Below, piece by piece: positions 1 through 64,000 of a stretch of DNA of 64,000 nt. The position numbers and the translations under genes are program-made. The notes under the pieces are model-generated. The model saw only the letters and a list, made by a program, of their open reading frames with translations, made no database searches and was not told where the DNA came from. Every line of letters begins with the position of its first letter. The first letter of the stretch is position 1. This DNA comes from Zygnema cylindricum (taxonomy: Eukaryota > Streptophyta > Zygnematophyceae > Zygnematales > Zygnemataceae), in contig JBBHKE010000591.1 in the NCBI GenBank assembly GCA_037447655.1, positions 1 through 64,000 on the forward strand, given 5' to 3'.

Positions 1-31
1 TCGCTCTCTCCCATCTTTATGTGTTGCCCAG

Positions 32-206
32 AATCCTCACTATTCACGGATCCGCGGACTCCGTGGTTCCCGTCTCCGATGCCAAAAATTTTGATTCCGC
101 GATAAAAAATCACCGACTTGTTATTCTCGAAAACGGAGACCACAATTTTCGAAATTGTCGCGAGGAGTTGATTTCACACGTCACAAATTTTATCACAATG
201 GAATAA
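32..206 (+). CDS. Alpha/beta-hydrolase, last exon (partial)
   Basis: This is the 3' terminal exon of a serine-hydrolase-type alpha/beta-hydrolase; the rest lies left of the window. The peptide begins ILTIHGSADSVVPVSDAKNF. It contains the HGSAD..VP block that holds the catalytic Asp in the esterase/S33 aminopeptidase-like family, and then ENGDHNF, which holds the catalytic His, about 10 residues before an ELISHVTNFI C-terminal helix. A pyrimidine-rich stretch ending in TTGCCCAG at 31 is a good 3' splice site, and the exon joins in frame at 32. The stop is TAA at 204-206. Substrate is unknown. The family call rests on the Asp/His spacing and flanking motifs that I recognise from plant cytosolic alpha/beta-hydrolases. 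Confidence 0.72.
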
Positions 207-2540
207 TGGTATGTGTGGATCAACTTTGTTGAGAGGGACTGTATTTATTTTTATCGATTTTATCACAATGGCATAGGTTCATTTTTATTGATTTATCGGT
301 ATGGAATATTACTTTGGTTAATATGTTTATTCAATAACTCGATAATCAAATAAATTCATTAATTTGTCAACTAGTGATGTTCTTGTGATCAATGAGTTTG
401 ACAAAACTACATTTTAAAGTTTTGGTCAGAGTGAAAATTTATGTGAAATAGCATCTGCCCCTTTTTTATAAAGACCAATGTGGGTGTTGCCGATCCACAC
501 AACAAAAAATATAGAAGGTTATTCATAATTCAAGTATTTTACACGTGTTTTTTTTTGTTGTTTTTTCCAACAGTTGGATTGCTGGAGACGTGTGTTCTTT
601 GTCAATAAGTTATAAATGAAACTGAAATCATACAATGTTACATGACACAAATCAATAAAAACTATATTGCTACATCCCCGTCAATTGAATTCACATTCTA
701 ACTTTTATGAGGTAAATAATACGAGCTAAATCATAAAAGCACAATGGTAACCATCTGAGTACATAAAAGCCAAAGCAAGCGAAAAACTAAATCAAGACAG
801 AAAAACCGAAAGAAAAATAATGTGAAAGCAAGTACACAGTGTTTCGTCATTAGTCTCATACCAAAGTCTTCGCGACTACAGGGACGTGGGTGTAGGAGGA
901 GAGAATCCCAAGTCATAAGCCCTTTAGACATTAAGATCATGAACAAAAGCCCAATTTCTTTCTCTAGAGTTGGACAAAAGTGCAATTGAAGACAATAAAA
1001 GAAGGGTACTGGACGAAGGACTATTAAGGGTGACGACAACTCTTTGTATGGTGAGTGTTAGATGGAAAATAGTGTTGACACTCACGACATTGTAATCACG
1101 TAGAAATTTGGGAAGAGGAGAAGAGAGAAGGGGCACAGATGTGTTTCCCAACATTGTCAGTTACACGAAGGGAATCGCATGGAAAACAGGGGTGGAAATA
1201 AGGAAAAACATATGTAATGGAGGTTGAAAAGGATGGTGCGGGTGAAAGAGAGGGGTGAAGTGGAAAGGGGGGAGAGGAGGGAAGTTTTATTGACGTGATA
1301 TTAGGTGAGACGGGTAGATTCTAGGGGCAGCGATATTGTGTCATTGACACAAGTATGGATACTCGGCGATACGCACTAAAGGGTGCTAACTAACAAAGGA
1401 CTTGAAAGAACGTTGAAGGATGTTTGGACCAATAATAAGTCAATGATCCATAACTGCTATAACAGTTTGAAAGAGGATAAAAGCTTGCACTCGCACTAAA
1501 GCCACCTAGCAAAGCTAAAGATAAATTAAAAGACGTGAGGACAGGAAGGGGAGGACTTCCAAGTGCCCTCTTCTCGAAAGAGAGTCGACCACAAGTACGG
1601 AGGAACTCACCCAGTGCAACATCCAAACAACCAAAATCTCGACGACTATCGGAACGAAGTCATTTATCCATCACGACGCTGGAATATTCAAAGTTATTAA
1701 TTAATAATTAACATGTATTAATTCAGCGTAACAATTAATATTCAATAATGACGCTGGATATTCACGCACCTTCCGACCAATGTCACCCGTGGCCCATCCA
1801 ATCGTCAAACCGCCCGATGCATGGCGGAAACAGAGGCAGGGTTCGCTAAAACAATGTCTCCAAAAACATAACAGGCAGATTTGAGTAAAACAATATCAAT
1901 TGGCCGTGAAGGGCCAACATGTAAAACCTCAAACAGAATACATCCCCTTAGAAGCAATTGTTGCACAGTGTCATTACCAGCGTCACGTGCTTAAATGAAT
2001 CTATCGGAGGATATGGACACCATAGGCCTACTAATACAGTCGCATGAGCAAAGGAGAGAGCCGCGTGAAGGTGGGCAGAATGAGGCCCAGCTGAAGCCTG
2101 AGGGTGGTAGTGTACTCAGCACTTATTAGTGGAAAGAACAGGTGTACGCTGTGTAGCGAATCTCCAAAATCCTAGGCCCCGTAGGGGAGAAATTGGGCAA
2201 GTGCTTTTTGCGACTATATTTCAATGGCTGTTGAAACACTCGGTTGCTTGGGCGTTCCCTTGAGCGAGATCCTTCATACTTGTGGTCGACCCACATTCAA
2301 GGGGAGGGGACCTGCAAGCCCCCACTATCAATACTCGCTTCCTTTTATCGTTTTAGTTTTGTTTCTGGCTTGATAGTTCGTTTGCTCTTCCTTCCTCCAA
2401 TTTGCTGTTGCGGCGATGGGTCGTCGTCTTGTTCCTGTTCGTGTTTCAGTCTTCCCTTCGCCAGATTCCACATCATTGATGTTTACAGGGGTGGGCGCAG
2501 TTCCAGGGAACGTAGTTCTGTCAAAGGGCTCACTTCGATT

Positions 2541-2634
2541 AGCTTTTGCTTTTGCTTGCTTTAGCTTTAGCTTTTGCTTTTGCTTTTGCTTTTACGTAGG
2601 CTTTTGCTTTTGCTTTTGCTTTTGCTTTTGCTTT
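2541..2634. repeat. CTTTTG hexanucleotide microsatellite
   Basis: Imperfect tandem copies of CTTTTG (with CTTTAG variants and one ACGTAG interruption) run for about 95 bases. The phenylalanine/cysteine-rich open frames here come only from this repeat. Confidence 0.9.
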
Positions 2635-4806
2635 ATTTTTTCATTCTTTGCAGAATTCATATTTCTGTCTTTTGTTGTCCCTTTTTCTTGTTGATTGGTT
2701 TCCACAGTGTTCTCGGTTCCTCATTCTTTGATCTTGTGTGACGCATTTCGCCCCCATTTTGCCTTTTCAATTCGTTTATGGACTCAGTTAATTTACCATC
2801 ATACTTCTACGCAGGTGTCTTTTATTACAAACTGTCGTCAAAAGTATTGGATGCGCTAATGCCAGAACACGATTACCCTTTAACTGCAGAAAGATGTGCT
2901 ATCACCCAATTCAGAAACACATTTATGGTAATGATTGCCTCTCTTCATAGACATCCTGTCTTACTCTCATCACATGAAATCTTTTGGTGAAAAATATTTT
3001 TGTTTAGGATTTATGTCTGATTGCTCTTTTCCACTTCGGCGAGAAAATAGAGCAGTGGGGTGTCTGAGTCATGATGGCCGAACGAGGATGAAATTGGTCC
3101 CACATTAGTGTCAAAAGTATTTAAAGAAGTCATCTTCGAAATAGTGGCTACAGTTAACCAACTTTCCTTCCCAAAAAAAACTCTACCTGAGAAAAACCTG
3201 ATTTCATTGAAAATAGTTTTAGACACTTAAAGATTGCATAAATCTGACTGGTGACGATACCAGACAGCTTCCACCTACTTCAAGTAGCCACAACTGAAAG
3301 CTTTTTTCTTGTAGTGACGCCTACCTTCTTTTTTCCTCTATCTCGTGCCGTAAAAAAAAATCCCATTTAACCTGTCTGTGAAATATAATGGAACTAGATG
3401 CCATACAGATGAAATCAAATGAGTCGCCAGTATCAAAAAATTTCCAAGCCACAGGCTCTCTTTCTTGTTCATCATATGAGAACCCTTGGCTTACAATGAG
3501 CCACTGTTCCTTTACATCAGCCTGATATGTCTTCAAGTACTAAGGGGATAAATGACTTCGGAACACGCAAAAGCTCCAGAGTGTAGAAACTCGAATGGAA
3601 AATTTGATAGAAGCCAGATAACCTCATAGAAACACTCCTGACAAATTCAAAACAGAGGGCTTAGTAGCTAGAGGAGAGGCTTATTTAAAAAAAACACGAA
3701 AGGACATGAAAACTAGCATAGAACTCAAAATCGGATAAGAACTTTCCCCTGTTAAACAATCAAACATTCTGCTCGTGCTTCCCCATATAGCAATCAAACA
3801 AAAAAATATAGGTCAACTCACACAAAGGAAGACTAATGAGCAAAGCAACAATAATATTAACAGCTGCCGTATTTTCCATTAAACAAACAGCATACGTTTC
3901 ACCTCAAAAATTTCTGAATTCATGTTAGTTGCATACTTCCTGGAGAAAAACCAAAAGCAATTTTACAAAGCATCTACTTGAAACAGACTAAACATTGACC
4001 ACAACGAGCTTTCATCTTCTGAGACGAAAAAGATGGTGTGGTCATTGCAAAGAGGTTTGGCCAAGCAATATGAAGTGGTATTGGCAAATGCAGAAAACGT
4101 TTTGATGTCAAAGTGACGAAAGCTTGAAAACAAATCATAATAAAACCTCAAATCATAGTAAAACCTTCCGTCATCATGATGGAGCAAAATCGAGAAATGA
4201 AGCCAAAAACTAGACACTTTCACATTGGTTGAAACAAAAAACTACGACAGAAAAAACAGGAAATAGCATATTTGCACCAGCAGACCATGTATTTCGTGAA
4301 ACAAATGAAACAAAATAGAATTTTCAGAGTCGTGGTAAGTTCAAACCAGGCATACTGCTATGCTGTCGACCGATATAGAATGCAAATCATAAAAACTTTG
4401 ATGTCAACACACACTTAGATGCATAATCTACAGTATTTCAATCCAAAACCATTTTCAGAAAGATCAAAGGACAAAAACTAGGTCCCTTATTCTGACGTAT
4501 TGACATCAATCATTAGCCAAAAGTAAAAAGGCAGGAAGCACCAACGGCCAATTTAGGCAATCGAGAATCTCCACAAATGGTAGCGAAAAATAAGCACAGT
4601 CATGTGCCAAGTATGTGATGTGAATCCTATGGTTGAAGGCCAAATAAAAATGTCGCAACCAACCTGAGGATCACTGTAGAGTGAAACATGTTTTGCACTT
4701 CAAAGTAAATTGACATTTTATTGTATATAAAAAGGACCATATGGAAACATTAAATACTAGACTCAGAGGGCAATTTGCCCATTTATACAACACACACATA
4801 TATACC

Positions 4807-4813
4807 TGTGCGC

Positions 4814-4874
<61 letters not shown>
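4807..4874. repeat. (CG)n(TG)n alternating purine-pyrimidine repeat
   Basis: About ten CG dinucleotides are followed directly by more than twenty TG dinucleotides, then TATGCATG and TATATA-type sequence. The tract is strictly alternating purine-pyrimidine. Confidence 0.95.
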
Positions 4875-4876
<2 letters not shown>

Positions 4877-5925
4877 CATGTATATACATTATATAAGATA
4901 ATGTATGCACATATATGCTTTTAAATATATGTATATACACATATATCTATAATAAAGCACTTAGTATTACCCACTCGACGTTTTCAAGGGACAACATATC
5001 CTGGCATATAAATTGGCACTCATTAAGTTTCAGAAAGCAACCATCTCGAATATTCCGCTAAGTTTCCAACTAAACGATCAAACAAATTGCACGCATTAGC
5101 AAACAGGTCGTTTTTTGAACCTAAAGCAGAAAAAGTTCCACATATACTCACTGAAAAATACGTGATCGAGCAAATCCAGGCAATACACAGCCGGACGACT
5201 GTGGAATGCACACGCCAAACCTTCTACAGACCTCGAGCATCCGACACTCAGTCTGTAATCCTTTTGGTGTTTGCATGGTACAGGCATCCACATCCTATGG
5301 ATGATAGATACCGTTTCACCCTCTAAAATAAGCCAAATTGCACTAATAAAACGTAACCGTAAAAGCACTCAGTGGCAGTCCGTTAACAGGCTTACTTGTT
5401 GTTAAGCCGATGCAGTGATGTACGTCTAACCTAGTCCATCGACAGCATTTAAGAAAATGCAGAGTGGATGCACTACATCACAAACATGATAAGCTGGCAA
5501 GTCAGATAGAAATGGTAATATTGGAGTTCTAAGTGTAATAAAAATTAATAGAAAGTTTCTATATGTTGAGACGCTCTTCCGCAATACACATTTTCAAGTA
5601 CAGGAAATGTGAGCAGACGTGAGCTCGCAAGGGTCTAACCAGAGAATGAAACAGTTATATGAGCAATAGAAGTTATACGGTATTCAAGTGCATACCTTTC
5701 CCATAATGCGGCTAATCTTACGGGCTAAACAAAAAAATGGCAATACTTCTGTTAATCCTTTTCCTAGACTAGAACCGATTCCTATCTTGTTATTCCCGCA
5801 TGAAATGATGTATTTTACTTCCAAACTAGCTGCATAAACGCTAGCCCTCACCTGCTTCCCTTGGATTCTCTGCAGAACCCAGACGCCTTGTTGCAGGCCA
5901 TAAAACACGTTGCTCCCCAGAAGAA

Positions 5926-8900
5926 TCAAGGCCCTCTTCCTTGTCGCGTTTGCAGTTTGTCAGCATCAGTTTCCCTGCCAGACTCTCTGTTTTCTGCAAT
6001 GAGAACGGGTAGTATGATGCATGTGGTATGCTTTCTAACTATCTGCATCATGTTTTCCTGGAAGCCGCACTGGCACTTCTTCAACAGACTTGAATAGACC
6101 TATTGAAGGAACGGCTTCAAATTCCATGTATCTTGAGCCATCTTGCAGCACTAAGCAGGAGTAGAGCAACAATCTGGTGTTTTTTGCATAGGATATCAGG
6201 ACCCAACATGTGATCCTAGAAACTGCAATCAATTTTGGATGATGACCATCTCATCGCTCCATTTCTCAATTAACAAGGTAAATTCTACAATACCCAAGCC
6301 GCTTCAGGAAGGAATTTCTTTCTGTGTTTGCAGACATGTCACCTTTGAGTGCTCAAGCTTTGCGATGTCAAAATTTTATGTCGTCTAGATGTACACTGTC
6401 AGCATTAGTGGAAAAGTAATTAAAAAAAGGTAAAAGATGAGCTGAGAAAAAAAAGGAGATGAGTAGCTCATATTTTACAGATATGCCAAACATGCTTGCA
6501 AAGGAAACAAAAAGGGTTAAATATCTTTTCAGGCAACCACACGCTACCATTACTGCATGACTGGTCTTCTGATTGTCGGGAAATATACTACCCTCTATAT
6601 ATAACTGCATATTTCTAGCATTTGACCAACCGATTCCAAGAATGTCAAGTCCTAATATCTGTGAGCAAAATCTATAAAAACCCAGAGCAAATGAAAAAGG
6701 GTGTGCATGCATGACACAAACATACTTCCTATTCATATTGTTTTTAAGTCGTGTAGTGAAAGAAATGACATTATTAGTGATGTACATCAAGACCATTTTC
6801 GCGATAATCAAAGCAACAGGTAGAATTAGCCTTTGAAGCGTGATTTTTTACCTCTTTCCATACTGAACCATTTGGAATACAACTTTCTAAAAATTACGGC
6901 ATGAGACATATCCAGCCAATAAGCGCCAGTCAAAAATAGCCAAAAGTGCCTCCATAGGTTTTGTTGATTCTTAGAGTTTTTACGAATTGTGAAAAACTGG
7001 ATTCCCTGTCAGCCGTATGCAAGGGTAACTCACTATTACCCATTTGATACATTTACTGAACCTGCAGAGTTGCCATGACATCTATGAGTTATGTGTGCAA
7101 CCGAGTATGCTCCACTAAAAGATTATAATGGAACCGAAGCTTGCAAAAGAAAAGTCAGAGAGTACAAATGGAGTAAACCCGACTATACACCCGATTGGCT
7201 TGTCCACAGGCAGAAATAAGACCTGTGAACAAGTAGCATATCACGTACCGCATATCGATATATCGAGAGTAACATAACGAAATGAGAAATATAGCTACCC
7301 ATGATCTTATACGACCACATATCACATGGCAACATTTAGCGCCATTTGCAGAACGATACACGACATTGGCAATTACACACCATCCGTTCATGTTCATCTC
7401 TGTAAGCTTTCTAAGTCAGTAACTCCTAAAACATGTGCTACAAGACCTCATAGAACATATTCATTTTGTACGTTCGTCAACGCCAGCTATAAATCAGGAC
7501 ATTTTGTACTTCATTTAAATAAGTTCGTATCCCTCACCGATGACGCACAAAACTATGGAAAATCAGACGATTACCCCACTCATCCTACTTTGCATGTTTC
7601 TCACGATGCACAATGCTTTTTTACAGCCAAGTGTTTTCGAAAGGTTTCAATTAAGAGCGTACATAGGGATAAACCTCGACAAGGATAACCCTTGTTCTGA
7701 AAGAATATAATCCTGGTAATGCACTCAAATGTAAACCGAGGCCAAAATAATGACCTATAGTTCTATTTACCTCCATATCCGACCAAATGCTACAAAGGCA
7801 TTATTTACCTCAGACTTTTTCAAATCAGCCCAGCTGAGCAAAGCAAAAAACCGTAATCTGCCTTTTCTGGTGTAGTATGTGCAGCGTAAACCTCAACATC
7901 ATCATGGTAGACCTCAACTGATCGTGGACAACCAAATTACACAGCCCCAATACTTGAACTATGTAAAGTCAGAAACCTGTCTCATCTCATCAAGATTCTA
8001 TTGCGCAAAAAGAAAACACCAGGGAATGCATGAAAAAGATAACGGCTCTTGCAAAAAGAAAAGAAAGTGTAATCTACAGACTCAGAATAACCAAAAATAA
8101 GGACGCAATGAACAGCAGATTAACACAAAGTTCTCATAGAGAAAGCTTTAAAAATGACAATCTTAATACCAGAGATGGGACAAAACAGCAATTTAAACAT
8201 GCAAAGGACCTGACATAAATTGATTGGTTTCATACCAGTAACCTTTTTTTGATATATGAAAATCAATGTGATATTGAAATCAACTGATGCCCATACGGAA
8301 TTAGAACTGCATGTGTCGAGATCTAAAATCAAAGATAATCTTCTTGGTTTGCACATGTATGACAACAGAAACATGCAAGTTGTACATCAACGTATCAACA
8401 AAGGTAATTGACAACAATCGTCAGCCATCAGAAAGAAAACTGTGTTCTACCAACTTTCACCTTATTACCCAGCAATAGGCCAGAGCATGCAAACTCGTCC
8501 TTCGTCCTTTAAGCTATTATTGAACTGCCTGAGATAGAACTACCTAAGCTGGAACTTCCTTCAACAGCTCAGCTTATGCTCATTCCGCACATGCCAGACA
8601 ACAACAGATACATGGAGCTTGCAGCGATCAGCCAGCATATGGAATTTCCAGAAAAGCATCAGGAACATATTATCCATGAGGGTCATCGAAGTAGTACCTG
8701 CACGAATGCGTTTAGACCAAGAGCTTGCTAGCAAAGGAACAGTAGAAAGACAGAACAAGAAAACACATAGGAGGAGAGTGAATGTCGACTGGCCCTGCAG
8801 GAAAATGTGCTTCAACAGCAAATCAGAATATTTCAAATTATTATAGAAGCACAACAAAACATATCTAGGGGGAGTAAGTATGCAAATCTGAAAGCAATGC

Positions 8901-11900
8901 AAAGAGATTTGCCCTCCTAAAGAGAACCGAGGATAAATTGGAAGTGCAATAGGAAAACGGAAGGTTGCGAAAACATGCAAAACAGTCAGCAAAAATACAA
9001 ATTCTGAAGCACTTGCAAATAAATGCCCTGATTTTCAGTTCTTCAAGAATTCACAATTTATAGGCTCAAATCATGATCAAGACAGACACATAGAACTATC
9101 CTCACTTTGAGCTTCTGCACTTCCTTCCAAACCAGATGCAGTTGCAATAGCTATCAAACTTGACAGTTTCCAAACAAGACAGTGGCTGATACTTGAATCA
9201 CAGGACTTACCAGATAAACAACAATTGCGGTCAAGATACAAGCAGGACTCTTCAAGAGCCCGGTCAGAGCACCGCGGTGGCCATCAGGAATATACCTGAA
9301 TACCAACCCCATGTCCACAAGGACAGAAATTATGAGCATTGACATTTCGTGATGTATACCGAGCAAAATTTGCTGATAATCGATGTGTACTTTTCTGAAG
9401 GTCTCCATGATTGGTGTATCAAGCCGATAGCTATTATCGTCCATTATCGCGATATATCAACTTCGATGTTGCGATATCATCAGTATCCATACATTTATTT
9501 CTGTACTATTCAAACATTTTATTTCCCCAGCTGTCAAGGCTGAAAACTTTCTCAGTATTGTACGCTACTGTACCATGACGAACTCCTGCAGGTGTACCAA
9601 ATGCTTGACTTTGTACCTTGAATTTTATTTTCGAATTTTCTACGGGAATTACGCCCAATCGAGCGTTCAGTCAAGATTTGGCCAGGCATGTATTCTGTTT
9701 GTTTAGAATTTACGTACTGAGTACAGTACACTTATCAATCAGTTTATTTCGAGATACCAATATCCTAATACATCGACTCGCCCAGAATGTCAGCTTAAAA
9801 TGTGAGATGAATTAACATGATTGGCTTTCGGCCATGACTTGGAAACATTCAAAAACACAGGCTAATGTTCACAAGATACTCGAAACATGTTATGTAAGTG
9901 ATGCCGATGATTGAACTGTATGCCAAAGGTTCATGCATCAACCATAGACTGGAATCACAGCGCTCGAGAGCAGGTGTGTGCCAAATTGAACATGTTAAAC
10001 TCAACTACGCAACGTCACAAAATTCAACCCTCGCTCAAGAAGAAACTATGCCAGAATTCAGGAAAACAGGAAATAGGCCAGGACCGCTGTAAATATTTTT
10101 GTTGAATACGCACAAGCTTCGCAGGCGAGCAAGGGCGGGGCTTATGACGCCGGCACAAAAGTAAAAAATGCAAAAGGAAAACAGCTGCCAATCTTCCTCC
10201 TGCAGATAAACCCCAGACAAACCTCAAAATAGACATTACAGACCATAATGCCAAGCGTTTTTACATAAGAAGAATTATTCTGAGGAAAGATGCAAAAACA
10301 AGGCAGCAATTATTGATTGGCTGTCATTAACGGGCCAAACATAAATGTAAAAAAAATCAAGAGCTGCTGCAGGTTTACCCCAATAACTGACTTAAAATTT
10401 GAGGCAGCTAAGGGATTTCCACAGTTTCATAAGAACTGGCCTAAACTATCAGAAAGGTCCATACTACCATGCCTCTGTCACGAATAACCTTGTGCTTAGA
10501 AAGTTCAATAATAAAGGCTTGTCGGAAAAGCATAAACTGAACTTATTGATTCTGCCTTCGCTTTGTAAAATCAACCTTCAGAACATCCAATGAAGAGTAG
10601 CATGACCTACCAATGCAAGGACAATCAAATGAAAGCAACTTCAAGAAGGGCTGCTTGGTCTTACATCGAACCTGTGTTCCAATGGGTATTGTCAATGCCA
10701 CTCCAGCTATACACTGGTACGGCAACAATGAGTACAATTGCTGATGTAAGGCTCCTCCTTGAGTGAGAATTCCTGCCAATGTGCTGCCGATCATGGCACA
10801 AGCAGCCATACAAGCAAAAAGGAGGCCCAGAGGGATGGAACGTCCATCGTCCTAAAACCCACTTCCCCGCAAAAAACATCAATAAAAGTAAATTGCATTC
10901 ATACATAAACAACAATATTACTATGACCTTTCAGCAGACAAGTCGGCGTATGTTAACCATCTTCGCAAAAGGGAGTTGGGATGGCTTCAAAGTAGTGGAT
11001 AAGAACACAAGACTAGCTGCATACCGGTTGCACACTACATAACTATAAGACTTCAATAGACTCAGCTGCTCAAGAAAACCACCTCTTTCTGATAGCATTT
11101 CATGCTCCAGAAAGGCTACCATGGTGACCTCGGATAAAACTTCAGCTTCAAGATTTTTTTGTCAATTATGCTAATTTATAGAAGAGCATAGCGTATTGTA
11201 AGAACTTCAATATGATACAGGACTCTAGGTGCGCCAAGGATTACAGATCACCCTACATAAATTCAGGATACATGAATTCGATGGTCAAACGTACATGCAT
11301 TTTGTACTTTTGTCACAGATAGTGCCACTTTTCACCTCACATACAGGTGAGCGCTTCAACCAATAAATGTGTACAGCATATGAGATGAAACGCTGGCCAA
11401 CTTTGATCAGTTTGAAGTACGACATATAGTTGACTGTCTTTTCAGTAAGCGTCCAAATGCAACGAAAAAAGACCCATAAAGACCACTATCAAATATTAAG
11501 GGTCATGTCGACCCTATATTGACCATGAAAATTGTGTCCTCCATATGCAACTGAAGTGATAGAGCGCATACATTCATCAAATCAAGAAAACTTAGAGCGA
11601 GCTGCCCTTAACATCAACCTATACCAACAAAACGAGTAAACTGTATTCATATTTAAAACATGTTTATGCTGCCTGGTTGCTGCTCATGCACTTATAAGTG
11701 AGACCACACCAACTCCCGCACAAACTATCAGCCCATCCAGACTAACTGCAGCGAGCAATGCAGATTATAGTCTTAGGAAGGTGCAACATATGCGTCAATG
11801 TGGGCCATGCAAGACTTGGGAAACTGACTGCGAAACAATTTGTTCTGGTCTCGTTGGCATGCATGTGACTCGCAAAACAGAATCCAGAATAATCGACGTC

Positions 11901-14701
11901 AAATAGAATTAAATGCAAACAAAATTCTGCTCCAAATTACATGCATTCTACCAGGTGACATCACAGCAATGGATACAACGAACTAAGACAAAGGATTACC
12001 AAAAACCAAAAAATCCAGTGAAAACTTGCATCTTAACACTACACTCAGATAAAAAAGTCCAGTAATCAGTAACATGAGATATAGACTCGTAGACGTGATG
12101 AAAACTGGTCAACCAATTCCTACAAACCAGATTTATTAGAAAAGAATTGCACAACAAACTCAGAGCGCCTGACAATTGGCTCAAACAAGCTTCCTAAAGT
12201 TTCCCAAATCAGCTGGTTCAACAAACATAAGCACAAGTCAGGTACGTACAATGATAGTGGGAGCCCAAAGAAGAGGAACCACCAGCAAAGGAGCTCCACA
12301 TGTAGTCTCTAAGAATGCCAACAGCATCAAAATTTTGTCTGGAACGTCAAGGACAACAAAATGAAAACAAAAATTAGAAGTTCCCGCCAACCACCCAAAA
12401 ATGCTACCAATCAATACATAACACTTAATGTTAAAATTTCCAGGAAATTCTATGCTTTGACAGTTCCAAATATGAATGCAAAAACAAGCTTGCCAATTTT
12501 TTATACTATGACAAAGTGTATAGGGTCCATTCAAACCGCAGATGAATAACAATAACCAAAGCTTTAGCTCAGAACCAGCAGCTTGAAGCTCAGGCACACC
12601 ATACCTTGATTTAATATCGTCAACGCTGATCTCATGGTGAGCCAAACAGAACTGCTGCCAGGGTCAACCGAAAAAGTGGTCCTTTCAAGGCTTGATAAAA
12701 TAATAACAACTACAGCAGGGATAATTGACAAATAAAAGGGAGCAGCAAACCCCGCTCCTGCAGGATTAACTCCAAGGTTGGATACAGCTCCCATCGCCAG
12801 CATCACCACAGGGGCTCCAAAACTCAGACCACAAAATGTTGCATATAGCCATTCTCCCCGAAAGCCAAGCTGGAAATAAGACGAAAAGAAGCACTTTATT
12901 TTTGAAGGATTGGTGGCTAAGGAGAACATGGAAGGGCTCAAGTCACTGGAGAATTCACTATTGCGAGAGATCAACACGAAAACAGAAACGCTCGAAAAAA
13001 ACAGCATTCTATAGACATGTCAAAAACATAGCACAGAAAAAAAATTCAGAGAGAAAGGCAGTCAAGCAACAACGATAGAAATTTAATTGTAAAGCCCTGA
13101 AGAGCTTCAACCATTAAGACTTCAGCTGCAAAAACGGTTTCAAGATCCATATTGAAGAGACTCACCAGTAAATGTTCTGTGACCATCCAGGTCTCAAAAC
13201 CAGTGCTGAGAACAGCCATGGCAATGCCAGAGCAGATGCGCCCAAAGAGTAATATCCAAAAGTTTTGGGAACACACGGTTAAGCATCCTACAATAGTTGC
13301 TACTCCATAATAAAAACCGGAGTGCTTACACCTCCTGCAAGACCATTCAGATTATGGGTCAGTCAGGCTTGCCATATGCTGCTACGTTCCTTTCCTAAAA
13401 TATCCAAGTGATTGAGCAAGTTGACTCTATGCTAAAATCTTGAAGAGTACAACATGAATTGTTATTAGGGTAAAAAAATATTAGTGTAGGGTTTCTATTA
13501 GTGTTATTGAATCTAATTAACTTCAAATAACGTGGCTCATTCTGAACCGTTTAAAGAATTAGCGTTAAGAAAAAACCAATTAGTGTCATTGACACTAATT
13601 TAAGTTCGCGGGGTAAAATTTAGGGGCACCAATAAAGAGTGTCATTGACGCTAATAAATATACACGGTGTACCTTATGTACTCAGCCACCATTATTTACA
13701 AGGAAAAACCCCATAAGCGGCCTAACAGGATAGCCAATTCACATCCTGACCCATAGTTCCATAAATTATTGCTTTAGAGAAGATACACATATTGTTGACA
13801 AAAACGCACATTTGCACCGTTTCTGTATTCATGGATGCGCTTCTGTAATATTGGAAATAACTTGATGCCAGAAACTTTTGAGAGAGTGACATTGGTGTTG
13901 CACAACCTTCTGAGCTCTAGAAACAATATGCAAAAGACATGGAACGGGACTAGAAGATAAAGACAAAAAGGAGTGGTTTACCATTTGTTAGCTGAGGCAC
14001 CGATGAGGGGAGCCGAAGTAGCAGCAGCTAAGAAATAAAATGCAACCTGATACGTTATTTCTTCCTTACTAAACCCGGAGCTTTCATAAAACGCATATAA
14101 ATAAGGCCATTGAAGTGCCTCGCTTGCTGAGAGGTCACGGCACCCCCCCACCTTAATAATTAACATGATTTATTGACACTTTTCTTAAGACTTGGCTTTG
14201 GGAATGAAGACAGAAACATACATTCGCTTCATCCCTTGGCACACATGGCTAGCCCCGTTCAGAAGACAATAAAATCTTAATCGGATGTAGCAAGCAAGAA
14301 TATAGACGTCATGGGGACAGCAGCAGCACAGGAATTTCCAGGTGCAACAATTAGACGAAGAGAGCGCAAAGATGTCCAGCTTCATAAATGAAAAAAAGGA
14401 CAAAAGAAGTCCATAAATCTAAAAAATGCTGTCAATGACAAGAAGTGAGTGCCTTACCAAAAGCAAGAAAAAAGTTGACATAGTAGTGAAACTGAAAACT
14501 GAGGAATTCTGGACTTGGATCAGACCTCCTGAGGAACCTCCGTAAAAAAAGTAAACCTGAGCAAATAAGCAGCAAGGATTGAAATAAAACGACAAAAAAA
14601 GCATCCGAACGGTTTGCCCAACCCGGTGCTTGAAGGCTCTGAATGTTTTTATTTTTTTGAATTATCCATGATGATGCAATTTCCTGCTCCGCAGCTACCA
14701 T
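5926..14701 (-). CDS. MFSD5: MFSD5/MOT2-type major facilitator (molybdate-anion transporter family), 10 exons
   Basis: Exons on the minus strand: 14458-14701, 13982-14126, 13166-13334, 12605-12869, 12250-12338, 10672-10851, 10114-10199, 9211-9295, 8698-8794, 5926-5993. They sum to 1428 nt (475 residues plus stop), near the family's usual 450-460, and every junction keeps phase. Recognisable blocks in order: LSFQFHYYVNFFLAF; ALQWPYLYAFYESSGFSKEE (TM2); GASANKW then a Cys/Lys-rich loop (motif-A position); LLFGRICSGIAMAVLSTGFE then TWMVTEH (TM4); GFRGEWLYATF; KILMLLAFLETT; DDGRSIPLGLLFACMAACAM; LARLRSLYIPDGHRGAL (family LRSKYIPE motif); a last hydrophobic helix and a short charged tail. Family members are twelve-helix membrane proteins, and algal MOT2 takes up molybdate; the substrate here is inferred. 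Less certain: the exon 6 donor (10672 or 10665) and the small last exon beyond a 2.7 kb intron, chosen by phase and its TTGCAG acceptor. Start ATG is 14701. Confidence 0.85.
13460..13672. mobile_element. Possible MITE relic in intron 2 of the transporter gene
   Basis: The segment begins with TTATTAGGGTAAAA and TATTAGTGTAGG and ends near CGCTAATAAATATACACGGTG. These recall the ends of the TA-flanked MITE family at 20957 and 22863 (CACCGCGAATCG..TTAG.GT). Similarity is partial and no clean target duplication was seen. Confidence 0.25.
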
Positions 14702-16708
14702 GATCACTCAATGAGCTGACGTCCATGTATCTCGGCGTTTTTGTGAATCGGCTACCAAGATCCTCCGAGAAGCTTAGTTGCCTGAAATTCGAAGCGAAGT
14801 CATGGCGCGAGTCCTGCATAGACGTGAAGCTTGAGGAAGAACGGAGAACATCATTACGAAAACAAAACGTTCGAATAGTACGAGAATGTACGAACATTGG
14901 TGATATCGCATTACCCATGTTCACAGACAGTAGAACAGATATCGATTATCGAGACCCTTCAAAAAGTACATATCGATCGGCAATATACAATCCTATTGTT
15001 TGGCCAGATCTCATGCGTGGTTCACACTTAAAAAGGGGAAAACGGTATGGTATGAAAACGGTACTTTTTTTTGTCCGCCGTGAAACTGGCACGTGACGCT
15101 AGCTTACGTCAATTAGCGTGTCGTGATACGAGCCACTTGTCCGTACGAAAAGTAAACGCTTTGCGGACATGATATGTACGAAGCCTTCGAATCAAACCGT
15201 ACTGCCACGCAAGCGTTTGTACAGACTGAAAACAACCCCAGAGGAACTTAGAACATGCCCAAAAAAAAAAACCTCGGGCGCCCGGAAAAAAAAACAGCAA
15301 AGGACCAACCGGACACCTCACACGAATCATCTCTTCCTTTTTCAGCGTCCCAAAAATTTAATATACCAAGCAAAACTTTCCCAAGCAAAGGCTCTTCTTT
15401 TATCCTTGTTTTTCCTGACAACCTCCTTCCGCTGCTAGTCGCCGCTCACTCCCAAGGTTTCTTTACTCTCACCGTTTTCTTGGTTGTCTTTTTTTTTTGA
15501 CAACTTAATTTTACATTTGCAACTTTTTATGAATGTTTAGATTTTAATGTTAATTGTGTTGCAGTCTGACCTACAGAAACCATACTGACACCATACAGGC
15601 TAAAAAGCTTTGTATATATAAAGATTTAAACTTTAAATGAATGGAATGGAGGAGAAAACGGGAGAGAGACGGGAGGAGAAGGATTGTAAAAATCTTGAAT
15701 TTTCTGAACTTCGATTATGTACCGAAGTTTTTGTCGGTAAAAATAGTAAATAGGAGAGGGTGGAGAGCAACATAAAAGAAATGGAACAAAAAATTGTGAC
15801 TTAACATGAAAAAGGAGGTTCAAGAAATTGTTTACGTGTTTACTGAAGGGTGTGTGGGCGAAGTCTTTTTATTCTTTTCCTGATTTTGGTGTTTTTTTTT
15901 TTTTGTCATGGTTGTTTGTGGTAATTTCTTTTTGCAAGTCTTTTCTTTTTTGGATTGGTTGGAAGGTGTTTTAAGGACCCAAATTCAGTTTCATTTTATT
16001 TGATTGATTAAATATAGATAACCAATTATTTTAGAATAATTACGATATCCTGTCTGGCCAAAATTGTTTTACATCTTACCCTTTTTTTGTTTTACGCGCG
16101 TCTCAAGAGAAAAACAAAAGGTATATCCAGGGAATGGAAATAGTGTTTCGACATATGTTGTACAATGATAGTTAACTTTTGACATTTTAGGTACACACTT
16201 AGTTGAAATTTATACCTCTGTGTATGCTTTGTAATTTTCTTTGTAATCGTTTTTGTCTTTTATTTGTTTCTCGTACAGCCAAACCACACTTGATATTGGT
16301 TATCTCCTTTCCATCCAATATCGAAAGCAAATCTGATAGATACATGATAGGAAATAGTACGAATAGTACAAAAAATCTACAATTATTGGCAAGCATCCCT
16401 AGGTGGAATATAATATGCGGCGTAGTGGAGCAATCATTCAAAAATGGTGAATTGCTAATTTATACTGTGGACCATATTCACCATACTGGTGGCACATCGG
16501 TTTTTTCCACTATGGTAGATAAAGAAAGAAATGGTAGAAGGCCAATAAAATGCGGGCATTTTGCAATCATTCATTATCGACAAAAAAAAAAAAAAACATT
16601 CGGAAAAGCAAATCAACAGCTCCCCAAAAACAACTGAAATAAAATTGCTTCTTTTTTTAAAGAGCTTGAAAATTCACAAATTGGCAACATGGAAAAGAAA
16701 CCACAATC
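14702..16708. other. Intergenic region between transporter 5' end and CWF19-like 3' end
   Basis: Both neighbours are on the minus strand, so this interval should hold the transporter promoter/5' UTR and the downstream end of the CWF19-like gene. No coding exon, RNA gene or clear promoter element could be supported. A-rich and T-rich runs are frequent. Confidence 0.45.
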
Positions 16709-18837
16709 CTACATGAGATCAATTTCTTCAAATTTCTGCTTAAAGTCGTCGACCATTTTCGTCTCTTCTTGTTTTGTCAGCTTGCAAGCTTTCCAATCCG
16801 CTCGCTCGGGCAGCCCCAAAATTTCCGCAACAACCTAAACTCAAAGGTCACAAAAATTTACATAAAATTAGAAAAATTACAAAAAATTAACGACACGGAA
16901 GTCTGTAACATTTGATAACCATCAAAAAAATTAAGAAAAATAGAAGACAAATGGACAAAAGGACAAAAAAAAAAAAAGACAAAAAAGCCCTCGGCACGAT
17001 TCATTTTGACAAGAAGTATTGCCCATTTTTGAACCACACCATTTTGCAATAGTTTTTAGCAACCAAAAACAAAGAACAAAATGAAATAAAAAGACAACCA
17101 AAGAGGGATACGAAAGAAAAATAAGTGTAAGGATTAAATAAATTAAATCGAGGCACCGAAATTCAAAACAAGAGTGTCTCCGTGTCTCTTTCGAGGGACA
17201 ACACAAAATTATGTCCATAAAACCTTCTTCAAATGGAGACAAACTGTAGCATATTGACCACACTATATTGTGTTCACATATTACTCTGCTGAAAATTTTA
17301 TACCGAGAAAAAGAAAAAGCAAAAGACGAGATCCCATAAATACGCCTATCAACCACTTGAACTAGTATAAACCATACTAATTTTGGTAGAGAGAGTAACG
17401 AGCCATAAATAACCTTCCTTACCTCCCCTTCCCCCTCCCCAAAAATAAGCAAAAAAAAAACCAAAGAAAAAGGGTACAGAGGGGCTCCCTCCCATGAACA
17501 ACTTCTTACCTCTCTCCCAAACTGCAACGGAAATTTGTCTCCCGGAGTAATTGCGTACACCAGCCACCAGCCAGCTGGCATCTCCACAGTAAAATAGTTG
17601 CCGCCCAGAGAGACACGCTTCACCGCATTCGTTACAGACTGGGGACTACCTGGAGAGTGTCACGTCACAGTGACACCTCATATCAGCACATTCTCCCTTC
17701 TTCCCTCCCTCCCTCCCTCTTGTCTTTTCCAGTCTCTTATTCTTTGTCCCAGTCTCTCTTTATCTCCACATCTCCCTCTCCCTCTCCCCCAGTCTCTTAA
17801 ATCTCCCGTCTTGTCTTTCTAGGTGTAACTCTCCATGTCTCTCTAGATCTGTCTCTCCCTCTCTCTCAGTCTCTCTCTCTCGCCTCCTCTCTCTTTGTGT
17901 GTCTCGCTCTCTCTCTCCTTGTCTCTATCTTTCCGTCCCTCTCTTCCTGTCAGTCCCTTCAACAGTTTAAAAAGAAAAGTTGAATTTTCCTTCTCTTCCC
18001 TCTTCTCCCTTTTTTCTTCAAAAAAACCAAAAATTGATATGATCTATAACTCAAAGCCTCACGAAAAACCTCTCAAAAAAAAATAATAATAACAAATAAA
18101 AACAAAAATTTATGACTTTGGTGACCTGGCTCGATGAGCTGCAAGCTGAATTCTGCCCTCTGGGCAGCTTCGGGGGAAGTTCTCTTGAAGCTCTCCACCT
18201 TGTCCTCAGGCACAGGAACTACTTGAAAAAAAAAAGGCCAGAAAGGATGGTTTCAGGAAAACCTTTTTTGACGGTAAAACCATCGGAAAATTCAGAAAAA
18301 AAAATGAAATTTTCTTCTTTTCCTTTTAAAATTTCTAAAATTAAGTAAGTGGAGGCACAAACTTTACAAAAACGTCCGGTCCCTTCCCTCCCTCCCTCCC
18401 TCCCGCTTCCCTCCCTACCTCCCTCCCCCTTCCCTCCCTCCTCTCTCCTCCCCCCTACCTGCACATGTGCATGTGTCCCAGCTCTCAGCTGCATGTACCG
18501 CTCAAAAATCAGCACACGTTTGCCCTCTTTTCGTATACCTTTTTTAGTGCGTTTTTGTATTTCGTAATCTCGTCTAGGGCGTCCGAGGGAAGAGAGAGCA
18601 TATTGGGGAAATGTTCGATAGGAAGAATCAGTACATGACTAGAAACTAAGGGACCTTTTGCTAATGCCACATAGCTGTGATCCACTATAGACAATACTAG
18701 GTGGGACTCTACTTTAGGGGAGGAGAGAAAGAACCAGCAATAGGCAGGAGAGGGAGAAGGAGAGAGAGGGAGAGGGTCGGTGGAGTGACGAAATCTAGGA
18801 ACACAGAGGAAGGGAAGGGTAATAGAGGGTTAGGATG

Positions 18838-18905
<68 letters not shown>

Positions 18906-20050
18906 ATTATTAGCAGAAACATAATGAACAAATAACTATACAGGTGAAAACACAACCATATCTGTCACAATATATAGATGATAGATGCAGTACAAGGTCG
19001 GAACACGTCCATTGCGCAATAATTGCTTTGGCGTGAAAGCTAGCACGTGAAACCTCCCCCCCCTCACCCGTCCCCTTCCATTTAGGCAATATAAACATAC
19101 CTCGGAGGAGGGCTTCGAGACCTAGACCTGTAACGCCGAGGAGATGGTGACATGGAATACCTGCAAATAACAAACCTTCACGTCAGCAACTAGCAGTATG
19201 AAACAGGGACAAACTGTACAATATAACTGCATGGTTTCGAGATCCAGTATCATGAGCGACATGGCCAACAAAAGAAATAACAAGAACAAACTGTACGGTA
19301 TAACTCTATGATAAAAATGTACAGTATAACTGTAAGGTTTCTAGCAAATGTTATAAAACAATCATAATCCTTAATGGCTGCAGTAACTTACCGTACATTT
19401 GCTAGGCCTGTATTACAATAAGAGGACAAGTATTCTAATTGATAGTACTACAGCATAAAAATCCAGTAAAGCTACATTCTGAAAACGAAAAAAAAAAAAA
19501 AACAAAAAAAAGTGGTTCTGAATATTTGAGCCACACTTTGGTAAACTTCAGGCCTTCAAACAACCAAGAAGAGCTTAATTTGCAGGGAAAGGGGAGAGAG
19601 GGGGGGGGAGGGGGAGAGAGAGAGAGAGATTAAAGTGACACTGTATTACTTGTTTAAAGCAGATATAAGAAAAGTGCTTTGCAGAAAAATTCCATTGAGA
19701 AAAATTTCAGCATTCTGCTTAATTATATTCATAACAATTATACGAACACTATAAATACTACTGACAATACTGGCCGGTAGTCACTGTAATCGAACAAAAA
19801 TACATCCTTTTTACAGAAACGTACAGTTTTCTCTAAGAATACTACAATTACTGCGCGAGTAACACCAGGTACAATGTTTCTCTAATTCACCTATAACTGT
19901 GACTTTGTCAAGCAACATCACAAGTAAAACAACAACAATTAACAATGAACAAAATAATTCTTGCAAACTGGATTTTACAATTCCAGTAGATAGTAATCTA
20001 TAAAACGTAAAGCACAATCTTCACCTTCGACGACCCCTAGGAGAATCCAT
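16709..20050 (-). CDS. CWF19L1: CWF19L1-like (CwfJ-domain) RNA-processing protein with RS-rich leader; frame lesions
   Basis: Minus-strand exons: 20025-20050, 19101-19160, 18459-18794, 18126-18218, 17510-17649, 16709-16834. The start ATG (20050) sits in AACCATGG. Exons 1-3 join in phase to give MDSPRGRRR, a run of SPSPRRYRSRSRSPPPR, a Pro/Ser-rich linker and then the CwfJ C-terminal domain 1: CWFFLSPKVESHL (family CWFC; second Cys is Phe), VALAKGPLVSSHVLILPIEH (HIT-like) and LIFERYMQLRAGTHAHVQ. Exons 4-6 give VPVPEDKVESFK, ITPGDKFPLQFGRE and ILGLPERADWKAC, the CwfJ C-terminal domain 2, ending DDFKQKFEEIDLM. Relatives act in spliceosome/lariat-associated RNA processing. Two problems: exon 3 changes frame at an A-run (18527-18530, one base short), and the exon 3/4 join is one base short. 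The metallophosphoesterase and CCCH parts of plant homologues were not found. Confidence 0.78.
17690..17965. repeat. Polypyrimidine tract (CCCT/CTCT-rich) in a CWF19-like intron
   Basis: About 275 bases that are nearly all C and T on the plus strand: TTCCCTCCC blocks followed by TCTCTC and TCTGTCTC variants. It lies wholly inside the intron 17650-18125, so the transcribed RNA is purine-rich there. Confidence 0.9.
18376..18458. repeat. TCCC-type polypyrimidine tract in a CWF19-like intron
   Basis: Repeats of CCCT on the plus strand (GGGA in the transcript) start directly at the predicted 5' splice site of the intron 18219-18458. Confidence 0.88.
18841..18904. repeat. (GA)n microsatellite, about 32 units
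   Basis: Uninterrupted GA dinucleotides. In the minus-strand CWF19-like transcript this is a CU run about 45 bases upstream of the CCTAG 3' splice site at 18795-18796. Confidence 0.97.
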
Positions 20051-20956
20051 GGTTGGCTTCCACGTTAAGAATGCTGGACAAAAACAACAGCAGCACCGAG
20101 AGTCTTTAGAAGGAAGAAAGGCACAAGTATTGACTGAAAAGTGAAACCTAGAGATAATAAGTTTCCAAGTCTACTGTATGCAGCACACGGTACGTTTTTT
20201 CCCTGTCAAATGACATTGGCTAATAAAAAAGTACAAGTACTGGCCAGCAATCATCGTTAATATACGATCTAAGTGCTCGGAGATGATCCTGATCGTCCGA
20301 TCGAAATCATGACCTGCGTTGCAAATCTGGAACCGTACTTGAAGTTGTACAAGGCGTACGTTTTTCTGAACAATTACTTCGACTGCAGGACGCGGAACGA
20401 CAATGCTTTTTACTTCGTGAAGGATCGAATGCACGGCCATGTGTACGAGGCAGTACAATGTTGTCCTCTCCTATGCACTGCAAATCGCTGTTAGTGTAGA
20501 AACATTATTAGTGTAGGTACATTATCAGTGTAGGTAAAAAATAGTGTGATTACTGATTAATGATATTCTTGGTTCAAGGACCTAACGTCCTAACTCCAAC
20601 AAAACATTAACGACACATTACACTACAGTACAGAAATTTATCAAGACAATACCGGTGTTCACATGGTCGATGTTGGAACATGTGCGAACAGGTTTGCGTG
20701 AGTTTCTCCCCGTCGTTAGGACTATGAATCAAATCAGAATGCACATTCCCGTGCTACACCGCGAATCGCTATTAGTGTTAATGTTTTTTTTGCCACTTAA
20801 TACACCTTTTCTCCGTACACATCTGTCGGATTGTAGATCTAACGGTGGCGATTGAAAGGTAAGATTCTCAGCTTCCAATTGGCGGTCTCAAACTGAAAAT
20901 GGGACAGTGTGTACGGAGAAAAGATGTCTTAAGCGGCGAAAAAATTATTAACACTA
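20051..20956. other. Upstream of CWF19-like gene; unassigned open frame and MITE-end fragments
   Basis: A plus-strand open frame at 20273-20494 (73 codons; contains LNNYFDCRTRNDNAFYFV) has fairly coding-like composition, but I recognise no family. MITE-type ends (ACACCGCGAATCGCTATTAG at about 20757; a diverged copy near 20467) also lie here. Confidence 0.3.
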
Positions 20957-21155
20957 CACCGCGAATCGTTATTAGCGTTGATAAATTATTAGTGTAAAGA
21001 AAAAATTAGCATCATTCATTCTAATTTAGTGCCAGGAGACGTGGCAGATCATGGTCCACATCCTTAAATAGTGTGGTTTATTATATTTAAGGTATTAATG
21101 TCAAAATTTTGAGGTGCCGATATAGAGTTCATAACACTAATAACGATTCGCGGTG
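20957..21155. mobile_element. MITE (199 bp) with terminal inverted repeats, TA-flanked
   Basis: The ends are CACCGCGAATCGTTATTAG and its exact reverse complement, directly bounded by TA on each side (20955-20956 and 21156-21157). Inverted similarity extends a few bases outside the TA. There is no coding capacity. TA duplication fits a Tc1/mariner-type or similar family. Confidence 0.75.
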
Positions 21156-21282
21156 TAGTATCGGAAATTCTTCACTAACTGGTAGTCCAGAGGTTCACCT
21201 TGAGGTACACTGCACACTTGACGTATCCGAGTTCGAATGCCACGAAGGCAAAATTTTATGAAATTTCGTTTGTCCGAGCCTA

Positions 21283-21388
21283 TCTGACAGACAAACATGG
21301 CCGAGGATAGTAAAAAGCTAGGGAGGGAGGAGGATCTGACAGACAGACATGGCCGAGGATAGTAAAAAGCTTGGGAGGGAAGTGGGTA
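21283..21388. repeat. Two-copy tandem repeat, about 53-bp period
   Basis: The block CTGACAGACAAACATGGCC.. through AAAAGCTAGGGAGGGA is repeated almost exactly at 21336 with few substitutions. Confidence 0.8.
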
Positions 21389-21504
21389 GGATATGGGGAA
21401 GCGGCTTCCTACCAGTTTCGTTTTCAATGTTCCATGGCGTCTTCTTTCAAAAAAAATTGAAGAAGACGCCCGTACAAATTTCAAACTAAACGCGCGAAAT
21501 TATT

Positions 21505-22295
21505 GTGACGTTCAACGTCTCATTTCGAAAATGTCCGTACATTTTCGATTATATAACGTACAGCTTCCGTGGAATTCCTGTTCAGTTCAATGAACGGAAA
21601 GTACCAATAACTACGACGCGCATTTCCCGTTATATTCTATACATATCCGTAAAAAAATATACAGTTACGGTAATTTGTTTACAGGTTTCCGTAAATTTTC
21701 AGTTTTAGTTTATAGTACACGTTTTTTTACGATTTTTTCAAAAGTCGCGAATTATACGTTTCAATCGGAAAAAAGGAAAAAATCGCGCGATTTGAACAAC
21801 TATGTTTTGACCATAGTTGTTCACGGTGTTTAGTGAGAACGATTTAATCGCGACGAATTATACGTAACAAACGCATTGAACCTTTTGAAAAAATCGTAAA
21901 AATCGTTATTGAATTTTTGTTCGTACTATTCCGTACGTGTAAACACAAAATTAATTTCACATATACCGCAGTTTGTACGTTTTTTTGACATTTTCCGTAT
22001 CTTTTCGTAATAGCCGTACATTTTTGTACAATTCCGTACATTTCCGTAAAATTTCTGTTCAGATTACCAGACAGAAAGTAGTACTAAGTGCAACATATCT
22101 TTTCGTCAAATTACGTACATTTATCGAAAAAAATCGTACAGATGTGGTAAAATACCGTATAGTTTCCGTAAATTAGCCGTTCAGTTTACCGGACAAAAAG
22201 TACATCACGATTTTCTGCGATTTTTTCAAAAGTCACGAATTATACGTTTCAATCGCAAAAAAGGAAAAAATCGGACGATTTGAACAACAAGGATT
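21505..22295. repeat. CCGTA-rich degenerate repeat region with a 70-bp direct repeat
   Basis: Short motifs such as TTCCGTAAATTT, CCGTACATTT and GTACAATTCCGT recur throughout. A block of about 70 bases (TTTTTTCAAAAGTCGCGAATT..GATTTGAACAAC) near 21733-21802 returns near 22222-22285. No coding sequence was found. Confidence 0.65.
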
Positions 22296-22439
22296 TTGAC
22301 TCTTTCTTTCTCATCCAGTCTTCCCCTAGTCTCTAGATCAAAAGTAGGGCCTTTACACTCCGGAGGACACACCCTAGCACCGTAAAACTGTACCTTTCCA
22401 GGCTGTTTCGTACGTTACAGGATGTTCGATTGACGGCTG

Positions 22440-22862
22440 ACGGTCATTATACACAGTCAAAGTCGGCAAAGACCAGGTACAGTCGCTGATAGCCTATACC
22501 CACCGGTATATTGCTTCCCGCGGAGAGCAGACGGCGGCAGACGGCAGGTACAGGCGGAAACGAGGAGACTCGCGGAGAGTCGAGAAAAATAACGCCGGCC
22601 GCCGGATAACCTCGCGGAGACTCCCGCGGATGCCGGTTCGACACATTTCGAATTGGCCCACGAAGACGTCACCGGGCCAGGTATACCTGTCTTTGCTGGC
22701 GGCGTACGACGACTCGCGGGAGGACGCAAACGGATTAATGGGTGCTTTCGCGGCGGGCGATGTCAAAGCGCGATTAAAACAAAAAACAATAAAAACCAAC
22801 GCAAGAAGGCGTCCCAAAAAAAAAAACAATAAAAAAACGTGCTCCCCATTGCCGCTACGTTA
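22440..22862. other. GC-rich interval without recognisable gene
   Basis: Base composition changes sharply to GC-rich with many CG dinucleotides (for example CGGCGGCAGACGG). All six frames are partly open but show no motif I recognise, and the opposing frames shadow each other. It directly abuts the MITE at 22863. Confidence 0.3.
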
Positions 22863-23424
22863 CACCGCCAATCGCTATTAGCGTATAAGTTTCTTTAGCG
22901 TGTATTAAGGATTACCGTGGTTTACGCTAATTAAGAATTTGGAAATTTAAAAAAAAATATACATTCTAATTGTGTAATTATGGTAATTTGGATTTTTGAA
23001 AAAAAAAATGTCGGTCTCAAACATGCTTACACTAATATAGGTTACCGTACAAAATCTGACAAATCGTACAGAAATCGTATGTCACACTGTCGAATCGCGG
23101 CTGTCGGACTAATATGTGCGAACGGGATTTTTCACGACTTGATATTTTTCATTTTTTAGAACGCACATTCTCATGCGTCCGCGGTTACTCAAACTAATAT
23201 ATTGTAGTTTTTAAATTTAAAAAGTACATTTATGTACGGTCTGATACTGACCGTACACCACTCTATTTAAGAGACAAGTCAACGTACTTTCGTTTTGTAC
23301 GGTACTTGGAAAACAACCCTAAATAGAGTAAACAAAAAAATAGAATAAACTACGCTATTTGAGAATAATAAAAAAAAAAGCGGGACGGAATTAGCGTACA
23401 CTACCCTAATAGCGATTGGCGGTG
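22863..23424. mobile_element. MITE (about 562 bp), same family as 20957-21155
   Basis: The ends are CACCGCCAATCGCTATTAG and its exact reverse complement (19 bp), bounded by TA at 22861-22862 and 23425-23426. The interior is AT-rich and non-coding, with GTACGGT-type subrepeats. Confidence 0.75.
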
Positions 23425-23669
23425 TACCATTACGCCTATATCGTCAATCTCTTCGATACGCTGCTACTTAAAATAGAGTAGTTAATCACTCAATTAGCTG
23501 TCGGTTGGTCGGTTGGTCCTTAGCGGCCATAAGGTTGTTTTAATTAATTATATTTTTGGTCCCCTTCGCCAATATATTTTTAATGTTGCTCAATTAAATA
23601 TATTGTTATGCATTAATCGTAATATAATGCAACATTTATATATAATATAACATAAATACTAAAAAAAAA

Positions 23670-24700
23670 TACATTGGTTATCCGATTAAATCTTGGACAA
23701 AAGGGATTTATAACAAAAAGAAAACCAAATAAACGATGAGAATAGTTAGTCGAGCTTCTATTTTGTTTTACAGTATCACTAAACAAAAAATATAACAAAT
23801 TTTACTCCCACGGTCGATGCTATCGTTTTTGCTATCTTACAATGTTTCAAGCCTTTTAAGGTTGATAAACACAACGACTAGATTTTGAATCGACCATCAT
23901 AGAGAAATTCTATTTGGTCTGTGTTAAGTTATAGTTTGTTATACATAAATCAAAAACATTCACTAAACCTTTTTGAACTAACGTAATTGTTGATAAAATA
24001 ATGAAATACCGGATTAAGTATTCGACAAAAGGCATTTATAAAAAAAAAACCAAATAAACGATGATAATATTTAGCCGTTGCTTTTATTTTCTCTCATAGT
24101 ACCACAAAAGGAAAAATTGTAGGAATTTTACTCCCACGATCGATACTATGATTTTTGTATCTTAGAATGTTTCAAACCTTATTAAGTTTGACAAAGTATA
24201 ACGACTTCATTTTTTATCAACCATAAACAAAATAAAAAGACTTCATTTTTTATCAACCATAATAGAGAAACTGTATTTCGTTTGTGTTACGTTATACTTT
24301 GTTGTATATACCAAATATATTAACTAAAATTTTTTGATCTAACATAATCGTTGATAAAAATAATGAAATATCCGATTAAATATTCGACAAAACGCATGTA
24401 TAAAAAAAAAACCAAATAAAGGATGCGAATTGTTAGTCATTGCTTCTATTTTGTTTTGTAGTATCACAAAACAAACAATATAACAAATTTTAACCCTGCG
24501 ATCGATGTTTTTGTTTTTCTATCTTACAATGTTTCAAGCATATTATGTTTGATAAACAGAATGACTACATTTTTCATCGACCATGATAGATAAGCTATAT
24601 TTGTTTTGTGTTAAGTTATAGTTTGTTATATAAACAAAAAATCATTAACCAAAACTTTTTAACCTAACGTAATTGTCGATAAAAATAATAAAAACAAAAT
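23670..24700. repeat. AT-rich tandem array, three units of about 330-360 bp
   Basis: Anchor phrases recur in order three times: CCGATTAAAT..CGACAAAA, then AACCAAATAAACGATG, then TCACTAAACAAAAAATATAAC, then GATCGAT, then CAACGACT. Units start near 23678, 24008 and 24367. The second unit carries an extra tandem copy of a GACTTCATTTTTTATCAACC block (24204-24262). Confidence 0.8.
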
Positions 24701-25100
24701 CATATACACATGGAATTAGTGTCTGTACGCGATATCCAACTTGATGATAAAAACACATTAGACAGCAAATATTGTGAATACTAATGAAAATGGAATTTTT
24801 GTGAAATAGAATACAAAAAACATTAACTTCGACAACATTAAAGGTTACACGTATTTTTTTTATTGAATAAAATAAAAGTTATGCAATTTTAAGGTTTGTA
24901 CTAAATAAAATAAAAAAACAAATAAAACATAAACATACAATGGCCCTAAAATAATAAAACTATAAGCAAACGCATTACGCGAGTTGAATTTCTAAAAAAA
25001 TCAGCTTAAATAAACATTATATGTTTCTACAAAGTTTCAAAAACTAAAAAAAAACACATTTATAACAAATGCCCAAAAAGTTCCGCAAACTTCAATTTAG

Positions 25101-28100
25101 CTATTTTTTGTTTTCGGTCGCTAATCTTCTTGATATGTCCCGCGGACTCCATTTGTTCGCGAATTGACGATCGTGCAATGTGTCTAATGCCGTACTCAAT
25201 GATACTTTATTCACTTTTGCTATTCTTTTAACTTCTACCAAGATGACGTTCCAATTATAAAACATCCGAGATTCTCCTTTCCTCCAACTAGTTCCACTTT
25301 TTTCCAATTTCGCGATGGAAGGGAGTCCACCTATACCATCGTGATATGCTTCCTACACATCTTTGACCGTGTGCAGTCGAGCCCCAATTTGTGTCATCAA
25401 AGGAACTTGATTCGAGTTTTCTTTTGATGGAACAGGAGGTGCAAATTCTTCAGTTGTTCTTGCCGTGTCTACATGGGTTTCATCTCGGTCGCCTTCAGTT
25501 TGAAGAGGATTATGGTCAGGAGTCCCGATTCCCATGGACGATTCACCTTCTGATGGTCTGTTTTGATCTGGTCTATGGTGATTTTGGAAGGGTTGTCTTT
25601 CATACAACGCCTCTCCGTGACCGTTCATCATCTGCATAATATGGGTTAATTTCTATTCTATATTACACATTTTCTCTTTTAAGTTCTCATCTATATGACA
25701 CATTTTGTCTTCCAAACTCGAAACTGTCTCTTTTACATAACACATTTCTTCGGCAATAAAATCATTTTTTCTTCCACAAGTTTGACTCCACAAGAATAAC
25801 GAATCGACTAATTTTCCCACCTGTGAGATAGTGATCTGCACATTCGCTTCGGCATTTGCAATTGAAGCCCACATGTGTGATGCTTCAAAACAAGTTTTTT
25901 TGACTTCATCTTTGAACGACAACCATAAATGTGATTGGAACAGTTTGTGTTTGAAGATGGGAAGATCAGGAAATAAATCTTGGAAAAAAACATGATCTTG
26001 TAAAAACACAGTTTTTAGCCATAACATATTTTGAAGAAAATTTTGGGCACTTAAATCTCGTTCTGATTTTGGAGCTCGAGCATTTTTGTGCACAAAAAAA
26101 CATTTGTATGTTTTTAATAGAAGAATAATTTATTAGATATAAAACAAAAAAATAATATGACGGAGAGAGAAAAAAAAAGAAAAAAAATGGGAGAGGGAAA
26201 GAGAAAAAAAATAAAAAAAAAACAAATAGAGGAAAAACAAATTATCAAGAAATATATATGTATGAAAAACAACTTAAAAAAAAAAAACAATTGAAAACAA
26301 AGAAAAAACAATTGAAAAGACAAAAAAAAAACCGAAATTAAAAAAAAAAAAAAAAAAAGTCAAAATATAGAACAAAAACCAATATATATATATAACAAAA
26401 AATGGAATAACATAAAGGAAATGTGACGAACATAAAACATAAAATATTACTTAACACAAAGTTTAATGATATAAATGGTGAGAGTTGTTTTAAACATACC
26501 GCTGGCAGCTCAGCATATGCCGTTTCGACCCACGGCCAAAACATAGCACAAAGAGTAGTAGAGGGTTTCACTCTGGAACGGGGTAGAAAATATTTCCTGG
26601 TGTTGTTTTCGTGGCCGGAAGCTTGAAATAGAATGTCCGTCGGCAAATCCGTGACATACGAATACGAAAAATGGTCGGACGTCCAACGTCCCATCACTTT
26701 GATGGCTTCTCGATCAGCACTGAAATATTTACCATAAAGAAAAATCAAATTTGGAAAATTAAAACATACATAACAAAACTTGATTATTTAAAATAAATGC
26801 ATGAGAAAATCAAATGAAATGATAAGTTTACAAAAACGCACCCTCCTGTTGCCAACATTGTCGCTCTTTGACCACGTCCAGCATGGATTTTATGTGATAA
26901 GGAAATATTTTTGGTTTTGAATGTTTTTTTTATGTACTGAAACTGTGTATTATAGCAAAGAGGCTGCATGAACGGTGTTTCTTTTCATTCTTCATCTTTC
27001 GCTAAAACTCTCCCTTCCGTGAAGGGATCCCCATACCAAGTTTGTTTCGTCGTAAATTTGGGAACTGCGTTTTTATTTGTAGCTAATTCCCACCTCCAAA
27101 AAAACTGTTGGGCCACAGCACCTACCGGACAAATAAGAAAGTCCAAGTGGCGCATGCATCCAATAAATTATGCAAGACCATTCTGCGGATAAAAAATACC
27201 ATAAAAGAAACCCTAAAAAATTAGTAAAATTTGTTTTAGCGTTATGTACGAAATATACAAAAAAATACACAATTTCGTTAAAGCTCCAGTTTTTAAAGAT
27301 TACTCACTGTATTAGTTTTCCCATTTCTTGTAACCATCGCCAAAACATAACCCTTGTCCGGCCCAAGATAAGGAAGATCATACGAAAAAACATCCGCTAA
27401 CTGAGCATTTCGGGAATCATCGCCACGACTGAGACACGCATGGTTCATAATAAATTGACTCCTACAAAAAACAAAAACAAACGATCGAAGAGACAAAAAA
27501 TGACAATGTTACAAAAATAGTGAAAGCTTTCTTTGACGAAAATGCATATTTATTCCAAAAACCAAAAAATGCATCACAAAAATAATAAACAAAATAACAC
27601 AAACGTAACAAATGACTATGTTACAAATATAATGGAAGCTTTTAAAAGAATGTATTACTCTTCTCAAAAGAATAAAAATTGCCCATAACACAACAAATAA
27701 AATAAATTATAAAGTAAAAAACTAAAGTAAAAAACAACATAAATCAAAAACATGGAATACAAGATTTCGTATTTTTATCAGTACATACCTCACTTGAATG
27801 CTGGTGTATGGTTCCATCCCCAATTTTTTTTCTTTGTGCTTTCCTTCCGCCAACTCCAACCAAAATGTTGAAAAACCTTTGTAATCTTCGAGAGAATAGG
27901 CTTCTCGTATGCCTTCCTGGCGGTCTTCATGGTTATTTTTTAAAAAAATTGATGTATTTTTTTTAGATTCTTGTAAAAGTTTTTGGATAATATTGTTGTC
28001 TCTAAGGCTTTCACCACCCTCTCCTTTTATGTCTAATTGCGTTTTATATGAGTCTTGGAGACCTTTCACCCATTGTATGAGTGTGGTATAACTTTTATCT

Positions 28101-28408
28101 TTGTTGTTCTCTAATAGTCCTATAACCCCATCAGGTGTAATAGCTATATTGGGGTGTCCTTGTGCCTCCCAAAAATTTGCATACCTATTTAAACCAACTC
28201 GATAAGCTGATTCTGTGTTTGGATAACGTTTTTTTAATGTATCTTTGATGATTCGTGCTCTATCTGATTCAGTATATTGTGGGGGGTTATTTATTCCTAC
28301 ATTGTTATCGTCATCTTCTAAATGAACAATTTTTTGACAGTTTCCAAATGTAAGCCCTGATACAATACTAGGTAAAATTTGGAAAATTCCTTTACGCCAA
28401 GAAAACAT
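25101..28408 (-). pseudogene. Crypton-type tyrosine recombinase (YR + GCR1_C-like domain), decayed
   Basis: Minus-strand exons 27789-28408, 27308-27461, 26842-27182 and 26500-26719 join in phase; a last coding part runs from about 26090 to 25101. An N-terminal SAM-like domain (RYANFWEAQGHPNIAITPDG; WVKGLQDSY) is followed by a catalytic domain with all expected residues: Arg in HACLSRGDD, Lys in RNGKTNT, His and Arg in KIHAGRGQRA, Trp in MGRWTSD, Tyr in SYSYVTDLP. Downstream come RDLSAQNFLQN..LKTVFLQD, a helical heptad-like segment, and a C-terminal EAYHDGIGGLPSIAKLEKSG..SWRKGESRMFY resembling the GCR1_C DNA-binding domain of Cryptons. Four in-frame stops (27168-27170 TAA, 26985-26987 TGA, 25653-25655 TAG, 25353-25355 TAG) break it. 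The join from exon 4 to the last part is not phase-consistent. Such elements lack inverted repeats, so I cannot place the ends. Confidence 0.78.
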
Positions 28409-28581
28409 TGAAAAGAAAATTTTTATGAAGAAGAAAAAGAAATAAACATAATAAAACAAAAATAATAAGAAAAATATTTAAAAAGTTTAATTTAAAAGCA
28501 AAGAGTTTAAAGAAAACAAGTAAAGGAATAAAAAAAGATGAAATGAAAACAAGAAAAATAATACAAAAATAGAAATACAAA

Positions 28582-28740
28582 ACTGTAGGATTTAAGGTTA
28601 GGCTGCAGGATTTAGGGTTAGGCTGCAGGATTTAAGGTTAGGCTGTAGGATTTAGGGTTAGGTTGTAGGATTTAAGTTTAGGGTTAGGCTGTAGGATTTA
28701 AGGTTAAGCTGTAGGATTTAAAAATAAGCCGTAAAATTTA
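28582..28740. repeat. 20-bp minisatellite, about 8 units
   Basis: The unit is approximately CTGTAGGATTTAAGGTTAGG, with TTTAGGGTTAGG variants that resemble plant telomere repeats by composition only. It lies just upstream of the Crypton start. Confidence 0.85.
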
Positions 28741-28904
28741 GCTGTAGGTTTTAACACTAGATACGTTAAAACGGAATTCAAAACCTATGGTTAAAACGTA
28801 CGTAATAAATGAATTAACGTAGTACGACAAATATTTACTTACGTTTAAAAACAATACAATTTGAAACGTAATCATTTGCGATACATACTGAAAAAAAGTT
28901 AGTT

Positions 28905-29090
28905 CACATTTGAGCGTACGAAATTCGCGCGGAGGGTTACTGTACATTAGAGAGTACGGAGCGTACGAAATTCGCGCGGAGAGGTAATCTACATTGAAGA
29001 GTACGGAATTCAACATTACCACGTACGGACATCCGCGAGGAGAGTTAATCTACATTGAAAAGTACGGATTTTCAATTTCGACCGTACGAA
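28905..29090. repeat. Degenerate tandem repeat, about 60-bp period
   Basis: GCGTACGAAATTCGCGCGGA followed by GG..TAATCTACATTGAAGAGTACGG recurs about three times. The last unit is more diverged (GTACGGACATCCGCGAGGA). Confidence 0.7.
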
Positions 29091-29479
29091 AATCGATAAA
29101 TAACGTCACATTTTGGAGTAAGTAAATTGTACACGCGGATTTGTCTTGTACTTCAGAAATTTAAATATACTTCTCCGCTTTCGAAATACCTTCTCCTCTT
29201 TTCAAAATACTACTCCAATAATGACCGTAAGATATTTTTATACTCTCCGCGTATGATCCGCATTTCACGTAGCATACTAAAAAAAAAATCGCCTGCGGTG
29301 CCAAACGACGACAATATGACTGTACTTTTTTTTTGTTGTTTTTAATGTCATACGTGAAGTGTTCTCACGTAACGCGCGGCTAATTTTTTTGTTTTGTTTT
29401 TAATGGTAAAGGTACAAGTGTTCTCACGTGACGCGTGACTCAATTGTTCGACGGATTGAATGATAGTGCTTAAATTGTG

Positions 29480-29800
29480 AACGCTGATTATAATATGGAG
29501 ATATTTTGAGTCGCGAACGCGATTTACATGTTCTCATACGACGCGCGTGACGCTATTTGTGGCGAATGCTCTATATGAGAACGCTTTGAGTATGAACACT
29601 TTGTTTTTTTATTTTTTTTCATGTCCATCTGACCTAATCCGCGAGGAGACTCTTAAAAAAAAATTCTCCGCGCTTCGTGCGATAAATTTCTGTCCTTATC
29701 AATAACTGGGAGGGATTTACATCGCCCGGGCAAAATCCTCTCGAAGGTCTCCGCCGCCCGCAAAATAGGACCTCCCCCCAATGTCTAATACCACTACGGA
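29480..29800. repeat. Dispersed repeat, copy 1 (second copy at 36899-37222)
   Basis: The two copies share, in order, ATATGGAGATATTTTGAGTC, GCGATTTACATGTTCTCATA, ATTTACATCGCCC and GTCTAATACCACTACGG, with few differences, in direct orientation. No coding family was recognised. Confidence 0.88.
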
Positions 29801-30951
29801 GCATTTGTAACTTTTTGCCCATTCCGATGATTTTCCGAAAAGTCATCGGAAAACGGATCTTGTTCACACCAAAATTTTGGGACGTAACTCCGATTGAAGG
29901 TGTCACGTGACACGTCACACGCTTCGACGTCATAAAACATAGGCGCGAAAACAAACCTGCACATTTTCAAACTTTTAGGGTTTAGCTTGGACTATTTTTT
30001 CGCGCGGGAACAACGAAATAGCCGTTCGAATGCTGTGTTTGCTTAGTCAGCTTTTCGGGTTACCGTTGGTCTGATTCACAGAAATACGATACTTTTACCC
30101 TACTTCTACATCGCGCAATATTTTGAGCAAGGTCATTTGTACGGCTTTCCGAGAACTTCCGAAATCTACAAAGTCGGTGCTCGGAAAGCCGTACATTATT
30201 CGAACGTCCGTCTGTTGCGGAAGTGTTTTTTTTTCCGGTGGGAATAGGCTATGATACTGAGCTCCTATCCCAGACGGACAGGTTGCCAACGGGAAGATTT
30301 GCCAACGCGCACATGCATATGCACAGTGCAAAATATGTAAAATGTATGTTGTAATTTGCGCCCATGCTCCTGATTAACGGTGTGCTCCTAATTAAGGATT
30401 TATATCTGTCGTTCGATCCAAAACTGAATGATGCGCCGACAATGTCGTCCGTTTTTTAAGAAAGTGACGAAAATGGAGTACAAGTTACGTCGTCCAGGAA
30501 CTTCGTATCTACGTCAGCTTGTCTTCTTCCGTTTCCCGATCAATCGCCACGTCATGCCAGCTCCTGGTCAGACGTGTAGAAACAGCCACCTCGAGAGCAG
30601 TACGCTACAGTACTGTACTGTTTAAAGCAAAGAGACGGTGGCAACGAATAGGAAAATGTCTTCGCAGGTGTTAAACGATTTCGGCTATTTTGCATGAGGG
30701 AAATTACACGGACGTATTTTATGTCCGTTTCCATCCTGTACGGAAACTATTTGTGCTGGGGTTTCCGACTTTCCGGGGTCCAATGTGATTTCACAAAGTC
30801 TCCACCGCCATCGCTCTCCCATTCGCTCTTTCCCTCCAAATACATAAATTTGGTACGACATGCAAGTTCTCCCGAAAAGCTCCACTTTCGCCTCCGTGCG
30901 CGGCGGATTTGGCGACAGTTGCCAGAGGAACGACAAAAAATAAGAGAAACG
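29801..30951. other. No supported gene
   Basis: Unique-looking sequence with short frames only. An inverted pair GTACGGCTTTCCGAG / CTCGGAAAGCCGTAC (about 30149 and 30180) forms a potential hairpin. Confidence 0.35.
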
Positions 30952-31693
30952 CATAGTTGAAAAGTAGGCGTTTTTATAGTAGGCCTTTGGTAGGCGCACA
31001 AAACTTGGCACAAAACTCGCGCAGAGTAGGCACTGTATGTGTGTGCATTGTGCACACCATTGTACAAATGTACGAATCTGACGTATGATCACAGTACATC
31101 GCACGCCGCCGAACGAAATTTTTTAGCGAACTATCACGGCTTAGGATGACATTGCGCGGGAAAAAAAACCGGGAAAAACAAAAGAAAACCGGAGAGAGTG
31201 TGGAGACTTCATATTTTTTACGGAAAGTGTTTTTGCAGCCACCAACGGGTAAGTTTTAGTAATATTTTTGGCAGTGTGGAATATTTTTTTTTTATCATCC
31301 CACACTGCCTGGTAGGTCAATTTGAAGCTTTATTTAGTGTGGCCTTCAAAATTGCAGACGCTAATATGACAGGTTGTCCTATCGTAAGTTGTGTTATGAG
31401 CTTTTCATGTGATCTTCTTAGATTGCTACTTTGATCAACGACCGTCAGATCCTCCAAATCTAACGGTTTAAATAAAAAGTACCTCAAAACCCACAGAAAA
31501 ATAATCTTTTGTCCAAATGTTTTTCAAAATTTAGACATGACGTTTAATTCTCTATCGATTGATGTGCAACTCAACCCTGTTACTATTTTTTTCATTTTGC
31601 GGCCAATACAATATGGGTCTTAAGGTCATATTGTATGTTTTGCGTACAATAGGCATATTGTATGGGCCTACTTTCAACTACTTTTGAACTATG
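30952..31693. mobile_element. Non-autonomous DNA transposon with CATAGTT-AAAAGTAGG termini (742 bp)
   Basis: The left end is CATAGTTGAAAAGTAGGCG and the right end is CTACTTTTGAACTATG, a clear inverted pair. The flanks GAGAAACG and GATAAAAG match at 6 of 8 positions, as a decayed 8-bp duplication would. The interior lacks a transposase. It shares its left half with 51720-51960 and its right half with 52310-52773. Confidence 0.65.
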
Positions 31694-31993
31694 GATAAAA
31701 GTCACGGCAAAAAGTTCCAAATTTTGTGAAATCGACATCGTCACAAAATATGCATGACGTTGACGATGTCACAAACAAAATAGCGTATACAATGTCATGA
31801 AACTTCATATCGTCTACAAATATCACGATTTTAAGTGACAACTAGTGTTTTCGAACACAACACAGGAAAAATACAGTACAACGCGAATCGTAATTAGAGT
31901 AAGGAAAAAAATTAGAGTAAAAAAAAGAAAAAAATAATAATTGGATTATGAACTTTAATTTGTGTGATAAAACTTTTTCAAAAAAGAAATTTA

Positions 31994-32460
31994 GGGTAAC
32001 GTTCCATCAGACAAAAAGTGAGGTTGTTTATATAAATCATGACCTCTCCGTACTATACCGTACTTCTTATTTTATTTTTATATGCGAACAACGTTATAGA
32101 GAATCTTGCCAATATTCTCCAAAGGTCTAGGAGGTAACAATGACCGTTGGATGTTTTTTCGCGAAGCATTCGCGTTGAAAGTTTATGTAAATGGTGATGT
32201 ACCTCGAGGAGGTACATCACCGTATACAGAAAAAATTGAGCCACGACACTTTGGATAATGAACATACATGTCAAGACGACAACCAACGGAAATCGATTTT
32301 TTTTGCAAATGATGTATACATTCAAAAATCCAACCACAGTCACAAAAGTAATCTCATGACGAACTTCCGTCGCGCTATTTTTGTTCCCGGCCATCTGTCA
32401 CACTATTTGTGGAAGCGCTCATTGGTCACGCGAAAAAGCATAAATTCTAAAAAAATGAGT
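31994..32460. repeat. Repeat 'R-a' with central hairpin (arms 32193-32221)
   Basis: It begins GGGTAACGTTCCATCAGAC and contains a 13-bp hairpin with GAG loop (GGTGATGTACCTC / GAGGTACATCACC). The sequence on both sides of the hairpin matches repeat R-b (33897-34390), but the arms do not. Confidence 0.65.
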
Positions 32461-32677
32461 TAGCATCTGACAAGTGTTTGCAAAAATTACAAATTTTGTG
32501 TAGTACGATGCCCTGGTCCCACACGTGGATGGTATGCAAATGAAGATTTCGAGTTGAAGTTGGTCGGTGTAATCTATATTCGACGATTTTCAATATAAGA
32601 TCTTATCTTACGTGGTACCACTCGTTTTTGAGCACGTGGATTACAGATCCTGCGCGAAAGAACATCGTTCAAAATAT

Positions 32678-33830
32678 TAGTGTTGGGTATCGAGGACCTT
32701 TTCCGATATTCGATATATATCGAATTTCAAGTACCCGATAATTGATATAACGATTCGATATATTGAAAATAAAAATACGGTATATTGCCGATATATCGCC
32801 AATATATTGTATCGCTAATATCTCGAGGTATTAAAAAAAAGAAAAATGAAAAATATCACATGTCTCCAAAGCATAGTTCAAAAGTAGGCGTTTTTATCGT
32901 AGGCCTTTGGTCGGCGCCTTTATCGTAAGGTGTGTTATGGGCTTTTCATGTGATCTTGTTAGATCGCTACTTTGATTAGCAACCGTCCAATCGTCCAATC
33001 TGACGGTGTAAATATTTTTTTTTGGTCCGAATGATTTAATTGGTCCAACTTTTGGTCTGAATGTTTTAATTGGTCCAAATAGGTCCGAATATAATATGGG
33101 TCTTAAGGTCATATTGTATGTTTTGCATACAATAGGCATAGTGTATGGGCCTACTTTCACCTACTTTTTAACTATGCTCCAAAGTCACATGCCTTCGGAC
33201 AAGGTGACCGTAAAATCTTTGCCAAAAAGAAATACGGTTTTTCCCTGAAAGTCAGCAGAGTGAAGGAGATTTCAGAGGTATATTGACGCGGTACACTTGC
33301 GAGGTACACGTATATAATACGCAAGTACGGATTTCCATACGAAAATGGTCGGTTTTCAAATCTTTGACGATTTTAGAGATTTGATCGTAAACTTACAAGG
33401 AACCACTCAAATCAGAACACGTATGTAAAAACTTGTTTACAGGCGATACACGATGTAACCGAGGCCTTTGTAATACATAAACTAATTTTGATGTCCGTAC
33501 TATTACAGTGACCTCTTGATGTAACCATACCCCAAATAAGTAATTATATGAATTACACAATTAGTATTTTTTTTTGGTTACATTTTGCGGCGTCTACCTT
33601 TAAGCCACGGAACGAAAATCACGTCGTACATGGCGTATCAGACAATTTGTCTTTTTCGCTAAAATTATATATTATATATAAATATAAAGTATTTAATTTT
33701 AAAAAATACTATATATTGCGATAATTTATGTTGGTCTCGGTATGATATATCGAGGATTCAACTCAATCGATATTCAATATATCGAATATCGAAATTATTG
33801 CGATATGAATTTACTCGATACCCTACACTA
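32678..33830. mobile_element. hAT-like non-autonomous element (1153 bp)
   Basis: The left end is TAGTGTTGGGTATCGAG and the right end is CTCGATACCCTACACTA (inverted, one mismatch). TAGTG fits the hAT 5' consensus YARNG. Flanking 8-mers CAAAATAT (32670-32677) and CAAAATGT (33831-33838) match at 7 of 8. The ends are rich in CGATAT palindromes. No transposase was found. A MITE (32872-33176) sits inside. Confidence 0.78.
32872..33176. mobile_element. MITE (305 bp) with perfect 8-bp target duplication, nested in the hAT-like element
   Basis: Bounded by CTCCAAAG on both sides (32864-32871 and 33177-33184). Ends CATAGTTCAAAAGTAGG and CTACTTTTTAACTATG are inverted repeats. It contains the AT-rich palindrome around CATACAATAGGCATA-type sequence seen in the larger relatives at 30952 and 51997. 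An 8-bp duplication is typical of hAT and P superfamilies. Confidence 0.88.
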
Positions 33831-33896
33831 CAAAATGTAGCATTCTGTAATGTTGGCCCTACAATTACAGAAAAAATATTGATAGAACCCCACCCT

Positions 33897-34390
33897 TATG
33901 GTAACGTTCTATCAGGCAAAAAGTGGAAGTTTACAAAAATCCGCGACTATTCGTACCAAATCATACTGCTTATTTTGATTTTATATGAAAAACAACATTA
34001 AAGAGAATCTAGCGCATACTCTCCGAAGGCCTCGAAGGTAATATTGACCGTCAGATGTCCAGCTGCGAGGCGTTGACTTCATTTTTCTCTTTAACTCCCA
34101 ACCCACCTCGATGGGGTGGGTTGACAGATACAAAAAAAAAAATCGTGACACGCTAGACGATTAAGCTACGTGTCATGATGTAAAACCAACGAAAATTGAC
34201 GAAATTTGCGCATGACACGCGCTTTCAAAAATACAACCAAAAATAAAAATGTAACTTCGTAACATTCCTCTTCACGCTATTTTTTGTAACTTTTGTTCGT
34301 CACACTATTTCCCTCAAAGGACTTTCGTTATGTTCGAAAACAGAAACCCTAAAAAATGAGCTGGCGTAAAGACTGGCATTTGCAAAAAGT
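33897..34390. repeat. Repeat 'R-b' with central hairpin (arms 34099-34123)
   Basis: It starts GGTAACGTTCTATCAGGCAA and is paralogous to R-a (31994). The hairpin CAACCCACC..GGTGGGTTG has 11 pairs (one wobble) and a 3-base loop at the position where R-a has a different hairpin. Confidence 0.65.
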
Positions 34391-34569
34391 GTAAAAGTTA
34401 TGTCGTATGATGATTTCGTACACAAATACATCGTATGCAAAAGAAGATTTGAAGTAAAGTTTGTCCGTGCTAAACATCCGAAAGATATTCAATATTAGAT
34501 CGTAGCTTGCGTGGCGCTAGTCAATTTAGAACACGTGGTTTACAGTCTCTACGTGATGGAACATCGGCT

Positions 34570-35206
34570 TAGGGTAACATTCCATTAGGCGGTCCCAGTA
34601 AATGTACGGAAAAGTCTACTAACACCGTTTACTAGAAGTCCGCTCTATTTTGTCGGGCCAGTAACGAACCTTCCTCAGTTATGATTGGCGCCACATGGGC
34701 TAGCGTCCAGGCTCTAAAAAGCTTAAAAAAATCTACAAACGGAAAGTCAGAACGAAATATATGTACGACCGGAGGTGATTAATGATTTGTACGTGAGGTT
34801 TGCGGCAAGATTTTGATTTTGAAAATGGAAATATTTTTTTTGAAACGGAATGGCAAAAATAAGCGACAAACTTTGACGGTCGCGACAAACTTTGAATGTC
34901 GGTGGATGTCAGACGGAACGTGCGAGGATGTTTTCGGGTGACCTGCATCCAACGTGGCAGGAGGCACATAGCATGTACGACGTGTAGGCGCGTGATCGCT
35001 TGTTCAAAGTATATATTATTTTGCTTTTTCACGTGTACCAATGATAATAATTCAGTGGGACACAACTCTCCTCGCGAGGAGAGTTGTGTCCCACTGAATG
35101 ATGTGCGCGATTGCTTCGCGAATCTCAAAAAGTGAAATATCCAACGGTTAATAATTACACCTACATCATTGGAGCTTCCCGAGAGCTTTACATAGCTATG
35201 TTTCGT
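34570..35206. repeat. Repeat 'R-c' with 50-bp perfect palindrome (35050-35099)
   Basis: The left end is TTAGGGTAACATTCCATTAGG. The palindrome is perfect over 25 bp per arm, centred on TCGCGA at 35074/35075. Sequence left (GCGACAAACTTTG.., GTACGACG) and right (GATGTGCG..GATTGCTTCGCGAATCT) of it matches R-d (about 52774-53235). The right part is cut at 35207 by a CATAGTT-type terminus. Confidence 0.72.
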
Positions 35207-35282
35207 CCATAGTTTAAAAGTAGGTGAAAGTAGGCCCATACAATATGCCTATTGTATGCAAAATATACAATATGACCTTAAG
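35207..35282. mobile_element. Terminal fragment of the CATAGTT-AAAAGTAGG transposon family, inverted orientation
   Basis: It reads CATAGTTTAAAAGTAGGTG, then AAAGTAGGCCCATACAATATG and the GACCTTAAGAC block. This is the reverse complement of the right end of the elements at 30952 and 32872. The other end was not found before the assembly gap. Confidence 0.5.
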
Positions 35283-35697
35283 ACTGTAACAGGATCTCCT
35301 ACCTCTCAGAAAATCCCATTACTACAAACAATTCCAACCACACATTCCACACATTGGAAAATACACATCCACATTGGAAAACACTCACATAAGGATAACT
35401 TTAAATTAGAAGAAGCTTCTGTCCACATAACATTAGCTTGGTCTCTTGCCCTCGTGGCTCAACCCTTCAATTTAAAGTGTTTCCTCTACTCTCCACTCTT
35501 AATAATTCTATCTCTTAACTACTAAAACACTATTTAATTAGTAAGAGATTTCAATGCAAAAATGCCTTTTCTCCAATTTGGTATTAATCGCTCAGGACCA
35601 AGATCAGCTGGAATTTCCACAAACTTTTCCAAAGGAAAAGATGTCTACTCTCCTCTTACACTTCACTATTTATCCATCATCGCCCTGGACTCGCCAG
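35283..35697. other. No supported gene up to the gap
   Basis: Unique-looking sequence with short open frames only; it runs into the unsequenced stretch. Confidence 0.3.
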
Positions 35698-36419
35698 NNN
35701 NNNNNNNNNNNNNNNNNNNNNNNNNNNNNNNNNNNNNNNNNNNNNNNNNNNNNNNNNNNNNNNNNNNNNNNNNNNNNNNNNNNNNNNNNNNNNNNNNNNN
35801 NNNNNNNNNNNNNNNNNNNNNNNNNNNNNNNNNNNNNNNNNNNNNNNNNNNNNNNNNNNNNNNNNNNNNNNNNNNNNNNNNNNNNNNNNNNNNNNNNNNN
35901 NNNNNNNNNNNNNNNNNNNNNNNNNNNNNNNNNNNNNNNNNNNNNNNNNNNNNNNNNNNNNNNNNNNNNNNNNNNNNNNNNNNNNNNNNNNNNNNNNNNN
36001 NNNNNNNNNNNNNNNNNNNNNNNNNNNNNNNNNNNNNNNNNNNNNNNNNNNNNNNNNNNNNNNNNNNNNNNNNNNNNNNNNNNNNNNNNNNNNNNNNNNN
36101 NNNNNNNNNNNNNNNNNNNNNNNNNNNNNNNNNNNNNNNNNNNNNNNNNNNNNNNNNNNNNNNNNNNNNNNNNNNNNNNNNNNNNNNNNNNNNNNNNNNN
36201 NNNNNNNNNNNNNNNNNNNNNNNNNNNNNNNNNNNNNNNNNNNNNNNNNNNNNNNNNNNNNNNNNNNNNNNNNNNNNNNNNNNNNNNNNNNNNNNNNNNN
36301 NNNNNNNNNNNNNNNNNNNNNNNNNNNNNNNNNNNNNNNNNNNNNNNNNNNNNNNNNNNNNNNNNNNNNNNNNNNNNNNNNNNNNNNNNNNNNNNNNNNN
36401 NNNNNNNNNNNNNNNNNNN
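35698..36419. other. Assembly gap (722 N)
   Basis: Unsequenced. Frames reading through the N run are meaningless. Confidence 1.
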
Positions 36420-36898
36420 CCATAATCTGTAACCCCCCTCCCGAATAAACCGCCCGCCGCCTCTGGAAGCTCCTCCTAAAACGAGCCCGCTACATTTAGG
36501 GAGCGTCAATAACTATTCCTGTCTTTCAATATCGCGCTTCGCGCCTCTAAAAAAAAATTCTCAGTGGAGCGCCTAATCCAGTCTACCTGTACTTTTTTTT
36601 TATTATTATTACTTCACAAGTATGAGCTTCGCAAGAGTATATCTCGTAAGCGGTGTTTATTGCAGTGCGCGCAGCATACTCTTGTACATTTAGCGCAAGG
36701 GCTGAGTTTTATAGAGGTATAAAATTAGTCGCAACAGCACGTACACAGATTAGTTTCGTTTTTTGTACGTTTCATACTGTCATTTTCATCTGTGATTTGT
36801 ATTATAATTCTTGAGGATTTTCATTGCTCGTTTGTTCCACCTTTTATGTACGGCTGGTTGGGTTGCATGTTTTTTGCTTTGATTAGACACATGCACGA

Positions 36899-37222
36899 CA
36901 ACGCTGATTAAAATATGGAGATATTTTGAGTCGGGAACGCGATTTACATGTTCTCATACGACGCGCGTGACGTTATTTGTGGCGAATGCTCTATATGAGA
37001 ACGCTTCGAGTATGAACACTTCATTATTATTATTTTTTTTTCATGTCCATCTGACCTAATCCGCGAGGTGACTCTTAAAAAAAAATCTCCGCGCTTCGCG
37101 CTATAACTTTCTGTCCTTATCAATAACTGCGAGGGATTTACATCGCCCGAGCAAAATCCTCCTCGAAGGTCTCCGCCGCCCGCCAAATAAGCCCTCCCCC
37201 CAATGTCTAATACCACTACGGC
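36899..37222. repeat. Dispersed repeat, copy 2 (see 29480-29800)
   Basis: A direct copy of 29480-29800 with small substitutions. Together with the gap (35698-36419) it lies directly left of the truncated copia copy M1. Confidence 0.88.
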
Positions 37223-37289
37223 ACTCAAAAGGGTTGCCGCCAGTGTTGTGCTCCGGAACGTTAATTGACCCTTAGACGCTTTACTAACC

Positions 37290-38925
37290 CTTTATTCATA
37301 AATGCCATCACTCCCATTAGTGATGTCAAATCCATTACCCCCAAAATTTTCCCAAAAAACAAGTGTCCCCACTAAGTTTTTCATAAGATCTACGTCTTCC
37401 GTAATCATATTTTTATCCATGATACTCACCCCATATTCAGAACTTTCCTCACTCTCTCCCATGAAATTCTTTTCGCTATCACTTTCTTTTTTTATTCCAA
37501 ATAAATATTTATCCTCCCCTAAACCTTTCATTAAATATTCCTTTTCTCCCCTATCTTTAAAAGTCCCCTCTAGATTTACTTCTCCCCTTTCCTCGAAATC
37601 CGTCGAAGTCTCCCTTTCCGACCAGTTTTCTGTTTCCAAAATATCTATAAAATTATCCTCATTATTTTTCTTTTTCCCTTTTTCAATTATAGATTCTAGA
37701 TCTGACTTTCTATACTCTTTCACATCCATATCATGTCGAACTCCTTGAAGTACCTCCCTTCCCTTTACTTCCCTTATACCTCCTAAACCACACTATTGCT
37801 TTCGTGGAATTTCCGTGTACTTTTCTCTCTTCTTCATTCTACCGATGTGGAGAAGCTCTAAGATATCTTTATCCTCTTTATGCTCTTCCCTTTTGTTCTC
37901 CTCATCTATATTCAATCTTCTAAGTTCTTCCAAACAAGGGCAACCCTCCATATAATGACCCGGTTCCCTATAAAAGAAGCAAACCCTCTTTTTTAAAGCT
38001 CCCCGTTCTTTTCCTCTCCCTCTCTTTCCACCAATGTTCCGATAAGGTTTACCTTCGTCTTTCTTCCTCTCATCACGCTTCCGCTCGTCACCGCCGTTCC
38101 TGTCATCACGCTTCCACCAATCACCACCAGCTGTAAATGCATTCACCTTGTCACTTCCCCTACGAAGCTCCAAAGTGCTTTCCCTCACAAGAATTATCCC
38201 CATGGTAAAGCTCCAAGTCAATGGGGAGCCACCCATTACCTGCATACGATAAATGATGTTTCGTACTCATCTGGGAGTTTCATGAGTAGTGTATTAATCT
38301 TTCTCTCCTCAGACTCTACATATCCCGCACTAGCAAGCTCAACATATAACGCAGCAATATCATTGCAAAACTCTATCATGCTACCGCCTTTATAAACATA
38401 GGCCCCTATTTCTTGTTTTACTAACTGTTGCCTCTGAATAGTCTCACTCTTATAAATCTGACTTAGTGTTTCCCAGATTTCCGAAGACTTGGTTAGACTT
38501 AAAAGAGTGATAGCTATAGACTTAGACACATATCTAAGTATGAGATGTTTTGCTATAGTGTTTTTATACTCCCAAATTTTACTATCATTTTCTTCAGTTT
38601 GCTTATAACTCCTCCAAGTGGAGCTGTAGCGGAGAGCTTAGCTCCCCACACCATAGGTGTCCTTTTATCCTTCTCCCCTTTTTTCCCTTCCATGGCAATG
38701 ATTTTCCCTTCATCTTTCGTTACATCTGAACTCCACTTGGTTTTCTGGGAAGCCCCAGATGATTCTCCATAATGAGTTCCACCAAAGCCGAGTGGCGTAC
38801 ACCTCAATTGCCCCGAAACAATTCCCCACAAATGCTTTTCAAAAAGCTATCCCTCCATCATAAACTCCCAATAAGTGAAGTCTATTCCATCGAACATAGG
38901 CACCCTAGATGGTGGGCCCATAACC
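37290..38925 (-). mobile_element. Copia derivative M1, internal region, truncated (gag-like frames plus acidic frame)
   Basis: Reading on the minus strand from the primer-binding site (38911-38925) and ATG (38921): gag N-terminus; a UBN2-type gag segment at 38236-38529 (SEIWETLSQIYKSE; LVKQEIGAYVYKGG); a zinc-knuckle-like frame at 37793-38245 where CFFYREPGHYMEGC has lost the second Cys; and an acidic frame at 37292-37729. Protease, integrase and reverse transcriptase are absent. The sequence breaks at about 37290, before the RNase H relic and 3' LTR that its twin M2 keeps. It matches M2 with a constant offset of 3048 bases. Confidence 0.8.
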
Positions 38926-40022
38926 TGAAATTCTATGGGCTCCATTGCCCACAGAATTCGCAGATCCAAAAGAAGCTAATCTAGATAGTGCCGAATCCAA
39001 GTTGATATAAACCCAAATGAATGATCCCTTGACAATCAGAACCCCAATACACCTTCATCCCTGTGAAGAGAAGACCTTATGTGTGCTCAGTTCCACCACA
39101 GAATGTAAAGCTTGAATATGTGTTTTAAACAATATTCCCCACTTTGACTTTCCCACTGAAAAAGTGCCACCCTAGCACGTAAAGAATCTTACCGACTACA
39201 CCCGTGTGTAGCTTGGTCTCTCCTGAGTCCGCAGCAAAAAGAATCACTGAATTTGCTCACCCGAGCATTAAGTTATGGCTGGTCAAAGATGACCTTTATA
39301 GGTACAAGCTCTCTTAGAGAGAGGTACCTAAATATCACTAAGTCTTGGTCTGCCTACTCACGACTAACTACTACTAAACCCTAGTCCAATAGGAACACTA
39401 TATAGTATAAGAAGGTACGATGGGCGATGTACTTATTGCACGGCCATTGTACGACATGGTCTACAAGGTGACATTTGCCAAATCGGGAGCCATGGTTCCT
39501 CCTCCCATATTCTCCGATATCAAATAATGTGGCGCCACGTCGCACCGCGTGAGGCTATCCCCAAAGGCCGCCGAAAGCTTGTTGTGGGTGGCCGTTGTAA
39601 TGGTGGGCGTCCGATCAGTTGTATTTATACGACTTCGATTCGCTTCAATGCATGAATTGATTAATGCGCATTTTCGTTAGTCTGCTGCGAATTAGTTCTT
39701 TAGATTAATAGATATATATGCATGAAACATATTACGTGTATCGTTTTGTTAGTTCCTTAATGAATAAGGCGTAGGTCTACATAGAATTCTGCAGACCCCG
39801 GTTCAAATCCGGCCAGAACCACTGTTTTGCTAAAACTAGAAAAATACCTTCTAATTCATTTTGCCTCTTTCTAAATGACGCAGCAGCCATGACCTGCCTT
39901 TGGTCCTCTCTTTCTCTCTTTTTACATTCTAACTAAAATATATAAGTGAACTATTAATTACTTTTTTTCAACACTCTATTTATTTTTCCAATACAGACCT
40001 AGAAAATACATAAATTTCAACA
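38926..40022 (-). repeat. LTR shared by copia copies M1 and M2 (1097 bp)
   Basis: On the minus strand it starts TGTTGAAATTTATG at 40022 and ends AGAATTTCA at 38926, followed directly by the M1 primer-binding site GGTTATGGGCCCACC. It is both the 3' LTR of M2 and the 5' LTR of M1, so the pair is a tandem LTR-internal-LTR-internal array. It carries an antisense tRNA-like module (39743-39828). Confidence 0.85.
39743..39828 (+). promoter_or_regulatory. Antisense tRNA-like module in the M1/M2 LTR
   Basis: A-box-like CCTTAATGAATAAGGCG, an arm with GGTCT..AGACC, then a strong B-box/T-arm CCGGTTCAAATCCGG and TTTT at 39825-39828. The outer bases CGTTTTG and CAGAACC pair at 5 of 7 positions. It runs opposite to the LTR. 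Pol III use is inferred. Confidence 0.6.
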
Positions 40023-41721
40023 CCCAATATTTTCTAGTCTATTTTCTTTTCAACTCTCACTAAACACATTTTTTTTTCCTTTTCTTTTTTTTCTTTCTTT
40101 TCTCCTCATAAAACTGTAAGTGAATACCCTCGTATTTAAACAAGTGTATTAGATGAGCTGAAATAATAATTACATCACACATTTTATTTTGCATGCCATT
40201 TTTCATAAATTCGAGAAAGAAATTTATCCACCTCATCTTTTCCATCCACACTAAATCAAATTTCCTTGTTGCAATTCAAACAGCCAGCCCCATCTCCAAT
40301 CTGCAACACACACCCAGATGCTAACCCTTTTACAAGCACACCTTCATAAATGCCATCACTCCCATTAGTGATGTCAAATCCATTACCCCCCAAATTTTCC
40401 CAAAAAACAAGTGTCCCCACTAAGTTCCTCATAAGATCTACGTCTTCCGTAATCATATTTTTATCCATGATACTCACCCCATATTCAGAACTTTCCTCAC
40501 TCTCTCCCATGGAATTCTTTTCGCTATCACTTTCTATTTTTATTCTTAATGAATATTTCTCCTCCCCTAAACCTATCATTAAATATTCCTCTTCTCCCCT
40601 ATCTTTAAAAGTCCCCTCTAGATTTACTTCTCCCCTTTCCTCGGAATCCGTCGAAGTCTCCCTTTTCGACCAGTTTTCTGTTTGCAAAATATCTATAAAA
40701 TTATCCTCATTATTTTTATTCTTCCCTTTTTCAATTATAGATTCTAGATCTGACTTGATATACTCTTTCACATCCACATCATGTCGAACTCCTTGAAGTA
40801 CCTCCCTTCCCTTTACTTCCCTTATACCTCCTAAAGTACACTATTGCTTTCGTGGAATTTCCGTGTACTTTTCTCTCTTCTTCATTCTACCGATGTGGAG
40901 AAGCTCTAAGATATCTTTATCCTCTTTGTGCTCTTCCCTTTTGTCCTCCTCATCCACATTCCAACTTCTAAGTTCTTCCAAACAAGGGCAACCCTCCATA
41001 TAATGACCCGGTTCCCTATAAAAGAAGCAAACCCTCTTTTTTAAAGCTCCCCGTTCTTTTCCTCTCCCTCTCTTTCCACCAATGTTCCGATAAGGTTTAC
41101 CTTCGTCTTTCTTCCTCTCATCACGCTTCCGCTCGTCACCGCCGTTCCTGTCATCACGCTTCCACCAATCACCACCAGCTGTAAATGCATTCACCTTGTC
41201 ACTTCCCCTACGAAGCTCCAAAGTGCTTTCCCTCACAAGAATTATCCCCATGGTAAAGCTCCAAGTCAATGGGGAGCCACCCATTACCTGCATACGATAA
41301 ATGATGTTTCGTACTCATCTGGGAGTTTCATGAGTAGTGTATTAATCTTTCTCTCCTCAGACTCTACATATCCCGCACTAGCAAGCTCAACATATAACGC
41401 AGCAATATCATTGCAAAACTCTATCATGCTACCGCCTTTATAAACATAGGCCCCTATTTCTTGTTTTACTAACTGTTGCCTCTGAATAGTCTCACTCTTA
41501 TAAATCTGACTTAGTGTTTCCCAGATTTCCGAAGACTTGGTTAGACTTAAAAGAGTGATAGCTATAGACTTAGACACATATCTAAGTATGAGATGTTTTG
41601 CTATAGTGTTTTTATACTCCCAAATTTTACTATCATTTTCGTCAGTTTGCTTATAACTCCTCCAAGTGGAGCTGTAGCGGAGAGCTTAGCTCCCCTCACC
41701 ATAGGTGTCCCTTTATCCTTC

Positions 41722-42767
41722 TGTAGAAACTAATGGTTTTTATTAGTATTTTCTAGGTCTGAAAAGAAATATAGAAGCCGAGGCAGTCTATCTCTAACTT
41801 CTCTCTCCAACTCTCAAACTTGTCGCAGTCACTAAGAAATTGGAGAGGAAGCTAGAGCCATGGCTACCTTGGCTATCCTGAGGTTCACGGGAATTTTATA
41901 TTAGGGTTTATTTATTTAAAAGGTATGTGCCGGCGGCAGGATTTGATCCTTGTACCTACCGGCCGGTAGACAGGAAATAGCCGGTAACCTTAGCCGTTAA
42001 GTCTAGCAATAGTGTTACATACTATATAGTTTGATATTTACTTAAATAGGTATACGTACGATAAATCATTTAACTGTTATGGATTACGGGATACATAGAT
42101 CCAATAATATATAATGTACGAATTACGGTACGGACAAAAATCAATACCGCGCATTTGTTTCGTAAGTGAAACAAATACCGCGCATGTATTTATTACGGCT
42201 ACGATTAAATCCGAATTCAATCGGACGGCCGGGATTAGCGCCGAGATCGCGGAGGAAGATTTCGGCGGTTTGTGGCCATCGCCACATCGGATGACGCGTG
42301 GTGAAATTCCGTTGGATTGTGGAATCTCCGGAAATTATGGCACCGAATCCGGATTTGACATGTGTCAATATTTTGGCCATGTCGTACAATGTCCGTACAT
42401 AAAGTACACCGGAAGCTGTACTTTTGCGTACGGAACTCAATTCTGATTGGTTCCGTACATCAGTAGATAGAGTCTGTGAGAGAGATAGGACTTAGAAAAA
42501 TTAGAAGATAGGACCCCCTCTCCCAAAGAGCTGCTGTACAAAAGGTCAACTTTGACCCTCCATAACTTACTGCTCAGGGGAGCAAATTCAGAGATTCTTT
42601 TTGCTATCGACTCAGGGGAGTCTTGCCTTCACAAGGGTGCAGGTGGTCAGGGTTTTTGTCTTCCAGGGTGGCAGTTATTTTTGCTGAAACACAAAGGGGT
42701 CAAGATTATCCTAGAGGCTTCTTGGAAGCTGACTACTCTGAGGACTTATGGAGGTCTCAGAGTTGCA
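41722..42767 (+). mobile_element. Solo LTR C1 (1046 bp), target duplication CCTTC
   Basis: Starts TGTAGAAACTAATGG and ends GTCTCAGAGTTGCA, with CCTTC at 41717-41721 and 42768-42772. Removing it rejoins the M2 gag sequence as in M1. It shares TATTTTCTAGGTCTG with the other LTRs and has no internal region. Confidence 0.9.
41918..42006 (-). promoter_or_regulatory. Antisense tRNA-like module in solo LTR C1
   Basis: Minus strand: A-box-like TAGACTTAACGGCTAAGG; stem halves TACCGGC and GCCGGCA (6 of 7 pairs) enclosing AAGGATCAAATCCTG; terminator TTTT at 41918-41921. Confidence 0.55.
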
Positions 42768-43148
42768 CCTTCTCCCTTTTTTTCCCTTCCATGGCAATTA
42801 TTTTCCCTTCATCTTTCGTTACATCTGAACTCCACTTGGTTTTTTGGGAAGCCCCAGATGATTCTGAGTTCCACGAAAGCCGGGTGGCGTACACCTCAAT
42901 TGCCCCGAAACAATTCCCCACAAATGCTTTTCAAAAAGCAATCCCTCCATCGTAAACTCCCAATAAATGAAGTATGTTCCATCGAACATAGACACCCTAG
43001 ATGGTGGGCCCCATAACTTGAAATTCTATGGGCTCTATTGCCCACAGAATTCGCAGATCCAAAAGAAGCTAATCTAGATAGTGCCGAATCCAAGTTGATA
43101 TAAACCCAAATGAATGATCCCTTGACAATCAGAACCCCAATACACCTT

Positions 43149-44322
43149 TGTTGATATTTGAGTATTTTCTAGGTCTTTATAGAAAAAGAGCAAAGGAAGT
43201 CTGTCCCTGACTCCCTTCTCCAAGCCCCTACACTTGTTGTAGTCACTGAAGGCTTGTTAGGGAGCTAGAGCCATGACTGCCTAAAGCTCACTAGAGAAGA
43301 CAAGGGGTGGATTAGATAGATTTACTAAAAGTTACATGACGGACCCAGGAATTGATCCTGGTACCTGTCGTCCGTCAAGTTACATTAGCCGTTAGCTCTA
43401 ACCGTTAAGTCTAGGACATATATTACGATATGTAGGGTTTGATAAATATTTAAATTGTCACATGTATATTAATTCGTTTAACGGCGAATAGATACTTAGT
43501 GCATAGATACAGTTTGACTTAGTACGAAGTACGGTATGGTGACAGAACGGATACCGCACATTTTTTTCGATAGCGAAAAAAATACCGCGCGTCGAATTTC
43601 AGCGGCTAAGATTATAGTCGGTTTTGATCGGACGGCCGCGATAGGCGCCGCGATCACGGAAAAGGTACTTTTGGCGTTTTACGGTCTTTGCCACGTCAGA
43701 TGACACGTGGCGTGATAACATTGGATTACGGGAATTCCGGAGATTACAGGAACTAATCCTGATTTGACACGTGTCGACATTTTGGCCATGTCGTACAATG
43801 GTCGTACAGAAAGTACACCTGCACTTGTACTTTTTTGTATGACACAGTAATTTGATTGGTGCCGTACTTTAATAGATAGAGTTTTAGAGGGGAAATAGGA
43901 CTTAGAAAATTTTGGGTAGATACCTGCCTCTCCCAGAGAGCACCTTGTATAAATGGCGAACTTTGGCCAGCCATAACTATCAATTTACTTGACCATTTTC
44001 AGTGATTCTTTTTGTTGCGGACTCAAGGAGTCCAAGCTACACACGGGTGTAGTCGGTCAGAGTTTTTGTCTGCCAGGGTGGCGGTATTTCTAAGGGAAAG
44101 TCAAAGTGGGTGAATATGTCCAAATCTTATATTTTAACTTTGCATTTTGTGGTGGAACTGAGCACACAGAAAGTGTTATTTCACAGGGGTGAATCGATAT
44201 TGGGGTTTTGACTGTCAAGGGGTCAGTCATTTGGGTTTATATCAACTTGGAGTCGACACTATCTAGATTAGCTTCTTTTGGATCTGCATACTCTAAGGGC
44301 CAATGGAGGTCTCAGAGTTTCA
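43149..44322 (+). mobile_element. Solo LTR C2 (1174 bp), target duplication ACCTT
   Basis: Starts TGTTGATATTTGAGTATTTT and ends GTCTCAGAGTTTCA, with ACCTT at 43144-43148 and 44323-44327. It interrupts the 5' LTR of M2. Confidence 0.9.
43327..43415 (-). promoter_or_regulatory. Antisense tRNA-like module in solo LTR C2
   Basis: Minus strand: TAGACTTAACGGTTAGAGC (A-box-like); perfect 8-bp stem TGACGGAC/GTCCGTCA; perfect 5-bp T-arm CCAGG-ATCAATT-CCTGG; oligo-T at 43327-43330. Confidence 0.6.
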
Positions 44323-45015
44323 ACCTTCACCACTGTGAAGAAAAGACCTTCTGTGTGCTAAGTTCCACCACAGAATGCAAAGCTTGAATATGTGTTTTGG
44401 ACAATATTCCCCACTTTGACTCTCCCACTGAATAAGTGGCACCCTGGCGCGCAAAGAATCTGACGGACTACACCCTGTGTAGCTTGGTCTCCCCTGAGTC
44501 CGCAACAAAAAGAATCACTGAATTTGCTCACCCGAGCATTAAGTTATGGCTGGTCAAAGATGACCTTTATAGTTACAAGCTCTCTTAGAGAGAGGTACCT
44601 AAATATCACTAAGTCTTGGCCTACCTACTCACGACTAACTACTACTAAACCCTAGTCGAACAGGAACACTATATAGTATAAGAAAGTACGATGGGCGATG
44701 TACTTATTGCACGGCCAATGTACGATATGGTCTACAAGGTGACATCTGCCAAATCGGGAGCCATGGTTCCTCCTCCCATCTTCTCCGATATCAAATAATG
44801 TGGCGCCACGTCGCACCGCGTGAGGTTATCCCCAAAGGCCGCCGAAAGCTTATTGTGGGTGGGCGCTGTAATGGTGGGCGTCCGATCAGCTGTATTTATA
44901 CGACTTCGATTCGCTTTTATGCATGAATTGATTAATGCGCGTTTTCGTTAGTCTGCTGCGAATTAGTTCTTTAGATTAATAGATATAAATATATGCGTGA
45001 AACATATTACGTGTG

Positions 45016-45104
45016 TCGTTTCGTTAGTGCCTTAATGAATAAGGCGTAGGTCTACATAGAATTCTGCAGAACCCGGTTCAAATCCGGCCTGAAGCACTGT
45101 TTTT
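45016..45104 (+). promoter_or_regulatory. Antisense tRNA-like module in the M2 5' LTR
   Basis: Second copy of the module at 39743: CCTTAATGAATAAGGCG, GGTCTACATAGAATTC, CCCGGTTCAAATCCGG, then TTTTT at 45100-45104. Confidence 0.6.
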
Positions 45105-45297
45105 CTAAAACTAGTAAAATACCTTCTAATTCATTCTGCCTCCTTTTAAATGACACAGCAGCCATGACCTGCCTTTGGTCCTCTCTTTCTCTCTCTTTAC
45201 ATTCTAACTAAAATATAGAAGTGAACCATTAATTACCTTTTTTGAACACTCTATTTATTTTTCCAATACAGACCTAGAAAATACATAAATTTCAACA

Positions 45298-48200
45298 AAG
45301 TCCATGGGAGTGGTACATTTGTTTCCCTTTTCCATCTGGAATTTCTCTAGCAGGTTACCTATTGTTTCTTTATGAGTAAGTCTAATGATCCTTTCCTTGT
45401 CTCTCTCCATTTGAATTCCCAAAATATATATTGCCTCCCCTAAATCCATCATTTCTATTCTGCTTCTAAGATCTTTGTTTAACTTATTGATCTTTTCCAA
45501 AGACTTACTTAACACTAACAGGTAATCCACATAAATTGCAATAAAAATCACACCATTCTCATCTTCAAACATATAGATAGAGCGGCACAGCTTATTCACA
45601 TATATCCCAGACCGGTGAGAAACTCATCTAGTTTCTTATTCCACTGTCGTGGAGCCTGCTTCAGCCCATATAAGGACTTTATGAGCTTGCAGACCATGCT
45701 CTCTTCTCCTTCCTCCACGAACCCCTTTGGTTGCCGCATGAAAATTTCTTCCTCTAACTCACCATTGAGAAAGGCGGTCTTAATATCCATCTGGTGTATT
45801 TCCATGTCTTCCGCTGCCGCTAGACTGAGGAGGATCTTTACTGATGGGAACCAAACAATTGGGGCAAAAGTCTCCTCATAGTCAATCCCCTCCTTTTGGG
45901 TGAACCCCTTTGCTACCAACCGAGCCTTATATCTCTCAAGGGTATTATCTAGGTTTAGTTTTAGTTTAAACACCCATTCACAACTAATCGGTTTTCTGTT
46001 CAGAGGACAGTCCTCTAGTTCCCAAGTATTTGCTTCCATGATGGAGGCCATCTCATCATTTATGGCTAAAATCCATCTTTCTTTCTCTGGACTGTTTACT
46101 GCCTCCGAGTAAGAATGAGTCTCATCTGGGTGAGATAGCTAAGTTACCTTATGAGCGGCTTGTTTTTCCTGTATCCTTTTGCTGCTCTTTCTCCCTCCCT
46201 CAAACTCCGAAGCTGGAATGGAGGGAAGTCTAGGATTTCTCCTTATTGTCTCATCGGCTCCCCTGTCCATGGAAGCCGGTTCCGATTCTTCCTCTTCTGT
46301 CTCCTCGAAGTCCATAGGAATATGTGAGGTTTCCCGTGAGTCTTGTGTATTTTAGATCTCCCCTGAATCTACAATCATGGTTTCACTCATGTCCCTTTCG
46401 GGAGCGACCGAGTTCTCCTCACTTTCGGACTCAAATCTGATTCTTATCTCCTTGGTATATTTGAAGGGGTCAAATAACTTCCCTTCATCCATGACAACTA
46501 GGTGTTTGACTAGAATGATATCTTTTTTTGCTAAGTCATAGACTCTATATCTCTTGACATCCTCATCATATCCTACAACGTATCCAGGTTTTTCCTTAGC
46601 ATCTAGTTTCCAGTTTTTCCTGTCCGTGTCAAAAAATTAAACTTGGCTACCGAATACTATAAGGTGAGAAATATCTGGTTTTCTCCCAACGCATCTCTCA
46701 TAAGGTGTCATTCCTTTTACGGTTGAGGTAAGGTTTATATTCTTAAAGTAGTTGGCACAGTTCATGGCTTCTGTCCAAAATCTCTTTCCTATTTTTTTAT
46801 CGGCCAACATACTACATACACTATCTCCTAGTATTCCGTTCAACCTCTCAACTACCCCATTTTGTTCCGGTTTATATGGTACAGTTTTTTGGTGTTGAAC
46901 TCCCTCATCTCTCAAGTATTCCTCAAACTGGTTAGAGGTATATTCTCCCCTATTATCACTCTTTATTCTCTTAACGGGGGTTTCATGCAGCTTCTCACTC
47001 CATGCTTTATATTCTTTGAAGTAAGTTGGTGTTTTAGACTTTGTTTTAAGGAAGTAGACTCTAGATTATCTAGACCAGTCATCGGTTATTGTCAACATAA
47101 ATCTTTTCCCTCCGACCGAGAGTACTTTTGCGGGTCCCTAGATATCTGTGTGGAACAAATCTAGAACTTTCTCACCCCTATATGTGGCGGCTTTGGGGAA
47201 GGGAAGTCTGTGAGCCTTACCTTGCGCACAACCACTTTATCCCCAAACTGAATGCCTTCTACTACACCAAGCTTCTTCATTTCCCTCAGCCTATCAAAAT
47301 GCACATGTCCCAGCCGCTTATGCCAAATCATCAACTTTGGAACACCAACATAGTAAGCATTCTTCTTTTCATTACTAGGGTTAAGCCTAAACATTCCTTG
47401 GCTACCGTTATCTGCCGTGAAGTAGACTTCAACCCCATACTTAGTCGTAAAGACTCCCTTTCTAGTGAAGGTATCAAACTCTTTGTTATTAAACACAAAC
47501 TTAGAGACAAGATTTTTTACTCAGCTGTGCATAGATGCACTTGAGTCGATTATCTATCCTTCCTTTGGAGCTTCCCGAATTGCTGCGAGAGTACACTTCT
47601 GTTTCTAATGGATCTCTTTCTCCTCCAGACTCTCGTCAAGAAGAAGCTCAAAGGACTCGACCTCGGTCTCTCCTTTCACTTTTGTGACCACAAGTGTTTT
47701 TTTCTTCCCTCCGAAAGAACCCCCTCCACAGTTCTCTTGGAGCCTCAGTTTCGACAACTTAACAAAATCCGCTATGAAGTGTCTTAGCTTTTTGCAAAAA
47801 TGACAAAGACCCTTTGGGGGCTTCGGTCCTCCAAACTAATCTTTCTCTCCTTTGTACGGTTTCTTTGGATCCTTCCCCCACCGGTTTGCTCTTGCAGCTA
47901 GAGCTTGGATGCTCTATCCCCCTCTCCTAATCTCAATTGTGTTTTCCTACACAAGTATCATCCGGACCACTGTGTTCCACTTCCATGAACTGTCTGTCAT
48001 TTCCTGTACTTAGTACACAATGTTTTCATAATCGTCGGGTAACTTCATGATGAGAGTGTTAAATTTCATCTTCATTGTACCTGTCCACCTGGCACTCTCC
48101 ATCTCCATATAAAAACAAGAGAGATCATTACACTAGTCTAACATCTTTCCCCCATTGTAAGTATAATTCCCTAACTTCTGCTCTGCCAACTGGAGCTACT

Positions 48201-48618
48201 GAATAGTACCATCTCTATAGATCTCCACCAAACTCACGCACAACTCCTCGGCCTTATAAATGTAAAGATGCGGGGTCGCCAAAGCCTGGGTGAGGTGTCT
48301 TAGAATGAAGTTTTTGGCAGCCATGTTGATGTCTTCCCACGTTTGGGTATCGTTCTCCGCGGTTTTCAGGGACGTCGCTCCAGGTGCCATGGTAATAAGA
48401 GCATTTGGAGTAAAAAGCGTCTCCTTGCTGCAGCAGATGCTGCTCCAGAAAAACTTACTCCACCAAACCCTGGCGGAGTTCCTTAAGGTGGACGTTTCAC
48501 TTGTCCACTAACAATACCCCAGTATTGTTTTTCGCACAAAGCCCCCATCATCATGGCTTCCCAATAGATGAACCCTGATCCATTGAAGGTGGGTACCCTA
48601 GAGGGTGGGCCCATAACC
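45298..48618 (-). pseudogene. Copia element M3, gag-pol remnant, truncated by M2
   Basis: Minus strand from PBS 48604-48618 and ATG 48614. The gag is broken by many stops. CHFCKKLRHFIADF is a failed zinc knuckle near 47800. Pre-integrase WHKRLGHVHFDRL lies near 47310, and an integrase C-terminal part PEQNGVVERLNGIL at 46637-46915. Reverse transcriptase at 45596-46051 has VFKLKLNLDNTLERYKARLV and SLYGLKQAPRQWN; a following frame (45255-45599) has the active-site box as YVDY instead of YVDD. The sequence stops at 45298, where the LTR of M2 begins inside RT. RNase H and the 3' LTR of M3 are not found in this window. Confidence 0.82.
48604..48618 (-). other. Primer-binding site of M3
   Basis: Minus strand GGTTATGGGCCCACC directly follows the LTR end CA (48619). 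It matches the anticodon arm of plant initiator tRNA-Met, as in P and M1. Confidence 0.75.
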
Positions 48619-49339
48619 TGCTATTCTGTGTCCTCCTTCGGACTCCAGACTTCGGAAGCCTCTAGATAGTTTTTAACTAACCCACTTTCAGCCACAACCA
48701 CTGCTGCCCAAGTAGACAACTTGACAGTTTGACTGCACCCTTGTGCAGCGTGGACTCCCATGAGTCAGTAGCAAAAAGATTCACTGAAAACGACCAACCA
48801 ACCGATAAGTTATAAGGTGGCAAAGATGCCAATTTAAACAAACTCTCAAAGAGAGAGGTGACTGTCTACAAAAAAGTTACTAAGTCCTAAACCCCTCTCA
48901 CAACCCATATCTACTATAGTGCGATCAAATCAATTCACTATGTAGTACAAAAAGGTACTGCGACCGATGTACTTTCTGTACGGCCTGTGTAGGACAAGGC
49001 CATTGAGTGGACGCGTGTCCACGTTTTACTCGTCCTTATGTTCCCCGAAATTTTCGCGACCAAATGTTATCTCTCTACGAGGCACCACGTCATGCCACGT
49101 CCAAAAACGCCAAAGTGACCATTTCGGGATCTCGGCGTCGACATATGTTGTTGGATTAAATTCGACATTAAATGTCAGCCGTCGAAACAAATGTCCGATT
49201 TATTTGTTTCGTGCGGGATCTCGTTCACACGGTATTTTAACTAGTTTTGTGTTCCTTTATTTATAATTCAGTTAATCGGTTTCAAGATCCTGTCACATTT
49301 GGAGTATTTATCAAACACTATATAACTTAACAAACTTCT

Positions 49340-49417
49340 ACGACACACCGGTTAGAGCTGACGGCTAGGCCTCGCTCTGCTGGTAGGAGGTTCGAGTCCT
49401 GCCGGACTCAACCTTTT
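49340..49417 (+). promoter_or_regulatory. Antisense tRNA-like module in the M3 LTR
   Basis: A-box-like ACCGGTTAGAGCTGACGG, then a canonical B-box AGGTTCGAGTCCTGCC, and TTTT at 49414-49417. This has the most tRNA-like T-loop (TTCGAGT) of the set; the acceptor stem is degenerate. Confidence 0.6.
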
Positions 49418-49497
49418 GTTTGAGAGTGACTTATGTCACTCTTTAGTCGTGCCTATGGAGCTAAGGCAGCCATGGCTCAACCACCCTCTCTATCCTT

Positions 49498-50676
49498 TAT
49501 TGATATTTGAGTATTTTCTAGGTCTTTATTAGGATATAAAAAGAGCAGAAGCAGTTTGCCTCTGACTCCCTTTTCCAAGCCCCCACACTTGTTGCAGTCA
49601 CTGAAGGCTGAAAAGGGAGCTAGAGCCATGGCTACCCAAGCTCTCTAGAGAGACAAGTGTAGATAAATGGTAGGTTTACTGAAAGGATGTTGACGGACCC
49701 AAGATTCGATCCTGGTACTTGCCGTCCGTCAAACTTCACATAGCAGGTAGCTTTATCCATTTAGTCTAGGGCTAGTGTTAAGACATATAGGGTTTGGTAA
49801 GTATTTAATTAGTTACACGTAGGCTAGTTCATTTAACTAGAAATAGATACTTAGTGCATAGATATAGTTTAAATTAGTATGGAATACGGTAAGGTGACAA
49901 AACGGATAGCGCGCATTTGTTTCGATAGCGAAACAAATATCGCGCACCATTTTTTAAAGGCTACAATTGAATGTCGGTTTAGATCTAACGGCCGCGATAG
50001 ATGCCGAGATCGCGGAGTAGATTTTTGGCAATTTGCGGTCACCGCCACGTCAATTGACACGTGGCAATATTACATTGGCTTGCGGCATATCCAGGGATAA
50101 TAGGAACAAATCTAGATATGGCATTTGTCGACATTTTCGCCATGTCGTACGATGACCGTACAGAAGGTACACCGGCACCTTTACCTTTATATACTTTACA
50201 GTTTTGTTATTGGTTCGTACCTTAGTACTAGGGGGCTTAGAGAGGGGTTTTAGGACTTAGAATATTTCTGGTAGGTAGCGCCTCTCTCAGAGAGCACTTT
50301 GTATAAATGGCAAACTTTGGCCAGCCATAACTATCAATTTAGTTGACCATTTTCAGTGATTCTCTTTGCTGCCGACTCACGGGATTCCAAGCTAGACAGT
50401 GGTGTAGTCGGTCAGAGTTTTTGCCTGCCTGGGTGGCTGCATTTTTAAGGAAAAGTCAAAGTGGGTGAATGTGTCCAAAAATTATATTCTAACTTTCCAT
50501 TCTGTGGTGGAACTGAGCACATAGAAAGTCTTATTTCACAGGGGTGAAGCTGTAATGGGGTTCTGATTGTCAAGGGGTCAATCAATTGGGTTTATATAAA
50601 CTTGGAGTCGACACTATCTAGATTAGCTTCTTTTGATCTGCGAATTCTGTGTGGCAATGGAGCCCATAGAATTTCA
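49498..50676 (+). mobile_element. Solo LTR C3 (1179 bp), target duplication TCCTT
   Basis: Starts TATTGATATTTGAG (TG mutated to TA) and ends CCATAGAATTTCA. TCCTT is at 49493-49497 and 50677-50681. It interrupts the M3 LTR and is closely related to C2. Confidence 0.88.
49682..49770 (-). promoter_or_regulatory. Antisense tRNA-like module in solo LTR C3
   Basis: Minus strand: TAGACTAAATGGATAAAGC (A-box-like, weaker); 9-bp perfect stem TTGACGGAC/GTCCGTCAA; T-arm CCAGG-ATCGAAT-CTTGG (one wobble). No run of four T follows, unlike the other copies. Confidence 0.5.
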
Positions 50677-50807
50677 TCCTTCAGTGACTACAACAAGTAT
50701 GGTGGCTAAAGAGAGGAGGTGTAGGCAGGCTGTCCGCCTTTTTATTTTTCCATTTTACTGGTCTATTTAGACCTAGAAAATACCGTATAAATCTAGTAAT
50801 TTCAACA

Positions 50808-51996
50808 TGTTCCAGCGTATGTACTTAAAACATAGTACGAGTATAATCTTCAAAAGTTCAAAAGTTCAACTATAGTTCAAAAGTAGGCGTTATCATGTTT
50901 GGCCCTAGTTGTTCACTACGCGAGGTTTTTTCCTTTTCCCAGTTTCTACGTATTGTACGTGACTTTTCAAAAAATCGCAAAAAAACGTCTACTGTAAACT
51001 GAAACTGAAATTTTACGGCAACCTATAGACAAATTACGGTAACTGTTAGAATTTTACGGAAATTGTACGGTAATTGACAAAAAGATTCGATGCTCGTTTC
51101 AATAATTTCTGATAAGTAAACTGAACAGAATGTACACGGAATGTACGGGAAAATATCGTGACGTCTACAGACATTTCCAAAAAGAGACATTGCGGCGTCA
51201 CACTATTTGAGCGCCGTTAGTTTAAAATGTGTACGGGCATCTTCTTCAAATTTTTGAAAAGAAGCCGCCATAAATACTTTAACAGTTGAATGCGAAAATT
51301 CAAGGAAGACGCCATTACCGACGCCATGGCAGTAGTTAGTAAACTCTCGGAGGGGTAGAGAGAGAAGGCCGTGGCTGCCTGTCTGTGAACGACAATTATT
51401 ATGACAAAAGATTAACATTTCGCAGGAATTGAGCCTACGCCCATGTACGTCGTCTGGTATCTACTGGTAGACTTGTCTTTAACCAGTTGATGTAGATTTT
51501 TTGACGCATGCGTGAGGTGTGATAACATTTTAAATACATATTTAATTTTACCACTCATTTAACGAAAAGCGTACAAACTGCGGTACATATTCAATTCATT
51601 TTTTTTAACATGTGTGGATTTATACGGAAAAGAATCATTAACGTTTTTTACAATTTTTTCAGATTGACCTCTCCAATTTCTACGTATTGTGCGCGCGTTC
51701 GAATCGTGCGTAGAATACGTTTTGAACAACAATGTGGTAGGCCTTTGGTAGGCGCACAAAACTTGGCACAAAACTTGGCACAAAACTCGCGCATAGTAGG
51801 CATACTGTATGTGTGTGCGGTTTGCACACCCCTGTACGAACGTACGAATCTGACGTATGATCATAGTACAGCCCACGTCGCCGAACGAATTTTTTTAGCG
51901 AACTGACACGGCTTAGGATGACATTGCGCAGAAAAAAACCGGGAAAAAAAAAAACCGCGGACGGGCAACCAAACAAAGTTTATACCTTGAATGAAC
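50808..51996. repeat. Repeat-derived interval (copies of CATAGTT-element left half and CCGTA-rich repeats)
   Basis: 50873-50900 has a CTATAGTTCAAAAGTAGG terminus. 50975-51170 contains TTTTACGG/AATTACGGTAA motifs, an inverted relative of 21505-22295. 51720-51960 matches 30960-31190 (GCGCACAAAACTTGGCACAA, GAATCTGACGTATGATCA, CACGGCTTAGGATGACATTG). No gene. Confidence 0.55.
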
Positions 51997-52773
51997 CATA
52001 GTTTAAAAGTAGGCGTTTTTATTATTGTTGTGTATCGGTAAAAAACTTATCGCGATAACACCGATATCGATAGTTATCGGTTATCAAACGCTCAAAGGTT
52101 CGATGTATCGGTCCGAGACCAACAAATTCCATATTGGCGATAACTTAAAATATACGCATACTATAATACTTTATAATATAGAATACTACATTATTCACAT
52201 TATATAGCGTGGCATGCCACATATAACAATCTGTTCCGTTTCTACTTAACTGAAAATGATCACGGACAACGCATCACGTAAACGTAGACAAATTTAAAAT
52301 TTATAGTTTTTTTGCAACCACCAACGGGTAGGTTTTAGTAATATTTTTGGCAGTGTGGAATATTTTTTTTTTTTCGTCCCATAAGCCTGGTTGGTCAATT
52401 TGAGGCTTTATTTAGTGTGGCCTTCAAAATTGCAGGCGCTAACATGACAGATTCTCATATCGTAAGTTGTGTTATAGGCTTCTCATGTGATCTTCTTATA
52501 TCGCTACTTTGATCAGCGACCGTTAGATCGTCCAAAATCTGAAGGTTTAGATAAAAAGTACCTCAAAACTCACAAAAAAATATTTTTTTGTCCGAATGTT
52601 TTTCAAAATTTAAACATGACGTTTAATTCTCTATCGATCGACGTGCAGCTCAACCCTGCTACTATTTATTTTCCTTTTGCGGCCAATAAAATATGGGTCT
52701 TAAGGTCATATTGTATGTTTTGCTTACAATAGGCATATTGTATGGGCATACTTTCATGTACTTTTCAACTGTG
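51997..52773. mobile_element. CATAGTT-AAAAGTAGG transposon copy (about 777 bp)
   Basis: The left end is CATAGTTTAAAAGTAGGCG and the right end is ..TACTTTTCAACTGTG (inverted, decayed). Internal 52310-52760 matches 31230-31690. It also contains a CGATATCG-rich block like the hAT-like ends. Flanking 8-mers do not match, so the boundaries are less sure. Confidence 0.5.
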
Positions 52774-53235
52774 ATTAATACAGTGAAAGCGCGGCAAACT
52801 TTGGACAGCGCAGCAAACTCTGGACAGTGGATACCAAGTGGATGGTACTTTTGGTGGGCTGTTCGTTGGAACCTCCAGCCAGGGTGGCCAAAAGCACATG
52901 GCGTGTACGACGCGTTCGGTTCTCATCGCCTGTTCGTGTTGGCGATTTGTTTTACTTTTCACTTGTACATTGCGCGCATCGTCCAAGGTGTACATCGCCC
53001 ACATCGTCCAGTTTGAAGAGACTCGAGTCTCTTCAAACTGAACGATGTGCGGGATTGCTTCGCGAATCTAAAAAAGTTAAAAATCCAACGGTCGATACTT
53101 ACGCCTATAATAGTGGAGCCATCCAGTAAACATGTTTCGTCTGACAAAAATAAAAAAGTGTACGAATCTGTACGAAAGCGTACAGCGTCCAGTAAACAAC
53201 CCCACTTTTCCTCTAATGGAAGTTCACCCTAACCT
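52774..53235. repeat. Repeat 'R-d' with central hairpin (53001-53048)
   Basis: Paralogue of R-c. The hairpin centre is GACTCGAGTC with arms of CAGTTTGAAGA type (16 perfect pairs, 23 with one mismatch). The right end CTAATGGAAGTTCACCCTAAC is the inverted form of the GGGTAACRTTCCATYAG terminus of R-a/R-c. Confidence 0.68.
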
Positions 53236-54015
53236 CCCAAATTGCGACGGGCCTAGCCGTACAGAATCTACTGTAGAAATGTGACCGTGTTCACCATTTT
53301 GAAAGTGAATCCAACACAGGTACTATAGCAGCCCGTTTTTTTAAACAAGAATCGGGAATGACCCAATATTGAAATCAAAATTGGTAAACGTTGGTAATGA
53401 ATTCGACACCTGGCACTAGGTCGTTAATTAACTTTGCTTACGGTAGAGTACAACGCACATCACTTATAGAGTTAATGAATTATTAGGGATGACGCTTTAA
53501 TGGATATAGTTACATTACATTATGTTTTGAAACGTGTCTTTTTTATAGCCGCACATTTGCATAGCTGCTAACAATTATTTTATGAATTCGGATAAAAAAA
53601 ACTCTACCTGAAATTAGAGTGAATAACTCTAATAGCGATGGGCGATGTCTTGTAGTACACGCGTCTTTGCAGTTGTCCTCGATTTGAGTTGTACGTAAAG
53701 TGCAGGTGCCATGTAGATTTGTTTAATGGCCGTTGGCAATTTAGTTATAACAAGAAGAAGAAGATTTTATTTCGAAGAACGCGATTGTAATACCATAAAA
53801 GTACAAAATATGATTGTCACTAAAAAGTATTGATGACCAACGAAGGTTAAAGACCAAAATCCTAAAGGACTAAAAACACAACAAAAATGCGTGAAAAGCC
53901 TAAAAGGAAAGAAAGAAAGCAAGTATAACAAAACCAAACTGTGGAAACACTACAAACTAACCTAGACGCTAAGCCCTCAAACTATACCCAACTAAAGATC
54001 AAAACTATGGATATC
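53236..54015. other. No supported gene; possible TA-MITE relative
   Basis: Around 53449-53646 there is a weak inverted pair (CGCACATCACTTATAGAGTTA against AATAACTCTAATAGCGATG) resembling the 20957/22863 MITE ends. Nothing else was recognised. Confidence 0.3.
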
Positions 54016-54903
54016 TGTTAAAAAGAGGTAATTAATAGTTCACTTCCCTATTTTAGTTTTGTTTTAAAGAAAGAGAGTAAGGATCAAAAGCGCGCCATGG
54101 CTGCCGCCATATTTAGAAAGTGGCAGTTTTTGCAGTTAAGGGTATTTTGGCTAAAATGATGCCTAGGTCTAGATCTGAACTTGAGACCTCTAGATTCTTA
54201 ATAGCCTAACGCCTTAACCATTAAGGCGTTATGAAATGATCCACAATGGGTTTCATAAATATATAAATACTAACGAAACAGCTAATTAACAGCAGACTAA
54301 CCAAAAGGAGCAATTTCTGCATGTACGCGAATCTGAACCGTGTAAAATATGTTTTGATCGGACGGCCGGCATTATAGCCGCCACGCGAAGTGAGCTTTTT
54401 GGCGGCATACGGATATAGCGTCACGCGGTGCCACGTGGCGCCACATTATTTGATACCGGAGAAGATGGGAGGAGGAACCATGGCTTCCGATATGACAGGT
54501 CTCACCTTGTAGACCTTGTTGTACAATGGTTGTACAATAAGTACATCGCCCATTGTACCTTCTTGTACTTTATAGTGTTCCTATTGGACTAGGGTTTAAT
54601 AGTAGGTAGTCGTGAGTAGGCAGACCGAGACTTAGTAATATTTAGGTACCTCTCTCTCTAAGAGAGCTTGTAACTATAAAGGTCATCTTTGACCAGCCAT
54701 AACTTACTGCTCGGGTGAGCAAATTCAGTGATTCTTTTTGCGTTTGACTCAGGGGAGTCTTGTCCTCACAAGGGTGAGGTGGTCAGAATATTTGTGTGCT
54801 TGGGCGGAGCTTATTCAGCGGGAAAGTAGAAGGGGCAAATATTATCCTAGAGGCTTTACATAAGCTGCTCATTCTGTGGGTCAATGGAGACCACATAATT
54901 TCA
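54016..54903 (+). repeat. 5' LTR of copia P (888 bp)
   Basis: TGTTAAAAAGAGG..ATTTCA; nearly identical to 59334-60224. It contains an antisense tRNA-like module at 54153-54231. Confidence 0.93.
54153..54231 (-). promoter_or_regulatory. Antisense tRNA-like module in the P 5' LTR
   Basis: Minus strand: TAACGCCTTAATGGTTAAGG (A-box-like, as in Ser/Leu tRNAs; also an 11-bp hairpin), AGTTCAGATCT (weak B-box), TTTT at 54153-54156. Confidence 0.5.
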
Positions 54904-54918
54904 GGTTATGGGCCCACC
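54904..54918 (+). other. Primer-binding site overlapping the gag start codon
   Basis: GGTTATGGGCCCACC directly follows the LTR. It is complementary to the anticodon arm of plant initiator tRNA-Met, the mode known for Drosophila copia and yeast Ty5 (half-tRNA primer). The ATG at 54908 inside it is the first Met of gag. Confidence 0.78.
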
Positions 54919-57900
54919 CTCTAGGGTACCCATATTTGATGGATCAGACTTTCTTTATTGGGAAATGATGATGGAGGGAGAACTATTTGAGAAGCATCTA
55001 TGGGGCAGAGTGTCTGGACAAATTCGATGCCCACCTCCACCTGGGTTTGGAGGGACACGTTTTTCTGGCACCTCCGCCTCTACAGTTGGTAGTACAGCTG
55101 CCACCATCACCGAGGATGAAGATGAGGAAGGAGAAAAGATTGTCATGGAAGGAGAAAAGGAAGGAGTTGCAACTCAAGTAACACCATTGCCGAAGGCGAT
55201 ACCGGCAGCAACACCACAAGCAACAACGACAAGGGTTCAGACCGAAAGATCAGAGTATGAAAAGTGGAACTACAAAGACAAGGTTGCTAAGCTCGTAATT
55301 CTTAAAAGTGTAGCAAAGGGCATTGCCATTCCCCTTATGCATGTCAAATCTTCATCTCAGATTTGGATATCACTAGTTAACAAATATAAGAGTGGATCAT
55401 TGCAGCAGCAACAGTTGGCAGAAAATAAGATTGAAGCTTATACTTATAAGGGAGGAAGTATGGATAATTATTGCAATGATTTAGGAGCATTGTTTGGAGA
55501 GTTAGAGAGTGCAGGTAACTCATGGTCTGAGAGACAAAGAGTGAACACATTAATGATGAAACTACCTGAAGAGTATGAGAATATCATTAACCGATTGCAG
55601 GACATAGGAGATAGCAATTGGAATTGGGATGACACTGTGGGAATGATTTTAGTGAAAGAAAGCACCAAAGAGCTTAGGAGAGGGAGTCCAAGTGTTCAAG
55701 CATTGTCTGCAGGAGCTGATTGGCGGAAGCGTGATGAGGAGAGAGGGAAAGATCCCTATCGAAACTTTGGTGGAAGAGGACAAGGAGGTGGCAGATTTGA
55801 TAGACAGGGGAGAGGAACTTCTCGATGAGGATTATGTCACTTCTGCAAGAAACCGGGACACTATATGGCAGATTGTGTCAGACTTGCAGATCTTCGACTG
55901 AAAGATGGTCAAGGAACCTCAAAGGACGGAGGAAAGAAAAAGGCTTTCCTGACTGAAGTTGTTGATGAGGAAGTGGAAGAAAAAACTGAACCTGAAGAGG
56001 AGCTTTAGGAGCGTCTCCTTAATCCGAAAAACACTGAAAAGCATCTCGACATTCCACGGAGACAAAAGTGTGCTTTCGGAGGTAAGAGGGATCCACCCGA
56101 GGATGGGTGGATCATAGACTCAGGGGCTTCAATGCATATGTGCAAAGATAAGCGGTGGTTCACTAAACTGAGAAAGAACCCAACAGTTGAGATAGAGTAC
56201 GGAGATGGTAGAGTAGAAACCACAAGTCTTGTTGGAACTGTTGACTTGAAGGTTCTAGTTGATGGAAAGGCCTCAATGGTAACACTCTCAGACGTTCTTT
56301 ACATTCCACAACTTAGCAAGAACCTAGTCTCAACAGCTGTCCTAGATGAAAAGGAGTTTGAAACAGGAACTAGGAAAGGAATCTTCACAGCAAGCTTTGA
56401 TAATGAGGTTTATTTCATAGCTGAGAAGGGCAGTCAAGGAATTTTCAGAATTGTACTTTGCAATGAAAAGAGTGTTCTCTACTCGTGTGCAAGTGAGATG
56501 ATGCTTTGGCATAAAAGGTTGGGGCATGTGCATCTAGATAGATTAAAGAAAATGAAGAAAAGGGGAATAGTGGAGGGTATTACTTTTGAAGATGATGAGA
56601 CCTTTGATGATTGTAGTGGATGTGCCCAAGGGAAGATTCATAGACTTCCATTTCCAAAGGCAACCACATTTAGGAGAGAGAAAGTATTAGATCTAGTTCA
56701 CACTGATGTTTGGGGACTTGCTAGGTATGCTTCACATGGGGGGAAGAGATGGATGTTAACTATCATAGATGATTGGTCTAGATACACGAAGGTATACTTT
56801 CTCAGACATAAGTCAAAGGTATTAAGATGTTTCAAAGAGTATAAAGTATGGAGTGAAAAGCTACATGAAACCTCAATAAAAGAGATAAGAAGTGATAATG
56901 GGAAAGAATACACCTCAAGGGATTTTGAAGAATATCTTAAAGAAGAAGGAATTCATCATGAGAAAATTGTTCCCTATAATCCGGAACAAAATGGAGTAGC
57001 AGAAAGAGTGAATAGAACTTTAAGAGATATGTCCAGAAGTATGTTAAGTGATAAGAGGATAGGGCTGTAGTTTTGGGCTGAGTCTATGAACTATGCTAAT
57101 TTCATCAAAAATAGAGTCCTAACTTCAGCAAATAAGGAGGAAACTCCGTATGAGAGGTGGACAGGAAGAAAGCCTGATTTGTCTAGTTTGAGAGTGTTCG
57201 GAAGTCAAGTCTACAGTTTGGATTCCGATAAGACTAAATGGAAGTTAGAGGGAAAAGGGAAACCAGGATATCTTGTAGGATATGATGAGAGCACAAAAGG
57301 ATACCGAGTGTATGACTTGAAAAAGAGAGATATAATTTTGGTATAACACATAGTGGTGATGAATGAAGAGAAGTCCATTGATCCATTCAAATATAATAAG
57401 GAAGTCAAAATCAGATTTGAAACGGATCAGTTTTCTGACTTTGACTTTGAAAAGGAAGAGAAGGAAGAGGGAGAAAAAGAAAAATCTGCAGATCTACCAA
57501 AGGAGAAGGAGGAAAGGACAACATCCGAGGCAACGCCACAATACGAAGTGGAAACCGATGAGGAACTTGATGAGACACCGGAATTGGAAGATAGGGAAGC
57601 TGAAAATCTCCCAAAACGAAACCCAAGGATGCCTTCCATACCGGCGTCCGATTTTGAAGGGGGAAGAAGAAGTAGTAAACGACTTCAGGAAAGACAAGTA
57701 AATAACCAACTCACAAAGATGTCTCACCCACATGAACCTCAAACATACTTAGAGGCCATAAACACTCCAGAAAGTAGCCGGTGGATCACAGCTATAAATG
57801 AAGAAATGGCCTCTATCATGGAAGCCAATACATGGGAGTTGGTAGATTGTCCACCGGATCGAAAACCGATCGGATGTAAGTGGGTGTTTAAACTAAAATT

Positions 57901-59320
57901 AAACCCGGATAATACCATTGAGAGGTACAAAGCTAGGTTAGTTGCAAAATGTTATACACAGAAAGAGGGGATAGACTACGAAGAAACCTTTGCACCTGTA
58001 GTCAGATTTCCTTCTGTTAGAATCCTTTTAAGTATAGCCGTAGCGGAGGATATGGAAATCCACCAGATGGATATTAAAACTACCTTTTTGCATGGAGAGG
58101 TGGAAGAAGAAATTTACATGAGGCAACCGGAAGGATTCGTGGAAAGTGGGGAAGAAAACAAAGTTTGCAAACTGATAAAATCACTCTATGGGCTTAAGCA
58201 AGCCCCGCGACAGTGGAATGTAAAACTCGACGAATTTTTGACCGGTTTGGGGTATATCATAATTAGTTCAGATCACTCTATATATTTATTTGAGGATGAG
58301 AATGGAGTGATATTTATTGCTATTTATGTGGATGATTTGTTGGTCTTAAGCAAGTCCTTAGATAAAATTAGCAAACTAAAACGGGATCTTAGAAGCAGTT
58401 TTGATATGAAAGATCTTGGCGAAGCAAAGTACATTTTGGGAATTCAGATGGAGAGAGATAGAGGGAATAGGATTATAAGGCTCACTCAAAAAGAAGCAAT
58501 CGGTAATATGCTAGAAAAATTTCAAATGGAGAAAGCAAACGGATGTACTACTCCCATGGATTTGAAGAAAGTGAGTGAGCGGAGTGAAGAGGGAGGAATA
58601 TTCATCATTAATGATGAGATGGACGAGATAGAAAGAAAATTTATGGAAAATATCCCTTATCGGCAGATTGTAGGCAGTTTAATTTATTTTATGAAGTGTA
58701 CCCGTCCGAATATAGCTGCAGCTGTAGGTGTCATTAGTAGAAATCTAAATGAACCAAGAAAGAGAGATTGGGAGGCTGCCAAAAGGGTGATGAGGTATCT
58801 GGTGGGGACAAGGGAATTATGGTTGCATTTGGGAGGGGAGCACACTGACATCACCACTTGGAGTGATGCCAGTTATGGAGATGTGCCTTTAAGGAGGTGT
58901 ACGACTGGATATGTGTTGCAAATTGGATCCGGTGCATGTTGTTGGAGTAGCAAGCAACAAAAAGTAGTTGCTCAGTCCACTATGGAGGCTGAATACATGG
59001 CTTCTTGTGCTGCCACCAAAGAATTAATGTGGGTTAAATCTCTTCTTGAAGAACTTGGGTTCATGAAGTCTGGAACTCAACATGTTTTTTGTGATAATCA
59101 AGCTGCTATCTCGATTGCAGCTAATCCGAAACATCACTTCAAAGCTAAGCATATGGATATTAGACTAAGCTTTGTCAGAGAGAAGGTAGAAAATAAAATT
59201 ATTAAACTGGTTCATAAAACTGATAGAGAAATGATTGCAGACATGATGACAAAAGCAGTGCCTTCCCCTAAGTTGATTTATTGCAGAGAAAACTGTGGAT
59301 TAAAATTGAAAAGTGACTAG
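54908..59320 (+). pseudogene. Copia P gag-pol, one frame with four nonsense codons
   Basis: A single frame spans gag to RNase H with no frameshift. It is broken at TGA 55826-55828, TAG 56006-56008, TAG 57068-57070 and TAA 57344-57346. Gag starts MGPPSRVPIFDGSDFLYWE and has a UBN2-type core. The CCHC knuckle at 55835-55876 is CHFCKKPGHYMADC. Protease: IIDSGAS, Asp codon 56117. Pre-integrase: MLWHKRLGHVHLDRL. Integrase Asp (56705), Asp (56894), Glu (57002). RT: WVFKLKLNPDNTIERYKARL, SLYGLKQAPRQWN, YVDD at 58325-58336. RNase H: WSDASYGD, TMEAEYMAS, CDNQAAI. The final stop is 59318-59320. All visible catalytic residues are kept, so decay is recent or limited to the stops. Confidence 0.92.
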
Positions 59321-59333
59321 GAATTAAGGGGAG

Positions 59334-60224
59334 TGTTGAAAAGAGGTAATTAATAGTTCACTTCCCTATTTTAGTTTTTCTTTAAAGAAAGAGAGTAAGG
59401 ATCAAAAGCGCGCCATGGCTGCCGCCATATTTAGAAAGTGGCAATTTTTGCAGTTAAGGGTATTTTGGCTAAAATGACGCCAAGGTCTAGATTTGAACCT
59501 ATGACCTCTAGATTCTTTTTTGCCTAACGCATTAACCATTAAGGCGTTATGAAACGATACACGTGACGGGTTTCATAAATATATAAACATTAACAAAACA
59601 ACTAATTAACAGCACACTAACCAAAAGGAGCAATTTCTGCATGTACGCGAATCTGAACCGTGTAAAATATGTTTTGATCGGACGGCCGGCATTATAGCCG
59701 CCACGCGAAGTGAGCTTTTTGGCGGCATACGGATATAGCGTCACGCGGTGCCACGTGGCGCCACATTATTTGATACCGGAGAAGATGGGAGGAGGAACCA
59801 TGGCTTCCGATATGACAGGTGTCACCTTGTAGACCTTGTCGTACAATGGTTGTACAATAAGTACATCGCCCATTGTACCTTCTTGTACTTTATAGTGTTC
59901 CTATTGGACTAGGGTTTAATAGTAGGTAGTCGTGAGTAGGCAGACCGAGACTTGGTAATATTTAGGTACCTCTCTCTCTAAGAGAGCTTGTAACTATAAA
60001 GGTCATCTTTGACCAGCCATAACTTACTGCTCGTGTGAGCAAATTCAGTGATTCTTTTTGCGTTTGACTCAGGGGAGTCTTGTCCTCACAAGGGTGAGAG
60101 TGGTCAGAATATTTGTGTGCCTGGGCGGCGCTTATTCAGCGGGAAAGTAGAAGGGGCAAATATTATCCTAGAGGCTTTACATAGGCTGCTCATTCTGTGG
60201 GTCAATGGAGACCACAGAATTTCA
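59334..60224 (+). repeat. 3' LTR of copia P (891 bp)
   Basis: TGTTGAAAAGAGG..AGAATTTCA, preceded by GGAATTAAGGGGAG (polypurine tract). Confidence 0.93.
59471..59549 (-). promoter_or_regulatory. Antisense tRNA-like module in the P 3' LTR
   Basis: Minus strand: TAACGCC and GGCGTCA form an acceptor-like stem (6 of 7). Inside are TTAATGGTTAATGCG and a better B-box AGGTTCAAATCT than in the 5' LTR. TTTT at 59471-59474 follows the stem exactly where CCA would be. Confidence 0.58.
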
Positions 60225-60626
60225 GTATATAATCGAAGATGTTTGGGTATAGACTATATGTTACAGATTTGAATTTCTTGCGGACGTTGAAAAAACATCT
60301 AGATCGTTGGATCACTGGGTTACTTGCTGTTTCGAGAATTGCGATGCTTTACCTGGGGAAACCTCGTTGTCTAATATGTTTAATTTAATGAAGATTCAAT
60401 ACAAGAAAAGTCTTTATTACATAATGTGCGATGGAAAACCATCAAAGTACAAAGGGGGTAAAAAAAAGAAATAGAATATTTAAAGACTACAAGGTTCAGC
60501 AGCTACGAAAACAAAAATAAAACAAAACAAAACAAAACAAATGAGGAAAAACAATAGCAACTAGGCTAACTAGCAAGACCAAACAAAAAACCAAAGATGA
60601 CTAGACAAAAAAAGAAAAAAATCTCT
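60225..60626. other. Flank between copia P and the RT remnant
   Basis: A-rich on the plus strand (AAAACAAAACAAAAC near 60525), i.e. T-rich downstream of the minus-strand RT frame. No gene. Confidence 0.35.
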
Positions 60627-62660
60627 CTATATGATGCCCCACAATCCAACAAAATAGAGTCCACACCCTCGAAGATCGTGGATGTGGACTAGATCTCGTA
60701 GAGGAAGGTCTAGGAGGCCTCGCCTACCATCCGCCACCGTGCTTCGACGGAGATGGGTCGTAGCTTGCGCTCGTTGAAGGGCAACTGATACATGTTGCCG
60801 GTAAAAAACAACCAGAAGGCTTGGGGGAGGACTCCTTGGACCCCTAGAATCAAAATCTCTCTTAGCACATTTGCGAAGAAAATCATTGAAAAACTTGTCT
60901 AAAGAACCAAAAATCTTTGCGGCAAATGGGACAAACTGGTCCGCCGAGTCTCGGTGAGCGTTATCCCTTTCTTTAGAAGCCGTTGCGTCCCGAGCCGCCA
61001 CGCTTCTATACAATGCCACGCGAGAAGAAATGTGGGTTCTAGTCGGATCAGTAAGGACCACATCACCCAAAGTCTGCCCAGTCCCGTGCAGGAAAACCAA
61101 GTCAACCCGAGGGCTTCAAAGACCACTAGATTGGGGCCGAGGAGGTAAGATATGAGAAACCTCTCGCTTCACGGCGTAGCCTGCTTCGACACCAATCGCA
61201 GCAATCGCATCACGAACCTGATCATGCGCGACGGTACCTTCACCACCCCGCGAACAACGAAGTAAATGGATGCCGTCGGAGTCAACAGGTTGGTTGCAAA
61301 CATAGTTGGGGCACCCAAGAAGCGGACGGTGAGGAAAACCCAAACAAAGGCGGATAATAGAGGTGAACTGGTCAGACGTTAGACGATGTGTCGAAAAAAT
61401 GGGTGTTGCCTGTAACCACGCACCTACCTCTGGCCCAAAACAAGAACGTAAAAGAGCACGCGATTGAGCGGAAGGTAGCGCATTTAATAGATCATGGAAT
61501 TCAGCGACTGCCAACTGCTCGGAAATGCGTTGTTGCACATGGTAGTTATTGTCAGCAATAAGAGACGGAAAAGGTGGCGCTTGGTTTCGGTCATCAGACG
61601 GAATGAGTGCACGAGTGGAGAGAAGAGCCTCATGAAACGGAAAAAGATTATTCTCTGTTTTAGGGACGACTTGGGCTAGAATGGGAACATCATTTGCTAT
61701 AAAACGGGAAGCGATAACAGGCGCCACTAAAGCCCAACTACCCAAAAAAGCCGTCGGAGCAACTCGAGTCACTGGAATCAAACCTAAACCCCCGTTGGAA
61801 ATTGGAAGACTAGCTTGAGGGCATGCAAATGAACCCTTTGGGCGATCAAAATCCCATTTCCAGCGAGGTGATGGAGAACACTAAAAAATTGATCGTCAAA
61901 CCCTGTAAGAGAGGACAAAAATGGAGCCGTTGGTGGTACCGTCCGAGCGAGATAGAGAGGACGTTGAGCAAAGCAACGAGAGGGGATTTGAAATGCCACT
62001 TGGGAGTCAAAGAGCTTAGGAAGTTCATCAGAGTGCGAGAGGTCAGCCATAAAAGCATCAGTGACAACATGGTTCACAAAAGATGAGGCACCGATAGGTG
62101 AGCCTAAAGCTTTAATACCATCCGTCGGAGATGCAATGCGAAAACCCACAGGAACAAGGAAGTCTGAAGGTAAGCCTTGCGAGCACCAAGCCACACATTT
62201 AGACAGCTTAACTGACAAACCAATCCAACGAAGTTGCTCCGCAAAATGAGAAAAGGCCGATAAAACTTGGTCACGAGGGCCCACAATATGAGTATCATTT
62301 GCGATAGACGGGAATAAACAACTTGGAAAAATCGTAGCAGTCGCGTAAAGCTTGAAGGTGAGCTAATGCAAAAAGGGGGGCCCCGAAAGGATCACCTTGA
62401 TGAGTGCCAGTCACAGACTCCAATGTGGCGACCTCACCAAAGGGACCGCCAAGAGGAAGGATGAGGGAGCTCCGGGGAGAATAAAATGCACGAACAAAAG
62501 GGAAAATGTGGTTGATGGGAGATGGAGCATGCCTTAATTCTCGGAAGATAGCATTACGGTTGACAACATTAAAGGCGTTAGCAACAAATTCAGTAGTGGC
62601 AATCCTCTTGTTTTTTGGGGAATGTGTTCGACTTTCATTTGGACAATGGCGCGTTTTCAA
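60627..62660 (-). pseudogene. Non-LTR-type reverse transcriptase remnant with C-terminal zinc motif and conserved tail
   Basis: Minus strand. 62295-62660: ANAFNVVNR..IFREL and TGTHQGDPFGAPLFALAHLQ (RT motifs A/B region). A shift near 62310-62320 leads to the active-site box, read IANDTHIVGP where ADD is expected. 61784-62284: LRWIGLSVKLSKC. A one-base loss in a G-run near 61789 leads to GGLGLIPVTRVAP, a Cys/His motif (CPNYVC..GIHLLRC..HDQVRD, near 61230-61310) and, after an in-frame TGA (61116-61118), a tail with TGQTLGDVVLTDPTRTH and FVPFAAKIFGSLDKF (60627-61100), possibly a nuclease-like domain. The 5' part is missing. Confidence 0.72.
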
Positions 62661-63841
62661 CTTCGATGAAACTATATAAGTTAGGGGGTGTCAGCGCAAG
62701 AAATTTCAAGACACTATTGGATGAATCCCTGGCAGCATCAAGAAGATGCTTACAATCGGGCCAACAAAGGAGGTTATTTTCTCCTAGCTAGGGGAGGCTA
62801 CTTTTCCTAGGGCCAAGATCGAGGATTCTCGTCGACTCTCGGGAGGAGATGATTGCTAGGCTTAGGATTGAGTTGCAACAAATGAAGTATGTAGTGATGT
62901 CGAAACATAGTGTTAGCACCACCGTCAAGATCCTATCCATAGGAGCATTCCCTATACAATTGTTGCCCTATCACGGAAAGCCGTTGAGAATGGGGATGTC
63001 TGGTTCAATACGACGCAGACAGCATTCGTGACCAAGAATATTGATAAAACAGTGGGTTCCATGCAGAATCATGTTAATTACTGTTTTACGGGGACTTACC
63101 ATCAGCTGCATTTGTTTGTTTATTTTTGCCGGCTCGTGAGATCGGTTTTCAAAAGTCAAATGTAGTTTTCCCTTTACAACAACTGCTGCTTTGATGTAAC
63201 CTCATGTCCATAATAGAAATTGGACATTATAGCTATAACAATCTTATTTCTCCGCAAAATTCATGCCATGCTCAGTCCATACACTGCAGAAAACATTAAA
63301 ATTGGACATGGAGCCATATTCTCACAATCATTTTTCCTTTTATCGACAGCAACAAAGACTGTGATAACTGCAAACCCTAGATTCCATTTCTGTTCAACAT
63401 ATTATTTTAACAATTCCAATGTGCGGAAAGCCAGATGAAGAACAATGTGCACTTATTGTGGAGAGCTGAAAATCCACAAGGAATTGTTATACACACTAAT
63501 AACTACCTACTGTATGGCACACCTGTAGACTCACAATATCTGTCACGAGGTGTACCACTTCAGACACTCTTATCTGCCTGAAAATTCTAAAAATAATTAC
63601 CTTATATTTTCCCACTATATAAAATATAAACTAATACCAATAGTTATATGCATATGTATGTATGACTATCGATAAATAGAATGATATCTTCCTCCTGAAA
63701 AAGCAGACGCACGGTTTCTAAAAATGTCATTCAGCTTGTCAAAATTTGAATAGATGGTTTCCACCCATTTCAGAGACCTGCCCTACAAAAAAGAATCGCC
63801 TCATGTTTACAAATAAATAAGTAACCAATACTTCCAGAGCC
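62661..63841. other. No supported gene
   Basis: Short frames only; no repeat family recognised. Confidence 0.35.
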
Positions 63842-64000
63842 TCACATGATCGAACACTGCTTCTCTGGGTCTCCACCGCCCTTCTCCACCTTCAAATTGG
63901 ATTTCCCAACATGCTTTCCCTTTCTTTCCTGTTTCGGAGGAGAAAAGGTAATTGTCAGGCGAGTGCTCGGAAGACGGTGCATCCAACGGCCCATGTTGCC
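63842..64000 (-). CDS. Possible C-terminal exon ending in a CaaX-like motif (partial)
   Basis: A minus-strand frame is open from the window edge to TGA at 63842-63844 (52 codons). It contains MGRWMHRLPSTRLTITF, a Lys-rich stretch (KQERKGKHVGKSNLKVEK) and ends DPEKQCSIM. A Cys followed by Ser-Ile-Met at the very C-terminus matches the CaaX prenylation signature, and a basic stretch before it is common in prenylated proteins. I do not recognise the family; the frame could be chance. Confidence 0.3.
   Translation of the reverse strand, partial: GNMGRWMHRLPSTRLTITFSPPKQERKGKHVGKSNLKVEKGGGDPEKQCSIM

Follow-up and report, generated by a model that had tools for sequence, protein, structure and literature searches.

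An antisense tRNA-type A/B-box module in the LTRs of copia retrotransposons of Zygnema cylindricum

We identified a copia element, C4, at positions 54016 to about 60222 of the window (the whole 64,000-nucleotide stretch of Zygnema cylindricum DNA that was analyzed), with gag, integrase and reverse transcriptase (RT) frames between two LTRs that both bear the module described here. All three frames are on the forward strand: gag at 54899..55825 (PF14223), a Pol beta-barrel/integrase frame at 56009..57067 (PF22936, PF13976 and PF00665), and RT at 57347..59317 (PF07727). The order PF14223, PF00665, PF07727 (gag, integrase, then RT) in one element with LTRs is that of Ty1/copia. A primer-binding site, GGTTATGGGCCCACC, lies immediately 3' of the 5' LTR (54904..54918, forward strand), and its first 12 letters recur at 48618 and 38925 on the reverse strand.

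The module consists of an A box, a B box and a terminator-like T run that read opposite to the LTR, and nine instances are present in the window. Three are on the forward strand, antisense to reverse-strand LTRs: C1a (39752..39828; A box 39752-39770, B box 39800-39810, TTTT 39825-39828) in the LTR at 38926-40022, C1b (45027..45103; A box 45027-45045, B box 45075-45085, TTTT 45100-45103) in an LTR starting at 45297, and C5 (49340..49417; A box 49340-49358, B box 49389-49399, TTTT 49414-49417) in the LTR from 48619 to about 49510. The others are on the reverse strand, with their LTRs on the forward strand. These are C2 (41918..42005; A box 41987-42005, B box 41939-41949, TTTT 41918-41921; LTR about 41735-42770), C3a (43327..43413; A box 43395-43413, B box 43348-43358, TTTT 43327-43330; LTR from 43149), C3b (49682..49768; A box 49750-49768, B box 49702-49712, TTTC instead of TTTT; LTR about 49499-50672), and C6 (51406..51494; A box 51476-51494, B box 51425-51435, TTTT 51406-51409), which lies in a decayed LTR at about 51318-51900. 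The last two belong to the gag-pol element: C4a (54153..54229; A box 54211-54229, B box 54171-54181, TTTT 54153-54156) in its 5' LTR (54016-54903), and C4b (59471..59547; A box 59529-59547, B box 59489-59499, TTTT 59471-59474) in its 3' LTR (about 59335-60222).

The first-pass annotation of this DNA had placed an antisense block in eight LTRs. At each of the eight, A and B boxes of the tRNA type lie at the coordinates and on the strands it gave, and TTTT follows seven of the eight, the exception being 49682-49770 with TTTC; the C6 module was missed. However, C1 and C4 are related LTR families, as are C2 and C3, and the eight modules are therefore not eight independent cases. Within U3, the block precedes a TATA-like stretch and is itself preceded, at 48–71 bp (family medians), by another motif of the sense strand, CATGGCTGCC. 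At 30–45 bp upstream of the A box, the A+T fraction is 0.73–0.93 in the nine window modules.

A and B boxes were scored by weight matrices whose training set was T5 tRNAs only: of 27 covariance-model matches in a phage T5 stretch, 26 were used. Across both strands of the 64 kb window, the module sites take ranks 1–7, 9 and 10; ranks 1–7 are all on the strands given above, C6 is rank 2, and an unrelated site at 61774 takes rank 8. In 300 dinucleotide shuffles per module, the score was matched in 0/300 for seven of the nine modules, 4/300 for C4a and 5/300 for C2. Scores thus lie above those of shuffled sequence in the window, and the same is true of the LTR stretches sampled below.

Tests for a folded tRNA gave far less. 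A T5 tRNA covariance model, run unfiltered on the window, returned 12 matches at E<=10, five of which overlap modules on the expected strand, all weakly (8.7–12.4 bits); one match (49713-49775) spans the A-box part of C3b without the B box. The T5 model, R1, built from 19 T5 tRNAs, is weak and was limited to ranking and to aligning T5 tRNAs; its score does not exceed 16.7 bits in 79 module copies. C1b matches the Rfam tRNA model over its full length at 12.3 bits, below the gathering score, which is reached by no site in the window and by none of 20 scanned copies; no match at E<=10 is listed among those 20. ARAGORN reports 0 tRNAs in the window at default settings, and calls six of eight modules at strongly relaxed settings run without a control. 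The cloverleaf is not kept, detection thresholds for a tRNA gene are not reached, and the tRNA mimicry suggested at first is weaker than claimed. Rfam and ARAGORN were rejected as sole tests, being below threshold here and saying nothing on promoters.

To estimate prevalence we used 39 stretches upstream of the primer site, sampled without reference to the module. An antisense A box, B box and TTTT (score at least 14 plus TTTT) are present in 29 of the 39, compared with 0/39 in sense and 0.9% in mononucleotide shuffles; at a score of at least 12, a sense unit appears in 1/39. Four stretches (L203, L209, L216 and L220) show near-complete LTR similarity, yet hold no recognizable unit. The block is therefore common among other LTR copies, in most of the stretches sampled independently of it, but its presence in every LTR, true of the eight sites first reported, is too strong a claim genome-wide (29–31/39). 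A further set of 147 copies from five families, four of them the window's own, was collected by similarity to the module region. An antisense score of at least 16 is found in 137/147 and a sense score that high in 0/147. Primer sites within 26 module-selected loci show a module-type best site with TTTT in 19/26, a figure not used as a prevalence count since the module selected the loci. At one of the 26 longer pieces (L043) the best sense score, 17.6, exceeds the antisense score, 16.2, with TTTT not required.

One rival reading is that the block is a sense-strand Pol II enhancer or RNA element that happens to resemble A and B boxes. Its placement in U3 ahead of the TATA-like stretch and behind CATGGCTGCC would suit such an element. 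However, its degeneracy obeys the B-box rule (see below), the order and spacing of its parts are those of a tRNA gene, and the terminator is on the antisense strand; we regard a sense element as extremely improbable.

The terminator is well conserved. TTTT lies 9–18 nt 3' of the B box in 138 of 142 copies scoring at least 14, and at equal offsets elsewhere in the same pieces in 0.8–5.8%. The C6 family, with 39 further copies of the module, retains it even though its spacing from the B box ranges between 11 and 17 nt. A TATA-like pattern occupies the AT-rich site upstream of the A box in 30/30 C4, 30/30 C3, 19/20 C5, 20/39 C6 and 8/28 C1 copies, so that most C1 copies, and about half of those of C6, lack it. 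The anatomy is that of a type-2 Pol III gene: A box, B box, tRNA-like spacing and terminator. Extra-TFIIIC sites offer a precedent for another reading, in which TFIIIC bound at the boxes would mark a chromatin boundary or assist Pol II, and Pol III would transcribe the block little or not at all. Promoter positions are kept while the cloverleaf is not, and a boundary would be well placed here, immediately upstream of the AT-rich, TATA-like part of the LTR. The retention of TTTT in place, even at the varying distances in C6, argues against this, since a mere binding site needs no terminator, and we consider TFIIIC binding as the whole function unlikely. In plant tRNA genes, TATA or similar sequences are located at -30/-24, the A and B boxes are spaced by 30–40 bp (PMC7279448), and the flanks are AT-rich upstream and mostly poly(T) downstream (PMC11700998).

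Comparison of the C1, C3, C5 and C6 families reveals a footprint over both boxes. B-box identity between families is 0.73 and that of the flanks 0.37; within the box, identity falls to 0.48 (R) and 0.16 (N) at the degenerate positions and is 0.82–0.96 at the non-degenerate ones. A-box identity is 0.52 against 0.30 in the flanks, with six peaks of 0.83–0.95. A null derived from the best site in shuffled pieces gives 0.44 for the B box (maximum 0.61) and 0.33 for the A box (maximum 0.49). Within families, box conservation does not significantly exceed that of random blocks drawn from the same LTR piece (p 0.13–0.67), and the evidence for selection therefore comes from the comparison between families. 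The within-family result, together with LTR parts common to all module families, is compatible with a fossil, that is, a tRNA gene or tRNA-derived SINE that landed antisense in an ancestral LTR and has been passively copied since; a SINE insertion has been proposed by Kojima for Helenus elements (PMC10886601). The between-family identity of the non-degenerate B-box positions, so far above the flanks, and the retained TTTT speak against passive copying, and we judge a fossil quite unlikely.

A pairing stem had been described for several families, including C1. It is upheld in the C2/C3-type clade, where C3a carries the acceptor-like stem TGACGGAC/GTCCGTCA. At least seven of eight stem pairs form at one register in 17/31 modules of this clade, and in 0/31 at six slid registers. 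Among 14 distinct rows, three pairs show double changes, one of these resting on a single row; counted regardless of kinship, the changes may reflect few events. This stem was not seen in C1, C4, C5 or C6 copies; acceptor pairing is not above shuffles in C1, C5 and C6, and only slightly above in C4. We therefore rejected universal acceptor-stem covariation, which is confined to the one clade.

Other tRNA-like features are more widespread. T-arm pairs form in most copies. The tRNA positions G46, C72 and A73, all outside the scoring matrices, are kept in most C1, C3, C4 and C5 copies (30/30 each in C4), and G46 and C72 are each found in 16/16 modules of the first primer-site sample. Together with the double changes in the clade stem, these would fit a transcript that folds like a tRNA or minihelix and is processed by tRNA enzymes, acts as a decoy or supplies small RNAs. 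However, the 26 T5 tRNAs have G46 in 11, C72 in 14 and A73 in 12, so that fixation of these residues is no general tRNA hallmark, and A73 is kept in only 0.26 of C6 copies. Given also the shuffle-level acceptor pairing outside the C2/C3-type clade and the low R1 and Rfam scores, a tRNA-mimic RNA seems very unlikely.

From its sequence, the antisense block is probably a tRNA-derived type-2 Pol III promoter in the LTR U3 that faces out of the element and makes antisense RNA. The first proposal of a tRNA-like, antisense Pol III-type unit in diverged LTR families thus stands in its anatomy, with A box, B box and TTTT correctly placed. The promoter would point at the LTR 5' edge, beside the AT-rich TATA-like stretch, and Pol III would produce an antisense RNA of about 90–105 nt ending at the TTTT 9–18 nt past the B box. 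At a minimum, the module would bind TFIIIC. The likeliest benefit would be an open promoter beside the element's Pol II start, shielded from flanking host DNA, and the element's own RNA may in addition be a target of the small antisense U3 transcript. More tentatively, an entire group of autonomous copia elements, whose primer-site junctions run to thousands in a single genome, may have adopted an antisense Pol III micro-gene as a regular component of the LTR. Firing outward, this unit would maintain an open or insulated LTR promoter and yield a small U3-antisense RNA (with a covarying tRNA-like minihelix cap in one clade) by which the element would be tuned or protected.

LTR elements are generally held to depend on Pol II. 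The tRNA-type block suggests that copia elements may recruit the tRNA-transcribing machinery beside their own promoter, and if gag-pol copia LTRs do carry a conserved Pol III unit that faces outward, LTR control would gain a new layer. Such a unit would point to a route from autonomous LTRs to TRIMp3 elements, and would scatter TFIIIC sites and tRNA-like false positives across a genome. This reading is a testable claim on how retrotransposons hold promoters open in silenced chromatin.

The nearest kinds are Cassandra and Helenus (TRIMp3), both non-autonomous, whereas here the antisense module is in gag-pol copia LTRs. Cassandra TRIMs, first offered as a parallel and rightly so, are non-autonomous and carry a 5S rRNA promoter in the LTR (PMC10886601, PMC10853983). 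They share a long-kept Pol III-type promoter within the LTR, although theirs is of the 5S rRNA and not the tRNA-like type. Helenus elements (Kojima 2024) have a tRNA-like sequence with conserved A and B boxes in their LTRs, as found here; anticodon and isotype models disagree in many families, which makes a working tRNA unlikely (PMC10886601). They are TRIMs without proteins of their own, screened at <1000 bp and 311–1263 bp long, and a long LTR stretch shared with an autonomous partner was held unlikely (PMC10886601). In contrast, C4 encodes gag, integrase and RT, and module LTRs, including those of this element, are about 890–1100 bp. The Helenus tRNA part is proposed to make template RNA (PMC10886601), a sense placement at odds with the lack of sense units in our copies (score at least 16) and anchored stretches (at least 14 plus TTTT). 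The main text of that report uses neither 'antisense' nor 'opposite', and any strand contrast with Helenus is tentative. The antisense MIR in Polr3e is an interspersed repeat that is bound by Pol III and runs antisense to a Pol II gene, with which it interferes (PMC5358760), but it is a single mammalian intron insertion, whereas the copia module is a built-in part of an LTR family.

Exact copies of the primer site number 5,974 in the 353 Mb host genome, compared with six for a reversed-pattern control. We take the site to be complementary to the anticodon arm of the plant initiator tRNA-Met, i.e. a half-tRNA-iMet site; the module was rejected as a likely primer source, the site matching tRNA-iMet instead. 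A tRNA anticodon loop, chiefly that of iMet, primes most fungal Helenus as well as some Copia elements of their hosts (PMC10886601). The plant Ty1/copia lineages Osser, Bryco and Gymco-II have a primer site complementary to a half-molecule tRNA-Met (Neumann 2019, PMC6317226), a likeness to our elements in the primer site, as compared with a plant iMet sequence; the account of these lineages in that source mentions no tRNA-like LTR module. Among the 120 protein matches listed for the RT, 35–48% identical, the named ones are plants except for one bacterial MAG record. No relatives were found among viral contigs by RT protein, primer-site pattern or RT alignment. The primer-site pattern occurs in 31 records of a genome contig collection, all titled bacteria or archaea, which we take as chance. 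Some of the C1 and C3 copies listed form same-strand pairs about 3.0–3.2 kb apart that look like shorter derivatives.

All eight blocks of the first-pass annotation, each an antisense tRNA-like module (A box, B box and, in seven of eight, TTTT) within a copia LTR, were found where it had placed them; the module of LTR family C2 (41918-42006) is the one to which a TACCGGC stem had been ascribed. A ninth module, not in that annotation, was identified within a decayed LTR, minus strand (family C6, B box 51425-51435). An exact TATTTTCTAGGTCT is found at the LTR starts of families C1, C2 and C3 and at that of a partial LTR at 50769. The C1 and C4 LTRs are about 76% alike across 850 bp, those of C2 and C3 about 70% alike across 950 bp, and C5 is about 68-71% alike to C2 and C3 across 270-420 bp in the 3' half of the LTR. 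Since the families have LTR parts in common, the eight sites trace back to no more than four or five lineages that are independent. Another LTR start (TGTTGAAATTACTAG...) occurs at 50671-50806 (minus strand), adjoining the end of C3b; it spans ~130 bp and so is truncated or nested.

The A- and B-box weight matrices were trained only on phage T5 (26 of 27 covariance-model matches in its tRNA-gene stretch), and the training set is therefore independent of the window. When both strands of the 64 kb were scanned for the combined A+B score, module sites took ranks 1 to 7, 9 and 10, with the C6 module second, and an unrelated site at 61774 took rank 8. The first-pass annotation had let its reading hang on an A/B-box score above that of shuffled LTRs. 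With 300 dinucleotide shuffles per 430-nt LTR piece, the module score was reached by 0/300 for seven of the nine modules, 4/300 for C4a and 5/300 for C2. The T5 covariance model, run unfiltered, gave 12 matches in the window at E<=10, five of which overlap modules (8.7-12.4 bits); the match at C3b takes in the A-box part and ends before the B box. ARAGORN identified no tRNAs in the window, and Rfam no tRNA matches above gathering. When C5 and C1b, the only two scanned singly, were submitted to Rfam, C1b gave a full-length tRNA match of 12.3 bits.

The LTR is directly followed by a primer-binding site, GGTTATGGGCCCACC, which we read as the complement of the anticodon arm in the plant initiator tRNA-Met (half-tRNA priming). 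Three of the window's LTR ends (54904, and 48618 and 38925 on the minus strand) carry its first 12 letters. Exact copies in the genome number 3,019 + 2,955; the reversed control has 3 + 3. We took the first 40 listed sites in contig order, each with 1,150 bp upstream and chosen without regard to the module; one (L196), cut by a contig end, was left out. Requiring an A+B score of at least 14 and TTTT 9-18 nt past the B box, we identified an antisense unit in 29/39 stretches and a sense unit in 0/39, with 0.9% of mononucleotide shuffles passing; the corresponding figures are 31/39, 1/39 and 2.3% at a threshold of 12, and 25/39, 0/39 and 0.3% at 16. The 39 stretches are partly non-independent, as some neighbours carry near-identical modules (L186/L187, L205/L206, L211/L212). 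Eight stretches contain no unit at a score of at least 10. Four of them (L183, L190, L193, L213) have merely 0-528 bases of known LTR upstream, and a further 0.8 kb upstream of L183 contained no unit followed by a correctly placed TTTT (14.0 was the highest score without it). The other four (L203, L209, L216, L220) have near-complete LTRs. The block is thus common in module-blind stretches, but the claim that every LTR holds it is too broad.

Searches of the 352.8-Mb assembly that contains the window, using the module regions, returned 947 (C1), 1971 (C4), 4032 (C3), 396 (C6) and 4100 (C5) first-look candidates. Forty candidates were scored per family search, and the copies examined of those listed were 28/40 for C1, 30/40 for C4, 30/42 for C3, 39/40 for C6 and 20/41 for C5, among them the window's own C1a, C1b, C3a and C4a. 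An antisense A+B score of at least 16 is found in 26/28 (C1), 30/30 (C4), 26/30 (C3), 36/39 (C6) and 19/20 (C5) copies, or 137/147, a figure biased toward copies keeping the module by selection for module-region similarity and drawn from copies that are not independent inside one family. No sense-strand score reaches 16 in the 147 copies. TTTT lies no more than 29 nt from the B box in 143/147, and starts 9-18 nt past it in 138 of the 142 copies scoring at least 14; at an equal offset elsewhere in the same pieces its background is 0.8-5.8%. The C6 B box-TTTT distance ranges from 11 to 17 nt, yet TTTT is kept in 36/39. Among the listed C1 and C3 copies there are several same-strand pairs ~3.0-3.2 kb apart (for example contig C1116:179702 and 182875, and C1344:3404 and 6441); this suggests shorter, probably non-autonomous derivatives that share these module-bearing LTRs.

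Comparison of the deep families C1, C3, C5 and C6, anchored on the B box, gave a flank agreement of 0.37 and B-box agreements of 0.91, 0.87, 0.48, 0.96, 0.82, 0.48, 0.96, 0.16, 0.95, 0.86 and 0.60 by position. The B-box consensus is GGTTCRANTCC, with R and N free, and the profile mirrors it. The A box has a mean agreement of 0.52 versus 0.30, with six peaks of 0.83-0.95 that the T5 alignment places at about R15, G18, G19, position 20, A21 and G24. The best sites in shuffled pieces reach 0.44 for B (maximum 0.61) and 0.33 for A (maximum 0.49), so the A-box excess over its shuffled null is small. Three positions outside the matrices, G46, C72 and A73, are each kept in 30/30 C4 copies, and at 0.96, 0.96 and 1.00 in C3 (n=28), 0.95, 0.95 and 1.00 in C5 (n=19) and 0.81, 0.96 and 0.93 in C1 (n=27); they are lower in C6 (0.87, 0.63, 0.26; n=38), and occur in 11, 14 and 12 of 26 T5 tRNAs. 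In within-family comparisons the boxes show no significant excess of conservation over random blocks (p 0.13-0.67), which counts against a conserved-box reading. The inter-box stretch is the most variable part of C6 (0.656 versus 0.883 for A, 0.798 for B and 0.824 for the flanks).

T-arm pairs form in most copies at 5/5 positions in C3 and C6, 4/5 in C1 and C5, and 3/5 in C4, two of the five pairs falling within the B box itself. No cloverleaf is preserved: pairing of the 3' acceptor strand with a 5' partner does not exceed shuffles in C1, C5 or C6, and exceeds them just slightly in C4. Modules of the C2/C3-type clade have the T-arm closed by a 7-8 bp stem of fixed register. At least 7 of 8 pairs form in 17/31 sampled modules of all types, against 0/31 at six slid registers, and the stem is present in 26/28 C3 copies. 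Two-sided changes occur at three pairs (AT-CG, GC-AT in one row, and AT-CG), counted in 14 distinct rows picked for at least 6 pairs, and the number of compensatory events may be small. The stem was not found in C1, C4, C5 or C6 copies, and the compensatory pairing proposed earlier therefore holds for one clade only.

Read in LTR sense, the order is LTR start, conserved CATGGCTGCC, B box and A box (both antisense), and finally an AT-rich stretch. CATGGCTGCC, often GCCATGGCTGCC, precedes the module in 143/147 copies at no more than two mismatches (U3 examples: 54096-54105, 59414-59423, 49465-49474 on the minus strand, and 51370-51379), 48-71 bp from the B box by family median, and looks like a start-codon context or promoter element. 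At 30-45 bp beyond the A box the A+T content is 0.73-0.93, and the stretch is often TATA-like. Plant tRNA genes are described as having TATA or a similar element at -30/-24 and an A-B box gap of 30-40 bp (PMC7279448), and an AT-rich upstream region and poly(T), with TATA boxes in merely 22-32% of angiosperm tRNA genes (PMC11700998). Read antisense, the LTR segment is arranged like such a gene. Given this layout, we take the module to be a putative outward-facing type-2 Pol III unit adjoining the LTR promoter, and infer binding, transcription and benefit alike from sequence. The AT-rich stretch could also be used by Pol II for sense transcription. An antisense MIR in Polr3e is described as a Pol III unit that interferes with a Pol II gene (PMC5358760), and the module could therefore either help the element (open chromatin, insulation) or hold it back (self-limitation).

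The two LTRs of the C4 element (54016 to about 60222) are 96% alike. The element also has a half-tRNA primer site, frames for gag, integrase and RT that follow the copia order, and purine-rich sequence preceding the 3' LTR; its coding stretch, read unmended, is broken by stops. Relatives of its RT are 35-48% identical among the 120 matches listed, in which the named ones are plants except for one bacterial MAG record. Half-tRNA-Met primer sites are also described from the copia lineages Osser, Bryco and, in part, Gymco-II (PMC6317226). Helenus elements, which occur in fungi, animals and a single plant (Selaginella), are described as TRIMs whose LTRs are tRNA-like, and are grouped with Cassandra and Ajax as TRIMp3 (PMC10886601). 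The Zygnema elements likewise carry tRNA-like A and B boxes in the LTR. However, Helenus is described there as non-autonomous, and its unit presumably has sense placement; since the Zygnema elements have neither feature, we do not class them with Helenus. We regard them as a new form of LTR-borne Pol III promoter; in the open-access literature, to which the search was largely confined, we saw no autonomous copia LTR described as carrying an antisense tRNA-like unit.

Elsewhere in the window, a near-perfect palindromic hairpin at 52993-53056 has a sub-threshold Rfam mir-5892 match (25.4 bits). A weak Pfam NDC10_II match at 26338-26784 (minus strand; E 3e-6, slightly over its cut-off) may mark a Crypton-type or other mobile-element protein. 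Long, mutually overlapping minus-strand frames at 61116-62690, with Pfam matches in 0/2 scanned, are perhaps a frameshifted gene; a search with one of them gave one distant relative (30% identity, E 1e-8).
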